The position numbers and the translations under genes are program-made. Shown here piece by piece: positions 1 through 64,000 of a DNA stretch of 64,000 bases. The DNA lies in assembly GCA_943736015.1 (NCBI GenBank), contig OX031071.1, positions 16,092,119 to 16,156,118 on the forward strand, given 5' to 3'. Below the pieces are notes generated by a model, which had not been told where the DNA came from, did not search any database, and worked only from the letters and a program-made list of their open reading frames with translations. The DNA comes from Tridacna crocea. Taxonomy: Eukaryota > Mollusca > Bivalvia > Cardiida > Cardiidae. Every line of letters begins with the position of its first letter. Positions within the stretch are counted from its first letter, which is position 1.

Positions 1-45
1 TTCAATTTAGACTAGTCCAAATTTTTGTCTTTAGTAAAGAGTTAG
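1..45 (+). repeat. TTAA-hairpin MITE A, right-end fragment
   Basis: Only the outer long arm is in the window: the segment related to TTTGGACCAGTCTAAAATTT, then the terminus TAAAGAGTTAGA. The rest lies to the left. Confidence 0.7.
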
Positions 46-170
46 ATATTTATGTCAGTAAAGGTTTAACAGATGACACTATTGTAGAGTGTGCGAAAAA
101 TTATTGATAGCTAACATAGATTAACAAAGATATGATAATTCAAGGAGTAGTGAAAATCAATGATACATGT

Positions 171-397
171 TTAACTCATTACCAAACAACAATATTCTAG
201 ACCTGTCCAAATCGAAAGTACTTGCAGACAAAATAAATGGAACCCAAAAATTCAACTTTGTTTCCAGCAGGGTAGAAAACATTGTGGAATGAGGAGAAAA
301 TGCTGGTGCCAGCATTTTCTGCTTTTCACAAAATGTCTTTTTAAAAGGCTTTTATCTCAGGCTTGTAAAAGCCAGGGATTATTTGGTACAGGGTTAA
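171..397 (-). repeat. TTAA-hairpin MITE A
   Basis: Complete copy starting TTAACTCATTACCAAAC and ending GGTACAGGGTTAA. The centre is shortened to GCTGGTGCCAGC. It shares its right TTAA (394-397) with the next copy. Confidence 0.9.
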
Positions 398-622
398 CCC
401 ATTACCACACAATCCCTGCTTTTGACGCCCCTGAGAAAGAAGCATTTAGAAAACATTGTGGGAAAAGGAGAAAATGCTGATAACCAGCATGTTCTCCTTT
501 TTCCACAATGTTTTCTACCCGTCACAAAACAAATTTCAAATCTTCAGTCACTTTTATTTTGTCATCTGCAAATGCTTTCAAATTGGACCAGTCTAAAATA
601 TTGTCATGTGGTAATGGGTTAA
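394..622 (+). repeat. TTAA-hairpin MITE A
   Basis: Complete copy abutting the previous one through a shared TTAA. It belongs to the well-preserved subgroup starting TTAACCCATTACCACACAAT. The core has a few unpaired changes (CAGCATGTTCTCC). Confidence 0.92.
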
Positions 623-966
623 AAAGTACTTGTGTGTGGATTTTTTCCATACTTAGTTTGAAGAGTGCAACATAGTTTTTTTTTTTTATTTTTTTTGTTG
701 TTGTTTTCTGATGATACGTACAAGATTGAAGACTAGTTGTGCAGGTACAAAGGAAGCATGGGAACTGCAAACACACTACTACCACAAGCAATAACAGCTG
801 CTTCATGTTGGTGCTTCTCCTACCTGAATAAATAAATTGTGAAAACAAACATTTGTATTTTTTTGTCCTCCTCCAGCTCTAGTTTTTATCTCTAGCCCAT
901 TTTAACTTTTTTTTCTAATTATTTTTTACCAGTGGTATGTTCCTGAGATACAGAAAAAATCAAATT

Positions 967-1200
967 GATCAAGCCTTTGCCAAATAATCCTGGGTTATCA
1001 TCACCCTGTAGAAGAGACCTTTTAAAATCTTTAATTGCAGTAAAAGGAGAACATGCTCGCACGCAGTATTTTCTCTTTTGTCCACAATGTTTTCTACCTA
1101 TCAAAACAGAATTACAGCATTTGAACCAATCTGAAATTTTTGTCTACAAGTGCTTTCAATTTGGACAAGGCTAAACTTTTGTCATCTGATAGTGGCTTAC
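967..1200 (+). repeat. TTAA-hairpin MITE A, decayed
   Basis: Short arm, core (AAAAGGAGAACATGCTCGC) and long arm are recognisable in order, but termini and core have diverged. An old copy. Confidence 0.7.
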
Positions 1201-1252
1201 ATAATCTACAACAATAAAAGATGTAATATAGTCTCTAAACTAAAAGTTTTAA

Positions 1253-1335
1253 TCAGTATTTCTCCTTTCCCCCATTGTTTTCTACCTTTTTGAAGACCGA
1301 ATCAATTTGGCCATATTTGATTTGTGGACCACATT
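1253..1335 (+). repeat. MITE A long-arm fragment
   Basis: Half-core and inner long arm only (CAGTATTTCTCC, then CATTGTTTTCTACC). Confidence 0.45.
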
Positions 1336-1385
1336 ATCCTTTTATCATAGCTCCAACTATTTAACTCCTTTAAAGATTGTCTCAG

Positions 1386-1513
1386 CGACCATTGATGCAA
1401 CCACCCTCAAAAGTTTACCGCCAAGTTGTTACTTGGACATTAATCTAAGGAATAGATATAGAAGAGAAGGACCATTAAAAGCTAATAAGTTATTATTCTA
1501 TGGTCTGGGAACA
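1386..1513 (+). CDS. candidate internal exon, unknown protein
   Basis: Open segment of 42 codons between an acceptor-like ACTCCTTTAAAGATTGTCTCAG and a strong donor-like GTAAGT at 1514. The first two bases would complete a split codon, and the segment ends in phase 0. The predicted peptide is mixed in composition and includes YLDINLRNRYRREGPLKANK. I do not recognise the protein. An open run of this length is not rare in three frames of AT-rich DNA, so the support is the pairing of open frame with splice signals. No partner exon is proven. Confidence 0.3.
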
Positions 1514-1803
1514 GTAAGTATTTTACTTTATTTCATGCCTTCCGGTAGGATATCGAGAAACAGCAGTGAAAATATTTTTCGATCTTACACTTGTACCACC
1601 AGTGAAAATACCGATTTTCACGTTCTTGTTGCCTAGGTAAATTGCGCGTGCCTAACAACCAGATGGGAAATATGACGTCATATACCTTAATACATTTCTC
1701 GCGCTTGACGTAACGTTGCTATGCGGAAGGGGTACGCCACGGGGAATAAGGGAAAAGAACTGTACTGAATTTTGATTATAAAGCTCCTCCCAGAAAGAGT
1801 AAA

Positions 1804-1997
1804 AAGCATGAAATAAATAGAATATTTGTTTTTTTCGGTGAAAGATCGAAATTTATTTCATCTCGTGAACACCATCGGTAATATTTTCACTCGTGGCTGT
1901 GCCACTCGTGAAAATATTACTGATGGTGTCCACTCGATGAAATAAATTTCGATCTTTCACCGAAAAAAAACAAATATCCTCTATTTATATAATCTTA
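1804..1997. repeat. palindromic MITE with long arms
   Basis: Near-perfect inverted repeat of about 85 bp per arm around an imperfect centre near 1897. The left arm contains TTCGGTGAAAGATCGAAATT and its reverse complement lies at 1939-1964. The outer parts also pair (AAATAAATAGAATATTTG against CAAATATCCTCTATTTAT). One arm of the same family recurs near 56772. It does not resemble the TTAA family. Confidence 0.85.
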
Positions 1998-2049
1998 TCA
2001 TGTAGCAAAGAATTAAAGAGGGCCGTCATATGATGCACATGGTTGAATT

Positions 2050-2274
2050 AGCCTTTTACTACACTATGTCGACTTTTAATGCCCCTAAAGGAGACGGGTT
2101 TTGAAAACATTGTGGGAAATGGAGAGAATGCTGGTTACCAGCATTTTCTCTTTTTCCCGCAATGTTTTCTACCCTATCAAAAAAATAATTTCATATGGGC
2201 CACCTTGAAACGGTCATCTACAATCGCTTTCAATTCGTACAGGTCTAAAATTTTGTCATTCAGTAAAGAGTAAA
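2050..2274 (+). repeat. TTAA-hairpin MITE A
   Basis: Full-length but aged copy. Core half is GGGAAATGGAGAGAATGCTG. The right end CAGTAAAGAGTAAA has lost TTAA. The centre reads GGTTACC although the arms are in + order. Confidence 0.85.
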
Positions 2275-3245
2275 TCTGGGCAAGACTGGCACAGGCCTTT
2301 TTAGGAGTAGGACTAAGGAAACGAGTCGACCCTCTTTTTTTCTCAAGATGACTAGCCTTCGTTCGCTGTCATGATGCAGAGTTATGTAGGTTTTATTACT
2401 GAAATAAAAGATGTGAGAATATAACATACCCGTATATAAATTTAGACATTTAATTCTAGATAACAACGCATGTAAACAACCCTGTTGCTATTTGGTGGGA
2501 AAAGTTTATCATGTTCAGGTAGACGCTTAAGCAATGTTGAACTAGAACGTAATTAGGTCTTATGTGTTTGTATGATCTACTGTATATTGCAAGTACATAT
2601 TATGTTATAATAATCAAAATAAAAACTCGTATATAAGAAGAGTGATTTAATTAACTGATCTTTCCCCCATTCACGTTTGTAAGAGTCTTTTTTCATCATT
2701 TTTTTTTTTTATATAGTTAGGTACTTTGATTTTTCTCATGCAACCATCCAAGTGATTGTGATTTTTGTGCAAAACGCAGTTATTTCCCTTAGACCATAAA
2801 TTTTGCAAGAATGTTAAGCTCGCTTGGTCCGCTGACACCTGACCTAATGTATCGCGGTGTCTTAAATTGTCAATCTTTCGAACGGTTAAAAGAATCCACA
2901 AGTTCTCATTCGGTCGATCCCATGCCATCAGTTTACCATTAACTAACATTTATCACCGGCGACTCACCGTACACTAAAGCTAGCTAGATTTATCGTCAGG
3001 TTATCGAAAGTAACTGGCTAGATCGATTTTTAGATCTATTTTAGAAGCAAGGTCTAGATGATAGATCAAGTAGATCAATTAAACTTTTTCCTCGCTAAAT
3101 TGGCCTTTTTCTTCACTCGTTAGCGATTTTCTGCTTTCAATGGGGACCAGTTGAAAAACTTTTACGTCTAGTAAACAATAAGTTTATCCTTTAGCATCGA
3201 TCTTCAGTGTTAATGACTCTATAGATCTAGACTATATAGATAAGA
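2275..3245. other. MITE-free stretch, CpG-containing
   Basis: No repeat of the main family is recognisable. Between about 2790 and 3060 CpG is more frequent than in the surroundings (for example TATCGCGGTG, CGAACGG, CATTCGGTCGATCC). With 3700-4920 it forms the most MITE-poor part of the left half, consistent with a promoter or constrained region, though nothing proves this. Confidence 0.4.
2671..2949 (-). CDS. candidate minus-strand reading frame, unknown
   Basis: ATG-initiated open frame of 92 codons on the minus strand, lying in the CpG-containing stretch. The N-terminal half (MLVNGKLMAWDRPNENLW) has mixed composition. The C-terminal part becomes lysine-rich across a T-run on the + strand and is probably not coding. 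If real, it would be a first exon ending at an internal donor near 2850. No family recognised; may be chance. Confidence 0.18.
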   Translation of the reverse strand: MLVNGKLMAWDRPNENLWILLTVRKIDNLRHRDTLGQVSADQASLTFLQNLWSKGNNCVLHKNHNHLDGCMRKIKVPNYIKKKNDEKRLLQT

Positions 3246-3390
3246 AAGCTTTTTGAAACTTGTGACATTGAGAGGAAAGCAGAAAAAGCTTATACATGTG
3301 TAGTATTTCATCCTTTTTCCATTTTGTTCTCTACCTTTTTGTTTAAAGTCGGATTTCATGAATTGAGCCACATTAAATGTCATCTATGGC
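3246..3390 (+). repeat. TTAA-hairpin MITE A, decayed fragment
   Basis: Weak match to the core and long arm (TCATCCTTTTTCCATTTTGT then CTCTACC). The right end runs into the next element. Confidence 0.4.
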
Positions 3391-3638
3391 TTGAAACACG
3401 CGAAAAGGGTAGGCCTATACGGAGATTTGCATAAAGTGTCGTTTCGGATCAGCCTGAAATTACATTTTCTGTTTTAATGTAATTTTCTGTTTTTGCACAG
3501 GTCTACTGTAGCAAAAAAAAAAAAATCTAATGTAGCCATAAAGTGCCGTCTCGGATTAGCCTGCGCGGACTGCAGGCTGATCCGAGACGACACTTTACGC
3601 AAATGTCCGGATGGCTCTTTTCGCGTGTTGCAAGCCAT
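3386..3638. mobile_element. palindromic element with ATGGCTTG termini
   Basis: Termini ATGGCTTGAAACACGCGAAA and its near complement at 3620-3638 bracket about 250 bp. Inside, 3543-3598 is itself a palindrome (GTCTCGGATTAGCCTG paired with CAGGCTGATCCGAGAC). A partial GTCGTTTCGGATCAGCCTG occurs again near the left end, so the element looks rearranged. A degraded relative lies at 13776-13837. Confidence 0.75.
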
Positions 3639-4134
3639 ATAACCCATATTCGCCTGCATATACCATTCTTCAAGAATAATCTTTGTCTTATTCCTGGTTA
3701 AAAAATTAACACAAGTTCTGATTGGCAATATAAAATGTTTCAGCAAACTAGATTCGTGTTACTTTCAAACATAGAATCTCGACGGATAAGGACAGACCAC
3801 TTTTGTTCTCTTTTCTCTTCTCTCTGATTTTATGAGATTCAATAGATCTACTTTTATGAGATTTAACAGATCTACTTTGGATTTACGATGACATTCTGAC
3901 AATCCCTGGTGGAATCTTCTGAACTTTAAAAAAGGAGCACGCACATGTAACAAACAAAACAACAATGCAGCTTGAAAGCAAGGGTTCCACATCCTCGTTG
4001 ACCCAGTTTCGATTCATCCTGTAATGCATGGAGAGTCACGTAATGCCTAAAACTGGGTTTCGAGGATTTGGGGTTCCATGTCAAACTAAAATAAATATCA
4101 GTTTGGTTTTTTTTTTTATCCATGTAAGTCGGGA

Positions 4135-4260
4135 CGATTCCGTCGCCATCTAGACAGATTCGTAGGAAATAGAGCGATCCAGGCCTAGCTGGCCACACTA
4201 AAATCTTCCGCTAGGTGTCCTATTCCAAATAATGACGTCAATCTTCGAGAATGTGACATG
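4135..4260 (+). promoter_or_regulatory. possible promoter region
   Basis: A perfect cAMP-response palindrome TGACGTCA occurs at about 4233-4240, and ATGCGCAGAACGC, resembling an NRF1-type TGCGCA element, at about 4258. CpG frequency is raised compared with flanking DNA. No TATA box is apparent. Transcription is inferred only from motif content and the open frame that follows. Confidence 0.3.
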
Positions 4261-4455
4261 CGCAGAACGCTATGTACAGCTGCATTAAGTCCACCTGGCG
4301 GGAAGATTCGTTGCAGCCAATTAGTGGCGTTTAGAGCCTTCAATGTTCGAAAAAAAATGTATGGATCAAGTAATCCATCGTCATCAAACAGAGTTACAAA
4401 CAGACGACACAAACTCAAGTCGGATGGAATGCCTCGGTTCATGTCGATCGCAAAA
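4258..4455 (+). CDS. candidate first exon, Arg-rich N-terminus
   Basis: ATG with a purine at -3 opens 66 codons ending exactly in phase 0 at a strong donor-like GTAAGTG (4456). The peptide starts MRRTLCTAALSPPGGKIRC and is rich in Arg, Lys and Ser with almost no acidic residues, as expected of a mitochondrial presequence. Composition is less AT-rich than the surroundings. Against it, the opposite strand is also open across 4185-4565, so the coding strand is uncertain. Protein not identified. Confidence 0.33.
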
Positions 4456-4840
4456 GTAAGTGAATGCATATAATTGAGGTAATATTTCCATCCAATATGG
4501 CCACCATGCTGCAGCGGCAGACGACATCTTGTACTCCAAAATATATTTGCCTTTATTCTCATCAAAATGTCTTAAAATTGCATGGAAACGTAATTTTACA
4601 TCATGGTTAATCATCATCATGAACAAGAATGTGAAATTATGGTTAATCCATTCGCAAAATTGAATCTACATGTAGATCTACTGACTTAATAGATCGAGAT
4701 CTATGTGACGATCGTGATGATGCAGACGGGTGGACCGGATACCATCTCTGGCCAAATGTAAGCTAGACCTACTTGCCACAATTCAGCAAAAGCGGTTTAA
4801 ATTATTTTGTTGATCTAGGCTTTTAGAATTTCATTTTCAC

Positions 4841-4882
4841 CGTTTGTGTGTGTGTGTGTGGGGGGGGGGGGGGGTGTGTGTG
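4841..4882. repeat. simple repeat (GT)n-(G)n-(GT)n
   Basis: A GT run, a pure G run of about 14, then GTGTGTGTG. Confidence 0.95.
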
Positions 4883-4929
4883 AAGTGACCTTGTGTCCTC
4901 GAGAGTTTGCATAACGACGACGATTTAGA

Positions 4930-5050
4930 CTGATTCAAATTGATTGCATATGCAGATGATATATAAATTTGGCTCAACTGATTTGATCGGCACATGAGAG
5001 GGTAGAAAACATTTCCTCATTTTCCCACAATGTTTTTCAAAGGTCTGATT
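4930..5050 (-). repeat. TTAA-hairpin MITE A, deleted
   Basis: Long-arm remnant (GCATATGCAGATGATA), GGGTAGAAAACATT and the distal half of the core. The proximal half-core is deleted. Confidence 0.5.
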
Positions 5051-5076
5051 AACAGGGTTTAAACTTGGAATAGTGA

Positions 5077-5195
5077 TTCGAAAACAATCCTAGTAGATCT
5101 ATTTGAAAACTTCATGGATGAAGGGGAAAATGCTGGTAACCATCATTTCTCCTTTTCCCACAATGTTTCTACCATAATAAACATAATTATCTCCA
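5077..5195 (+). repeat. TTAA-hairpin MITE A, truncated
   Basis: Short arm and core GGGGAAAATGCTGGTAACCA. The long arm ends early where a SINE begins. Confidence 0.6.
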
Positions 5196-5201
5196 AATAT
5201 A

Positions 5202-5385
5202 ATTGATTGATTGATTGTATAGTGTTTAATGCTGTTTCAGACATTTCAGTCATAATACGGTGGCCAGTGAATCTATGTACCTTCCTGGAGTTTCTGTTAT
5301 GAGCATCTCACACAATATTCTTCTCATCATCAGCCCCATATAACCATCATCAGAGTTATAAACAGCAGTGATCCTGTTTGTGTGA
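5202..5385 (-). mobile_element. tRNA-derived SINE, reverse orientation
   Basis: On the + strand it begins with the reversed tail ATTGATTGATTGATTGTAT and continues with the body shared with 14326 and 38390. The tRNA-like head is not clear. Confidence 0.6.
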
Positions 5386-5520
5386 TTAAAAAAAAGGCTA
5401 CATGGACCAATGTTGTGAAAACAAGAAAATGAAAGTGTGGCACAAAGATCTGACTGCTTACCATTCAAAGAAAGAAGACCAAGTGGGTGTGTAAATTTCC
5501 AAATTTATATATCATTTTAG

Positions 5521-5576
5521 CAATAAGTAATGAAGGAAGTGTAGGGTCATATCCTAAATTTATCGCAAGCAAAATG
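5521..5576 (+). CDS. candidate internal exon, unknown protein
   Basis: 56 nt between acceptor-like TTATATATCATTTTAG and donor-like GTAAGTTTTT. Only one frame is open (two leading bases, then 18 codons ending in phase 0): ISNEGSVGSYPKFIASKM. It lies in a MITE-free gap. Short and unconfirmed, but phase-compatible with 8714-8759. Confidence 0.2.
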
Positions 5577-5704
5577 GTAAGTTTTTCCTGATCCACTTTG
5601 TGACGGGCAAGATTTTTGCAGTTTTTTAGCTGTCATCTGAATATTGTGACAATCCAAGTCCATCGTCCCATTCAGATATTGGCTGAATCTGGGTCTGACA
5701 TAAG

Positions 5705-5865
5705 GTTACTCATTGGTAAGGAGTGAACATTTTAGACTTGTCCAAATTGACAGCATTTGCAGATGAATGACGAAATTACCAGCATTTTCTCCTTTTCTCG
5801 CAATGTTTTCAAAAGGCTTTTTTAGCAGGGGTGTTAAGAGTTGGGATTGAGTGGTAACGAGTTAA
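5705..5865 (-). repeat. TTAA-hairpin MITE A, internal deletion
   Basis: Both ends are present, but part of the long arm and the first half-core are missing, so only TTACCAGCATTTTCTCC remains. Ends GGTAACGAGTTAA. Confidence 0.75.
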
Positions 5866-6089
5866 CTCGTAGGCTTATAGAAAGGAGACAAAGAGAAACA
5901 ACTGTGACAGAGACAAGACAAAAATGCCAAATTAACTGACTGAGTGATAACATTTGCAGGCTGGAAGTCTCATCAAATATCAGACACTGTTCTGCCATGG
6001 AATTGTATCTTCTTCCATGGATAAACTTGCAGAAATATTGGATTTTTTTTTTATCAAAAAACAAAAGATAGATTGCACTTTAGTATAAC

Positions 6090-6160
6090 TCTTTAATAAA
6101 CAACCCCAGGTTTTCATGACTGAGAAAGAAGCCTTTAGGAGACATTGTTGGAAAGGAGAC
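6090..6160 (+). repeat. MITE A short-arm fragment
   Basis: Left end, short arm (CTGAGAAAGAAGCCTTTAGG) and the first bases of the core, then lost. Confidence 0.55.
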
Positions 6161-6190
6161 TTTAAACTTCATAAAGAAGATTTATTTTTT

Positions 6191-6417
6191 TTAAACTCTT
6201 TACCAAACGGGAAAATTATAGACTGGTTTAAATCGAAAGCATTGGCAGACAACAAAGTAAATGTGACTGAAAAATTGATATTTGTTTCTGTAATGGTAGA
6301 AAACATTGTGGGAAAAGGAGAAAATGCTGGTAACCAGGTTTTTTTTTTCTCACAATATTTCCAGAAGGCTTTTTTCTCAGGGTCATTAAAAGTCGGGGTT
6401 GTGTGGTGAAGAGTTAA
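6191..6417 (-). repeat. TTAA-hairpin MITE A
   Basis: Full-length copy. The second half-core has decayed into a T-run, so the hairpin is no longer perfect. Confidence 0.88.
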
Positions 6418-6418
6418 A

Positions 6419-6594
6419 GATAGTGGAAAAAGGAGAAAATGCTGGTAACCAGCATTTTCTCAATGTTTTGCAATGTTTTCTAATCCTTCAAAGGCAAAGT
6501 TCAATTTTCTATTAAAGTTTATTTTTTCATCTGCTAAATCTTGTATTTTGGGAAATTGTTGAAATTCTTAAATTCTGTCGCTTGGTACAGAGTA
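6419..6594 (+). repeat. TTAA-hairpin MITE A, left-truncated
   Basis: Starts at the core directly after the previous copy and keeps the long arm, ending GGTACAGAGTAAAA. Confidence 0.7.
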
Positions 6595-6624
6595 AAACCC
6601 TCCTTTTCCAGAAGAACCCTGGCC

Positions 6625-6672
6625 AGTTAGCTCGGTGCATCTGACTCATGACCTTATAGGAACAGGTTCAGT
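6625..6672 (+). mobile_element. SINE head fragment
   Basis: tRNA-like A-box region GTTAGCTCGGTGCATCTGAC, with no body following. Confidence 0.4.
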
Positions 6673-6678
6673 ATTTAG

Positions 6679-6905
6679 TTAACTGTTTACCACACAATCC
6701 TGACTTTTAACGACCCTGAAGAATAGACTTATTGAAAACATTGTGGGAAAAGGAGAAAATGCTGGTAACCAGCATTTTCTCCTTTCCCAACAATGTTTTC
6801 TGCCCTATCAAAGAGAAATGCCATCATTTGAGCAACTTGTAAATTGTTGTCTGCAAATGCTTTCAGTTTGGAAAGGACTACTTTTTTGTTGTTTGTTAAA
6901 AAGTT
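6679..6905 (+). repeat. TTAA-hairpin MITE A
   Basis: Starts TTAACTGTTTACCACACAAT. Core nearly intact. Right end GTTAAAAAGTTAC. Confidence 0.88.
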
Positions 6906-6975
6906 ACGGCAACTTTCTGACCAGTAATTTTTTGCTTCTCGCCTCAGATGCGTGCAAGATTGAGAAGTCAGTGGT

Positions 6976-7204
6976 TTAACTCTTTACCAAACAACAAAAT
7001 TTTAGACTGGTTGAAATTGAAAGAATTTGCAGACGACAAAATAAATCTCGCTGAAAAATTGAAATTCATTTTGGAAAAGGTGGAAAACATTTTTGGAAAA
7101 GGAGAAAATGCTGGTTACCAGCATTTTCTCCTTTTCCAAAAATGTTTTCAAAAGGCTGATTTCTCAGGGTCTTTAAAAGTCGGGATTGTGTGGAAAAGAG
7201 TTAA
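6976..7204 (-). repeat. TTAA-hairpin MITE A
   Basis: Well-preserved copy with TTAA at both ends. The hairpin flanks differ from consensus in parallel (CATTTTTGGAAAAGG against CCTTTTCCAAAAATG). Confidence 0.93.
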
Positions 7205-7305
7205 GGACAGGTGTGAGGAAGCCAGGAAAATACATAAGTAGGTACACTGGCCATCATGATACGACCTTAGCTGTTAAAACTGTTAAAATCCAATACAAAC
7301 TAAAA
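7205..7305 (+). mobile_element. SINE 3' half
   Basis: Starts exactly at the MITE border with GTGTGAGGAAGCCAGG and ends with the tail-proximal sequence CGACCTTAGCTGTTAAAA, matching the 3' part of the SINE at 21516. The head is missing. Confidence 0.6.
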
Positions 7306-7417
7306 CAGTTTTCTGGGATGTAGAAGAAACACGATACCATCTGTACCATCTGTGTCCATTATAATGGGACATTTATCTATTTAAATGGTACACTGTTCCA
7401 GTATGCCTTGTGATGTC

Positions 7418-7600
7418 TGTGGTTGTGAGGTATAGCATCAGCCTCTTAACATAAAGGTCCCAAGTTCAAGACCCAGGAGCAGGTGTCAACTTCAAGATCT
7501 TTCATTGGCCAACACATTTGGCTCGAGCACTGGTGTAGTTCCCAGGAAGCAGAATCTAGAGATTAGTGTGAGTTGTAATGCATTGTTTCTAAATCAATGA
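7418..7600 (+). mobile_element. tRNA-derived SINE, second type
   Basis: Head with GGTATAGCATCAGCC and a B-box-like GTTCAAGACCC. The body ends AAATCAATGA just before the next MITE. Confidence 0.55.
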
Positions 7601-7601
7601 G

Positions 7602-7775
7602 TTTAATGCTTTACTACACAATCCCAAATTTTAATGACAATGTAAGAGAAGGCTGTTGAAAACATCATGGGAAAAGGAGTAAATGCTGGTACTCAGCATT
7701 TTCTCATTCTACCACCAAAAAATACCATTCACATTTAATTTATCATCTGCAAATCCTTTCAATTTGGACCTGTCT
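7602..7775 (+). repeat. TTAA-hairpin MITE A, fused right end
   Basis: Short arm and core GGGAAAAGGAGTAAATGCTG. The outer long arm is deleted so CTGTCTAAA runs straight into the next copy's CTCTTTACC. Confidence 0.8.
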
Positions 7776-8022
7776 AAACTCTTTACCACACTATCCTGAC
7801 TTTTAACGACCCTGAAATAGAAACATTTTGAAAACATTGTGGGAAAAGGAGAAAATGCTGGTAACCAGCATTTTCTCCTTTCCCACAATGTTTTCTACCC
7901 CGCTGGAAACAAATTTCAATGTTTCTACCCCATTCTAAACCAAAAAATATCATTCACATTTATCATCTGCAAATCCTTTCAATTTGGACCAGTCTAAATT
8001 TTTTTGTTTGGTAAAAAGTTAA
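7773..8022 (+). repeat. TTAA-hairpin MITE A with long-arm duplication
   Basis: Complete core. The long arm carries an extra ATGTTTCTACCCCATTC segment, making this copy about 20 bp longer than usual. Confidence 0.88.
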
Positions 8023-8232
8023 ACTAAAGTCAGCCTTGCCTAAGCAGAGCACTCACTGATCATGTAGTTTAATTTCAAGATGAGAACTGAAATTTTTGTG
8101 CAATCTGATCTTGATCTGTACTGACTGCACTAGAAGCTTGCCTGTTATTTAGAGTTAGACATTCTATTCACAGGTACTGAAGATGCTTTGGCAACTTGGA
8201 AAAAAGATGGCCTCTACTTAGTCACTTTCATT

Positions 8233-8372
8233 TTAACTCCTACAAAATACTGTATTTCAAGCACCCTTGGAAAAAAGGCTTTTGAAAATATCTATGAGAC
8301 AGGAGAAATTGCTGTTAACCAGTACTTACCCCTTTCTCATCAATGTATTCTGTCTTTGTAAAGATAATTTAA
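8233..8372 (+). repeat. TTAA-hairpin MITE A, truncated
   Basis: Starts TTAACTCCTACAAAATAC. Short arm and degenerate core. Ends at the TTAA shared with the next copy. Confidence 0.6.
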
Positions 8373-8590
8373 CTCTTTACCACACAGCCCCGACATTTAA
8401 CGACCTTTGGAGGGAAAGCTTTTTGGAAACATGGGAAAAGGAGAAAATTCTGGTAACTGGCATTTTCTCCCTTTCTCACAATTTTTTCTACCCTTCCAAA
8501 ATCAAAATTCAATTTTTGAGTCATTTTTTTTGTCTGCATGTGCTTTCAATTTGGACTAGTCCAAAATTTTGTCATTTGGTATGGGCTTAA
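8369..8590 (+). repeat. TTAA-hairpin MITE A
   Basis: Full length, sharing its left TTAA with the previous fragment. The centre keeps symmetry only partly (TCTGGTAACTGGCA). Confidence 0.88.
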
Positions 8591-8713
8591 ATCATTTAAG
8601 CCAAATTGCACTAGGCATCTTCAAAATGCTTTTAATATGAGCCTGTCTGAATTTTTGTCCTCTTGTGTGTTGTGACTATAACCTAAATCTTTATTTATGC
8701 CTTTTGTTTCAAG

Positions 8714-8759
8714 GCAAGTTCCATTTTCAGTCGGAACAGGTCAATGCATGACATTAGAG
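8714..8759 (+). CDS. candidate internal exon, unknown protein
   Basis: 46 nt after acceptor-like GCCTTTTGTTTCAAG and before GTATTG. Phase 0 gives ASSIFSRNRSMHDIR plus one base (phase 1 out), which matches the phase needed by 14192-14237. The donor is weak. Confidence 0.2.
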
Positions 8760-8935
8760 GTATTGGAATACAGCCTGATCCTGATCTGCTCTAATTAGGC
8801 AAAGATGTCAGCAGTAACCCATTATACAGGAAAAGAGTGAACAGATTCCTCTGTGGGATTCAAACCAATGAATATAAAGCCAAAGCAGGGTACTCCAAGG
8901 GTAAGTGTGGTAAATGATAAGGAGCTTATATGATA

Positions 8936-9162
8936 TTAACCCCTTTACCAAATCACATAATTATAGACTGGTTCATATTGAAAGCATTTGCAATGAAATA
9001 AAGGCGACTCAAAAATTGAAATTTGATTTCGAAAGGGTAGAAAACACAGGGGGAAAAGGAGAAAATGCTGGTTACCAGCAGTATTTCCTTCTTCCACATC
9101 GTTTTTAAAAGGACTCTTTCTCAAGGTCGTTAAAGGTCTGGATTGTGTGGTAAAGGGATAAT
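8936..9162 (-). repeat. TTAA-hairpin MITE A
   Basis: Full-length copy. First half-core intact, second degraded (CAGCAGTATTTCC). Right end TGGTAAAGGGATAA. Confidence 0.85.
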
Positions 9163-9503
9163 AATAAACAGAATGAAAAAAAAAATGGATTCAAGTATAT
9201 TTTGGAAAGCAGTCAATAGAAGTGCTGGTACAAGATGCCCAAGGAAAGCATAAGTTGTTAAAGGCTGCTCTCAGTGATACTCTAAAGAAAGAAACATAGT
9301 GATTGCTGGTTGTTGAAGAATGTCTGTTGGTATGGTACCTCAGTCGTTGCCTGGTAACAATTGAACACAAACAAGAAATTCTTTACGAATAGGGTAAATT
9401 TGCTGGCCAATAGGTCGGAGCCCTGAGAATAAACATGTCTACATTTCTTATGAATAACAAATTTTTATCTATTCATTTTTTTTATCAGCACCAAAAAGTG
9501 GGT

Positions 9504-9735
9504 TTAACTCTTTACCACACAATCCCAACTTTTAACAACCCTGTGAAGGAAGCCTATAGAAAACATTGTGGGAAAAGGAGAAAATGCAGGTAACTAGCAT
9601 TTCTCCTTTTTCCACAATGTTTTCTACCCAGTTGGAAACAAATATCAATTTTTGAGTCACGTTTATTTTGTGGTAGATCTGCAAGTACTTTCAATTTGGA
9701 TCAGTCTAAAATTGTTTCATTTGGTAAAGAGTTAA
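9504..9735 (+). repeat. TTAA-hairpin MITE A
   Basis: Full length with TTAA at both ends. Core half carries GCAGGTAACTAGC, a two-sided change at the loop. Confidence 0.9.
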
Positions 9736-9774
9736 AGCCAGTACAGTCAGCAATACCAAAAAATATTCATCAGA

Positions 9775-9845
9775 AGGGAAATGCCATAGTGATGTAACTG
9801 AAATACTGTTAAAGACGGCATAAAACACCATTGGAAACAAAACTG
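9775..9845 (+). mobile_element. SINE 3' tail fragment
   Basis: Contains GATGTAACTGAAATACTGTT and ATAAAACACCATTGGAAAC, the tail region of the SINE at 41541. Confidence 0.45.
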
Positions 9846-10170
9846 ATAGTAGTAACACTCAGACGGGTTTAAATGGCACCATTTACGTCTACAGAGATTT
9901 TACAGTAAATCTGACATTTTATCAAATTTTCTTCCAGACTTCATTTCAAGAAAAAATTATGGACCATTTGGGGAATTATTTCTGTTATTTTTTGTCTGAA
10001 GAAGTCAGACGTTGTCAAACTTATTGCTTTCTGAAGAAAATTTGCAGCAAATGACTTGTGAAAATAATCCTTTCAATACCTTGGCTGCAAAGCACAAATC
10101 AAGATGCCTTTGAAACAGCAACATTCAGGTTTTGACTAGTGATTTGAAAGAATCATTTTTATTCAGCCGG

Positions 10171-10366
10171 TTAACTCTTTACTAAATGACAAAATTTTAG
10201 ACAAGTCCAAATTAAAAGCATTTGCACACAACAATTTCAACTTGACTCTAATGAAGCAATTTTTTTTCGATAGTATTTACCAGCATTTTCTCCTTTTTCC
10301 ACAATGTTTCCATAAGGCCAAAGCCTCAGTGTTGTTAAAAGTCTGAAATGCCTGGTAAAGAGTTAC
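10171..10366 (-). repeat. TTAA-hairpin MITE A, half-core deleted
   Basis: Long arm ends at CGATAGTATTTACC, then only the second half-core and short arm. Hairpin lost. Confidence 0.8.
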
Positions 10367-10842
10367 GGGTTAAAGTAGGAATATGACAGTATCATGTTTA
10401 ACACTATTTTCAACCTTATTCAAGTACAGTCGGACGCCCTTAGCTTGAACGTCCCTTAGCCGAATTTATCCCTACATCGAAGTTTTTTCCAGGTTCCGAT
10501 CTCATTGCTCTTTATTTCAATGTAATTCAACCTCCAAACGGCGTTATCCGTACCTCGAAATTTATCCATACGTCTAATGAATTTCAAGGTCCAATCACCA
10601 TTGTTTGAACGTATTCACACATCTTTACCACGAAGTTAATTTGTAAAGGACGACATCAATCAGGTTTTTCACATGTTTCGACATGTCAACTCCGGTAATT
10701 AACAAGCGTATTACAGTATTGACTATCGATTGTTTGTTTGATTCGGATTGACTGTTTGACTGTGAGATTAAAATGTCAAAGTTAGTTTGATTTCTTGTTT
10801 TAAATAAAAAGGGTCAGAAAAGTGTTTTTAGTGTTACATTTG

Positions 10843-10914
10843 TAATTTACAATGACGAGTGAAGAATCCAATGCTATTAATTTACAATGACGAGTGAAGA
10901 ATCCAATGCTAATA
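10843..10914 (+). repeat. 35-bp tandem duplication at transposase start
   Basis: AATGACGAGTGAAGAATCCA occurs twice, 35 bp apart. Each copy contains an ATG, so the original initiation codon of the Tigger frame is probably here. Confidence 0.85.
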
Positions 10915-10927
10915 TTCCACACAGGAC

Positions 10928-12603
10928 TTGTTTGGTGAAGGACCCGGTCAATTCGAGTGGATAGCCAGCAACTCTGCCCGACATGACGTGCCCAAGGAAG
11001 GACCTGCTAACCAATTCGAGGGGATACTTGGGTCATCTGTTAAACGTGGAATGGCAGTGAAAAGAAAATTGTCTAACTACACGATCAACACGAAATACAA
11101 AGCAGTAATGGCAGTTGAAACGAAAAAAGCAACAAAATCTAAGATTTCAGCTGACTTTGGTGTTCCTTTAAACACGCTTTCTACATGGTTAAAGAAAGCT
11201 GACGAAATCAACAAGACCTACCACTCGGGCAACTTCAGTCCCCAAAGAAAATGAAACAGAGCTGTTTGATTCCCTGAAGTTGAAGAGGCTGTTCTAAAAT
11301 GGTTCAAAATGGCTGGTGTATTCCCATCTCAGGACCCCTACTGATGCAAAAGGCTGTGCAATTTGCAAGAGATTTGGGTGTTTCTGATGGCGACCTTAGT
11401 TTTTCGACCGGATGGCTTGAAAAATTTAAGGATCGTCACGGGATCGTGTTCAAAAAAGCCTGTGGCGAAGCCAAGTCAGTTGATTCCGATTCAGACAGCA
11501 TGAGAGAGTGGTCAGAACGACTTCAGACCATTTTATCTCAATTCAGTCCAGAAAACATTTTCATTGCTGACAAAACCGGTCTTTTTTACAGCCTTCACAG
11601 CGACAAAACGCTAGAATTTAAAGGTGTAGACTGTCATGGCGGTAAACAAAGTAAAGAGCGTTTGACCGTCATGGTCTGCGCCAACATGACCGGCAGCGAA
11701 AAATTAAAGCTGTTCGAGATTGGAAAGTCAAAAAATCCACGCTGCTTCAAAAATGTCAAAACATTGCCAACTGACTATACGGCCAATAAAAAGGCGTGGA
11801 TGACGTCAGAACTGTTTACAGAATGGCTGACGAAATTTGACAAAAAAATGAACTGCCAAAAACGTAAAGTTGTTCTCATCATAGACAACTCTCCTGCACA
11901 CCGTAATGTCTCTGGTCTAAAGGCTGTAACTCTAGTCTTTCTTCCACCCAACACAACAAGTGTTACACAGCCAATGGACCAGGGTGTTATTCAATCGCTC
12001 AAAACACACTACAGAAAACTTGGGTTAATAAAACAAGTTAGGTGCATGGACGACAAAACCGAGTTTCACCTCTCTGTCCTAGACGCTCTTAGACTTCTAT
12101 AACAGTCGTGGGCGAACATTAAGCCTGAGACAACCGCTAACTGTTTCAGGCATGCTCGGTTTATACAAAAGTCTGATGACTCAACCCCCACTCCAATCCC
12201 AGAGGACGATGATCCAGACGACGACTTCTCACTCATCTACCTCTGTTCCAGTGTAACTCTACAACAATTCGCCAGCGTCAACAACAACGTTCCAACCCAT
12301 GAACAGATTACAGAACAGAACATCGTAGAGGCTATCATCCAACAACAACAACAAGAAAATCAAGACGGCGACATCGAAGAAGAAGAGCAAGAAACAGACA
12401 CACCAACCCCAAGTGTCCAAACAACTGTCAGTGCCATAGACATTATTAGAAACTTTGTTGAATCTCAAGACTCTGTTCCAAATAGTGTTTTTAGTGCTGT
12501 GGCCCACATTAGTAATTTTGTAAATAAATGTGATTTGTCTAGGAAAACAGATGTTCAGAAATCATTACCAGATATGTTCTTACTTGAAAAACGTGACCTT
12601 TAA
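10928..12603 (+). pseudogene. Tigger/pogo transposase pseudogene
   Basis: The N-terminal part (to 11254) contains a CENP-B/psq-like helix-turn-helix (KRKLSNYTINTKYKAVMAVE, then KISADFGVPLNTLSTWL). The frame breaks between about 11250 and 11335, where VEEAVLKWFKMAG is in one frame and IPISGPLLMQKA in another. The DDE region is open from 11299 with acidic residues in ADKTG (D at 11569), IDNSPAH (D at 11884) and QPMDQG (D at 11977), giving DD30D. The Glu usual after the first Asp is Lys here. A TAA at 12100 interrupts the frame, and 166 more codons continue in the same frame to TAA at 12601, ending in an acidic tail. Confidence 0.85.
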
Positions 12604-12611
12604 ACTGCATA

Positions 12612-13507
12612 CCGTGTTTTGGTGCGTATAACACGCACATTTTTTCAGCTCTGAATAATTTCAAACTGGGGACTGCGTGTTATACACTACAATAGGCAAA
12701 ACCATGTTTTTTTCCTCCTTGAAAGTCGGTCGTATACCTGTTCAAAGTGGGTGGGGGCGGGGCGTAGGTACAAAACGGCAAAGTTCTCTCGCCACAGCCT
12801 TAACTTTCGTCATCATCCCATTTCAACATTTACCGATTTAAATAAAAAAAACATTATGTTTAAATTTTGTTAAAATGTACTTGTACATTCTTAATTTGTG
12901 GATTAGGATTCGTAATTTCCCGATTCTATCAGCCATTTTGGCAATGGCGAAAGTACCCCGGAATGATAAATATTGATTTACTGTTATCGTCTGATTCGTC
13001 TCATATTTTTTTTATTCTTTGTTAATAGTTAAAATTGAACAATTATTAAAGAGTAAAATAATGATTCAGAAAGAAATGAATGATTTAAAAATAGACTATA
13101 TATATTTATCGCTACTTTTTACAAAAACCGTGAATTACATCATATAGATCTATGTTTATTTCACACCTGTCACATTTGTCGATGGAGGTGAGAAAACAGG
13201 AGATTAACTACGATATGGTCGTCAGTTCAATGTGTGAATTTGCAACATGTCATAAGCTGGCATGTTTTTATAATAGTATACATCGAATCATTACCATTTC
13301 CACTTTGATTAAAAATAGTTATTTCCCTTTGATAAAGTATCGCCATTTACAATTTTTCAAGATAGCGTCGTCAGCTTCAGATATTACGATATTTTGGTCA
13401 ATTTTTGATGCGTGTTGTACATCCGAACAATTTTTTTTCCTCGGATCTGATGCTGAAAAAGGCCTGCGTGTTATACATGCCTGCGTGGTATACACAACGT
13501 TTTACGG
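12612..13507. mobile_element. TA-flanked non-autonomous element nested in Tigger 3' region
   Basis: Starts TA-CCGTGTTTTGGTGCG and ends with ACGTTTTACGG-TA. Both subterminal regions carry TATAACACGCA-type repeats followed by TTTTTCAGC when read inward. About 896 bp with unequal ends. It carries no recognisable transposase; an open frame at 13152-13541 is not similar to anything I know. TA target and termini suggest a Tc1/mariner-pogo type. Confidence 0.6.
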
Positions 13508-13775
13508 TATATCTTTCAAACGTGTCATAGAAATCATTTAATGGGTTTATTTAAAAACGTCATAATTATAGTTACAAGGTTTTTTGGGTACACCTACTAT
13601 ACGTACATGTACTTTTGTAAATATGTAATGTTCATGTTTGTTGTTCATATACAAGTAGTTGTAGTATTTGTATAAAAACTATGTTTCTTAATAAATGAAT
13701 AAAAAATAATAATAGTAAAACTTATTATTTGTACTAGAGTATACTTGTGCAAAACACAAAATAACATGGCAATGG

Positions 13776-13837
13776 AAAGTCGTTTCGGATTAGCCTGCAA
13801 AATGTCCAGGTTCCCTTTTTGCTTGTTGAAGGCCATA
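13776..13837. mobile_element. fragment related to 3386-3638 element
   Basis: AAGTCGTTTCGGATTAGCCTG, then TTTTTGCTTGTTGAAGGCCA, i.e. one half of the ATGGCTTG element. Confidence 0.55.
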
Positions 13838-14073
13838 TAACTCTTAAAATACAAAAAGGCAAAATTTCATACTGGTCCAAATTGAGAGCATTTGCAGACA
13901 GCAAATGACTGGATAGTAAGGTTTATCTGAAATTTGATAAAAAAAAAAACTTGGGAAAAGGAGATGATGTTGGTTGCCAGTATTCACTCCTTATTTTATT
14001 ATTCTCAAAATGTTTTCTTCAAAACACTATTTCCTCAGGGTCTTTAAAACTCAAGATTTTATGGTAAAAGATT
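13837..14073 (-). repeat. TTAA-hairpin MITE A, aged
   Basis: Full-length layout but many changes. Core arms GGGAAAAGGAGATGATGTTG and a broken partner. Confidence 0.75.
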
Positions 14074-14191
14074 TGGGAAAATGAATGTTCAAAGTTAAAT
14101 TTACATAGACTCGAAGTTCACTTTCCTTCAAAGTACTTTTAAAAAGACTTTTGTTCATTAAAATCTCAACTGTTTAGCATTTTTTTTTCAG

Positions 14192-14237
14192 AGAAGAATT
14201 TTGTGAAAAAATTAAAGTCTCATGAGGACCCAAACAG
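14192..14237 (+). CDS. candidate internal exon, unknown protein
   Basis: 46 nt between a good acceptor (ATTTTTTTTTCAG) and a strong donor (CAAACAG then GTAAGC). Only one frame is open: two leading bases, then KNFVKKLKSHEDPN and two trailing bases. The entry phase matches the exit of 8714-8759. Confidence 0.27.
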
Positions 14238-14254
14238 GTAAGCAGTTTTACTTT

Positions 14255-14310
14255 AACCTTTACCAAATGTCAAAATGTTGGACTAGCCGAAATAGAATCT
14301 ATGACTATGC
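14255..14310 (-). repeat. MITE A long-arm fragment
   Basis: CCTTTACCAAATGTCAAAAT start only, cut off by the following SINE. Confidence 0.5.
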
Positions 14311-14325
14311 ACAGAATGAAGTAAA

Positions 14326-14600
14326 TATTGATTGTATAGCGTTAAATGCCATTTTTAACACAATCATATTACGGTGGTTAGTGCACCTATCCATACTTTA
14401 CTGGAGTTTCTGTTAATAGTACTCTGCACAATATCTTTTGCAAGCCTTTGGCTGCTTTCCCACATAACCATGGTCAAAACAATGGCAGGGAAGGAAAGGG
14501 AATGAATATCATTACAATGACTATCATCAATCCTTCAGAAGGAATTGGCCGTGCTGGGGATCAAACACGCAACCTCCTGTTCTCAAGTAGTGTGCTGAAA
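14326..14600 (-). mobile_element. tRNA-derived SINE, reverse orientation
   Basis: Reversed tail ATTGATTGTATAGCGTTAAA, body, and on the far side a reversed B-box region (GGGGATCAAACACGCAACC), as in 38390. Confidence 0.7.
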
Positions 14601-14649
14601 TAAATGCAGCTCAAATGATGATTTCTATCGTTTATAGGGAATAAGACAG

Positions 14650-14765
14650 CCTAGGAGAAAATGCCGATTACCAGCATTTTCTCCTTTTTCAACATTTGTT
14701 TAAAAACTGTCTATCATTAGGGAAGGCCAGAAAACATTTTTGAAAAAGGGAAAATGCTGGTCAAA
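14650..14765. repeat. two MITE A core fragments
   Basis: AGGAGAAAATGCCGATTACC with its partner half, then a second truncated half-core AAAGGGAAAATGCTGG. Confidence 0.5.
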
Positions 14766-14878
14766 CAAATAAAATGTTCCTTATCAACAGAAATCGGTTT
14801 TTAGATGACTTTCAATGTGCGAGAGTCCAAAATTTGTAACCTAGAAGCAACAAAACGCCACACTTGAATAATATTTTA

Positions 14879-15107
14879 TTAACCCATTACCACATAATTC
14901 CTACTTCGGATGATCCTGAAAAAGAAGTCTTTATAAAACATTGTAGGAAAAGGAGAAAATGCTGGTTACCAGCATTTTCTCCTTTTCCCACAATGTTTTC
15001 TGCTCTTCACAAAACAAATTTCAAATTTTCAGTCAATTTCATTTTGTCATCTGCAAATGCTTTCAATTTGGACTAGCCTAAAATGTTGTTGTTTGGTAAT
15101 GAGTTAA
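14879..15107 (+). repeat. TTAA-hairpin MITE A
   Basis: Full length with TTAA at both ends and an intact hairpin. Centre is GGTTACC with arms in + order, a centre flip. Confidence 0.92.
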
Positions 15108-15164
15108 TAGTCTGTAATGCTGCCTGATATGGATAAATATAAAATGGTATTGTCTACTTTTGAT

Positions 15165-15569
15165 TTAACACTCTACCACACAGTCCTGCTTGGTTCCATA
15201 TTCACCAACGATTCTCAAGAGCAAGTCTTCTCCAGATTTTTCTATATTTGAAAATAATAAAACTTATGATTGGCTAAACCATTTAGTTTAGCCAGTCAGA
15301 CACTGTGATATTTTCAAATTTACAAAAAGCTTGAAGAATAAGACAAAGAGCATTTTAAAGAATGGTTGGTAAAATTAATACAGGCTCTGAATGATAATAA
15401 GCTCTGGGTAGGGATCCTCTGAAAATAATGTGGGAGACGAAGAAATTGCTGGTAACCAGCATTTTCTTCTTTCTCACAATTTTTTCTACCCTTCTGCAGA
15501 AAAATCCATCATTCTGCAAAGTTTTCAATTGATGGAAGTTTGAAATTTGCCTATTTGGTGAAGAGTTGA
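15165..15569 (+). repeat. TTAA-hairpin MITE A interrupted by palindromic insert
   Basis: Left end TTTAACACTCTACCACACAG stops at 15190. After the insert the short arm, core (ATTGCTGGTAACCAGCATTT) and long arm continue to GTGAAGAGTTGA. Confidence 0.75.
15191..15385. repeat. second palindromic element (P2), copy 1
   Basis: Inverted repeat of about 195 bp with outer ends related to CCATATTCACCAAC and GTTGGTAAAATTAATA, and a perfect centre TGGCTAAACC...GGTTTAGCCA-type stem (15269-15294). Lies in the short arm of a MITE A copy, as does copy 2. Confidence 0.75.
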
Positions 15570-15727
15570 CAAAGCTAGTTAAATTTTCATTTCAAGACTG
15601 TTTTAGTTCAAAGGAGATAAAAAACAGAGAAATGCTTGGTAAAAGCCCTGAGGCAGTTTAGTTGTCACTTGCCCAGGCTTTCTGGAATGAATATGATGCT
15701 AACCCTTTACACAACAGGCCTGAGTTT

Positions 15728-15956
15728 TAGCCTTTTACCAAACGATCCTAGGTTTTTACGACCCAGATGTAGAAGCCTTCTGAAAATATTGTAGGAAAAG
15801 GAGAAAATGCTGAGAAACATCATTTTTTCCTTTTCCAACAATGTTTTCTACTTGTCTAAAGTCAGGGTTTCAATATTTGAATCAGATTTATTTTGTCGTC
15901 TGCGAATGCTTTCAATTCTGGCCAGTCTAAAATTTTGTTGTTTCGTTAAGAGTTAA
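15728..15956 (+). repeat. TTAA-hairpin MITE A
   Basis: Full length. Preceded at 15698 by a short fragment of another left end. Core second half mutated (GAGAAACATCATTTTTTCC). Confidence 0.85.
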
Positions 15957-15974
15957 TGAGAAGATTTTGATAAC

Positions 15975-16065
15975 CTTGTGAAAAAAAAGTAGAAAAGGCT
16001 GATAAGCAGCATTTTCTACACAATGTATTACTAACATTCCATACAAAAATTTCCAATTTATGTGT
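15975..16065 (+). repeat. MITE A fragment
   Basis: Degenerate core AAAGGCTGATAAGCAGCATT and start of the long arm. Confidence 0.5.
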
Positions 16066-16070
16066 CATGT

Positions 16071-16118
16071 CTCGCATTTATTGCAATTGCTTCCCTCGCA
16101 TTTATTGCAATTGCTTTC
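16071..16118. repeat. 24-bp tandem duplication
   Basis: CTCGCATTTATTGCAATTGC occurs twice in direct succession. Confidence 0.95.
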
Positions 16119-16239
16119 GGCATCGCAGTATCGATAAGGATAAGTCTAACGAGTGGGGAAGAAGAAGGAACTTTCTGCTAAATGATCACTTTGTTTTTCT
16201 TTCCCTGTTTTTTTTTTTCACACCATCAGAAAAAGGATT

Positions 16240-16345
16240 GTTATCTGAGCCACACAATCCTGACTTTCAACAATCCTTTGGAAGAAAACTTATGAAAACA
16301 TTTTGGGAACAGGAGAAAATGCTGGTAAACAACATTTTTCCTTTT
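16240..16345 (+). repeat. MITE A, left half
   Basis: Short arm and core only (GGAACAGGAGAAAATGCTGG). The long arm is absent. Confidence 0.65.
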
Positions 16346-16353
16346 CAATCTTA

Positions 16354-16581
16354 TTAACTCTTTACAAAACAATCCCTGGTTTTTACGACCCTGAGATAGA
16401 AGCCTTTTGAAAACATTGTGGGAAAAGGAGAAAATGCTGATAACCAGCATTTTCTCCTTTTCTGACAATTTTTTCAATCCTGCTGGAAACAAAATTCAAA
16501 TTTGAGTTATCTTCATTTTGTCATCTGCAAGTGCTTTAAATTTGGACCAGTCCAAAATTTTGTCGTTTGGTAAAGGGTTAA
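16354..16581 (+). repeat. TTAA-hairpin MITE A
   Basis: Full length, TTAACTCTTTACAAAACAAT to GGTAAAGGGTTAA. Centre GCTGATAACCAGC. Confidence 0.92.
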
Positions 16582-16617
16582 AGAGAGGAAATTATTACTA
16601 CTGAATCCGTTATCAGC

Positions 16618-16672
16618 AAATTATTTCAATTACGTTCAGTCCAAAATTTTGTTGTTCAATAAAGAGTCAATT
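16618..16672 (+). repeat. MITE A right-end fragment
   Basis: TTTCAATTACGTTCAGTCC then TTGTTCAATAAAGAGTCAA. Confidence 0.55.
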
Positions 16673-17046
16673 TTTTGTCAGCAAACACTTTCAGTACCCA
16701 GGATTACTATGAAATTTTATCAGTCGGTTAAAAGTGATTTCTTGTGATTTTTTTTTATGTTAGACAGACCTCTGCAATAAAACACAAAAAAAGTCAAGTT
16801 TTTTAAGCAAATTTCATGAAAAATAAATGTCAGTAGTCACAACAGCTAGAAATTGAAAGACTCTGAAATTCAATTAATTGGAAATAAATTGTTGGGATAA
16901 CCTTTTAGTACCATCTAACTTGACAAAAATTTCCATTTTTTATTCAATTTATATGCTCTTTAAATTCAATTACTTTTCTTTTTTACTTGTATTAAACAGA
17001 ACCAGTAGACACAACATAGTTGGAAAATGTTTCCAGAATTATTTCC

Positions 17047-17551
17047 TTAACAGTGGTGTGGAAATCTTAGAAATTTACTCTTTTCTTTTGGTTTCCAGAA
17101 ATCGGGGTTCATCACACGGTGCTGTTTATCATTCAAAGGATGAATAATTATATTTCCTTCATATTGTAAACAAGAAATCTTTGTTCCAAATGTTGTCTGG
17201 CCGAAATTGAAAGCACTTGCAGATGACAAAATAAAGGCAAGTCAAAAATTGAAATTTGTTTCCAGCAGGGTAGAAAACATTGTGGGAAAAGGAGAAAATG
17301 CTGGTTACCAGCATTTTCTCCTTTTCCCACAATGTTTTCTGAAGGCTTCTTTCGCAGGGGCGCCAAAAGTAGGGACTGTGTGGAAATGGGTTAACAGGGG
17401 TGTGGAAATCTTAGAAATTTACACCTTTTTTGATTTCCAGATATCAGGGATCATCACAAGCTTCCGTTTATCATTCAAAATATTATTTTGTACAAAGGAT
17501 GAATATTTCCTTCACATTGTAAACAACAGATATATGTTCCAAATATTATCA
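17047..17551 (+). repeat. direct duplication flanking a MITE
   Basis: The segment starting TTAACAGTGGTGTGGAAATC (17047-17197) recurs from 17391 (TTAACAGGGGTGTGGAAATC) with about 85% identity by eye over 150 bp. A MITE A copy lies between. Both copies include a pyrimidine tract ending TTTCCAG. Confidence 0.8.
17182..17394 (-). repeat. TTAA-hairpin MITE A, perfect core (reference copy)
   Basis: The core at about 17271-17335 is a perfect 65-nt palindrome with one unpaired central base, the reference structure for subfamily A. The long arm (with CACTTGCAGATGACAAAATA) lacks its outer terminus. The short arm ends GTGTGGAAATGGGTTAA. Such elements have no coding capacity; TTAA targets are typical of piggyBac-type transposases, so mobilisation by such an enzyme is inferred, not shown. 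Confidence 0.92.
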
Positions 17552-17572
17552 TTATTTTCTACTTTTAAGCAG

Positions 17573-17626
17573 ACTACTAGATTGAAAAAAGTTGCGTCTT
17601 TCGCCAAATGGTCCAGTGTAGGACAA
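17573..17626 (+). CDS. candidate internal exon, unknown protein
   Basis: Pyrimidine tract TTATTTTCTACTTTTAAGCAG, then 18 open codons in phase 0 (TTRLKKVASFAKWSSVGQ) before donor-like GTCAGA. Lies just left of the Harbinger insertion. Unconfirmed. Confidence 0.2.
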
Positions 17627-17779
17627 GTCAGATGTAGGATTTCTACACTCCTACCTTACATGATAAAGCAATTCCAAGTTCTTTCCCATTTACATGCCAA
17701 TTTTTCTTCTCATGCTGAGACCAGTTGCCCCATCAGTTGCATATGGGACTATAGACTTGGATTCATTCTTCTCTAAGGG

Positions 17780-18270
17780 CCCTGTCTCACTGTAACGTTT
17801 TGTTCGACGTTTGGTTGCATTTTGAAAAATTTGAGAAATGCTGGGGATTGTCGACGTTCTTCGTATATAAGCTTTTAGCTCAACGATGTTGTAATGTTCT
17901 TGTAACGCTTGGGTAACGCTCAACCAATGTTCACTCAGCGTCGGGCAACGTTTGTGATCGAAAATAGCAGCAAAACCTAGCGCTCGATTGTATTCACAGC
18001 GCTTCAGTAGCGTTCTCATAGCGTCCACAGCGCTTTGATAGCATTCTCATAGCATTTTGGAAGCATCTGCCTTGTGTCCAGGTAACGTTTCATTGTTTAT
18101 TTCATCTTCCAGCCAACATTCTCGACGTTTCCACAGCGTCTGCCTGGCGTTCCTGTAGCATTCGAGTAACATGTGGAGCGTTTGTGTAACGTTCCTGTTA
18201 CGTTTTGCCAACCTGTGGCTGTATGCGCAGGATAAAAGGTTCCTCTGCTTCTTGGCTTCCTTGGTCGCAG
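17780..18270. repeat. Harbinger left subterminal AACG-motif array
   Basis: Many irregularly spaced AACGTT, AACGCT, GACGTT and AGCGTT motifs in both directions, mirrored at 19660-20205. In this superfamily such repeats can be transposase-binding sites; that role is inferred. Apparent open frames here are by-products of the repeats. Confidence 0.7.
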
Positions 18271-18278
18271 TATTGGGG

Positions 18279-18410
18279 CCGGTGTAATGCAGAGAAATGA
18301 CCCCCATTACAGAATTACCGATGGTCAATTACCCGAGGGTCATTCCTCTACGTCGAGAAATGACCATGGGTAATTTTGTAATAGGGTTCATTTCTCTGCA
18401 TTACACCGGC
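18279..18410. repeat. nested palindromic MITE inside Harbinger
   Basis: About 132 bp with perfect 22-bp ends: CCGGTGTAATGCAGAGAAAT at the left and its complement at 18389-18410. The interior is also partly palindromic (GGTCAATTACCC, GAAATGACCATGGGTAATT). Absent from the transposase reading frame, so it entered later. Confidence 0.8.
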
Positions 18411-19601
18411 AATAACCTGTGTATCTTCCATATTAAAGCCATCCATCCAGGCACAAAGTCTTCTTCTGGACCTTCTGGATGGTCCAGCTGTTGGTTCTGT
18501 AGCATTGGATATCTGACCCTCATCAAGTTGTGAAGGACCAAGCGGATCTTCACTATCAGCTTCATAGTCTCTTGCTTGTGCTGCATAGTGCCCAGAATCG
18601 CCTAGAACCTGTTGGCAAGGATCCCAAAGGCGTTCTCCACGACCCTCCTGGCTCTCGACAGTCTGTAGTTGAAAATGCGCACCTCCTGCGATAGACCACG
18701 GGGACTGTAGGGCTTCATCATGTAGGCTCTCAGAGCAAAGGCGTCATCTGCAATGAAGAAGTATGGAACATCTGTAGTGTCTTGTGGGAGAGGTATAGGC
18801 TGTGGAAACCCAAGCTGGTCTTCTTCAGCTCCATGTTTCAGCTCACTGGAGTTGTAGATCTGTGCATCGGATGCTGATCCCAGGCCTCCAAGATCTGCCC
18901 ACAGGAACTTGTTGTCAGAATCCACAAGGGCCAGCAACACGATGGAATAGAACCCCTTGTAGTTGTAATACAAGGCCACTGTCTGCTGGACATCTAATGG
19001 CCACATGCTTGCCATCTAGTGCTTCCAGGACATGGGGGAAGTTCTACCTTTGATAGAATCTGTCAGCAACTTTCCACTCTTCTGGCATACTGGGGCAGGT
19101 CAGCATCTCATCCAGGTACTCGTCCAGTATGGCATGGCAAACCTCTCTGACCACCAGTGACTGTGTATTGTGAGGTACTCTCCAGCCAAACTTCTGCGAA
19201 GCATAGCTGTCACCAGAGGCAAGGTGTCGCAAAGTCAGGGCCAGCTTCATACCAGGGTCGAGGGCCGGTCTAAAGCAAGTGTCCTTTTTGGTGATCCTGG
19301 GACCAACTCTCTGTCTTAGCTCATCAAACATCTCTGGTGGCATGCGCAGGAAGTTGTGGAAGGAGGCTTGGTCTTAGCTCTCAGTTCAGCCATCAGCTTG
19401 TCATAAACACCTTCCTATCCAGGATCTCACCCACCTCTTTCTCCTTCTCTTCCTTTTCTCCTTTGACTTTGCCTTGGACATCTTAACCTGGTGCAATGCC
19501 AACTGCAGAAGGTTGTTGTGATGCATGAGAGCAGCAACAACATAATGGTGTTTCTCTTGGTCTGTCATTATTCTGAAGTCTTCACTCTGTGAAAGTTCCA
19601 A
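18401..19601 (-). pseudogene. Harbinger (HARBI1-like) transposase pseudogene
   Basis: Read on the minus strand in four pieces. A Lys/Arg-rich N-terminal part (19601-19401) is followed by a segment with ASFHNFLRMPPEMFDELRQR (about 19375-19300) on to 19044. The next piece contains LDGKH, with the first catalytic Asp at 19014-19016, then a frameshift. The 19015-18602 piece carries GSASDAQIY (second Asp) and [10 protein letters not shown] (Glu), so the DDE triad is still readable. An in-frame TAG follows ILANRF. The C-terminal piece LIVKIRLVLHNLMRVRYPML ends at the nested MITE. At least two frameshifts and one stop make it non-functional. Confidence 0.9.
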
Positions 19602-19659
19602 CAGGACTGTTGGTGGCCTCTACAAGCTGCTTATATATGGCAAGTGCCTGCCAAATGCT

Positions 19660-20205
19660 CCTGAATGCTACCAGTAGGTTACAGGCACATTGCAAGGACG
19701 TTACATGGACGTTACCCAAACGCTGGAAAAAATTCAGAACGCTGACAGACGTTAGAAAGAAGTTGAAAGATTGTTACATAAGTGTTAAGAATGCACGGCG
19801 AATGCTGAAAAACGTTGGCGACGAGCTGGACAGATGTTCAATGAACGTTACATGGGTGTTACCCAGGCACTAGGCACGCGCTAGACACTCGACCATGATG
19901 GGCTGGCGTCCACCTAGTGTCCAGGGAATGGCCTGACTTTCGAGTATTGTTAAGGTAACGCCTGCAAACTTTCGTGTAACGTTCCTCTGGCTTGTAAGTA
20001 GCGTTTTGATAGAACGTCCTGAATTTTTGTGCACACCCAAAACCATTTTTTACCCTCAGCCTTCGCTGACGTCCCTTGACTTTTCCCAACGTTTGCCGAC
20101 CCTAGTCTAACTTCCTTGTAACGTTTTTCTAACGTTCTCGACGTTCCTCTGCATTTCGCAACACGTTACTCCAACGCTGGTGAGAACGTTGTAGTGTGAC
20201 AGGCG
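19660..20205. repeat. Harbinger right subterminal AACG-motif array
   Basis: Mirror of the left array, with repeated GACGTTAC, AACGCT and AACGTT and the right TIR at its end. Confidence 0.7.
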
Positions 20206-20280
20206 TCTAACCACTGATCATTGTGAAGATAATTGTTAGGTGGGAAAGCAGTCATCGACTTAAGAAGAACACCACAATTA

Positions 20281-20375
20281 TGAAGTACTGGTAAAAGAAA
20301 CTCGAGGAAAGCAAGGATAGGTGCAAAGGTCACAGTAATACAAGAAATAATGTTGAAAACGGGGTTCAAACAACT
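20281..20375 (+). mobile_element. SINE 3' half
   Basis: GAAGTACTGGTAAAAGAAAC and ATAGGTGCA match the body of the SINE at 41541. The head is missing. Confidence 0.6.
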
Positions 20376-20438
20376 TGCAGATCCAGTCATCCTCCTCTTT
20401 TCATGGTGCATGTCTCTTATATTTCAAACATAGGGTGG

Positions 20439-20815
20439 TTACCCTTACCAAACAAGCCTAAACAACAGGTTCTGTATTTACCAACCATTTGTAAGAACAT
20501 TCTTTGTCTTATTCTTCAAGACTCTCCAAGTTTGAAAGTAACATAACTTATGATTGGCTAAACCAAATGGTTTAGCCAGTCAGAAGGTGTGTTACTTTCA
20601 TATTTTGAAAAACCTGGAGAACAAGACCAAGAATGTTCTTGAGAATGGTTGGTGAATATGGACCCTGAAAGGACTTTTAAAAACATGGCAGTAAAAGGAG
20701 AAAATGATAAAATACCCAAGACTGACTACTTTTCCTACATTGTTTTCCACACTTCGAAAAACCATTTTCAATATTGAGAGTCTTATTAGCTTTTTGTCAT
20801 ACAAAAATTTCTGTT
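20439..20815 (+). repeat. TTAA-hairpin MITE A interrupted by P2 copy 2
   Basis: Left end TTACCCTTACCAAACAAGCC to 20466. After the insert the short arm resumes at CCCTGAAAGGACTTTTAAAA, then a decayed core and long arm. Confidence 0.65.
20467..20661. repeat. second palindromic element (P2), copy 2
   Basis: About 195-bp inverted repeat. Outer stem ACCAACCATTTGTAAGAACA paired with 20630-20650. Perfect central stem TGGCTAAACCA / TGGTTTAGCCA. Confidence 0.8.
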
Positions 20816-20898
20816 TTTTGAGTAGCATTTATGTTGCTGGCAAATGCTTCCAATTTGGACAAGACTGAAATTTTGTTGTTTTGTACTGGGTTCAATAA
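20808..20898 (+). repeat. MITE A long-arm fragment
   Basis: TTTTTGAGTAGCATTTATGT to TTGTACTGGGTTCAA. No core. Confidence 0.6.
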
Positions 20899-20928
20899 AC
20901 AAATGAGTTGAACTCTGTGAAAAGGGGG

Positions 20929-21111
20929 CTTAACCAAATGACAAACTATAGACTTATAAGCATTTGCAGACGACAAAGCAAAAAAAGCAAAGAAATTTGG
21001 TTTGGAAAGGGTGGAAAACATTGTGGCAAAAGGAGAATATGCTGGGTAACCAGCATTTTCTCCTTTTACCACAATGTTTTCAAAAAATAAGAATTTGTGG
21101 TAAAGAGTTAA
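20929..21111 (-). repeat. TTAA-hairpin MITE A, both arms shortened
   Basis: Starts CTTAACCAAATGACAAAC. Core has a loop insertion (GCTGGGTAACCAGC). Most of the short arm is deleted before GGTAAAGAGTTAA. Confidence 0.8.
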
Positions 21112-21166
21112 TTAACCAATAACCACACAATCCCTACTTTTGATGCCCCTGAGAAAGAAGCCTTTA
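21112..21166 (+). repeat. MITE A short-arm fragment
   Basis: ATTAACCAATAACCACACAA to GAAGCCTTTA, then unrelated sequence that has an inverted copy at 22562-22592. Confidence 0.6.
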
Positions 21167-21188
21167 TTTGACACTGTGAATTCATTGT

Positions 21189-21411
21189 TTAACTCATTAC
21201 CACACAATCCTGACTTTTAATGATCCTGAGAAAGAAGCCTTTTGAAAACGTTGTGAGAAAAGAAGAAAATGCTGGTAACCAGCATTTTCTCCTTTTACCA
21301 CAATGTTTTCTACCCTTCACAAAACAAATTTCAAATTTTCAGTCACTTTTGTCATCTCCAAATACTTTCATTTTCAACCAGTCTAAAATATTGTCTTTGG
21401 TAATGAGTTAC
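21189..21411 (+). repeat. TTAA-hairpin MITE A
   Basis: Full length. Core AAAAGAAGAAAATGCTGGTA against TCTCCTTTTACC. Right end TAATGAGTTAC. Confidence 0.9.
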
Positions 21412-21432
21412 CTCTGTGATGCATATTACCAG
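21382..21432 (+). CDS. possible exonised MITE end
   Basis: 51 nt between CATTTTCAACCAG (inside the MITE long arm) and a strong donor CAG-GTAAGT at 21433, just outside it. Open in phase 0 (SKILSLVMSYLCDAYYQ). Included because the splice signals are good; may be chance. Confidence 0.15.
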
Positions 21433-21515
21433 GTAAGTCATCAAATAGTAAGTGATCCAAAATCCATTGAGTCCAACCATTGACAGAATCTGTAGGAAGA
21501 TAGCTCCTTGGACGT

Positions 21516-21790
21516 GTGCCCGCCCGGGTGGCTCAGTGATGGGCGTGTCAGACTCATGACCTGGTGGTTGTGAGTTTGATATCCGGTTGAGGCGAACTTT
21601 CTTTCCGGCATATTTTCGCCTCTCACCTCTGCTGAAGCATGTGAGAAAAGTATTTGGTGGCTTTGTAAAGAAAGTAGTGTAAGTACCGGTGTGAGAAAGC
21701 CAGGAAACACATGTGCGTCACCGACCGCCATGATATGACCTAGCTTAGCTGTTGAAGTGGCGTTAAACCCAATTTCAATCAACCATCCTT
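21516..21790 (+). mobile_element. tRNA-derived SINE, near full length
   Basis: Head GTGGCTCAGTGATGGGCG (A-box-like) and GGTTGTGAGTTTGATATCC (B-box-like). The body contains CGGTGTGAGAAAGCCAGG and ATGATATGACCTAGCTTAGC. The tail is GCGTTAAACCCAATTTCAAT then CAACC. Transcription by Pol III is inferred from the boxes. Confidence 0.8.
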
Positions 21791-21799
21791 GGATGTGTG

Positions 21800-22122
21800 G
21801 AAAATATACAAATAGCAAAAGGTTTCGTCTGCACAGATTGACATAGGTTGATGCTTTCTGCAGATGCACTATGCCCCCTTTTACATCACATGGCTCGCAA
21901 ACATCTTTTACATTTTGTGTATGAAGAGAACATGCAGCCAGACAGTGAATTTGACACACTCTAACACTATGAGATAGTTGTGCTATTTTCAAACTTTTAA
22001 GCTTGACAGTTGGTTGCCAGGGGAACCATCTTCCTGTATTCAAATGCTGGAATTGTACCACAACAGACAACTTTTCATTTTTCGACTTTTTGCTTTCATT
22101 CGCATCATTTCTTGAGGATCCT
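21800..22122 (-). CDS. candidate minus-strand exon, unknown protein
   Basis: Between the SINE and a decayed MITE, the minus strand is open for over 100 codons with hydrophilic, Cys-containing composition (for example FQHLNTGRWFPWQPTVKLKS and VCEPCDVKGGIVHLQ). An acceptor-like ACCTACAG lies at 22129-22123; no clear donor. The longer surrounding frame reads through the SINE and is not meaningful. Could be an exon, a retrocopy or chance. Confidence 0.2.
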
Positions 22123-22133
22123 CTGTAGGTTTC

Positions 22134-22338
22134 ATTCCTTACTATGCAATACCAACTGCCAATGATTTTGAGAGAGAAAGCTATGGGAAAGATTGTAAGA
22201 AAAGGAGAATGTATCAGCAACCAGCATTTTTTCCCTTTCCCAACATTTTTTCTATCATTTCAAAGACAAATACCACTATTTTAGCTGCATGAAGTTTATT
22301 GTCTGCATTTTGTTTCATTTTTCACTAGTCATTTTTTG
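22134..22338 (+). repeat. TTAA-hairpin MITE A, decayed
   Basis: Full layout with diverged core (AGGAGAATGTATCAGCAACC). Abuts the following B copy. Confidence 0.65.
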
Positions 22339-22566
22339 AACCCTTTTCCCCTAAGATAAATTTTAAACTCTTCCAAACTCAAAGAGTTTGCAGACAACAA
22401 TTTCAAATTTGATAAAAAATGGCAGAAAGTTCTCTAAATGGAGAGAAAACACTGTGGGAAAAGGAGAAATTGCTCGTTAGAAGCAATTTCTCCTTTTCCC
22501 ACAGTGTTTTCAAAAGACTTATACTGCAGACACGTAAAAACAAGGGCTTGTTTGGGAAAGGGTTAA
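22338..22566 (-). repeat. TTAA-hairpin MITE B
   Basis: Long arm with CTCTTCCAAACTCAAAGAGT, core halves GGGAAAAGGAGAAATTGCTC and GAGCAATTT-type partner (centre changed to GTTAGAAGC), short arm GACACGTAAAAACAAGGG, right end TTTGGGAAAGGGTTAA. Left TTAA lost. Confidence 0.9.
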
Positions 22567-22669
22567 ACAATGAATTCACAGTGTCAAATAAAATGTGAAG
22601 GTTGTTTTTAGTGAGTAGGTAGGCCAAACTCGTACGCATATCCAGAAGGGGGGACCAGGGGTCTGAACA

Positions 22670-22698
22670 CAAACACACACACACACACCCCCCCCTCG
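22670..22698. repeat. simple repeat (AC)n-(C)n
   Basis: ACACACACACACACAC run followed by CCCCCCC. Confidence 0.95.
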
Positions 22699-24186
22699 AA
22701 TTTTGGCAAAAATGTGGTTATCGAATTCGTGAATGGGACCGGTTTGATATTGCACAAAGCATCATATAATTGGACCAGAGCGTTTTCGGTGGGACCTCCC
22801 TTGAGAAAAATATCTGGATCCGCGCATGAAACTAATTATGCTTTGTCAAGAAATTTTCTGGCCGAAAGCATTTTGCAATATTTTGAACAAGCAGTATGGA
22901 TCTAAGATCAGATTACATACTTTTAGATACACTATTCAATAACATTGCAACATTTAAATGTTTTTCACAGGACAGAGAATGTCCATATATTTGACTTTTA
23001 TGTATTCTTGATGACTCCTTTCTCTTGCAGGCTTGCAGGTCCCTAGTGGCCAGTGGGTTCAGTTGCTACCAAGACATTTTTTGTAATTTATGATTGACAG
23101 GTTATTTCTTGCCATGTGATTTTGTGTGGGGATTGTGACTTTTTCTTCATTTTATCACTCGAGAAAGGAATCTGAACTTTGAACTCTATGAATTGTAATT
23201 ACTCGCATACAAAAGTTTTGGGTCCAATTTGAAAGCAGGGATATAAGATTCCTCTTGCCTGCCCACATGGGTGAGTGAGCTTTGACATTAGGCGAGTACA
23301 AGAAATACCAGACCTGCTCAACCAGGCAAGTGCATTTTGTGACATATTACATACTTAGAGTTCCTCAAATTCAGCAGATTTTCAGCCAAAGTGTTAAAAC
23401 TTAAGGGTTGTCTGATAAATGATAAATGCTGTATTTTAGAATGGTTGTCAAATACTTCTCAAAGATAGCAAATTTAAACTACAGTCTCTCTTCCCTTGGC
23501 ATTACCACATAGAAGAAAAAATCAATTTTTGTCAAAAAATATTGCAAGTCATATGCCATTTGTCCCAAAATGCTTTGACACATTGCCCAGACAAAAGTAA
23601 AAAGAAATTCCAGTAAATTTAAATGATTTCTTGTGGAGACGCAATTTAATTATATTGTTGAAAAATTCCTCATGAGACAACCTGCCAGACAGAAATATTA
23701 AACCCTAGAAGGCGAAAGTTTTAAATTCCTATAGCATTTCACTTTCACTTTGAGAACTTTACGCCCTTTCAGTTTACCCTTCAGCTCCTAAGCAATAAGC
23801 ACTAGCTTAATGCTTGATTGACAAGGCAGATCAAGATGAGATTGCACCGAACATAGTCTAATCTTTGACTATTACAGTGTTGGACATGGTGATATATTTT
23901 AGGATAAAAAAAATTTAAAATCACATTATTTGAGATTTTTACGGTTTGATCGAAATTGTCATACAATCTGTGAAGGGTTAACAGCTTCGGAAAATGGGAA
24001 GCAGTGGTATAATTTGAATAAAATATTAGTCTGCATTTCCTTATTCTAGATCAGGTAGTTGGGTCTGCAAACTAGGGCATAGCGTCCACAATTCTGTGTG
24101 TTTAAAAAAAAATCCACAAAGTTGTAAATTGCAATATCTTATACATGTATTAATTTTTCTCTAAATCTTCCAAATAAATAGATTGG
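22699..24186. other. 1.5-kb stretch without recognisable element
   Basis: AT-rich, no member of the main family. One GATC-palindrome half (GCAGATCAAGATGAGATTGC) occurs near 23826. A pyrimidine tract ending TCTCTTGCAG at 23033 could be an acceptor but no donor-bounded frame follows convincingly. Confidence 0.4.
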
Positions 24187-24414
24187 TTAACCCATTACCA
24201 CACAATCCCTACTTTTGACGACCCTGAGAAAGAAGCCTTTAGAAAACATTGTGGGAAAAAGAGAAAATGCTGGTAACCAGCTTTTCTCCTTTTCCCGCAA
24301 TGTTTTCCACCCTTCAAAGTACAACTTTCAAATTTTCAGTCACTTTTCTTTTGTTGTCTGGAAATGCTTTCGATTTGAACAAGCTTAAAATATTGTCGTT
24401 TGGTAATGAGTAAC
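24187..24414 (+). repeat. TTAA-hairpin MITE A
   Basis: Young-subgroup copy (TTAACCCATTACCACACAAT). Core has a 3-bp loss on one side (AACCAGCTTTTCTCC). Shares a mutated TTAA (GTAAC) with the next copy. Confidence 0.9.
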
Positions 24415-24634
24415 CTTTCCCAAACGGCAAATTTTGGACCAGGCCAATTTGAAAGCATTTTGCAGATGGCAAATTAACAGTTGCTAAAAGGTGATTTTCA
24501 TATGATAGGGTAGAAAACATTGTGGGAAAAAAAGAAAATGCTGGTTACCAGCATTTTCTCCTTTTCCCACTATGTTTTCAAAAGGCTTCTATTCCTGACC
24601 CTTAAAAACAAGGGATTGTTTGGGAAAGGGTTAA
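24410..24634 (-). repeat. TTAA-hairpin MITE, A/B chimera
   Basis: Terminus and short arm resemble B (CCTTTCCCAAACGG; AAACAAGGGATTGTTTGGG) while the core is subfamily A (AAAATGCTGGTTACC). Confidence 0.88.
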
Positions 24635-24679
24635 TTAGATAGACTGATGACCAGGGAATGCCTCCATGCTTTATGATGA

Positions 24680-24878
24680 AGTTGTTTCAGCTCCCTCCTC
24701 AGTCTGCACTTCCTGTTTTACTGTGGGTATAAATATTTTAATCCTTCCTATTCGTAAGACTTCGATGCTGTACATTAATGTTGTTTCAACTCCCTTCCCA
24801 GTCGGCACTTCATGCCTTCACGTACGTATAAATAATTTAATCCTGGCAATTTGTAAAACTTGCATAAGTACATATAGT
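24680..24878 (+). repeat. 99-bp imperfect tandem duplication
   Basis: GTTGTTTCAGCTCCCTCCTC at 24680 and GTTGTTTCAACTCCCTTCCC at 24779-24798 start two diverged copies sharing CGTATAAATA / GGTATAAATA and TTTAATCCT. Confidence 0.75.
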
Positions 24879-25217
24879 TGCATAATAGAAATTTTTACTT
24901 TAGGCATAAAAACTCGCTAGGCCCAGTTGAGAGACTAAGACGTCTGTATGGCATTTAGGTAAGAAATTTGCAGAGATTTCCAAAATGCCATAGAGGAAAG
25001 ATTTTTAAAAGATTTCCATTTGTTTTCAGATCACTATGGAAGGATCATTTCTGCAAAGTTTTACCTAAATTTGGTATGTTGTATGGTACAAGTTAACACA
25101 GTGATGCATGCAAAACACTAAGCTATGAGGTAAGCTTGCAGGTTTGTAGCTAGGGGAGCTAAAAGCTGGAGCAAATGTTTGAAACACCAATAACGCCATA
25201 CTACAGATCTGATTTCT

Positions 25218-25283
25218 CTCAAGGTACATCCAACCAGGATTTAACCTTTTCTCAAGGTACATCCAACCAGGATTTAACCCTTC
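25218..25283 (+). repeat. 33-bp tandem duplication
   Basis: CTCAAGGTACATCCAACCAG repeated exactly, 33 bp apart; the second copy leads into a MITE left end. Confidence 0.95.
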
Positions 25284-25386
25284 AATAAATTATATTTAGA
25301 CTGGACTGAATTGGAAGCTTTTGCAAATACCATATGATTGCTAGCCTCAGGCTTGTCAAAACATGGGATTATTTGTAAATGATTAA
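25274..25386 (-). repeat. TTAA-hairpin MITE A, core deleted
   Basis: Outer long arm (TTAACCCTTCAATAAATTAT) joined directly to the short arm (CTCAGGCTTGTCAAAACATG). Confidence 0.65.
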
Positions 25387-25616
25387 ACACAGGAAGTTCA
25401 TCTCATATTGAGCAAAACTCTGAGGTGTTCCATCGTGGTCCCAGTTTTGCAGACACACTTATCACTAGGGAAGAAAAAAATCTATTTTCTTGACACATCG
25501 GTCCTCTGCGGACAACTTGTTTTGGTCGTCTAACAGAGCACTTTAGAGAATTTTAAAGCAGCAATGTTCTTGCTTGTTTCCTAAGTCTTCATCTTTCATA
25601 AAGAATTCTTGCATTG

Positions 25617-25806
25617 ACCTTTATCCCAATACTATATTTTATCCTGATGAGAAAGTCGTTGAAAAGTTTGTAAAAAATAAAGGAAATTGATGGTTACCAG
25701 CATTTCTTCTTTTCCCATAATGCTTTCTACCCTGTTCAGATACAAATCCCAATATTAAAATCACACAAAATTTTTCATCTGCTAATGCATTCAATTTAGA
25801 CATGCA
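25617..25806 (+). repeat. TTAA-hairpin MITE A, decayed
   Basis: Core ATTGATGGTTACCAGCATTT and long arm recognisable; ends degraded. Confidence 0.6.
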
Positions 25807-26234
25807 ATTTTTAGTATGGCCAAAATCTTCAGGTTATGAGAAATAATCATTTTCATGTTTCTGATGATGTCTTAATCCTTTGGGTGTCCCAGCACTTAAG
25901 CCAAATCCATATTTTGTAGGTAACAAAATCTTGCTAGCTGGCCCTAAATAAGGTTGTGTTGTACTTCTATAGTCCGTCAGAATTTCAGGACGGTTTTATC
26001 AGCAAATGAAAACTCTAAATGGCAAAGTTTCTGTTTGAATTTATTTCAGAGTAAATTTGATACTTTTAGATACCTTTCATTCTAAAATGATCAATAGCAC
26101 CTGAAGTTGGTTCCTAGGCAAATTAGAGTGTGGTTAGTATAAAGCAAAACCACAGAGATTAGAGCCAAAGAGGAGCCCTCAGCTGTGTGTGCTTTCTACG
26201 TAATATCAGTTACAGTCATGTATTTAATTGTGAT

Positions 26235-26426
26235 AATTCATGATTAAACTGAAAGCATTTTCAGAGGACAAATCAAATTTGGTTCAAATCTTGGGATTTA
26301 TTTTTGACAAGTTAGAAAACATTGTGGGAAAAGGAGGACCAGTTTTTCTCCTTTTTCCCACAATGTTTACAAAAGCATTCTTTATCAGGGTTGTGAAAAA
26401 TAGAGATTGTTTAGTAAAGGGATAAT
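26235..26426 (-). repeat. TTAA-hairpin MITE A, core centre deleted
   Basis: Flanks of the core are perfect (CATTGTGGGAAAAGGAG ... CTCCTTTTTCCCACAATG) but the TGCTGG centre is reduced to GACCAGTTTT. Confidence 0.8.
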
Positions 26427-26507
26427 ACATGTATGATTGTTACAACAAAAGGCAAACCGAACCTATTTGGCCTTTTCAAACCTTTTAAGTCATAATCCTT
26501 TATTATC

Positions 26508-26640
26508 AGTCCCTGTAGCTCAGCCGTTAGCATGCAGGACTTGACAACAGGGGTCAGGAGTTCAATTCCTGGCTGCGCTAATTTCTCTCCGAGAATTGAT
26601 GATAGTACCACTGTTTCTTGGAACTGTGAAAAATGTCAGC
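26508..26640 (+). mobile_element. tRNA-derived SINE, 5' part
   Basis: GTAGCTCAGCCGTTAGCATG (A box region) and GGAGTTCAATTCCTGG (B box region), the best-preserved tRNA-like head in the window. Body truncated. Confidence 0.7.
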
Positions 26641-26693
26641 CCTGGACAGACTGTGCGAATTGCACAAGTTGATTAGGCATGACACTTTTCGCT

Positions 26694-26740
26694 TTAACCC
26701 TTTACCCCATAGATACTCATTTCTGGCATTGCTTATATAA
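26694..26740 (+). repeat. MITE C left-end fragment
   Basis: TTAACCCTTTACCCCATAGA then ACTCATTTCTGGCATTG, the short-arm end of subfamily C (compare 55127). Confidence 0.65.
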
Positions 26741-26866
26741 TATAGACTAGAAAATTTACCAATAAGAAGTAGTTCTGACTTGGGTCAGTCTGTGTAAGCT
26801 GCCCTCTGTAGGCACTTTCAGGAGATAAGTAAAGCCCCCCTTTTCATACAGCATGGCTCATCAATT

Positions 26867-27094
26867 TTAACCCGTTAACAAATGACAAAATTTCAGGCTG
26901 GTCCAAATTCAAAGCACTTGCCAACATGTCAAAAAAAATATTGCTCAAAAAAATGAAATTTGTTTTAGGACGGGTAGAAAACATTGTGGGACAAGGAGAA
27001 AATGCTGGTTACCAGCATTTTCTCCTTTTCGCACAATGTTTTCAAAAGGCTTTTTCTAAAAAGGCATCAAAAATTGTGTGTGGTAAAGAGGTAA
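26867..27094 (-). repeat. TTAA-hairpin MITE A
   Basis: Full length. One arm of the stem has GGGACAAGGAG and the other CTCCTTTTCGC, so two stem mismatches. Confidence 0.9.
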
Positions 27095-27127
27095 TTTCAG
27101 TGCTCACATTTTTGTCATACCCCATTT

Positions 27128-28346
27128 TTATGCTCCCCGAAGGGCGAGCATATAGTCGCCGCTTCGTGTGTCCTTCCGTCCGTCTGTCCGTCCGTCCGAA
27201 GCGATTTCTCCACAACCCTTGGACCAAATTGGATGAAACTTCATATATGAACTCCTTAGGGTAATGCGCCAATAAATTTTTCCCGGATTTTCAATTTGAC
27301 CCTGTGTCATGGAAAAAAGGGGCTTAATGCAAAATTGCGATTTTTACCAATATCTCATTCAGTTCTTGTCAGAATATCATGAAACTTCATGGTTATATTG
27401 TTTATGGAAAGTTTTAGCATGTGCCCTTGCTATTTTTAATCTGGGCATTTTTTAAGTTGAGGTTCTGTCATGGAAAAAGGGGGCTTCTTGCAAAATTCCA
27501 ATTTTTACTAATATTTTATTCAGTTTTGGTCAAAATTTCATTAAACTTCATGGTTATATTGTTTTTTCAAAGTTTCACCATGTGATCTTGTTTCTTTATC
27601 TATGTGTTTATCAATTTGACCCTCTGTCATGGAAAAAGGGGGTTTCTTGTATAATGAAAAAAGGGCCCTAATGCAAAATTGCAATTTTTACTAATATCTT
27701 GTTCAGTTTTTGTCAACATTTCATGGTTATATCTTGTTTTACAAGTTTCAACATGTGCCCTTTGTTTTTGCAATCTATGAATTATTAATGCGCAAATACG
27801 TCTTTCCTGGTTTCTCAAATTAAGGCTGCATCACGGAAAAAGGGGACTTCATGGAAAAAATTGTTTTTCACTAGGTTCTCCTTTATCAGTGCTCAAAACT
27901 TTGTGAAATTTCAAATCTGAACTTGTTGGAACATTGCCCAGGTACCTCTCTTCCTTTTTCCCAATTTCAGGCTGCGTCTCGGAAAAAGGGGGCTTCATAT
28001 AAAAAATTGTTTTATGTAATATTTAATACATGACTGCTCAAAATTTTATGAAATTTCGAATTTTGAATTATTATTAAAAAATGCCACAAACCACACACCC
28101 GTTGTATTTATTGCAATGATCCAATATTGTCTTATGGGAAAAGGGGGCTTAAAGGGGGCTTATTGGGCTTATTGTCCTCTACAAGTTTGTGTTGGCTATC
28201 TCTAAGATAGTAATTGCCTTTTCACTTCAAATTTTGGGGGGCATGGACAGGTTCTTCTAGGATAAAAGAAGTGAATTTATGTCAATTTCTTATATTTTAT
28301 GACAAGCACTTTTTCGGGGAGCATAACCCGTCTCTGACGGCTCTTG
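27128..28346. mobile_element. tandem-core element, type GCTCCCCGAA
   Basis: Ends are TATGCTCCCCGAAGGGCGAG and TTTTCGGGGAGCATAACCCG, inverted over about 13 bp. Next to the left end is a CCGTCCGTCTGTCCGTCCGTC microsatellite. The interior consists of about six diverged units of 150-180 bp, each containing CATGGAAAAAGGGGGCTT-like sequence. Similar non-autonomous elements with tandem cores are known from bivalves; assignment to a superfamily is not possible here. Confidence 0.75.
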
Positions 28347-28649
28347 TTTTTCTAGGGACCATTTTAAAAAATAAGGGAACAGGAACCCTTTTCTGAAAGT
28401 TTTTTTTTTTTCTATTTGATTATAATTCATAGCCCAGTCCAAATAGAAGTGTCCCTTTTGAAATGGTAATATCCTTGCAGGACAAGGACTTCTAACAAAT
28501 GCCCTTTGACCCTTTATTTCATTGGTTCTGTAAAAGTCTTCATGTTTAAGAACCCTTAGATTGAGACATAAATGAAGAAATCGTAAGTCATATAGAAAGG
28601 CAGAAAAGGAAAGACTAGAAAATTTCATATTCCATGCAAAACCCTCTAG

Positions 28650-28842
28650 GCCAAGATTCCGGGAAAGAAGTCTTGATAACATTGTGGGAAAAGGAGAAAA
28701 TGCTGGTAACCAGCATTTTCTCCTTTTCCCACAATGTTTTTACTCTATCAAAGACAAGTTGCACCATTTGAGCCACATTGAAATTGTGGTCTGCAAAATT
28801 TAATGCTTTCAAACTGGACAAGGCTTCTAAAGTTTGACTGTT
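28650..28842 (+). repeat. TTAA-hairpin MITE A, left end lost
   Basis: Perfect core hairpin, diverged long arm. Followed at once by another degraded copy. Confidence 0.8.
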
Positions 28843-29023
28843 GAACTCTGACAATAACATTTTAGGTTGCCCAGATTGAAGGTTTTTGTAGATGATAAAC
28901 CTAAATGTGGCTTGAGTGATTAGATTCTGCTCTGAAAAGGTAGAAAACATGTAAAAAGAAGAAGTTTGTACCAGCTTTTTAGTCAGGACCATTAAGATTT
29001 GAAATTGTATAAAAAGGCGTTAT
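28843..29023 (-). repeat. TTAA-hairpin MITE A, decayed
   Basis: Long arm (GTAGATGATAAACCTAAATG), GGTAGAAAACATG, core almost gone, short arm CAGGACCATTAAGATTTG. Confidence 0.55.
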
Positions 29024-29040
29024 AGAAGAGCATTTTCTGC

Positions 29041-29263
29041 TTAACTCTTTATCACACAATCCCGACTTTTAATGACCCTAAATGAAATACCTTTTGAAAA
29101 CATTGAAGGAAAAGGAGAAAATGCTGGTAACCAGCATTTTCTCCTTTTCCCACAATGTTTTCTACCCTGCTGTAAACAAATTTCAATTTTTGAGTTACCT
29201 TTATTTTGTCGTCTGCTTTCAATTTGGACCAGTCTAAATTTTTTTCATTTGGTAAAGGATTAA
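29041..29263 (+). repeat. TTAA-hairpin MITE A
   Basis: Full length with TTAA at both ends. Core has one flank change (CATTGAAGGAAAAGG). Confidence 0.93.
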
Positions 29264-29631
29264 CAACCATGTAGTTTCTCCAATATTTCTTTTTTCTTTC
29301 TATGAGTCCCTATTCATCAGGATTATTACCTTATTTGTTACAAATTCTCAGGTAGGAAAGGTTCAAAGGTTCCAAAGACAAACGTCTTGGGGTTAAGGGT
29401 CACCTTTATTCATAGAGGAAGAAAGAAATTCAAATCAGTTTAGGTAACAATGCATCATCCTGAATTACAAGAGTCCTGCTATTGAAACCAATACCTTGTA
29501 TAGTAGCTCTTGTCCGTCAATAGTCCTGGTCAGGGGTTAGCCCTTTATCTCGGCTCCTTTTTCAACCCCTCTTCTCCCTGTTTCATCCTCTTGCCTTTAC
29601 AGTTCAGGAAACCTTTGCTGTTTATTTAGGA

Positions 29632-29698
29632 ATTTGATTCTCCACCAAATGATGAAATTTTAGTCCAGTCCAAAATTTAAAATGTTTGTAGATGATGG
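29632..29698 (-). repeat. MITE A long-arm fragment
   Basis: CTCCACCAAATGATGAAATT to GTTTGTAGATGATGG. Confidence 0.6.
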
Positions 29699-29703
29699 TT
29701 TAA

Positions 29704-29937
29704 TTAACTCTTTCCCAAACAATCCCTGGATTTTTACGTGTCAGGAATAGAAGCCTTTTGAAAACATTGTGGGAAAAGGAGAAAATGCTGGTAACCAGCA
29801 TTTTCTTCTTTTCCCACAATGTTTTCTATCCTGTTATATAGAAAAACCTTCTTTTTAGCAACGGTTAATTTATCACCTACAAAATGTTTTGAATTTGGTA
29901 TGGTCCAAAGAAAATTTGCCGTGCAGGAAAAGGTTAA
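29704..29937 (+). repeat. TTAA-hairpin MITE A
   Basis: Full length. The long arm is more divergent than the rest (GCAACGGTTAATTTATCACC). Confidence 0.9.
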
Positions 29938-29949
29938 ATGTGACTCGTC

Positions 29950-30085
29950 AGGTTTTTTTTTTCTTTAGAAGGATAGAAAACTTGAGAAATGAGAAAATGC
30001 TGTTTACCAGCATTTCTCTTTACTCATAATGATTTCAGAATCCATACTTCTTGTGTTTGTCAAACATGGCATTGTTGGTAAAAAA
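29950..30085 (-). repeat. TTAA-hairpin MITE A, truncated
   Basis: GGATAGAAAACTTG, degenerate core and short arm. Merges into the next element at TTGGTAAAAAAGCC. Confidence 0.6.
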
Positions 30086-30322
30086 GCCATAGGTAATAAG
30101 GCCAGAGGTAAAAAAGCCAGAGCTAATTTAGTATACATGGTTTATTAAGAAAATACTAGAGCTGATTTAGTAGTATGTGATGTAGAGAATTTTTTTTATT
30201 TCAGAAAATCTTTAGAAGTATTTTGGGAAAAGGACAAGCCAATTTTTCCTTTTCCCACTCTGGCCTTTTTACCTATGGCCTTTTTACCTCTGGCTTTTTT
30301 ACCTCTGACTTTTTTACCTAGA
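30076..30322. mobile_element. inverted-repeat element with GGTAAAAAAGCC arrays
   Basis: The left end has three tandem units like GGTAAAAAAGCCATA / GGTAATAAGGCCAGA. The right end has four complementary units like TATGGCCTTTTTACCTC. About 247 bp, AT-rich interior including a GGGAAAAGGACA / CCTTTTCCC stem. No coding potential. Confidence 0.75.
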
Positions 30323-30467
30323 TTCATTTAGCGGAGTTCAGATTCTGAAAACCTCATTCCATCACTTCATTCTTTGTTGTTTACTCTCATTTGAAATGTT
30401 TCAGTGAAGTGATTATAGTAATTACCCATAACACTGGTTTTAGTGAAGAATTAACCATTCATAAAAA

Positions 30468-30600
30468 AATTTACAGTGTTTTAATGACCTGAAGGAGGCA
30501 TGGGAGCAGTAAGAAAAGCAAGAAATGCTTGCAAATTTCTCCTTTTACAAATGTTTTCCATTCTGTCAGAGTCAAATTCTATCATTTAAGGTATACAATA
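30468..30600 (+). repeat. MITE A, decayed
   Basis: Short arm (TTTTAATGACCTGAAGGAGG) and a diverged core (AGAAATGCTTGCAAATTTCT). Confidence 0.5.
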
Positions 30601-30610
30601 GTTTTAGCTG

Positions 30611-30668
30611 GGCAGACAGTGTAGATCACCAAATTTTGTGAAGTCTGATCTCAATCTACACTGCCCAC
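30611..30668. repeat. GATC-palindrome repeat
   Basis: GCAGACAGTGTAGATCA on one side and AGTCTGATCTCAATCTACAC on the other form an imperfect inverted repeat of about 58 bp. Confidence 0.7.
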
Positions 30669-30877
30669 AAAAGCATATATAGTTGTGAAATTTCAATCTG
30701 GTAACAAATCAAAGAAATTCTGCCTAACAAAGGTATTTGTGACAATACCTGTAGAAAAATATTGATTACAGTTGCCTCCCTTTGTTCATTAAAGGATAGC
30801 TGAAAAAATCTTGTTTCTGAAGCTCTAATCTGACAAGTACCAAAGTACCAAAAGCAATGACTGTAGCTTGGCTCCAC

Positions 30878-30948
30878 AGCATAGATCAATATCTGACATC
30901 ACAGATTGTAGTCTGATCTTGAACCTACACTGTCTGCTAAAGCGACAA
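30878..30948. repeat. GATC-palindrome repeat
   Basis: CATAGATCAATATCTGACAT paired imperfectly with GTCTGATCTTGAACCTACAC. Confidence 0.7.
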
Positions 30949-31160
30949 GATTGTTCATTCTGAATCTGTTTTCTTATTTAGATGTAGTAAACTCTTCCTG
31001 TATTGATGATGAATGAATAAACAATGATCAGCCTGTTTTGTTTCTGTTTACAATGTCGATAAACTTACTTTTTGTAAGCCTAGAATGGGGACAAAACAAT
31101 CACTTGAATGAATAGTTTGTTTCGACACTTTGAATGGTCACATGGTGTTTACGTCTCTAA

Positions 31161-31629
31161 AGCCTGTTTCACTTCAGCCGTACGATTTCTGCCGTAACAC
31201 AATTGCTACCAATTCATACCTGTCGCACAAACTGCAAATTTGTAAAGCAATCTTTATGGCATGTGGCAGCAACCTCATTCTGCAGCAGGCCTTCACAGAA
31301 TTGACTTTGGCTATCCAGGCACATAGGTTCCGAGTTGCAGCCAGGAACAGAATACGCGCGGATGAAGAATGAGACGACGCTATTTTATGCTTCAGGCATA
31401 TTTGTTACTATGTATAAGCACATGCCTTCTTCATCTGGATCATGGGTTGGGTTGGTGGTAGCTCGGTTGTCGCAAAAATCGCAAAGAAATCTCAAAGAAA
31501 ATGAGCATGTTGAAAAACCAGCTTGCAACGTCTACCGCCTTGCGAATTTGTATAGCAGTCATGCCAAGTCCTGCAATTTGTCAAAAAATGTTTCTGTAAG
31601 GCCGTCATATGGCTGATGTGAAACAGGCT
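31161..31629. mobile_element. TAA-flanked Harbinger-type MITE
   Basis: 469 bp between TAA duplications (31158-31160, 31630-31632). TIRs AGCCTGTTTCACTTCAGCC and, read inward, AGCCTGTTTCACATCAGCC, matching over about 19 of 20 bases. Target and terminus style resemble the Harbinger element at 17777. Open frames inside are short and unrecognised. Confidence 0.85.
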
Positions 31630-31854
31630 TAACATGTAACTACAGACATTTACGACGAAATGTCTGCTGATCATTGGTGATCAACGATGTAGACAAACGG
31701 ATAATGTGGCATGGCAGGATCTATTGTAGTTTAAGATTTTTTTGTTGCCACTGACTGAAACTTTTCCAAACTGCACCTTTACATGTTGTAAAAGTCATAA
31801 TGATGGTCATATTTTACATGGTAAAAATGAAATTTACTTTTATTTTATAAACAG

Positions 31855-31956
31855 GTTGTTTATTCAGCTGCTGAGAGTTTTAATACTAATGGTGGCCAGT
31901 TTGCAAGTCAGATATCAACATCAGATTGTTCTTATACAGAAAGACAGATGCACGAG
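31855..31956 (+). CDS. candidate internal exon, unknown protein
   Basis: 102 nt (34 codons, phase 0 in and out) after a good acceptor (TTACTTTTATTTTATAAACAG) and before GTCAGT. The Ser/Gln/Asn-rich peptide includes AAESFNTNGGQFASQISTSD and ends ERQMHE. Composition is less AT-biased than its flanks. The best exon candidate in the window, but no family recognised and no partner exon proven. Confidence 0.35.
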
Positions 31957-31969
31957 GTCAGTATCCTAT

Positions 31970-32085
31970 ACATCAGAGGTGAGAGGTGAAAAAGGACATG
32001 AGAGAAAGTTTGCCTCAGCCAGGTATTGAACCCTCAATCTTCAGATCATATGTAATATGCTAAGCACTGGGCTATGTGGCAAAGG
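31970..32085 (-). mobile_element. SINE head region, reverse orientation
   Basis: AGGTATTGAACCCTCAATC (reversed B box) and AAGCACTGGGCTATGTGG (reversed A box region), with GAGGTGAGAGGTGAAAAAGG body on the left. Confidence 0.6.
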
Positions 32086-32087
32086 GC

Positions 32088-32106
32088 TTGTTTGGTAAAA
32101 AGTTAA
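32088..32106. repeat. MITE terminus fragment
   Basis: GCTTGTTTGGTAAAAAGTTAA only. Confidence 0.5.
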
Positions 32107-32136
32107 GAAGGTATAAATATATTTATGTTAAGGGTG

Positions 32137-32281
32137 CTTTGTTACTTATACTCTGTCGAGTGTATGTTGCACACGGGCACGTCTCGTAGTATAAATAGAG
32201 AGTGTGGCTCTATTCCGGTCATTCGACGGCTAGACTACACATTACTTATGACTGAGTATAACCTGCCTGCTATCCTGTTAT
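32137..32281 (+). other. promoter-like segment, possibly a solo LTR
   Basis: CpG-containing block with a clear TATA-like GTATAAATAGAGAG at about 32189 followed by GGCTCTATTCCGGTC. It starts TGTTACTTATACTC and ends near CTATCCTGTTA. No second copy or flanking duplication was found, so LTR origin is only a suggestion. Confidence 0.25.
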
Positions 32282-32546
32282 TTTAAAACTTGTCAAAATT
32301 AGTATAAACTCAAAGTACATGGGCTATCTGAAGTTGAATTTGTGAACAGTATAAGTCAAGATTAGACTTCACAAATGTGCAGTTTGACTGGGTAGGCCAA
32401 GAAGAAATTTTACCAAAGTGCAGTCTGGTCTGTGATTTTTACTGTTTGCTCTACAGAGATGTTCTGGTGAGACTTAAGTGTTTGATCTGTTTTTTTGTCT
32501 GTTTTGTTTATTTGACAGTATGAGGAAAATTTAAACCCTTCCAGCC

Positions 32547-32774
32547 TTAACTGTTTTCCACACAGTGACGACTTTCAACACCCCTGAAATAGAAAGCTTT
32601 TGAAAACATTGTGAGAAATGGAGAAAATGCTGGTAACCAGCATTTTCTCCTTTTCCCTCAATGTTTTCTACCCTGCTGGAAACAACTTTCAATTTTTGAT
32701 TTACATTAATTTTGTAGTCTGCAAGTGCTTTCAATTTGGACCAGTCTAAAATTTGGTCATTTGTAAAGGGTTAA
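32547..32774 (+). repeat. TTAA-hairpin MITE A
   Basis: Full length with TTAA at both ends. The stem carries GAGAAATGGAG against CTCCTTTTCCCTC. Confidence 0.92.
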
Positions 32775-32840
32775 TTATCTCTAATATTTTCAATTTTAAT
32801 CTCTAGGACTGCTGTCTCTTATCAAAAATATCTCAAAAAA

Positions 32841-32910
32841 GCGGATAGTTTAGATCAAAGAGCAGAATGTAAATTCTGCATAGTATGATCTTGATCTACA
32901 CTTTGCACAA
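32841..32910. repeat. GATC-palindrome repeat
   Basis: GGATAGTTTAGATCAAAGAG with AGTATGATCTTGATCTACAC; inner CAGAATGTAAATTCTG also pairs. Confidence 0.75.
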
Positions 32911-33143
32911 AGATATACAAACTTGTGAATGTCACCGTAAGGTTTAATAGCAGATATTACTGGCTCTGGCAACAGTAATTCTATCCCATTCTGTCTGGTA
33001 TCGATTCCTTCCAGAGTTTATATTTTTTCACTGTAAATTGAACTTTTATTTCTTTCCTCAATAGACTGCTAAATTATCCCTCATCCTGCTGAATAATTGA
33101 GGTGAAATTTTGAAGCCAATAGTAAAACCTCAGATGTTGCTAT

Positions 33144-33371
33144 TTAACCCTTTTCCAAATGACAAATTTTAGACTCTTCCAAACACAAAGAGTTTGCAGA
33201 AGACAATTTCAAATTCGATGAAAATGACAGAAAGTTCTCCAAATAGATAGAAAACATTGTGGAAAAAGGACAAATTGCTCATGACGAGCAAATTCTCCTT
33301 TTCCCAAAGTGTTTTCAAAAGACTTGTACTGCAGACACGTAAAAACAAGGGCTTGTTTGGGAAAGGGTTAA
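33144..33371 (-). repeat. TTAA-hairpin MITE B
   Basis: Full length. Core ACAAATTGCTCATGACGAGC with a near-complementary right half. TTAA at both ends. Confidence 0.92.
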
Positions 33372-33402
33372 AAGATATACCCTAGGTAAAAACATTTCTG
33401 TA

Positions 33403-33470
33403 TTGACTGTAGATCTCGGATCAGATTCACTTTCTGTTCAGTCTGATCTTAATCTATACTGTCTGCAAAT
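33403..33470. repeat. GATC-palindrome repeat
   Basis: GACTGTAGATCTCGGATCAG paired with AGTCTGATCTTAATCTATAC. Confidence 0.7.
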
Positions 33471-33947
33471 GATCATTGAGTTGGGCTCAGTAGCCTAAGG
33501 GTTACAGAAATGGGAGTTTTTCAGTTTGACAAGAAAGACCTTGAGGATGGTAGTGCAAATTCAGTACATGTTGTGATGGAATCATGGTCTATTTCAGTAT
33601 GTGCCATTGCAGGATTCACATTAATTTTGTCATAAATTCAGGTCCAATGCAAGACAGTCCCATGTAAAAATTAAACACTTATAAAGATCTTAAACAAAAG
33701 ATTTACTGCAGTTATTGCAGAAAATACCAAAGTTTTGAATATTAAACAGCTTTACAAACCAAAGCTGTTTTACCTATGTCGATTACAGTAATCTCCATCA
33801 ACAGAAATGGTTCAAAACGACCCAGTTCCAAAACAACCCACTTTACAAGTCTGAGACTGCTGTTATTGCAATGAATTTTATTAGAATTGACTTGTTAAAT
33901 AAATGTAACTGTCTGACTCTTACCCATTTTCGATCTCAAATGTTTAG

Positions 33948-33985
33948 AGAAGAATATTCCAGACACTCTATTGACATGTTAACAG
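33948..33985 (+). CDS. candidate internal exon, unknown protein
   Basis: 38 nt between TCAAATGTTTAG and donor GTCAGT. The one open frame reads EEYSRHSIDMLT and exits in phase 1. Short; unconfirmed. Confidence 0.18.
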
Positions 33986-34069
33986 GTCAGTGACTATACT
34001 GTGACTGTCTAGTCTTAGATCTTTTGGTTTTCTTCTCTGCATCTGATGCTAAAAGCTTTTCTGAATTAA

Positions 34070-34718
34070 AGGAGCCGTCACACCATGACGTTTTGGTCAA
34101 CGCACTCTAAGCATTTCAATCATTCGATTTTTGAGCGTTCTAGAATGAAGATGGCACATCTGGCGTGTTATTAATGTGTGCCTAACATATGACTAGCGTG
34201 TATCTAACGCACGAGAAGGGTGTAACAGCGACCAAGTAAGATACCTCTGATACTTCTATATGCATGGACGTTCAGGAAACACTCAAATGACGCTCAATGG
34301 ACACAAAAGGATTTTTGCGCTAGGAGACTGTTCAACGGTCGTTGACAGATTGCCAGTGAGTCGTTTACTGCAAAGCAAACGATAAGTAACAACCAAGTAA
34401 CGCTAGAGTAACGACTGACTAATGGTAGCTGAACGTGTGCAATGCTCGATGAACGTTACTAAAACGTTCCGCAAACGTTCTTTAACGATCTTCAGTGTTT
34501 AAAATTAAACATTGAAGAACACTGGTGTCAGTGAGAACTTTTTTGCATGTTCAAAACTTTTTTTCTGGACTAGCGTTCTCTGCTGATTCCCGGCGATTAC
34601 AGACGATCACCGAAGTTCACTAGCGTTCACACAATGCTCTTCTGGCGCTATCCCATGGACCATGAGCGACTTATGCTTCCTCAAACAATGACCAGAACAT
34701 CATGGTGTGACGGCTCCT
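34070..34718. mobile_element. TAA-flanked Harbinger-type MITE
   Basis: 649 bp between TAA duplications (34067-34069, 34719-34721). TIRs over 30 bp: AGGAGCCGTCACACCATGAC at the left and AGGAGCCGTCACACCATGAT read inward at the right. The interior has scattered AACGTT/AGCGTT motifs like those of the 17777 element, supporting a relationship. No ORF. Confidence 0.9.
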
Positions 34719-34917
34719 TAAGCAAGGCATATCCTTATCTTGTCTTGCCTTGTCCTGCTAGTTGACATCAATTTCACCCCTCAAAATATCTTAAGATTAG
34801 TCCTCTATCTGTCAGTCAAATCATTCCCTACTATTTGTTCCCCCTTACCCAAAATTGTTGGGTTTCTTTTTTCTATGCTACACATGATAAAAGACTTTAT
34901 GAAGTATGTAGTATGTA

Positions 34918-35113
34918 CCACTCGTCAAACTTTCGGACTTGTCAGTATTGAATGCATTTGCAGATGACACACTATTTCTCACTCATTTATTTTTGAAAGT
35001 GTAAAAGGCCTTGTTGGAAAAAGACAGAATGCTGGTTCATTTTTCTACAAAAATATTCAAAAACCACCTACCTCAGGGTCATTGAATAATATGGAACTGT
35101 TTTGTAAAAGGTA
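34918..35113 (-). repeat. TTAA-hairpin MITE A, decayed
   Basis: CATTTGCAGATGACACACTA, a half-core AGAATGCTGGTTC and short arm CTCAGGGTCATTGAATAA. Confidence 0.6.
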
Positions 35114-35187
35114 AATTTCTCTGTATAGTGAATAGATGATCACTGAAATTGCAGATGTTGCTGTACATGTGTCATAACGTACAAAAC

Positions 35188-35413
35188 TTAAGTCTTTACC
35201 ACACAATCCCTACTTTTACCTTTTAAGAAGAAGTCTTTGGAAAACACTGTGGGAAAAGGAGAAAATGCTGGTAATCAGCATTTTCTCCTTTTCCCTCAGT
35301 GTTTTCTACACTATCGAAGAGAAAAATCATCATTTTATCAGTGTTTAATTTGTTGTCTGCAAATGCTCTCAATTTTGTCACATCCTAAATTTTGTTGTTT
35401 GGTAAAGGGTTAA
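35188..35413 (+). repeat. TTAA-hairpin MITE A
   Basis: Full length. Stem base changed on both sides (CACTGTGGG against CCCTCAGTG). Centre GGTAATCAGC. Confidence 0.92.
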
Positions 35414-35954
35414 GGTAGTGCCATCCTTACGGAAAACAGCTATTTCCACTATAAAAGTAAAATTCAAAATTTACTGGGTTTTAAAATGAGTATAGGATTC
35501 CAAATAGAAATAAAATTTTTGGTCAGTTAGAAATGGGCAAAAATATTATATTGGAATAAAAGCATATCAATTAATAAGAAATTTTATTCCATGTTGGACT
35601 AGAAGCGTTACGATGTTGTAACCCTTATTTCTGAATCACAACTAAAATGTCTGTTTATTTTACTACAGAGTTTTATTGCTGTACCTTGGAAAAAAGAAAG
35701 ACAAATTGATTTTAAGTAGTTGTATGATAAATTTAATAGGTATTTGTATAGTTATTCAATAAAAGTGGGATATAAATCATTGAAATAATGTGAAAAAATG
35801 AACAATTGATTTGAATGGGCAATTGTCTTTGTGCCATAAACAATGTACTAAGCAAGTTTGAGCAAACAAACAAATTCAAAGTGCGGGAGAGCATAGCAAA
35901 TAAAACTTGGAAAATTGAGGCAAGAATTGATTGGATGCAGGAATTGACCCCCTA
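35414..35954. other. 540-bp stretch, partly shared with 48220-48310
   Basis: Contains GCAAAAATATTATATTGGAA and GAAATTTTATTCCATGTTGG, similar to sequence upstream of the inverted-repeat complex at 48306. A pyrimidine-rich ATTTATTTTACTACAG at 35668 could be an acceptor; the open segment after it is too short to call. Confidence 0.35.
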
Positions 35955-36085
35955 ACTTATTTTTACCAAATCACAAAATTTAAAACTAAATGGTCACAAG
36001 CATTTTCTCCCTTTCCAACCATGTTTTTAAAAGCCCTTTTCTGCTTAGAGTCATGAAAACTGGGTTTGACGTGGCAAAGGATTCA
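35955..36085 (-). repeat. TTAA-hairpin MITE A, half-core deleted
   Basis: TTTTTACCAAATCACAAAAT, only the second half-core, then short arm. Confidence 0.6.
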
Positions 36086-36087
36086 GA

Positions 36088-36297
36088 GACAATCCCAATT
36101 TTTAAGAATCAAAATGAGATTTAAGGCTTTTGAAAACAGTGAGGGAAAAGAAGAAAATGACTAAATTTACTCCTTTTCCACAATGTCTTTTTCCCTACCT
36201 AAGGCAATTCACATCATTTCAAACATATTAACTTTGTTGTCTGTAAATGATTTTGATTAGTGTGAGTCTAAAGTTATGGTAATTTGCGGAGGATTAA
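36088..36297 (+). repeat. TTAA-hairpin MITE A, decayed
   Basis: Short arm, core without centre (AAAATGACTAAATTTACTCC), long arm to GGAGGATTAA. Confidence 0.75.
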
Positions 36298-36383
36298 CTC
36301 TTTACCAAACAATTTCAGAGTTGAAAACCCTGTCGAAGGCTTTTGAAAACATTTTTTGAAAAGCTGGCAACCAGGATTTTTGG
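36294..36383 (+). repeat. MITE A left half, cut by insertion
   Basis: TTAACTCTTTACCAAACAAT to AGCTGGCAACCAGGATTTT, where the tandem-core element begins. Shares TTAA with the previous copy. Confidence 0.7.
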
Positions 36384-37414
36384 CTTACCTGAGCACAACA
36401 TACTCGAGGGAAACTCCTAGAATCACGCTGTGTCCAGCGTCCGTCCTGGGGAATCGACAATTATTTAAACATTTCCTCCTACTAAACCCCTGGGCCAATT
36501 TGGTCCAAACTTTGCTCTAATGTTCCTTTAGAGGTTCTCTTTAAAACCTGTTTGCAGAATTTGAGTTCATCCAAAAATCTAGTTGCCATGGCAACCAAGT
36601 GGAATTTTCTACGAATTTTCTTCGAAAATCTTCTCCTCTGAAACCACTGGTCATCTTTTGAAATAATTTCACAGATATGTTCCTTTTCAAAAACTGTTCA
36701 GAAAATTTTGATGTGTCAAAAAGCATAGCCTTTGTGGGGCAGGGGGCTCTTTGTGTCCCATGGTGTCAATTCTTTAAACATCGCCTCCGAAACCACTGCC
36801 AATTTAAACCAAACTTGGCTGGAATGTTTCTTACAAGGCTTTCTTTAATATTTTTTCACAGAATTTGATTCCAACAGAAACCCTGGTTGCCATGACAACC
36901 AAAAGGAATTATCAAATCCTTATTAAAAACCTGTTTACACAATTTTAATTCTTCAAAAAAAACATGGCCATGGTGGGGGGGGGGGGGAACTCTTTGAGTT
37001 CAGTGGTAACAACCATTCTTTAAACATCTAAACCTTTGGTTTAGACCAAACTTGACTGGAATGTTCCTTGGAATGTGCACAGAATTTGACTCCCATCAAA
37101 AACTCTTCTCATGTTTCAAGAAGTTTTAGGGGAAAAGGGGGCTTCATGGTAGAGTTGGGGTCAGTTTTACTCCATTATCTTGCTGGTCAAAATTTCACAT
37201 TTCAGTTACTATCCTCCCCAAAAGAATTTTGTAGTCAGTCTGTCCATTCGTTTATTGAGCTCTATTTCAGTTTGTGTTTGTGCATCTTTCTCCTGGTAGA
37301 TATATCGTCAATTATTATCATTGTAACATTTACCTTTGGATTATTTTTTCCAATTTCACACATTTTATGACAAGCACTTGTTTGGAGAGCATAACCCGTC
37401 TCTGACAGCTCTTA
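36382..37414. mobile_element. hybrid tandem-core element
   Basis: Left end GGCTTACCTGAGCACAACAT then GTCCAGCGTCCGTCCTGG, followed by three diverged repeats of about 200 bp with GGTTGCCATGACAACCAA-like stems. From about 37126 the sequence switches to the right half of the 27128 type (GGGGAAAAGGGGGCTTCATG ... GAGCATAACCCGTCTCTGAC). A recombined or nested element. Confidence 0.6.
36975..36989. repeat. G homopolymer
   Basis: GGTGGGGGGGGGGGGGG run within the hybrid element. Confidence 0.9.
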
Positions 37415-37504
37415 TGTTACCAAGTTTTAAAATTACTTGAGGTGATAGTAACCTAACCAAATTCCAAATAGCCCCATCAAGGAAGAAGGCTTACTAATAG
37501 TTGA

Positions 37505-37628
37505 ACTTAGTTGAACAAAAAGAAAATGATGGTTACCAATTTTTCTCCTTTTCCCACAGTGTTTTCAAAAGCCTTTTTTCTCAGAGTTGTGAAAGGTCCT
37601 GGCTGTTGTATTGTTAGCAAAGGGTCAA
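37505..37628 (-). repeat. TTAA-hairpin MITE A, left-truncated
   Basis: Core AAAATGATGGTTACCAATTT and short arm to TTAGCAAAGGGTCA. Confidence 0.65.
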
Positions 37629-37732
37629 AAGAAGCCTTGGAGAGAAGAGTGAATGCAAAATGGAATATATTGAAGTCATACGAAGCTCAGGTTGTGTCCC
37701 ATGTTATAATTGTATGCACTGCCGATAATTTA

Positions 37733-37961
37733 TTAACTCTTTACCACACGAGAAAATTTCAGACTGGTTCAACTTGAAAGCATTTGCAGACAACAAATTA
37801 AAGATGACTGAAAAATTAAAATTTGTTCTGGGAAGGGTAGAAAACACTGTGGGAAAAGGAGAAAATGCTGGCTACCAGCATTTTCTCCTTTTCCCACAAT
37901 GTTGTCTAAAAGCTTCTTTCTCAGGGTCGTTAAAAGTCGGGATTGTGCGGTAAAGAGTTAA
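37733..37961 (-). repeat. TTAA-hairpin MITE A
   Basis: Full length with TTAA at both ends. Centre changed to GCTGGCTACCAGC; near-perfect stem. Confidence 0.93.
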
Positions 37962-38045
37962 GTCATACATTTTATTAAATTTGACATAACCTCTTTGATA
38001 ATGTTAATGTAGTTGAGTGTTTAATTGTCCTTTTTCCTTTTATAG

Positions 38046-38084
38046 TTGCCCAGTCAACCACTTAACTATGGTTCTTCTGACCCT
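38046..38084 (+). CDS. candidate internal exon, unknown protein
   Basis: A strong acceptor (CCTTTTTCCTTTTATAG), then 13 codons in phase 0 (LPSQPLNYGSSDP) to a donor-like GTATGAGT. Another frame is also open, so phase is uncertain. Confidence 0.2.
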
Positions 38085-38097
38085 GTATGAGTCTATA

Positions 38098-38322
38098 TTA
38101 ACCCTTTCCCAAAGGACAGATTTTGGACTCTTCCAAACTGAGAGTTTGCAGACGACAATTTTAGATTTGGAGAAAATTGCAGAAAGTTCTGAAAAAGGGT
38201 AGAAAACACTGTGGGAAAAGGAGGAATTGCTCGTTATGAGCAATTTCTCCTTTTCCCACTGTGTTTTCAAAGACTTTTACTGCAGAAACGTAAAAACCAG
38301 GGCTTGTTTGGGAAAGGGTTAA
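38098..38322 (-). repeat. TTAA-hairpin MITE B
   Basis: Full length. Core GGGAAAAGGAGGAATTGCTC with centre GTTATGAGC. Ends GGGAAAGGGTTAA. Confidence 0.93.
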
Positions 38323-38389
38323 AAAGGCAAACTATTTTTGGGATTTTCCAGTGTCTCAGACAATGTCTCAAACATTACAAAATCTTAGA

Positions 38390-38600
38390 TTGATTGCATG
38401 ATGTTGGGTATCATTTTCAACACATTTTCAGTTATATCATGATAGCCAGTGCACCTATCCATGTGTTCCAGTACTCCACATAATATTCTTTCCAAGCCAC
38501 TGGATCATCAAACCTTGGAAAGAAATTGGCCGTGCCAGGGACTGAACGCACGGCCCTGTTCTTAAGACCTCCATGCTACCAACTGAGCTATTAGGGTTCG
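38390..38600 (-). mobile_element. tRNA-derived SINE, reverse orientation
   Basis: Left: reversed tail GATTGATTGCATGATGTTGG. Right: reversed head with CAGGGACTGAACGCACGGCC (B box) and CTACCAACTGAGCTATTAGG (A box). Confidence 0.75.
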
Positions 38601-38601
38601 G

Positions 38602-38768
38602 CTACAAAATCTTGGACTAATCCTATATAAAGAACATTTACAGACAATTAAACTTATTAAAGACTCAAATGATGATTTTCTTCGATAGGGAAGAAAAAAT
38701 TACAGAAAAAAAGCAAAAGCACCGGTGACCAAAGGGTTATAAAAAATGGTGTTGTTTAGTGAAAGGCA
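38602..38768 (-). repeat. TTAA-hairpin MITE A, decayed
   Basis: AAAATCTTGGACTAATCC, TTCGATAGGGAAGAAAAAAT and a short arm; core lost. Confidence 0.5.
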
Positions 38769-38818
38769 TACACATTCTATTTTTTTTTTTAACTGTAGCA
38801 CAATATATTAGTAGCCGC

Positions 38819-39041
38819 TTAAACCTTTACTGAACAATCCAGACTTTTAAGAACCTTAAGGAAAAAAGCTTTTGAGAACATTGTTGGAAAACTAGAAAAT
38901 GCTGGTAACCAGCATTTTTCTAGTTTTCCAAAAATGTTTTCTTCCCTTCTAAAGGCCAACTTCCTTGTCAGAATCCATGTTGTCATGTGCGAATGCTTTT
39001 AATTTGGACCAGTCTAAAATTTAATCATTAAGTAGAAGTTC
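38819..39041 (+). repeat. TTAA-hairpin MITE A with covariant core
   Basis: Full length. The stem reads GGAAAACTAGAAAATGCTGG on one side and GCATTTTTCTAGTTTTCC on the other. The GGAG/CTCC pair of the consensus has become CTAG/CTAG on both arms, so pairing is kept. Confidence 0.88.
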
Positions 39042-39193
39042 AGATGAAAACAAAAGGGAGCCTTCATCAATCAAATATATAGTATTTTTGTTTTATGCTT
39101 TATCATTGGAAAGGTGTAAATTCTCGGTGTTTGCTTTATTTGTTAGTCAAAAATTCATAGGATCATTATTTGCCCCTTAATGTAGAAAGTCAT

Positions 39194-39270
39194 TTAACCC
39201 TTTGTCACACTGCAGAATTTTAGACTTGTCGATATCGAAGGAATTTACAGACGCTAATATAAGAAATTGT
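39194..39270 (-). repeat. MITE A long-arm fragment
   Basis: TTAACCCTTTGTCACACTGC, then CAGACGCTAATATAAG. Confidence 0.55.
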
Positions 39271-39291
39271 TCAATTGATAGTGCTTGTCCT

Positions 39292-39437
39292 TTAACTCTT
39301 CACCAAATGACAAAAATTTTACACTTGTCCAAATTGAGAGTACTTGCAGATGACAAAATAAATGTAACTTAAAAATTTAGATTTGTTTCCAGAAGGATAG
39401 AAAACATTGTGGCAAAAGGAGAAAATGCTGTTGTGTA
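39292..39437 (-). repeat. MITE A, left half cut at the hairpin
   Basis: Long arm and first half-core (GGCAAAAGGAGAAAATGCTG). It breaks exactly at the loop, where SINE tail sequence follows. Confidence 0.75.
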
Positions 39438-39487
39438 AGGACGAAAATAACGGTGAAAGTGGTGCAAAACACCATTCAATCAAAGTT
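39437..39487 (+). mobile_element. SINE 3' tail
   Basis: GTAAGGACGAAAATAACGGT, then AAAACACCATTCAATCAAAG. Confidence 0.55.
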
Positions 39488-39539
39488 AATTCAGAAGAAA
39501 TTTGTCCCAGGACTTTGACCATGTCCTGAGATAACCTCC

Positions 39540-40260
39540 AGTGTAATGCTACCTCATATAACCTCTGACCTGCACAGAAAGCCTTGACCTTAAATGACCT
39601 TAAGAATGGACATGTCCTTAGATTAAAAGTCGGGCTTCTTGTGTAATTCAGATGAACCCATGAGGACGCCCATAATTTCTTTTTAAAGAGAAAAACCAGA
39701 GAAAGTTGAAGATTGAATGTTAATATCTTCTACCCTTTCTATCCCAAATTTGGTTTGTGGTCATCCAAAACTTGAGTAACAGAAAACCTTTTATTTTTTA
39801 TTTCATTCCTTTCTTTTAATTTTTTTCCTTTCTCGTAACATGGATATAAGACACACATGCAAATGCTATGTCTTTGTTTGGAGATTTTTTATAAAGTAAC
39901 ATAATATTTTACCAAGATTTGTTCTCCTTTCCTTTAAGAAGGGAAAAGTGATGACCAAATTTTGTGGAGAGTTTCCAACAATACCCCAGCCAGTGTCCAT
40001 TGTCAAGGAAACTTGATAATCACCAATGAAAGGGGCCACTGCCCATCAAATAAGGGGCTGGAGTGATCAGTCTAAATGGGTTTTATTTTTGCCTTGATAC
40101 AGATAGCATTGTTAGGGAAAACTTGGCGGAGAAAGTGAATTACCTTTTTTTCTGCCATAATTGATTTGAGCCTTGATCTGGGAAAAGGGCACTTAACGTT
40201 TATATATATGTGGTGCATTATACCCATCAGATCATTATGGATCCTCAATAGCCTAAGTTT
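39540..40260. other. 720-bp stretch without recognisable element
   Basis: No palindromic element. Low-complexity T-rich tracts near 39790-39835. TGACCTTAAATGACCTTAAG near 39586 is a short direct repeat. Confidence 0.4.
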
Positions 40261-40485
40261 TTAACCCTTTCCAAACGACAAATTTTAGACTGCCCCAAAC
40301 TCAAAGTGTTTGCAGATGACAATTTTAAATTTGATGAGAATGGCAGAAAGTTTTCCGGTAGGCTAGAAAACATTGTGGGAAAAGGAGAAATTGCTTGTTA
40401 CGAGCAATTTCTCCTTTTCCCACAGTGTTTTGTAAAGACTTGTACTGCACACGTAAAAAGCAAGGCTTGTTTGGGAAAGGGTTAA
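40261..40485 (-). repeat. TTAA-hairpin MITE B, perfect core
   Basis: Full length. GGGAAAAGGAGAAATTGCTT with centre GTTACGAGC and a matched right half. TTAA at both ends. Confidence 0.95.
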
Positions 40486-40657
40486 TAAAAGACTTTATCT
40501 AAATGTAGACTGGTCCTGGGACATACAGCGAAAAGTTTCTGCCCTGGTCAGCCAGCACCTATATTGTAGAGTCGTGAGTTGATACTTTTTACAGATGCAT
40601 GATGCCTCTTTTTCACAGAGCATAACACATTTTTTCTGCTTTTTTGTTGATGAATAT

Positions 40658-41092
40658 CAACTCTTTACATTAAAATTTCAGATTTGTCTTAGTCAAAAGC
40701 ATGTACAATTAACCGTTTAACCCATAAGGCATTTCTAAGGTATCTCAAATTGACCCTAAATAACAGCAAGGATGAAGCATTTTCTTATGTGTATATGACA
40801 CCTTTTGATAGCATAAAAAACATTGTGACAAAAGGTGAAATTGCTCGTGCCGAGCAATTTCACCTTTTGCCACAATGTTTTCAAAAGGCTCCTACAAGCA
40901 ATACATAGAAATGAGTACCTATGAAGTAAAAGGTTAAAATTTCAGATTTGTTGAGTCAAAAGTATTTGCAGATAACTAAATAAATGTGACTCGTGGAATT
41001 TATTGTGGGAAAGAGTAGAAAACATTGTGGAAACAGGAGAAAATGATGGTTTTCAGCAACTTCTCTTTTCCCGCCATGCTTTCACCCTATTA
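40658..41092 (-). repeat. TTAA-hairpin MITE A split by a C copy
   Basis: Outer long arm at 40658-40712, inner long arm, core and short arm from 40937. AAAATTTCAGATTTGT occurs on both sides of the C insert, so the host may be two partial copies. Confidence 0.6.
40709..40937 (-). repeat. TTAA-hairpin MITE C
   Basis: Starts TTAACCGTTTAACCCATAAG. Core TGACAAAAGGTGAAATTGCT with centre CGTGCCGAGC. Ends GAAGTAAAAGGTTAA. Confidence 0.92.
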
Positions 41093-41330
41093 ACCCTTTA
41101 CCACGCAGTCCTGACTTGTAACGACCCTGATAAAGAAAGCTTTTGAAAACATTGTGGGAAAAAGAAAAAGTACTGGTTATCAGTATTTTCTCCTTTACCC
41201 ACAATGTTTTCTACCCATCCCAAATCAAATTTTAATTTTTGTTTCATGTTGTTGTTTTTTTGTTGTCTGCAAAATTTTAATGTTTTAAATTTGGGCAGAT
41301 CCAAAATTTATTCATGTGGTAAAATGTTAA
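41090..41330 (+). repeat. TTAA-hairpin MITE A
   Basis: Full length with matched centre change ACTGGTTATCAGT (GC to AC/GT on both arms). The long arm carries extra T runs. Confidence 0.9.
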
Positions 41331-41398
41331 AAGGACCAAATGCTGTACACTTGCTTACCATCAATCTTTTGTTATCTACTCACTGAAAAACTAAAAGG

Positions 41399-41510
41399 AA
41401 AAAAAAACTGGATGGTGGAAAAAGCAGAAAATACTACTGTTACAGTTATTTTTTCTTTTTCCACAATGGTTTTTCATAGCATTTTCTCCTCTCTCAGGAT
41501 CCTCTGGTTA
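41399..41510. repeat. MITE A core remnant
   Basis: GGTGGAAAAAGCAGAAAATA and TTTTTTCTTTTTCCACAATG still pair over about 20 bp. Confidence 0.5.
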
Positions 41511-41540
41511 CCAAACTATGGGTTATCCAGAGCCAACTAA

Positions 41541-41822
41541 GCCCTAGTAGCTCAGTCCGTAGCATGCAGAACTTGAGACCACAGGGTCAATTCCTGGCTT
41601 CAACCCGTGGCTCGGCCAATTTCTTTCTGCAGATTGATAATAGTCACTGCGACAGGTTTCATTCTTCTCCAACTGCTCCAAGCAGTCAGTGCTTTGGACA
41701 AAAAATTGTGTGAAGTACTGGTAAAAGAAACTCCTGAAACGCATGGATAGGTGCACTGCCCGCTGCGATATAACTGAAATAAAATTGAAAACAGCATTAA
41801 ACACCATAGAATCAATCAATAT
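41541..41822 (+). mobile_element. tRNA-derived SINE, full length
   Basis: GCCCTAGTAGCTCAGTCCGT (A box) and CAGGGTCAATTCCTGGC (B box). Body with GAAGTACTGGTAAAAGAAAC, 3' end AGCATTAAACACCATAGAAT and an AATCAATCAAT tail. Reference copy for the reverse pieces at 5202, 14326 and 38390. Confidence 0.85.
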
Positions 41823-42117
41823 TCAGAGCCGAAAGAATCCCTGATCTTACTTTGGTATTCTAGTGGAAAGGATTAAGAGTTGAATGATTTCTTTTGCCAT
41901 TTAATAATTTCAAGACTTAAACAAAGAACTGGAATTTTTTATAGCATCAAATGTTCACCTTACAGAAGGTGTCTCAATTAATTTCAGTTTTATTTCTTGC
42001 GGGGTTGAAAATACAGATTTGATGAACAGATATTAAATGAACAAAAATCCTTAAACACACACTTCTTCTCTTGTTTTCTTCCAGTTTTTCAACAAATATC
42101 ATCCTTATTTTTTGAAA

Positions 42118-42204
42118 GTCATATTATTCTTGTGTTTTCATGCAATATGCTGCTCCTGATGGTTTCAAGGTTGCACAGATTACGGTGGATAAACATGCAT
42201 TCTA
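42118..42204 (+). CDS. possible terminal coding segment
   Basis: Downstream of a strong pyrimidine tract (TCTTGTTTTCTTCCAG at 42085) one frame reads MQYAAPDGFKVAQITVDKHA, one more residue (F), then a stop. That frame has a stop just after the strong acceptor, so a weaker acceptor (TTTTTTGAAAG) would be needed. Low support. Confidence 0.12.
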
Positions 42205-42242
42205 AGAAGCTATCAAAGACGTCACTGTGGTTGTTTCTTGTC

Positions 42243-42453
42243 TTATCTCTCTACCAAACAACAAGATTATAGACTGGTTCAAATTGAAAGCAATTGCAGC
42301 CAACAAAATAAGTGTGACTTAAAATTAGAAATTTGGGTTGGGAATGGTAGAAAACACTGTGGGAAAAGGTGGTTTTCTCCTTTACTCACAATGTTTTCAA
42401 AAGGCTTCATTCTTACAGTTGTTAAAAGTTGGGATTGTGTGGTAAAGTTTTAA
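42243..42453 (-). repeat. TTAA-hairpin MITE A, core shortened
   Basis: Long arm good. Core reduced to GTGGGAAAAGGTGGTTTTCT. Short arm to GTGTGGTAAAGTTTTAA. Confidence 0.8.
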
Positions 42454-42671
42454 AATGATAACATAATTATCTCAAGAATTTTTTTATCCCATACAGGGAT
42501 TTTCTTACCAACGTTTAGTTTACACAGTAGACTAGATTCTACACACTTTCAAATTTAAACAGCGTTTTATTACTCCATACCTGTAAAGATGTATTCTTAA
42601 GTAACAAAACTTAGCTTTATGAAGATTGTAATTCGTTTACTGCCAATGTAGCCTTGATCAGCTTTTGTGAA

Positions 42672-42735
42672 TGTAGTAGATCAAGATTAGACAGCACAAA
42701 ATGTCAGTCTGATCTTGGATCATACATTATCTGCT
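42672..42735. repeat. GATC-palindrome repeat
   Basis: GTAGTAGATCAAGATTAGAC paired with AGTCTGATCTTGGATCATAC. Confidence 0.75.
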
Positions 42736-42834
42736 GCTTGATATTTTCCTTTGACTAAGAGATCAAGTTTAAAAGCAACAAGAATATAATCTTAGTCTTC
42801 CAGGCTTGAACACTTTCAGTTTTGTTCGGTCTTT

Positions 42835-44550
42835 TTATACGCCCGAAGGGTCGTACTATGTTATACCCCCAGTCGTCCGTCCGTCCGTTAGCAATTTCTT
42901 GCGTGCGCAACTCCTCCTACAGTTTCCATCGGAATTATTTGAAACTTGCCACAATGAATCTCCATGATGTCTAGTTGTGCACCTGGGTCTTGGAATTTGG
43001 ATTGCTGTTTGCGTTCTAAAATTATCTGCCCTTGATTGAAATAACCAACTTTTCACTTTGAATTTTTTGTTCCAGCTATAACTTCCATACTATGAAAGGT
43101 ATCAACTTGAAACTACATACACTGATAGGACACATTATGGAGAAGTGCAGTGCACATATACCATAACTCTTCCAACATTATTTTTTGAGTTACTGCCCTT
43201 TGTTAATTTTCAGTTTGAATTTTTATAACTTCTTAACTATAAAAGCTATTAACTTGGAACTTCATACACTGATAGAACCCATTATGGAGAAGTGCACTGC
43301 ACATGAACCATAACTCTGTCACCTTTATTATTTGAGTTATTGCCCTTTGTTAATTTTCACTTTGAATTTTTGTCCAGGCCATAACTTCCAAACTATAAAA
43401 GATATCAACTTGCAACTACATACACTGATAGAACACATTATGGAAAAGTATAATGCACATGAACCATGACTCTGCCAACGTTCTTTTTTAACTGCCCTTT
43501 GTTAATTTTCAGTTTGAATTTTTGTCCAGGGCATAACTTCTAAACTATAAAAGCTATTATCTTGAAACTTCAAAGACTAATAGAACACATTATGGAGAAG
43601 TGCATTGCACATGAACCATAACTCTGCCATCTTTATTTTTTGAGTTATTGCCCTTCATTAATTTTCAGTTTGAATTTTTGTCCCAGCCATAACTTTCAAA
43701 TTATAAAAGCTATTAATTTGGAACTTCATACACTGATAGAACCCATTATGGAGAAGTGCATTGCACATGAACCATAACTCTGCCATCTTTATTTTTTGAG
43801 TTATTGCCCTTCATTAATTTTCAGTTTGAATTTTTGTCCCAGCCATAACTTTCAAATTATAAAAGCTATTAATTTGGAACTTCATACACTGATAGAACAC
43901 ATTATGGAGAAGTGCACTGCACATGAACCATAACTATGCCACTTTTATTTTTTGAGTTATTGCCCTTTGTTAATTTTCAGTTCGAATTTTTGTCCCGGCC
44001 ATAACTTCCAAATTATAAAAGCCATTAATTTGGAACTTCATACACTGATAGAACCCATTATGGAGAAGTGCATTGCCCATAAATCATAACTCTGCCATCT
44101 TTATTATTTCAGTTATTGCCATTGGTTAATTTTCAGTTTGAATTTTTGTAAAGACCATAACTTCCAAACTTCAAAATCCATCGTCTTGAAACTTCAAAGA
44201 CTAAAACGACACATTATGAAGAAGTGCATTGCACAAGAACCATAACTCTGCCCTCCCTCCTTCTGAGTTATTTCCCTTTTCACTTTGAATTTTCGTCTGG
44301 GCCATAATTTCTAAAATATAAAAGGTATGATCTGGGACCTTCAAAGACTGATCAAACACCTTGTGGATAAAAGCAATTCACAAAATTTGTAACTTTGCCA
44401 CCCTTATTTTTTTAGTTATTGCCCTTTAATATTTTTCATATATCATGGAGAATAACTTACTACTCTTCATTCATGGCTCATCCGTCAATGCAAGTCATTT
44501 CACTGACAAGCCCCTTCGGGCATATATGCGCCGCTCTGCGAAGCTCTTGT
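42835..44550. mobile_element. tandem-core element with 156-bp units
   Basis: Ends TATACGCCCGAAGGGTCGTA and CCCCTTCGGGCATATATGCG are inverted, with CCGTCCGTCCG beside the left end. The core has nine units whose ATAACTTC landmarks start at 43078, 43225, 43381, 43533, 43689, 43845, 44001, 44157 and 44303. Five spacings are exactly 156 bp. The units from 43689 and 43845 are almost identical, indicating recent expansion. No ORF. Confidence 0.85.
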
Positions 44551-44555
44551 TCCCT

Positions 44556-44606
44556 TTTGAGCTACATTTAATCCGTCCAAAATTTTGTTGATCAGTAAAT
44601 CGTCAA
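44556..44606 (+). repeat. MITE A right-end fragment
   Basis: CATTTAATCCGTCCAAAATT to ATCAGTAAATCGTCAA. Confidence 0.6.
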
Positions 44607-44807
44607 CCCTTTCCCAAACGACAAATTTTAGACTCTTCCAAACTCAAAGAGTTTGTAGATGACAATTTCAAATTTGATAAAAATGGCAGAAAGTTCCCCA
44701 AATGAGTAGAAAACTCGGTACGAGCAATTTCTCCTTTTCCCACAGTGTTTTCAAAAGACTTTTACTGCAAACACGTAAAAACAAGGGCTTGTTTGGGAAA
44801 GGGTTAA
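44603..44807 (-). repeat. TTAA-hairpin MITE B, half-core deleted
   Basis: Long arm complete, then GAAAACTCGGTACGAGCAAT: the first half-core is gone. Short arm and GGGTTAA intact. Confidence 0.9.
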
Positions 44808-45269
44808 GGGAAAGTGGGTGATGAAAGTTTGGTACAATATCTGAAGCAAGATGTGTGAAATAATGAATAGTTATGGGGCCAATCGAATGAACCCACCATT
44901 TAGGACGGGGCAGGGGATGTCCACACCACTCAAAGCTGTTACTTTTTCGCGCCTCAAATGGCCCTTTTTATCTACCATTATTAGAGTAGAAAATTAATTA
45001 TGCTGACCCCGTTTTCATTCGGGGAGAAAAAAGAGAATTGTAAAGAGGCAGCTTTCACTTGACGTTTGATAGAGATCAAGTTATGGTCTAATATTGCCAG
45101 CTCTCGGACAATAGGCAACCTTTCGGCCCACCTGCCCCCTAAAAATAAATGGGGTCATATAAATAAGAGATTTATTTTTTTTTTACAAATTCGTTACTAT
45201 TAAATTTCTTTCTACAAATTGCTGTACAAGATAGACCTTTTATGTTTATGTCCATACAGTTAATAGAAT

Positions 45270-45720
45270 TTAACTCCTTACCAAACTACAAAATTTTGGT
45301 CTTGGCCAAATCGAAAGTATTAACCCTTTACCCCATAAGGCATTTCTATGGTATCTCTAATTGACCCTAAATAACAGCAAGGATGAAGCTGTTTTTTATG
45401 TGTAAATGACACCTTTTGATAGCATAGAAAACATTGTGGCAAAAGGTAAAATTGCTCGTGACGAGCAATTTCGCCTTTTGCCACAATGTTTTCCAAAGGC
45501 TTCTACAAGCAATGTGTAGAAATGAGTATTTATGGAGTAAAGGGTTAACAGAAGACAAAATAATCATGGCTCAAGTGATCGTTTCTTTCTTTGAATAGTA
45601 GAAAACATTTTGGGAAAAGGAGAAAATACTGCAAACCAGCATTTCTCCTTTTTCCAAAATGTTTTCAAAAGCTTTCTTTGTCAAGGTCTTTAATCCTTAT
45701 AGTGTGTAGTAAAGGGTTTA
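45270..45720 (-). repeat. TTAA-hairpin MITE A split by a C copy
   Basis: The A long arm is interrupted where its consensus AAAGCATTTGCAG has become AAAGTATTAACAG, creating a TTAA. Remainder 45545-45720 with core GGGAAAAGGAGAAAATACTG. Confidence 0.9.
45320..45548 (-). repeat. TTAA-hairpin MITE C, nested
   Basis: Complete C copy between duplicated TTAA (45320-45323 and 45545-45548). Core GGCAAAAGGTAAAATTGCTC, centre GTGACGAGC. Confidence 0.95.
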
Positions 45721-45728
45721 TCTCATTG

Positions 45729-45958
45729 TTTAACCCATTACCACACAATCCCTACTTTTGACGCCCCTGAGAAAGAAGCCTTTTGAAAACACTGTGGGCA
45801 AAGGAGAAAATGCTGGTAACCAGCATTTTCTCCTTTTCCCCCAGTGTTTTCTACCCTTCCCAGAACAAATTTCAATTTTTTGGACACCTTTATTTTGTCG
45901 TCTGCAAATGCTTTCAATTTGGACTGGTCTAAAATTTTCTCATGTGGTAAAGAGTTAA
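45729..45958 (+). repeat. TTAA-hairpin MITE A
   Basis: Young-subgroup copy with CACTGTGGGCAAAGG / CCCCCAGTG at the stem base. TTAA at both ends. Confidence 0.95.
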
Positions 45959-46035
45959 AAATGTAGACATGTTTATTCTGAGGCCTCTGCCTGTTTGCTG
46001 ATATATGCTGATCTATGCCTCTTTCTTTTTTACAG

Positions 46036-46088
46036 ATATTTTTTTCCTTTGGATCTCCAAAACTCAGGATGATTTGGTAAGCATTTAA
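46036..46088 (-). repeat. MITE A short-arm end
   Basis: AAAACTCAGGATGATTTGGTAA matches a MITE short-arm terminus. It follows a perfect acceptor-like CTTTCTTTTTTACAG, so it also looks like a 41-nt exon, a misleading combination. Confidence 0.5.
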
Positions 46089-46357
46089 AACTCATTAACA
46101 GAAGACAAAATCTTAACCTTGTCTAAATTGAAAGCATTTGCAAACAAAACTTTTAGCGTGACTCAAATGGTGCCTTCTTTCTTTGAGTAGTCTAGAAAAC
46201 ATTTTGGAAAAAGGTCCAACCGTTGGTTACCAGCATTTTCTCCTTTTCCCACAATGATTTTGAAAGATATACTTTTCAGGGTCGTTTAAACTCGGAATTT
46301 TCATAAGGCTTCTACCGCGGGGTCGTTAAAGGTCTGTATTTTCCAGTAAAGGGTTAA
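46085..46357 (-). repeat. TTAA-hairpin MITE A with duplicated short arm
   Basis: Core first half decayed. The short arm appears twice (CAGGGTCGTTTAAACTCGG and GGGGTCGTTAAAGGTCTG), giving 273 bp. Confidence 0.8.
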
Positions 46358-46505
46358 TTAGTTATTGAACACTGAATGACATATATTGAACAAAGAAGAG
46401 TATTGGCAGATTGAAAATGGTGCAGAAAGATGTAAGATCATCTATTTATCTGTAAGCATAGCCTGTACATGCCCTTTTTACCTGAGAACAAAACTACATT
46501 GGTTC

Positions 46506-47062
46506 TTAATGAAAGCATTTTGCACACAATTGCCCTCAGATTATAAGATTGTTGTCCTTAACTCTTTACCAAACGACAATATTTTAGGCTTGTCCAAATT
46601 GAAAGCATTTGTAGACGACACAATGAAAGTGACTGAAAATTTGAAATTAGTTTTGTGAAGGGTAGAAAACATTGTGGGAAAAGGAGAATATGCTGGTTAC
46701 CAGCATTTTCTCCTTTTCCCACAATGTTTTCAGTAGGCTTCTTTCTCAGGGGCGTCAAAAGTAGGGATTGTGTGGTAATGGGTTAATGAAAGCATTTTGC
46801 ACACAATTGCCCTCAGATTATAAGATTGTTGTCTTTAACTCTTTACCAAACGACAATATTTTAGGCTTGTCCAAATTTAAAGCATTTGTAGACGACAAAA
46901 TGAAAGTGACGGAAAATTTGAAATTAGTTTTGTTAAGGGTAGAAAACATTGTGGAAAAAGGAGAAAATGCTGGTTACCAGCATTTTCTCCTTTTCCCAAA
47001 ATGTTTTCAGTAGGCTTCCTTCTCAGGGGTGTCAAAAGTAGGGATCATGTGGTAATGGGTTA
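46506..47062 (+). repeat. 277-bp tandem duplication including a MITE
   Basis: TTAATGAAAGCATTTTGCAC starts both units (46506 and 46783). Each unit is about 50 bp of flank plus one MITE A copy. Only a few differences separate the units. Confidence 0.92.
46558..46786 (-). repeat. TTAA-hairpin MITE A (unit 1)
   Basis: Complete, TTAA to TTAA. Single stem mismatch (GGAGAATATGCTGG). Confidence 0.95.
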
Positions 47063-47063
47063 A
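46835..47063 (-). repeat. TTAA-hairpin MITE A (unit 2)
   Basis: Complete. Differs from unit 1 in the stem base (GTGGAAAAAGG; CCCAAAATG). Confidence 0.95.
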
Positions 47064-47510
47064 AACAGATATCCCATGATATTTTATCAACATTGCCATT
47101 TTTACTTTTTACAGCAGCTCAGAGCACATGATTGTGTCCTCGTGATTTTTGCTTACAAAAGATTAGATACATATTGGTCACATCTAAATTCATTCAAATA
47201 TATGTTTTTTTCCCCTCAATCTGGTGAAACAAAATGCTAATGAGGAATTTGAATTGACATCTGGTACACAGTTTATGGAGCACCATGTGTATATACCTAT
47301 TTTCTTTTGTTTATACAATGCACAATGAAAATTAATGTCAGTTGCCAGGAGTCTGCCCACCTATTCTGTTCTCCCAACCAACCTTCAGGGAAACCACTAT
47401 CTGCTATATATGTTTGCACATGGCTGCACAATGTGAAATTCATTCTGAACACTTTGAAAGTCAGGTAGCCAAGCAAACTGCAAGTGTTTAAACTGAAATT
47501 TGATATTTTG

Positions 47511-47736
47511 TAATCCCCTCACCACTCAATCCCTCCTTTTGACAACCCTGAGAAAGAAGCCTTAAGAAAACATTGTGGAAAATAGGAGAAAATGCTGCTA
47601 ACTAGCATTTTCTCCTTTTCCCACCATGTTTTCTACTTTTCACAAAAATTTTTATTTTCAGTCGCTTTTATTTTGTCATCTGCAAATGCTTTCGATTTGG
47701 ACAAGCCTAAAATATTGTCATTTGGTATTGAGTTAA
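47511..47736 (+). repeat. TTAA-hairpin MITE A
   Basis: Full length. Left TTAA changed (TAATCCCCTCACC). Centre GCTGCTAACTAGC. Confidence 0.88.
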
Positions 47737-48305
47737 GCCCATTTGTGGTAAATGAGACATAGACTAGTAGCCCAGAAACATGGCTCAGTTTTTGTGCTTG
47801 TGCATGCATGGTAATGAGCCTGTCCAAATCGTAACTTTGACATTTATCAATTGATTTCATAATTTTGCGAATAAGTTGTCCTTTATGACTGAATTTGTCA
47901 TTTCAAACATTCATACTGGTATGTTGAAGGTCAAGGTCATACTTGAAGGTCAAATGATAATATTTTCTGAAATTCATTGTGGGTGAGCTATGGTAAGATT
48001 TCAAGTTAATTTTTAATTATCAAAAAGTTGCTATGATTAAAATGAGTATTGTTGTACTACTGTGACCAGCCACTTTTTCCATTTTTTCCCAATTAGAATT
48101 ATTATTTATAAATCTAGGGCCACTCTATTCTCATTACAAAAGGAGACAATAATTACCTCCCTAACAAAAATATCAACAAATAATTTCAAGTTGGACACCA
48201 AAGGAATATCTGGTCTGTTTGAAAAGTGCAAAAATATTATATATCCCTATTTACCAACTAAAATGAAATTTCATTCCATTTTGCACCAGAAGGATGGTAA
48301 TACCT
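47737..48305. other. flank of the inverted-repeat complex
   Basis: Contains GAAGGTCAAGGTCATACTTG and AAGGTCAAATG near 47925 (three AGGTCA half-sites). From about 48220 the sequence is shared with 35540-35620. No gene seen. Confidence 0.35.
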
Positions 48306-50145
48306 TAAAGGTGGCCCTTCAGATTTTGGGACAAAATTTTTACAAAAAAACAAAAAAAAATCTTTAAACTGCCAAAGCCTTATAATTTTCTTTCATAAAA
48401 CCGCAGTAGTCGAAAACCATCCGACAACAAGAGAAATTAGAGATTTAACACAGCCCAGGTCGACGCCAACGGGAAACACGGTCTATTTTTACATGAGCAA
48501 TTTTCTCATTTACATACTCGAAATACACAGACGAAGCTTCAAACATAACGTCCGAAGAAGACAAGATGGGAAAAATAATTACATATTTGTTATGTTATAA
48601 AATTTAAGCGTCATTAGTCACGGGGAGTCACTTAACATTCCCACAATGCTTGTTTTAATTTTTGGCACGAAATCTAAAAATAGCTTAAAGGTGGGTATTT
48701 AGAAATTTTACATCTCACCAAATTAAGATATATATATATCACTGAAATTCATATGAAAAAATGATACAAATCATCAATTATTAAGATTCATAAAATTACG
48801 AAAAAAAAAATTTTCGATGGTATTCCCTTAAAAGGCTACGTAGCCTCTTAAGCTATTTTTAGATTTCGTGCCAAAAATCAATAAAGTATTGTGGGAATCT
48901 CAAGCGACTGGCACGTGACTCATAAGGCTTAAATTCCCTATCATAACAAACATGTAATAATTATTTTCCATAATGTCTTCTTCGGACGCTATATTTGAAG
49001 CTTCTTCTGTGTATTCCTGTAAGTAAATGAGAGAACTGGTCATCTAAAAATAGAATGTGTCTCCCGTTGGTGTCAACCTGGGCCGTAGTAAATCTCTAAT
49101 TTCTCTTGTTGTCGGACGTTTTCGGCTACTGGGGTTTTATGAATGAAAATTAAAAGGCTTTGGGAGTAAAAGGATGATTTTTTTGCACTTTTGTAAAATT
49201 TTTGTCCCAAAATCTGAAGGGCCACCTTTAAAGGTAGCCCTTCAGATTTTGGGACGAAAATTTTACAAGAATACAAAATAAATCATCCTTATACTCCCAA
49301 AGCCTTATAATTTTCTTTCATAAAGCCCCAATAGTTAAAAACCATCCGAAAACAAGAGAAATTAGAAATTTACTCCGGCCCAGGTCGACACCGATGGGAA
49401 ACACGGTCTATTTTTATATGAGCAACTCGCTCATCTACATACCAGAAATATACAGACGGAGCCTCAAACAAAGCATCCGAAGAAGACATTATGGAAAATA
49501 ATTACATGTTTGTTATTTTATGGAATTTCAGCGTCATTAGTCACTTAACATTCCCACTATGCTTTTTTTATTTTTGGCGGGAAATCTAAAAATAGCTTAA
49601 GAGGCTACGTAGCCTTTTAACCCTTTACCCCATAAGGCATTTCTATGGTATCTCTAATCGACGCTAAATAACAGCAAGGATGAAGCCGTTTCTTATGTGT
49701 ATATGACACCTTTTGGTAGGGTAGAAAACATTGTGGCAAAAGGTGAAATTGCTCGTCACGAGCAATTTCACCTTTTGCCACAATGTTTTCCAAAGGCTCC
49801 TACAAACAATGCATAGAAATGAGTATCTGTGGAGTAAAGGGTTAAAGGAATACCATAAAAAAAAAAAATTGTTTTAGTAATTTTATGATTCTTCATTATT
49901 GATGATTTGTACTGTTATTTCATATAAATTTCAGTGATATAATTATATTTTTTAATTTGAAAATTCTAAATACCCACCTTTAAGGGGCTATGTAGCCGTT
50001 TAAGGCCCACCCCCCAAATTTTTTTGGATAATATTATGATCCTTAATTATTAATGATTCTAATTGTTTTTTCATATAAATTTCAGTGATATAATTATATA
50101 CTCTTGAATTTGGTGTGATGTGAAAAACCTAAATACCCACTTCAC
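48306..50145. repeat. large inverted-repeat complex
   Basis: A unit E of about 390 bp (starting TTAAAGGTGGCCCTTCAGAT, ending GAAATCTAAAAATAGCTTAA) occurs at 48306-48690 (+), 48836-49231 (-) and 49232-49617 (+). The last two are head to head around the perfect junction GGGCCACCTTTAAAGGTAGCCC. A linked unit T of about 150 bp (AAATACCCACCTTTAA at one end) occurs at 48688-48828 and inverted at 49846-49985 and 50005-50145. The arms around 49231 pair for about 540 bp apart from the C insertion. No transposase frame seen. Confidence 0.85.
49617..49845 (-). repeat. TTAA-hairpin MITE C, in one arm of the complex
   Basis: Perfect core (GGCAAAAGGTGAAATTGCTC with centre GTCACGAGC). TTAA on both sides. 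The matching position in the opposite arm (48828-48831) has a single TTAA and no insert. Confidence 0.97.
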
Positions 50146-50908
50146 CCCTCACAACGTATGTCAGTGTGACGTCACAGGTAGTGATATCAGACCCTTGTTA
50201 TAAAGTCAATGTGCGTGTTTGGTAAGACTGTTTTTTTTTTGTAATCGTTCCTTTAAATGATCTGGAAAAAGTCTTTAGACCTCCAAAGTGTACAATGCCT
50301 AGGGACTTTGTTTTTTGTCAAAGCTTTTGTTAACTACTTACAATAATGGAATAGACTTCAACCAACTATTAAAACCCAATCACTTTTTGATATTTGGTCA
50401 AAGTGTTTGTGCATATAGACATCTGCTTCCTGTCTAAAACATCAGAATTTTAAATGTGTTCACCTAATGTCTTTGATAAATACATGAGAGTCTCTGTAGT
50501 CTGTTTGTATCCACCCAAGCTAGCCTCATTCTATCTTCATATCGTACTTACTTTTCAATATGGACATAAGTTATGAAAATGCGCAGGTCCTATATCACTT
50601 CCTGTGACGTACGTTGTTGCCCTTGCACTTTCGACATTCAGAGTCTAGCTTACTAAGGTCTATAGGGTGTCTTCCATATTTTGACTCCATATTGTTGTCT
50701 TTGAGCACCATTCCAGTTGAATAAAAATTATGTGCTAGGATAAGACAATGACCCCAAATTTATTGATGGCTTTTGACAAACCAAAATTGTGGCAAAGACA
50801 TGGTAATGGATTGGTATAAAGTTCCTAACATTGAACAAAATTAATGGCCGAAATACTTTGCTCCAATCAAAAGAAATCTTACAATTTACCTCGGAGAAAA
50901 AAAAAGGA
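50146..50908. other. 760-bp stretch without recognisable element
   Basis: Starts with GTCAGTGTGACGTCACAGG, a cAMP-response-like TGACGTCA, then AT-rich unique sequence. No open frame with splice support. Confidence 0.35.
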
Positions 50909-51136
50909 TTAACTCTTAACCAAACAACAAATTTCTGGACTGGTTCAAATCGAGAGCATTTGCAGACGACAAAATAAATGTGACGGAAAAGTTAAAATTT
51001 GCTATGGGAAGGGTTAAAAACATTGTGAGAAAAGGAGAAAATGCTGGTTACCAACATTTTCTCCTTTTCCCACAATGTTTTTTAAATCCTTTTCTTTCAG
51101 GGTCATCAAAAGTCATCATTATGTGGTAAAGGGTTA
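50909..51136 (-). repeat. TTAA-hairpin MITE A
   Basis: Full length. Stem changed at GTGAGAAAAGG. TTAA at both ends. Confidence 0.93.
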
Positions 51137-51149
51137 ATCATAAACGGCA

Positions 51150-51357
51150 GTAACTCTTATTATAGAAGACAAAACTTAGACTTGTCCAAATTGAAATCAT
51201 CTTTACGTAACAGGACTAATATGTTGAGATTTTTTTTTTGTTGACAAAGTAGAAAACATTGTGCAGGTTATCAGCATTTTCTCCTTTTAACACTATATTT
51301 TCAAAAACTCAGTTTTCTTTGTGTTGTTAAAACCCGGAGTGCGTAGCAAAGGGTAAA
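51150..51357 (-). repeat. TTAA-hairpin MITE A, half-core deleted
   Basis: CATTGTGCAGGTTATCAGCA: the first stem arm is lost. Ends GCGTAGCAAAGGGTAAA. Confidence 0.75.
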
Positions 51358-51405
51358 GTGAGAGATGGCCTTGGGTCCTCATCCAACTATCTCGAATTGT
51401 AATGA

Positions 51406-51628
51406 TTAACCCATTACCACACAATCCCTAATTTTGACGCCCTTGAGAAGGAATCCTTTATAAAATATTGTGGGAAAAGGAAAAAAATGCTGGTAACCAG
51501 CATTTTCTCCTTTTCCCACAATGTTTTCTACCCTTCACAAAACAAATTTCAAATTTTCAGTCACATTTATTGTCGTCTGCAAATGGTATTTGGACCAGTC
51601 TAAAATATTGTCATTTGGTAATGATTAA
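51406..51628 (+). repeat. TTAA-hairpin MITE A
   Basis: Full length. Small deletion in the long arm (GCAAATGGTATTTGGACC). Shares TTAA 51625-51628 with the next copy. Confidence 0.93.
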
Positions 51629-52072
51629 CCCTGTACCACACAATCACAACTTTCACCAACCCTGACAAAGACGGCTTTTGAAAACATTCTGGGGAAAAGA
51701 AAAGATGCTACTAACCAGCATTTTCTCCATTTTCCGCAATATTTTCTACCATATTAGACAGGAATCATCATTTTAGCATCATTTGTCATTTGCAAATTGG
51801 TCCTGTGTGGCTCGGTGGTAAAATGTTGGACTTGTAAACTCAGGCCCGGATTTGAGGTACACTGGATCCACTGGGTTTTTCATGGGAGTGTCCTTGTGCA
51901 AGACACTTCAGAGCCCTACAATAACAATTCTGAAACCCGGAAGATACATGGATATGTGAGCTGTTGCCGTGATATGACTGAAATAAAGCGACGTAAAATA
52001 CCATTCAACGGTTTTTAAATGCTTTCAATATTGGTGTGTCTGAAATTTTGACATGTAGTAAGGACTTACATT
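51625..52072 (+). repeat. TTAA-hairpin MITE A split by a SINE
   Basis: Left part to 51797, right part from 52017 (AAATGCTTTCAATATTGG) to TAGTAAGGACTTA. Confidence 0.85.
51798..52016 (+). mobile_element. tRNA-derived SINE inserted in a MITE
   Basis: Head GTGTGGCTCGGTGGTAAAAT, body CAAGACACTTCAGAGCCC and GTGATATGACTGAAATAAAG, end AAAATACCATTCAACGG. Flanked by AAAT on both sides (51794-51797, 52017-52020). Confidence 0.85.
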
Positions 52073-52183
52073 TGGAAAACTTTTATCCGCCAAAGTACCA
52101 GTTACAACCTAATTTACCTTTATGAAAGGGTAAGTTCAGATCACATAGATTATGATCTGTGGCAGCATGATAAAAAGTTTTGC

Positions 52184-52300
52184 TTAAGCCTTCACCACAC
52201 AGTCCAGACTTGTATCAATCCCACTAAGAAATCTTTCGAAAACATGGTTGGAAAAGGATAAAAATGCTTGTAACCAAGAAGAAAACAAAATCAATGTTAT
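52184..52300 (+). repeat. MITE A, left half
   Basis: TTAAGCCTTCACCACACAGT, short arm, GGAAAAGGATAAAAATGCTT, then unrelated sequence. Confidence 0.65.
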
Positions 52301-52643
52301 GTCAAGAGGCTCTGTTTATCATCAGCTATATAGCAAGTCCCATTTATTTCAAGACACCCAGCCCCATCCCACCCGCTGGGTCACAAATTAATGACCTTTT
52401 TATGCAATGTCAATGCAAGTCTATTGAATATTAATTAATACCCAAATAGCCCAGAGTTAATTTACATTGTCATTTGCAATGGACTAGCAGGGTGAATTGG
52501 TTTGTGCTTTATGTTTCACCTGCCCTGTTGCCACGACAATGGTGCTCTTTGCTGCTGGGGCATTGGCAGACAATATACTGGGGTAACCAGAAAGAAAGGC
52601 TTGGGCTTATGACACTTGTCAAAAGTGTTTTGAGATATTACCC

Positions 52644-52872
52644 TAACTCTTCCCCCAAAAAATAGTTTTTTGAAATCCTAGATAGTGAAATAAATTTGCA
52701 GATAACAAAATTTTGTTTAGCTCAGATAAACAGATTTTGTATCTCGAAAGGTAGGAAATAATGTGGAAAAGAGAGGAAATAAAGGTTACCAGTACTTTCT
52801 CCTTTTTCCACATTGTTTGTGATAAATTCTTCATCAGGTTCATCAAACCACTAGGTTAATTTGTAAAAGAAT
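52644..52872 (-). repeat. TTAA-hairpin MITE A, decayed
   Basis: Full layout. Core GGAAATAAAGGTTACCAGTA. Next copy begins at its end. Confidence 0.7.
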
Positions 52873-53102
52873 AATGAACTCTTTGCCAAAGGAGAAAACA
52901 TCAGATTTATTCAAATTGACAGCATTTTGCAGACAACAAATGAATTGTGACTGAAAAATTGAAATTTGATTTTGACAGTGAAGAACGCATTTTGGGTAAA
53001 TAAGAAATTACTGGTTACCAGTATTTTCTTTTTTCCCCACAATGTTCTCAAAAGGATTTTTAGAGGGAAGTTAACATTTGGGGTTTTGTGAGGTATAGGG
53101 AT
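52871..53102 (-). repeat. TTAA-hairpin MITE A, aged
   Basis: Full layout. Centre TTACTGGTTACCAGTATTTT still symmetric. Confidence 0.8.
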
Positions 53103-53127
53103 GATAAATGAGTCTCTATCTTGTGAC

Positions 53128-53406
53128 TTAACCCTTTACCAAACAACAAAAAACAGACTGGTCCAAATTGAATGCACTTGCAGACAACAAATAAACATCA
53201 CTCAAAAATTGAAATTTGTTTCCAGTAGGGTAGGAAACATAGTGGGAGAAGGAGAAAATGCTGGTAGCCAGCATTTTCTCCTTTTCCCACAATGTTTTCT
53301 ACCCTTCCCAAACTAAGTTCCAATTTTTAAGACGGATTCATTTTGCCGTCTGCAATTGCTTTCAGTTTGGACATGTCTAAAATTTTGACGTTTGGTAAGG
53401 AGTTAC
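53128..53406. repeat. MITE A with two long arms
   Basis: The left arm is the long arm (CAAACAACAAAAAACAGACT...) and the right arm is also the long arm (...CTACCCTTCCCAAAC to ACGTTTGGTAAGGAGTTAC), around an intact core with GGTAGCC centre. Length 279 bp. Confidence 0.9.
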
Positions 53407-53429
53407 TGAAATGTAAACTTATCACAAAG

Positions 53430-53490
53430 TACATGTAGATCAAAGATCAAACTGCACATTCTTGGCAGTCTGATCTTGGAACAACACTAA
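53430..53490. repeat. GATC-palindrome repeat
   Basis: ACATGTAGATCAAAGATCAA and GGCAGTCTGATCTTGGAACA. A second GAGTCTGATCTTAATCATTG follows at 53500. Confidence 0.7.
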
Positions 53491-53887
53491 TTCCAAAAGG
53501 GAGTCTGATCTTAATCATTGGTGTATACAATAAAAACAAAAGTTGCAGTTGGCTCTGCAAGGCATACCAAGTACTGTACGATCATGTCCATTTGGTCAGG
53601 TGCACTGAAATTATTGTCCAGTGCCCTGAAAGGTCCCTCGTGAAGACCATGGGACCCCTAATGAGAGTCACCTGTCCCTAGCACACCTGATTTAAATAAA
53701 TTGCAAAAGGTTGCATGAAAATAGCGGAGATTTCAATAACTAAATGTCAATAGCCACCGTTCTACAATAATTAATCATTTTCATACAATTTTTCAAAGAG
53801 AGAGCTTCATGGGGACTTTTGAGGGCATCAAATTTATGCTGTTCCCACAGAAAAATTTATTTGAAACATTGGTATCATCTATTTTTA

Positions 53888-54020
53888 AACCCTGTACCCA
53901 AGTTTTAATTAACATAAGAAAGGTTTTGAAATGCATGATGGGAAAAGGAGAAAATACTGTAATCCAACATTTCCTCCTTTTCTCAAAATATTTTCTTGAG
54001 AAAAAATCTAAACATTGTAA
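53888..54020 (+). repeat. TTAA-hairpin MITE A, decayed
   Basis: AACCCTGTACCCAAGTTTTA, core GGGAAAAGGAGAAAATACTG; long arm lost. Confidence 0.65.
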
Positions 54021-54167
54021 CAAATGAAAATATAGACCTTATTTTATATGTATGTTTTTTTTTTCTTAATACTTTGGTCATCAAAAGTCTATATTTCTCT
54101 TTTGTCAAAAGATTCTTGCAAACATAAAATTTCTTTTCATCAAAAGATGTGAATATTGAGTTACCAT

Positions 54168-54399
54168 TTAACCCCTTCCCAAACAATCCTGGGTTTTCAT
54201 GATCCTGGGGAAAAAGACTTCTGAAAACATAATGAAAAAAGGAGAACATGCTGGTAACTAGCATTTTCTCCTTTTCCCACAATGTTTTCTACCCTTCCCA
54301 AAGCAAATTTCAGTTTTTGAGTCACATTTATTTTGTTGTCTGCTAATCATGGTTCCAAGTTGGACTAGTCTTAAATTTTGTCTTATGGTAAAGAGTTAA
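54168..54399 (+). repeat. TTAA-hairpin MITE A
   Basis: Full length, sharing TTAA 54396-54399 with the next copy in the same orientation. Confidence 0.92.
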
Positions 54400-54624
54400 C
54401 CCATTACCAAACAATCCCTACTTTTGACGCCCCTGAGAAAGAAGCCTTTTGAAAACACTATAGGAAAAGGAGAAAATGCTGGTAACCAGCATTTTCTCCT
54501 TTTCCCACAGTGTTTTCTACCCTTCCCAGAACAAGTTTCAAATTTTCAGTCACCTTTATTTTGTCGTCTGCAAATGCTTTCAATTTGAACCAGTCTGAAA
54601 TTTTGTCGTGTGGTAAAAAGTTAA
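54396..54624 (+). repeat. TTAA-hairpin MITE A
   Basis: Young-subgroup copy with intact core, only CACTATAGG at one stem base. Confidence 0.95.
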
Positions 54625-54699
54625 TGCTTAGTTAAATTTCACTTAATTAAAGATATGTCTTTGTTGCAAGAACTTTCAGAAATTAGATGTGCCTCAAAT

Positions 54700-54818
54700 C
54701 ATAACTATAGGCATGGAAAAGATTCTAATTACCAACATTTTCTTCTTTTCACATGTTGTTTCCTAAAGCCTTTTCTTTCAGGATAGCAAAATCATGGAAT
54801 TTTGGGGGAAAGTTTCAC
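54700..54818 (-). repeat. MITE A, decayed
   Basis: GATTCTAATTACCAACATTT core and short arm. Confidence 0.5.
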
Positions 54819-55126
54819 CCATTGATTTCCACTTATTTTTCCAAGGGTATTAATACTTTAATGAAGGAAAAACATTTAAAAGGAGAGAAATGTTGCATTT
54901 TAAGTACAATGTAAAACGTGAAAAGGGAGCAGTAGAAATGAAAATTTCTTCCTTTTTCAATCTTTTTTTTTTTCCAAATTACTGAATTATCACCAGTAAG
55001 TCAAAAAATAAATCCTTCAATAGATAAAAATGTCAATGTTAGCCATCATTCCATTTGTAAGAATATTTTCTCAGATCACTTGCTGTATAGTCATGGATTT
55101 CTACATAATTAATGAGATTGCAATGA

Positions 55127-55352
55127 TTAACCCTTTACTCCATAGACACTCATTTCTACGCATTGTTTGTCAGAGCCTTTTGAAAACATTGTGACAAATG
55201 GTGAAATTGCTCGTGATGAGCAATTTCACATTTTGCCACAATGTTTTCTACACTATCAAAAGGTGTCATATACACATAAACGGCTTCGTCCTTGCTGTTA
55301 CTTAGGGTCAATTAGAGATACCATAGAAATGCCTTATGGGGTAAAGGGTTAA
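55127..55352 (+). repeat. TTAA-hairpin MITE C
   Basis: The only complete C copy in this orientation: short arm first (TTAACCCTTTACTCCATAGA), long arm last (GATACCATAGAAATGCCTTA). Shares TTAA 55349-55352 with the next A copy. Confidence 0.95.
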
Positions 55353-55560
55353 CTCATTACCAGATGACAAAATTTTAAGCATTTGCAGACGACAAAATAA
55401 AAGTGACTGAAAGTTTGAAATTTGTTTTGTGACGGCTGGAAAACATTGTGGGAAAAGGAGAAAATGCTGGTTTCCAGCAATTTATCCTTTTTCCACAATG
55501 TTTTTCAAAGGCTTCTTTCTCAGGGTCATCATAAGTAGGGATTGTGTGGTAATGAGTAAT
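55349..55560 (-). repeat. TTAA-hairpin MITE A
   Basis: Part of the long arm deleted (AATTTTAAGCATTTGC). Core intact on one side; loop changed to GGTTTCC. Confidence 0.88.
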
Positions 55561-55776
55561 TCTTCACCAAACAACAAAACTTTATTTTTTTCCAAATAGA
55601 TAGAATTTGCTGATAACATTAAATACTACAAAACTACTCGAATTTACTGTTTGAAAATGGAGAAAACAGTTTTGGAAAAGGAGCTGGTTACCACCATTTT
55701 TCTTCTTTTCAAGCAATGTTTTCAAAAGGTCTCTTTCTAGGCATTTGTTAAAACTCAGAATATGAGTAAAGGTTGC
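55557..55776 (-). repeat. TTAA-hairpin MITE A, aged
   Basis: ATTCTTCACCAAACAACAAA to ATGAGTAAAGG. Core GGAAAAGGAGCTGGTTACC. Confidence 0.7.
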
Positions 55777-56081
55777 CTGCTGATGAGTGATTATTCGATT
55801 AAAATGGGAAATAAAAAAACATGGAATTAACATTTCAGTAATTCTTTTTTCATAATTTACCTGTACTCAAATAGGCTTCTCACAATGGACAACCTTGGGA
55901 ATGCATTATGGGATATCAGAATGCATTGTTGGAGCTGTCAATCAAATTACATTAGAGAGCGGTAAAGAATGAATGCAATGGACAGTGGGCTGAATGAATG
56001 CATTAGCGGACCCCGTGTCATTTAATTGGATATTTGTGCAGGGTGTTGTCACCAGTAACCACTTGAATACCCGTATTTATG

Positions 56082-56132
56082 CCTTTGCCAAATGACAAAA
56101 TTTTAGGCTCCCCTATATTGAAAGTATTTGAG
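56082..56132 (-). repeat. MITE A long-arm fragment
   Basis: CTTTGCCAAATGACAAAATT to GAAAGTATTTGAG. Confidence 0.6.
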
Positions 56133-56141
56133 AGCCTCAAG

Positions 56142-56366
56142 TTAACTCTTAACCAAAGAACAAAGTTCAGATACATCCAAATTGAAATTACTTAGAAGAC
56201 AAGAAATTAAACATTACTCCAAACTTAAGATTTGCCTTTGGAAGGGTATAAAACATTGTAATAGTTTAATGCTATTTACCAGCATTTCTTTTTTTTCAGG
56301 CCGCATTTTGGAAAGTCCTCATTATCAGGGTTGTGAAAACTCCGAATTGTGGAGTAAAGGGATTCA
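56142..56366 (-). repeat. TTAA-hairpin MITE A, aged
   Basis: TTAACTCTTAACCAAAGAAC to GTGGAGTAAAGGGATTC. Core degraded. Confidence 0.75.
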
Positions 56367-56771
56367 AAATGAGGGTAAAAAACAAAAAATACCATGAGTG
56401 TAAAATAAGTTGGCTCATTTATGGTAACTTATTTTTCAGTCATGGATCCATTCATGCTAAAAATCATTTTATTCTGACTTTGAACCCTTTTTGTTTAACA
56501 TATTAGGGTGTAGTCAAAAACAGCCAATCAAACTTCAAGTTGTATGAGTTATCATAACACTGAAAGTACTGACAGGCTAAAAAAGAGAACCAGGAGACAA
56601 CAGTTCATGCATGCAAGTTACCAAGCTCATGCAATTCAACCAGGGGGATATATTATGTAATATATACACATTTACCCTATATTTTTTGCATTTTTTCAAA
56701 ATATTGTTATGCTTGGTTATGTGGGCATTACAGGGAATTATTGAAAACAACAACAACAAAAAAAAGGGTTA

Positions 56772-56890
56772 TAAGCATGAAATAGATAGAATATTTGGCT
56801 TTTTTTTTTTCGGTGAAAGATCAAAATTTATTTCATATTGTTAACATCTTGGGAAACATTTTCAAATAAGTAGCAGCCACTCGTGAAAAC
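56772..56890 (+). repeat. one arm of the 1804 palindrome family
   Basis: AGCATGAAATAGATAGAATA and TTTCGGTGAAAGATCAAAAT then CAGCCACTCGTGAAAACA. The opposite arm is missing. Confidence 0.75.
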
Positions 56891-56914
56891 ATGATGGAAA
56901 ATAATATATATGCG

Positions 56915-57020
56915 AAAATCTGATAATTTCTCATTGAAAGGATAAAAAACATTGTGGAAGGCAGAAAATATTTTTCTATCATGTTTTCAAAGGTTTCTTT
57001 TCAGGATTGTCTGGTAAAGT
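56915..57020 (-). repeat. MITE A, decayed
   Basis: GATAAAAAACATTGTGGAAG and short arm to GTCTGGTAAAG. Confidence 0.55.
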
Positions 57021-57021
57021 C

Positions 57022-57275
57022 CCAACACTTGACACACAAGCCCAGTTTTAACTGTGGAAAAGAAGGCTTTTGAAAATATTATGGAAAAAGGCAAAAATAT
57101 TGGAAACTGGCATTTTCATGTTTACAAAAATATTGGAAACTGGCATTTTCATGTTTGCCTTTGATGGTTTCTATTTTCTGAACGAGAAAACTCACATTTA
57201 AGCCATGTCATTGTCTGCAAATTGCTTTCCAATTTAACAGAACTAAAATGTTTAGGTTGCTACAGAATTAAGTAG
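57022..57275 (+). repeat. TTAA-hairpin MITE A with internal duplication
   Basis: Core region contains a 33-bp exact tandem duplication (57092-57157; CAAAAATATTGGAAACTGGC) that separates the two stem arms. Confidence 0.75.
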
Positions 57276-57301
57276 ATATTCAAGTTTTGCACAAATTGGT
57301 T

Positions 57302-58521
57302 TTAACTGTTTATGCCTGGCATCCACTAGGACGCGGAGGGGACCGGGAAGCTTCGCGGTAAAAATAAATTGATTTCGGCATACTTTCCTGTGAGAAAACA
57401 TCGATTCTGTACAGAAATGTATATATACTTGGACTGTCCGCGGACTTCTTGCTAGCATACTTAGGATTGTCCGCATAAACAATCCGGAATAGTTTCGAAA
57501 GTTCAGGCGTGAAAGCGGATTGTTTCAGGACAATGCAGACACGCTTAGGATTACACCAGGAAATGTTTGGGACAACCAGTTTCAGTGCACGACACTAGGC
57601 GGAGACGGTATGGAAATGCAGAGGTTGCATTCATAGTTTATATTAGAGTGTTTGCATCTCTCGTTCCATGGACTGACATCGACAAATTTGCAGTGTATCA
57701 GAGAAAATAACATCGTTCTAGACAAACAAGAATGAAAATTACCACAAAATCCAGTGAACTATTTTTCCATGGTCGACTTTTTTTTCTTTTTTGTCTCGGC
57801 ATATTGTGTGCAGGAGAGATTAAAAAACATGTCTACCCTGGTGGAAGTCAAACTGCAAGTGACAGAGCACTGATTTTGATATGTTTAGGGAGTAGGTTGC
57901 CTAGATACGAAAGTCATGCGACATTTTCCATTCATTGTTCAGAGAGCATGCCGCGACCGCTCTGAACATTCAGGAAAGGTTCCGCGAACCTTGTGTATCG
58001 ATTCGTCCTTGTGTCCGCAAGCTGTCCACGTTGCTGAAGCTTTCTGGAATATATGCGGAAGACAACAACGCGGACAAGATGCCGAAGGTGTAAGGAAATT
58101 CATTTCTGCGTCCAAATTTTGCTCTCGATCAAAATTTCGACACGGACAAAATTGCCGATCCGGAAGGCTCCAAATCGGGCTGAAGCATCTAGGACAACAA
58201 TAAGAAGCCATTAGGAACATGCGGAAGCTTTGCCGAATATTAAATTTGTTGTCCGCATGCTATCCGCGTATTGTCCTGGGCCTAGTGAACGCCTGGTCTC
58301 GCCAAACAACAAAATTTTGGACTAGTCCGATTTTAAAGCATTTGCAGACGACAAGATAAACGTGAATCAAAAATATTGAAATTTGATTTGGAAAGGGTAG
58401 AAAATATGGTGGGAAAAGGAGAAAATGCTGGTTACCAACATTTTCTCTTTTTCCCACAATGTTTTCAATGGCTTTCTTTCTCAGGGTAGATAAAAGTTTG
58501 GAATGTGTTCTAAAGACTTAA
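57302..58521 (-). repeat. TTAA-hairpin MITE A split at its left terminus
   Basis: TTAACTGTTTA (57302-57312) is the left terminus. The rest (CCAAACAACAAAATTTTGGA...) starts at 58302, with a full core and short arm to about 58521. Confidence 0.8.
57313..58301. mobile_element. TIR element with GCGGAC/GTCCGC motifs
   Basis: Left end GCCTGGCATCCACTAGGACG and, read inward from the right, CCAGGCGTTCACTAGGCCC form imperfect TIRs. Subterminal zones are rich in GTCCGC/GCGGAC. About 990 bp and notably CpG-rich. Target duplication is unclear. The style (motif-packed ends) is reminiscent of the Harbinger element but the link is weak. Confidence 0.65.
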
Positions 58522-58553
58522 AAACACTTTCTGAAAACAAAAAAAAATGTGGC

Positions 58554-58759
58554 TTAACGCTTTACCCCACAGCAAAATCTTAGACCTATCCAAATCGAAA
58601 GCATTTGTAGATCGCAATTTCATGATGGCTCAAATGACAATTTTTCTTTGATAGGGTAGAAAACTTTATGGGAAAAGGAGAAAATGCTGAGAAAAAACCT
58701 TTTCCCACAACGTTTTGTAACTGCTTGTTAAAATGCAGGTTTGTTGGGTTTAGGGTTAA
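58554..58759 (-). repeat. TTAA-hairpin MITE A, half-core deleted
   Basis: TTAACGCTTTACCCCACAGC. Core loses its centre (AATGCTGAGAAAAAACC). Confidence 0.85.
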
Positions 58760-58776
58760 GTGATTTTAATTATCTC

Positions 58777-58994
58777 TTGACACATTACCACACAACATAA
58801 TTTAAGCCTTGTCCAAATTGAAAGCATTTGCCGACAACGATTTCAGTGTGGTTCAAATGGTGCAAGTTTTATTTGAAAGGGTAGAAAACATTGTGGGAAA
58901 AGGAGAAAATACTGGTTTCCAGTTTCCCACAATGTTTTCAAAAGGCTTCTTTCCAAGGGTCATTAAATAGTGTCATTGTGTGGTAAAGGGTTAA
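58777..58994 (-). repeat. TTAA-hairpin MITE A, core shortened
   Basis: Long arm good. AAAATACTGGTTTCCAGTTT joins directly to CCCACAATG. Confidence 0.88.
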
Positions 58995-59329
58995 AGGGAA
59001 GAATAAATATTTGTGGAAATCGAGAAAATAATAGTCACCATTTTTAAAAAAAAAACAACGCTTATTACAACTTGAGATTTTGGTGAAAGATTGAATGAAG
59101 ATGCAGAGGTAATTACAAATATATAACCCTAAAAGAGTCTTTGTTGAATTGAACAGAATGAAGACTTCATTTAGAAAAATAGGACAGATTTCTTAAATGG
59201 TGTAAAGTGAATTAACTGAAGTCGTTTGTTTTTGCAAATTACTGCACAATTGAATTACTTCTGATGCCAATTCAATTCCCCAGAAAAACATTGCAGTTTG
59301 GGGAACCATTTCAATTCCATAAAACTAAA
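58995..59329. other. gap without recognisable element
   Basis: AT-rich, no repeat or frame of note. Confidence 0.4.
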
Positions 59330-59566
59330 TTAACCCTTTACTGCACAGTGCCAAGTTTAAAATAAACTTAATAAAAACAAGAGGCATTTAAAATCATAGC
59401 AGGAAAAGGAGCAAATGTTAATAGCCAGCAATTTTCCCTTTTACTCCAATGTTTTCTATTCTGTCATTCAATCCTACTATTTTAGCCATATTTGGTTTGA
59501 AGTATGTAAAAATGCTTTCTGTTTAATGCAAGCCAAAAGTTTTTTTTCCTTTGGTAGTCAGCTAAG
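59330..59566 (+). repeat. TTAA-hairpin MITE A, aged
   Basis: TTAACCCTTTACTGCACAGT; core AAATGTTAATAGCCAGCAAT. Confidence 0.75.
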
Positions 59567-59633
59567 CATTTTTCTGCTTCTGCAACTGATATTTATGAAT
59601 AGAGGAATCTGATTTGACAAAGAGATTGCATAG

Positions 59634-59790
59634 TTCAACCCTTTTCCATACATTCATAAGTTTTAACACAACTTCTAAAAAAGAGGTCTTTTGAAAATAT
59701 TGTGGGAAAAAAGGAAATGATTGTAACTGGAATTTTCTCCTTTTTCAACATTGTTTTCTATTTTTCATAGACAAATCGTATCCTTTAACT
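59634..59790 (+). repeat. TTAA-hairpin MITE A, right-truncated
   Basis: CAACCCTTTTCCATACATTC; core AATGATTGTAACTGGAATTT. Confidence 0.7.
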
Positions 59791-59999
59791 CTTTACCAAA
59801 GGACAAAATTTTTGACTTGTCCAAATTGAAAGCACTTGCATATAACAAAATAAATGAGACTCAAAAATTGAAATTTGTTTTGGGAAGGGTAGAAAACATG
59901 GTGATGCTCTTTACCAGCATTTTCTCCTTTTCCCACAATGTCTTTAAAAGGTTTCTTTCTCTGAGTCATGAAACCCAGGATTGTTTGGGAAAGGGTTAA
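59785..59999 (-). repeat. TTAA-hairpin MITE A, half-core deleted
   Basis: AAAACATGGTGATGCTCTTT replaces the first stem arm. The end is B-like (TTGTTTGGGAAAGGGTTAA). Confidence 0.88.
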
Positions 60000-60041
60000 G
60001 CTAAATTTGATGTTGCTTCTCAGACCTTCATGTCCTTTGAT

Positions 60042-60271
60042 TTAACCCATTACCACACAATCCCTACTTTTGACGACCCTGAGAAAGAAGCCTCTAGAAA
60101 ACATTGTGGGAAAAGGAGAAAATGCTGGTAACCAGCATTTTCTCCTTTTCCCAAAATGTTTTCTACTCTTCACAAAACAAATTTCAAATTTTCAGTTACT
60201 TTTATTTTGTTGTCTGCAAATGCTTTCAATTTGGACCAGTTCTAAAATATTGTCGTTTGGTAATGGGTTAA
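60042..60271 (+). repeat. TTAA-hairpin MITE A
   Basis: Young-subgroup copy, near-perfect core, TTAA at both ends. Confidence 0.96.
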
Positions 60272-60433
60272 ACAGAAAAAGGTATGCCTTTAACCTTGAC
60301 AACAAATAAATAAGATACAGGGTAGGACTGCTTTCAAATTCTTCCCTTTACTACTGAATAAATGGAATATAAAACTTTCGATCAGCTGGAAAGGCATAAA
60401 TGTCCCAATCAAATTGCAGAGTTACTTACAGAT

Positions 60434-60563
60434 TTGACAACGCATCAGAGAGTTCAAGTCCAAACTGAAGCGAAGTTTTTCACATAATCTGGTATTGGAC
60501 CTGCAGTGTCTCTAATCAGCGCTTTGTAGTACCTGACCGAGTACATCACAAAATGGTCAGGGT
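60434..60563 (-). CDS. possible minus-strand coding segment
   Basis: A strong minus-strand donor (CAAATCT then GTAAGTAAC) lies at about 60433-60421. Two overlapping frames upstream are open: one reads YYKALIRDTAGPIPDYVKNF and stops at 60454; the other runs into the donor. The frames conflict, so coding is doubtful. Confidence 0.15.
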
Positions 60564-60564
60564 T

Positions 60565-60785
60565 ATATCTTTACCAGAAAATCCCAAGTTTTAATGATTT
60601 CAAGGAACAAGGCTTTTAAAAACAACATGTGAAATGAAGAAAATGCAGGTAACCTGCATTTTCTCCACTTCACACAATGTTTTTGTACCCTTTTGAGAAC
60701 AAACGACATCTTTTTGTCCAAGGTGTTTTTGGAAATATGTTGTGTTTGGACTTTTCTAAAATTTTGTCACATAGTAAAGAGGTAC
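60565..60785 (+). repeat. TTAA-hairpin MITE A with covariant core
   Basis: Stem TGTGAAATGAAGAAAATGCA and right half TGCATTTTCTCCACTTCACA share several changes from consensus on both arms (GGG to GTG, CTGG to CAGG). TTAA lost at both ends. Confidence 0.8.
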
Positions 60786-61303
60786 TTGACTTTTTCACTT
60801 TGTTTGGAGGCTGTTACACGTTGTTACTAAAACACTGTTTTTCAGACGTCAACAAGATTTATCACCTTGTATAGAAATCTGCACACATCTAACACTGTCC
60901 ACTCTGTTCAAATTATTAATGTTTGGATGGAAGGCATCTCAAATGACCACACCGGTCACTCATTCAATAACAGCATGCTATTGTGTGCAGGACAAGATAA
61001 ATTGTAACGGATTTACACCTGATTGACCAAGACTGACCGCTGCTACAGGGCTGTACTCGATTACAGGATATCGCGTCATCTCGTATAAGCCAAGTGACAT
61101 CTACCCGTACCTCCATGCAAATTTTCTTCATTATATTTCGATGTTGATGTTCCTTTGATTAGAAGATTACTGCATTTACAATGTAAATAAGTATGTAAAA
61201 AGGGAACAGGAAAGTTGTGGTACATGATAAAATTTTACAAATTTTGTCCTGATTATTGAATTTGTGAGACTGATGAGAAATTATATAGATTAGAATTATA
61301 ATG
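60786..61303. other. gap without recognisable element
   Basis: Contains CpG-bearing CTGACCGCTGCTACAGG and ATATCGCGTCATCTCG near 61030-61085. No frame with splice support. Confidence 0.35.
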
Positions 61304-61421
61304 TTGGGTAACGATTCTGTACCATGCAACCTAAGTTTTAACAACCAATGTTCATTTTGTCATCGGCAAATGCTTTCAATTTGGACTATCCTAAATTTGT
61401 TTTTTTTTTGTAAAGAGTTAA
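61304..61421 (+). repeat. MITE A lacking the core
   Basis: Short-arm end (GGTAACGATTCTGTACCATG, AGTTTTAACAACC) joined directly to the outer long arm (TTCATTTTGTCATCGGCAAA) and GTAAAGAGTTAA. Confidence 0.8.
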
Positions 61422-61531
61422 TTAGAAAAACATCAAAGAATAATAAGTCTATATTACTACCAAATATATTTCTTGGTACTAAATTTCAACGATTGAGAGA
61501 ATCTTGGGCCATAGTTTAGAATCAACTTTAC

Positions 61532-61812
61532 TTAAGCCATTACCAAGTGATCCCGACTGTTGTTGACCCTGAGAAAGAAAGCCTTTGAAAATATTGTGGG
61601 AAAAGGAGAAAATGCTTGTCCAAATTGAAAGCATTTGCAGACAACAAATTAAAAGTGACTGAAAATTTGAAATTTGTCTGGTGAAGGGTAGAAAACATTG
61701 TGGGAAAAGGAGAAAATGCTGGTTACCAGCATTTTCTCATTTTCCCTCAATGTTTTCTAAAGGCTTCTTTCTCAGGGGCGTCAAAAGTAGGGATTGTGTG
61801 GTAATGGGTTAA
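61532..61812. repeat. MITE A with two short arms
   Basis: Left: short arm and half-core up to GGAGAAAATGCTTG. Right: a minus copy from mid-long-arm (TCCAAATTGAAAGCATTTGC) through an intact core to a short arm ending GGTAATGGGTTAA. Confidence 0.88.
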
Positions 61813-61819
61813 ATATCAG

Positions 61820-61877
61820 CTTCAAATGCTTTAACTCTAGACAAAGTCAAAAATTGTATCGTTTGGTGAAAAGTTAA
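61820..61877 (+). repeat. MITE A right-end fragment
   Basis: CTTCAAATGCTTTAACTCTA to GTTTGGTGAAAAGTTAA. Confidence 0.6.
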
Positions 61878-62020
61878 AGTTTTATTTAATGCTTCAGCCA
61901 GTTAGAAAATTTGACAAAATATTATTTCTAGAAAAGAGAAGGAATTGTTAAAATAAAAAAGCCTTACTAAATTAGCTGTACAAAATTGTTTTTGTATAAC
62001 TTTGATTGACTGTATTGTAT

Positions 62021-62248
62021 TTAACCCATTACCACACAATCCCTACTTTTGACGCCCCTGAGAAAGAAGCCTTTTGAAAACACTGTGGGAAAAGGAGAAA
62101 ATGCTGGTAACCAGCATTTTCTCCTTTCCCACAGTGTTTTCTACCCTTCCCAGAACAAATTTCAATTTTTCAATCACCTTTATTTTGTCGTTTGCAAATG
62201 CTTTCAGTTTGGACCAGTCTAAAATTTTCTCGTGTGGTAAAGAGTTAA
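62021..62248 (+). repeat. TTAA-hairpin MITE A
   Basis: Young-subgroup copy close to 45729 and 54396. One base lost in the stem (CTCCTTTCCC). Confidence 0.96.
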
Positions 62249-62371
62249 TGCTATTTTCAATATTATTTCACTTATACAATGGATACCAACTGGGCTCTGC
62301 TTCTATAACTTTTAAAGTTCGTTCTCAACTGAATTTAGCTGGAAAAAAGTTTAAAAGAACTGAGCTGTGGC

Positions 62372-62646
62372 TTAACCCTTACCAAACCACAACATTTTAG
62401 ACTGGCCCAAATTGAAGGCAATTGCTGGCAACAAAATAAATGTAACTAAAAAATTGAAATTGGTTTTAGGAAGGAAAGAAAACATTGTGGAAAAAGGAGA
62501 AAATGCTGGTTACCAGCATTTTCTCCTTTTCCCATTGTGGAAAAAGGAGAAAATGCTGGTTACCAGCATTTTCTCCTTTTCCCATACTGTCTTCAAAAGT
62601 CTTCTGTTACAGGGTTGTTGAAAGTTGGGATTGTGTGGTAAAGGGT
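62372..62646 (-). repeat. TTAA-hairpin MITE A with duplicated core
   Basis: 62484-62533 and 62534-62583 are identical 50-bp copies of the hairpin core (GGAAAAAGGAGAAAATGCTG ...). Right TTAA lost (AAAGGGTCACC). Confidence 0.95.
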
Positions 62647-62737
62647 CACCAAACAATCTAAATATTTTTGGTCCAAATCTCAAGAAATTTCTTTTCCTTG
62701 TTTTAAGAAATTCAGCTTCTGATTGGCTTAATTAAAA

Positions 62738-62830
62738 TGACTGGAGAACAGGGGATCATGGTTCGATCCCTGGCTATGAGCCCTGGCTCAGTAAACTTCT
62801 TTCAGAAGATTGATGACAGGCACATTATTA
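62738..62830 (+). mobile_element. SINE fragment
   Basis: CATGGTTCGATCCCTGGC (B box) then GCTCAGTAAACTTCTTTCAG. Confidence 0.55.
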
Positions 62831-62837
62831 GTCTCCA

Positions 62838-62877
62838 AATGCCTCCAACTTAGAAAAATCTAAAACTTTGTTAAAAA
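62838..62877 (+). repeat. MITE A right-end fragment
   Basis: AATGCCTCCAACTTAGAAAA, then CTTTGTTAAAAAG. Confidence 0.45.
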
Positions 62878-62902
62878 GCTGGAAGAAAAAAGGCTTTGAA
62901 AG

Positions 62903-62931
62903 TGTGTGTGTGTGTGGGGGGGGGGGGGGGA
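62903..62931. repeat. simple repeat (GT)n-(G)n
   Basis: GTGTGTGTGTGTG then a G run of about 14. Confidence 0.95.
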
Positions 62932-63324
62932 ACAATTGGTCATGCCATGCACAATTACTTTCCCACGAGTTCTTGGGCAATAATGACCAAACCAGGTGTA
63001 ATGGGGTCCAGTTACGTGGCCTTCACTGGGACCCATTGTCCCCTATAAAGGGCCATCTCTAATAAAGGTGACATTTTGTCACTCATCTGCACAGTAAGTT
63101 TCCTGGTGATTGCCTGATTATCACCCGGTGACCATGAAATGAAGTCAACCCTTTTCTCTGTATCCAGAGGACTTAGATTTTTTTTTTTTATGTAAATAGG
63201 CATGATTTGAATTGTCCTCCAGAATCACGCTCAGAAAATTTCCTTGTAAGTATAGAAGTATTTCGAATTAATGAAAAAGTAACATTTTTGTAAAGTTTGA
63301 TAACTTTTTTCAATTACCAGAGGT
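62932..63324. other. gap without recognisable element
   Basis: Contains GGGACCCATTGTCCCCTATA. Nothing else identified. Confidence 0.35.
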
Positions 63325-63553
63325 TTAACTCTTTACCAAACAACAAAATTTTAGATGTTTCCATATTGATAGCTACTGCAGAAAACAAATCTAATCTTAA
63401 CTGATGTGATTTGTCTTTGATAGGGGAAAAAACATTGTAGGAAATAGAGAAAAAGCTTGTTCTAGGATTTCATCCTTGTCCCACAATGTTTGCACAGACC
63501 TTTTTTTTTTCAACAAGGTCATTAAAATCCTGTTATGTTCAATAAAGGATTAA
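63325..63553 (-). repeat. TTAA-hairpin MITE A, aged
   Basis: Full length with TTAA at both ends; core badly eroded (AAAAGCTTGTTCTAGG). Confidence 0.8.
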
Positions 63554-63727
63554 GGAACATTTTTGGATTCGGGAAAGGGTTGACATCAAATCCAATATTT
63601 CACCAGGGCTCTCATGCCCACACATGATCCCTCCTCTTGCCCAACAATTTTGGCGGCAACCACTTGTAAGCTTACCTGAAAATTGGCTAACTTTGTCCTT
63701 AGATGACCAGAGCCCTCATTGTTTGGT

Positions 63728-63955
63728 AACCCTTTCCAAAATGACAAAATTTCAGACTAGGCAAAAACAGAAAACTACAGCAGACAGTTAACACAATTTT
63801 GAATCAAATATAATTATAGAAATTTGCCTTTTGGAAAGACTGTAAGTATTTGATGGGGGTGGGTGAGAGGGGAAGAAAGAGAAAGTTGATTACCACAATG
63901 TTTTCAAAGGCTTAAAATCATTAAGGTTTTTAAAACTTGAGTTATTAGTAAAAAG
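63728..63955 (-). repeat. TTAA-hairpin MITE A, aged
   Basis: GTAACCCTTTCCAAAATGAC to TTAGTAAAAAGTTTC. Core nearly gone (AGTTGATTACC). Confidence 0.65.
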
Positions 63956-64000
63956 TTTCTGAACTACTTGTAACACAGTTATTAAAAGATTTTTGATTGA

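Follow-up and report, generated by a model that had tools for sequence, protein, structure and literature searches.

A window of 64,000 bp from the genome of Tridacna crocea is crowded with TTAA-flanked repeats that share a central hairpin, which raises the questions of whether this abundance is peculiar to the locus, what kind of element the repeats represent, and what part the hairpin might play in their spread.

Repeat density in the window and across the genome

The repeats are confirmed as real and far exceed the random expectation. A profile scan of the entire window (1..64000) produced 122 non-overlapping MITE matches, 61 on each strand, that account for 33.0% of the bases at a mean spacing of about 525 bp, compared to none in three Markov shuffles of the window; 50 of the copies are full-length (25 per strand), and scanning with four single family consensuses yielded 110 matches (32.2% of the window). 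These values agree well with the preliminary description, which put the number at about 115 copies, recurring roughly every 550 bp in both orientations and covering about 30% of the window. Chance palindromes or TIRs are ruled out as the source of the signal by the shuffles and the reverse controls.

The same description regarded the local density as unusual, and this did not hold: the window is about 1.7 times richer in the MITE than the sampled genome mean, with 2 of 20 sampled 10-kb stretches denser (the profile, having been built from copies in the window, might slightly favour the window over the genome samples). These 20 stretches, from 17 other large contigs, each contain at least one match and consist of MITE sequence for 19.4±3.1% of the bases on average, the two densest reaching 50% and 53%. 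High density is not a peculiarity of this locus. Extrapolation to the 1,048.8-Mb genome gives about 1.16±0.18 million matches, fragments counted; an exact 45-nt piece of the core occurs 88,271 times (44,028 and 44,243 on the two strands), and 7,213 of the 9,644 exact left ends genome-wide are preceded by TTAA, the target-site duplication characteristic of piggyBac. The repeats are neither confined to the locus nor devoid of consistent TTAA borders, either of which would have spoken against the original proposal. An artefact or segmental amplification limited to this region, of which some tandem duplication of copies (46506-47063) could be taken as a sign, is already refuted by the genome-wide counts and the matches in all 20 stretches on other contigs. 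Judging by the sampling, with about a million matches and a fifth of 1.05 Gb, we know of few MITE superfamilies that are as abundant, and a superfamily that makes up about 20% of a large genome matters for the annotation of that genome. The exact core pattern had 0 matches in both viral_contigs and genome_contigs, collections that may omit records near this genome. The MITE was not seen in general literature searches, which covered literature other than that on the host itself, or in the available text of a bivalve transposon survey (PMC10294476).

Element architecture and families

The 229-bp F1 consensus, within the 225-230 bp estimated initially, has a 13-bp imperfect TIR and comprises 55 nt and 107 nt flanking a 67-nt odd palindrome; the short TIRs and unequal arms were recognized from the outset, whereas the core had been measured as 65 nt. 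The ends read TTAA-CCC[T/A]TT, with CCCTTT at both ends in three consensuses, and CCCATT on the left and CTCTTT on the right in F1; CCCATT ends are also found among piggyBac elements of the same genome. The TIR arms agree at 10-13 of the 13 positions in the four family consensuses. Among the 50 full-length copies of the window, 28 retain an intact TTAA on both sides and 45 on at least one; for the window together with the sequences L009-L045, the respective counts are 80 and 127 of 142. A search blind to the core retrieved 116 TTAA-TIR pairs, 96 of them from this MITE family (reverse control, 1), and the core is present in 62 of 64 core-blind elements, the median length of which is 229 bp. The repeats are short, uniform in length, interspersed, present in high copy number and in both orientations, and possess TIRs and a target-site duplication, as expected of MITEs.

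The initial suggestion of one superfamily stands, but at least four (sub)families, F1, F30, F4, and F2, are discernible within it. The arms of these differ, and the geometry is common (228-229 bp, core starting at position 56), with the 67-nt core perfectly palindromic (66/66) in all four consensuses. The F4 core departs from the F1 core at 6 sites, each of them part of a compensatory pair, and the F2 core at 9, of which 8 are in compensatory pairs and one is the centre; the F1 and F30 consensus cores are identical over the 67 nt despite the divergence of the arms by about 25%. Divergence between F1 and F30 comes to 0% in the core, 14.7% in the TIR, and 25.2% in the arms, and between F1 and F4 to 9.0%, 14.7%, and 31.5%, respectively; F1 and F2 share 58/67 core positions, and 13/32 and 30/80 arm positions (about 2 SD above shuffles), the F2 right arm resembling the other families no better than shuffled sequence; these comparisons, drawn from only four consensuses, with F30 built from 5 copies, are not independent.

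Several of these features are shared with the CMITEs of the coral genus Acropora, namely, TTAA duplications, CCCTTTCCC-type TIRs, association with piggyBac, an internal region that varies less between families than the TIRs do, and tandem arrays; one CMITE bears the type of internal region of another family (PMC2872659). The CMITEs are about 100 bp long, and their copy number in A. millepora was estimated at 1,600 (PMC2872659); in contrast, the Tridacna MITE is 229 bp long, its matches are of the order of a million, and the part of it that is conserved forms a perfect palindrome in which changes are compensatory. The terms "hairpin", "palindrom", and "secondary structure" are absent from the main text of the CMITE paper (PMC2872659).

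Table 1. Representative MITE copies and associated features (window coordinates)
Feature	Position	Strand	Evidence
Typical full-length F1 copy, 229 bp, TTAA at both ends	60042..60270	+	profile, consensus scan, fold
67-nt palindromic hairpin core of copy 60042..60270	60097..60163	.	fold of whole copy, z = -10.9
Full-length F1 copy, first seed	29041..29262	+	profile scan
Full-length F1 copy	37734..37961	-	profile + consensus scans
Full-length F1 copy	62021..62247	+	profile + consensus scans
F1 copy meeting opposite copy 394-621	172..397	-	profile scan
F1 copy	394..621	+	profile + consensus scans
F1 copy adjoining F30 copy	24187..24412	+	profile + consensus scans
F30 copy	24413..24634	-	profile + consensus scans
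F30 copy	29704..29936	+	profile + consensus scans
F1 copy, terminal TTAA common with next copy	54168..54398	+	profile scan
F1 copy, TTAA common with preceding copy 54168..54398	54396..54623	+	profile scan
F4 copy (core with compensatory changes)	22339..22566	-	profile + consensus scans
F4 copy	33145..33371	-	profile + consensus scans
F4 copy	38099..38322	-	profile + consensus scans
F4 copy	40263..40485	-	profile + consensus scans
F4 copy	44605..44807	-	profile + consensus scans
F2 copy (other arms, homologous palindromic core)	40710..40936	-	consensus scan
F2 copy, core 45427-45493	45321..45547	-	consensus scan
F2 copy, core 49724-49790	49618..49844	-	consensus scan
F2 copy adjoining F1 copy 55350-55557	55128..55351	+	profile + consensus scans
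Two-copy tandem duplication, 277-bp unit, 95% matches, full-length F1 per unit	46506..47063	.	
Tandem duplication, 50-bp unit, inside hairpin core	62483..62585	.	

Superfamily assignment and candidate transposases

The piggyBac DDE domain (DDE_Tnp_1_7) produced 118 matches in the genome, all above the cut-off, one of which, the only one so checked, matches PDB entries for the piggyBat and piggyBac transposases. Among the 18 loci fetched from these matches (some of which are fragments of one locus), TTAACCC TIRs were placed at both ends in 8 and at one end in 3, and these 11 loci display five TIR types. The piggyBac elements resemble the MITE in the TTAA target and the TTAACCC ends; they carry the DDE_Tnp_1_7 transposase, and their TIRs agree with the MITE TIR over the first 4 to 7 bases only. 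The MITE TIR beyond its first 6-7 bases was found in none of the 18 loci (ends placed in 11), and no piggyBac element bearing the MITE-type ends, TTAACCC[T/A]TTACCACAC or TTAACCCTTTCCCAAAC, was detected among them; the similarity of four types of piggyBac ends to the MITE arms or core does not exceed that of shuffles by more than about 2.5 SD, the common TTAACCC included. Because an autonomous element with the same TIR and a piggyBac-type transposase, the partner sought from the start, is absent from the 18 loci, piggyBac is the best superfamily assignment from the sequences rather than a proven partner. Three candidate pairs of 2.6-3.0 kb, among 357 kb searched, may combine MITE ends with a different interior. 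Two candidates were rejected: TTAACCCATTACCACACAAT near a decayed transposase in L045 and L046, considered as transposon ends, lies where complete MITEs are located, and the TTAACCCTGAAGTACTC stretch downstream of the L029 and L032 transposases, considered as a TIR, is oriented away from the gene.

None of the piggyBac domain matches of the genome search, which scores best candidates only, falls inside the window, and the transposase matches from a Pfam search that covered 10 of 41 ORFs in the window are of the Tigger/pogo and Harbinger type, in line with the reported lack of an autonomous partner there; the portrayal of the repeats as a highly successful non-autonomous family with TTAA targets and ends of piggyBac type likewise extends to the whole genome, with consistent TTAA borders. 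Kolobok also targets TTAA. Mobilization by a transposase from another TTAA-targeting superfamily, such as Kolobok, would fit the lack of any match to the MITE TIR past the first 6-7 bases in the examined piggyBac loci, but appears improbable given that the piggyBacs of the same genome end in TTAACCC and that CC[C/T]T ends are called the piggyBac hallmark in PMC2872659. Daphnia Pokey, with its MITEs (mPok), likewise belongs to the piggyBac superfamily but is described as inserting at a specific rDNA site plus other locations (PMC4912750, PMC3849761).

Probable constraint on the palindromic core

In the usual view, a MITE is a pair of short ends with dispensable filler in between. Here, the filler has diverged and the central hairpin stayed palindromic across families at a fixed spacing. 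Among F1 copies, sites varying in more than 20% of the copies number 0 of 67 in the core, 26 of 128 in the arms, and 6 of 34 in the TIR (core versus arms, Fisher P 9e-6). From these sequence comparisons, the hairpin appears to be under constraint in the source copies, a probable reason being that it aids mobilization.

The reading we favour, with somewhat better than even confidence, is that of a non-autonomous, TTAA-targeting, piggyBac-type MITE superfamily in which the palindrome acts as a second cis-acting part that favours source copies. A transposase supplied in trans would cut and paste the MITEs via the 13-bp TIRs into TTAA, its piggyBac type being suggested by the duplication of TTAA, by ends of the form CCC[T/A]TT, and by the piggyBac genes in the genome. 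The second part would be the perfect palindrome of 67 nt, which keeps a distance of 55 nt to one end and of 106-107 nt to the other: most offspring would come from source copies with an intact palindrome, and a hairpin or cruciform, or a dimeric protein on the palindrome, probably helps the ends pair or mobilize. Inserted copies decay, and their palindrome goes mostly unrepaired, as the unpaired changes show. That the palindrome, as a DNA hairpin or cruciform or as a dimer-binding site at a constant distance from the ends, is a true second transposition signal, evolving only by compensatory changes and, together with the TIRs, underlying the exceptional abundance of this MITE, is a tentative extension that we consider somewhat more doubtful than not. 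Even where variance is low, sites in the core are less diverged than those in the arms (0.041 versus 0.064-0.065), which counts against the favoured explanation because selection on sources alone does not predict this gap.

Alternatively, copying of one core arm from the other, on a folded single strand or by template switching during mobilization, would always yield perfectly palindromic progeny. Such copying accounts for the perfect palindromy of all four consensuses, with solely compensatory differences outside the centre, and is compatible with the RNA fold of one copy (60042..60270), far more stable than shuffles (z = -10.9); nevertheless, we consider it unlikely, given that it predicts palindromy and not the likeness of core letters (58/67 between F1 and F2, against 13/32 and 30/80 in the arms) and that resident copies show little correction. 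In the core of resident F1 copies, 248 single changes contrast with 15 complementary double changes (5.7±2.2 in shuffles), 9 of the 15 at one pair site where the changes are shared rather than independent. Over all 159 copies, 85 complementary doubles were counted versus 27±5 in shuffles, which is not taken as proof because related copies inflate the doubles. The genome-wide rarity of broken palindromes was also dropped as evidence because the F1-F4 one-pair intermediate that is still palindromic, with 8 occurrences, is nearly as scarce as the hybrid that breaks the palindrome, with 2.

The sameness of the cores could also reflect gene conversion or recombination between families rather than constraint; the identity of the F1 and F30 cores at 25% arm divergence and the lower divergence of the core compared to the arms in every distance bin reported would fit, but no mosaics were detected among the 180 cores with assignable arms (156 F1 cores with F1/F30 arms, 10 F4 with F4, and 14 F2 with F2; of 275 cores tested, 11 were ambiguous and 84 unassigned), which makes exchange a distinctly weak contender. 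Even less probable is that the hairpin owes its retention, not to mobility, but to some function for the host or at the RNA level, whether as a small-RNA precursor or as an RNA structure: the stable fold speaks for it, whereas an Rfam search over the window gave no match above the gathering score and resident copies accumulate unpaired changes, so that the majority of copies are not maintained individually.

Should the hairpin drive mobility, as in the favoured reading, this would help explain why a few MITEs outrun all others. Rice mPing belongs to another superfamily. In mPing, for which the abstract, unlike our description of the Tridacna MITE, mentions no palindrome, internal MITE sequence has been found experimentally to promote or inhibit transposition (PMC9921582).

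Abundance of the MITE in the window and across the genome

A profile trained on 45 complete copies, all from the window, yields a consensus of the MITE (the TTAA-flanked non-autonomous hairpin element) of 229 bp, with TTAA at the start and the end. Scanning the window with this profile produced 122 non-overlapping matches that comprise 33.0% of the bases, 61 on each strand, including 50 full-length copies (25 per strand); three Markov-shuffled windows produced none. The four family consensuses described below, each used singly, gave 110 matches (32.2% of bases). The hand count of the preliminary description, about 115 copies and about 30% of the window, was thus accurate.

The local density, considered unusual in that description, is not special to this locus (G000:C16:16092119-16156118, in a genome of 1,048,827,098 bases and 31 contigs, of which C1 to C18 span 77 to 40 Mb). 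Twenty 10-kb stretches, chosen at round-number coordinates from 17 further large contigs, contain 11.1±1.7 (SE) matches per 10 kb, with coverage averaging 19.4±3.1% and ranging from 0.8% to 53% in single stretches; the window, with 19 per 10 kb, exceeds the sampled mean about 1.7 times. Scaled to the genome, this amounts to 1.16±0.18 million matches, fragments counted, or about 204 Mb; given that 87 of the 224 sampled matches are full-length, complete copies number somewhat under half a million. The sample appears representative because an exact 45-nt core piece, found 44,028 + 44,243 times in the genome (the same letters reversed, 0 times), occurs 16 times in the 200 kb sampled, that is, 80 per Mb compared to 84 per Mb genome-wide. 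Despite its above-mean profile density, the window has only 3 such exact cores (47 per Mb). Divergence from the consensus among 159 near-full MITEs (window and sampled stretches, L009-L028) spans 5.7% to 41%, with a median of 16%, and at most 2 of the 12,561 pairs, as read from binned distances, have arms less than 5% apart, so that this sample does not show a very recent burst.

The first 55 nt of the element comprise TTAA, a TIR of 13 bp and the left arm. The core follows directly, an odd palindrome of 67 nt (GAAAACATTGTGGGAAAAGGAGAAAATGCTGGTAACCAGCATTTTCTCCTTTTCCCACAATGTTTTC), and after it comes a 107-nt right part that closes with the second TIR and TTAA. When one copy was folded as single-stranded RNA, a long core stem and a TIR stem formed (z = -10.9 against dinucleotide shuffles). 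Among 142 full-length copies from the window and L009-L045 (fetched loci L002-L008 were excluded, having been chosen by similarity), TTAA is present at both ends in 80, at one end in 47 and at neither in 15. The left end CCCTTTACCACACAATCCC occurs exactly 9,644 times in the genome, 7,213 times (75%) preceded by TTAA; by our own arithmetic, decay of 7% per base would produce roughly this shortfall. Some neighbouring copies have a terminal TTAA in common, as expected if a newer copy used the TTAA of an older one as its target. A search of 357 kb that was blind to the core recovered 116 TTAA-TIR pairs with a spacing of 70-900 bp, 96 of which lie mostly within the MITE family, against 1 pair in the reversed-letter control.

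The palindromic core within and between families

Clustering of the 159 near-full copies on the arms alone, with clusters of five or more kept, delineated families F1, F4 and F30 (82, 10 and 5 copies; the remaining 62 fell into smaller clusters and were left out), and a fourth, F2 (15 copies aligned), was found via lone cores with different arms. The families are 229 (F1, F2) or 228 bp (F4, F30) long; in all four, the core starts at position 56 and the consensus core is 66/66 palindromic. The F1 and F30 cores are identical, with arms 25% and TIRs 15% different. The F4 core differs from that of F1 at 6 positions, all within 3 compensatory pairs, and the F2 core at 9, of which 8 form 4 compensatory pairs and 1 is at the unpaired centre; the probability of such pairing under random change, each comparison taken alone, is about 2e-6 and 9e-8, respectively. 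In gapped alignments, the F2 right arm resembles those of the other families no more than shuffled sequence does. Compared position by position, the F1 and F2 arms match at 13/32 and 30/80 sites (shuffled, 8.1±2.4 and 22.1±3.7), the core at 58/67 and each TIR at 9/13; the arm matches are a trace of common descent without any shift. With 5,865 (F4) and 5,292 (F2) exact core pieces genome-wide, these two also are large families.

Within F1, none of the 67 core sites differs in more than 20% of the 82 copies, compared with 26 of 128 arm sites and 6 of 34 TIR sites (Fisher test, 9e-6 for core versus arms and 1e-3 for core versus TIRs, with sites taken as independent). The core is present in 62 of 64 elements found from the ends alone, the other two having lost much of it. 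From these sequence comparisons, we infer that the core is under constraint. Core changes in resident F1 copies include 248 single, 15 complementary double and 6 other double changes; shuffling gives 5.7±2.2 complementary doubles, and 9 of the 15 are at one site. As the changes are mostly unpaired, old copies decay freely, mostly unrepaired, and the constraint bears on those copies from which new ones arise. Exact counts do not separate broken from intact palindromes, given that a hybrid half-core (F4 left, F1 right) occurs 2 times and a still palindromic F1/F4 intermediate with one compensated pair only 8 times. At low-variance sites, core divergence is 0.041 compared to 0.064-0.065 in the arms and 0.057 in the TIRs, which may reflect undetected arm subfamily structure or some conversion; no core/arm mosaics were detected among the 180 cores (of 275) that could be assigned.

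TTAA borders, TIRs, high copy number and fixed spacing are directly demonstrated, as are a palindrome identical or pair-changed between family consensuses and mostly unpaired decay in resident copies. A piggyBac-type transposase would insert the MITEs in trans, and selection would act on the palindrome as an aid to mobilisation, possibly in the form of a cruciform or hairpin bringing the element ends together, a symmetric protein site, or a folded intermediate with one arm templating the other. Internal sequences of mPing are reported to alter MITE transposition (PMC9921582). The coral CMITE group provides the closest precedent identified; it is described (PMC2872659) as having TTAA, CCCTTTCCC-like TIRs and, as here, an internal region that varies less between families than the ends do, and the authors similarly speculate that this region matters for transposition. 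Unlike the present MITE, CMITE has about 1,600 copies, and no hairpin is mentioned for it. The present MITE is a variant of the CMITE kind that is far more abundant and whose core is backed by structural evidence.

piggyBac transposases and other repeats

The piggyBac DDE family PF13843 has 118 matches in the genome, all above the cut-off and many in long stop-free frames; the one compared with PDB sequences, a 624-aa transposase (L034), matches piggyBat (9c0f, E 9e-43) and piggyBac (6x67, E 8e-39). None of these matches is within the window, in agreement with the earlier remark that it holds no autonomous partner. Among the 18 transposase loci fetched (L029-L046), TTAACCC TIRs were placed at both ends in 8 (Table), one end of these types was found at L033, L039 and L041, and no end was placed at seven (L029, L030, L032, L038, L043, L045 and L046). 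At none of the 18 loci does the match to the MITE TIRs continue past the initial 6-7 bases. When aligned to the MITE, the ends of four piggyBac types, the common TTAACCC included, exceed shuffles by no more than about 2.5 SD. Judging by sequence, the piggyBac superfamily fits the MITE, and the autonomous partner was not found among these 18 loci. A Pfam scan of ten of the 41 window ORFs of 95 aa or more identified transposase matches in three, two of the Tigger/pogo type and one of the Harbinger type. We interpret the L023 repeat as one MITE multiplied through tandem duplication.

Table. Transposon ends, transposase remnants and repeats (coordinates without prefix are window positions)
Feature	Location	Strand	Remarks
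piggyBac TIR CCCTTTATATAC	L034, L035		both ends placed
piggyBac TIR CCCATTTATGCC	L031, L044		both ends placed
piggyBac TIR CCCTTTCAGTGC	L036		both ends placed
piggyBac TIR CCCTAGTCATGC	L037, L040		both ends placed
piggyBac TIR CCCTCTAGAGCC	L042		both ends placed, less surely
piggyBac match clusters	G000:C8:56710862-56757774, C13:4481437-4612957		mostly partial, many with stops
Tigger/pogo-type transposase	10913-12102	+	two frames: CENP-B_N, 10913-11254; HTH_Tnp_Tc5 and DDE_1, 11284-12102
Next frame	12103-12603		no Pfam match
Harbinger-type transposase fragment	18602-19015	-	DDE_Tnp_4; near inverted repeat with 53-nt arms, 18278-18410
Repeat enclosing a stretch that resembles the MITE core	30077-30318		arms GGTAAAAAAGCC / GGCTTTTTTACC around short GGGAAAAGGA...TCCTTTTCCC
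Tandem array, 156 bp	43050-44438		about 9 copies; related repeat L025:1925-3312, relatives elsewhere in sample
TTAA-bounded element, 793 bp	48828-49620		14/14 TIR AAGGCTACGTAGCC, long internal inverted repeats
F2 MITE	49618-49844		at right end of the 793-bp element
MITEs with common terminal TTAA	54168-54398, 54396-54623		example
Repeated MITE cores	L023:541-9080		six decayed cores about 1.7 kb apart, repeated sequence between
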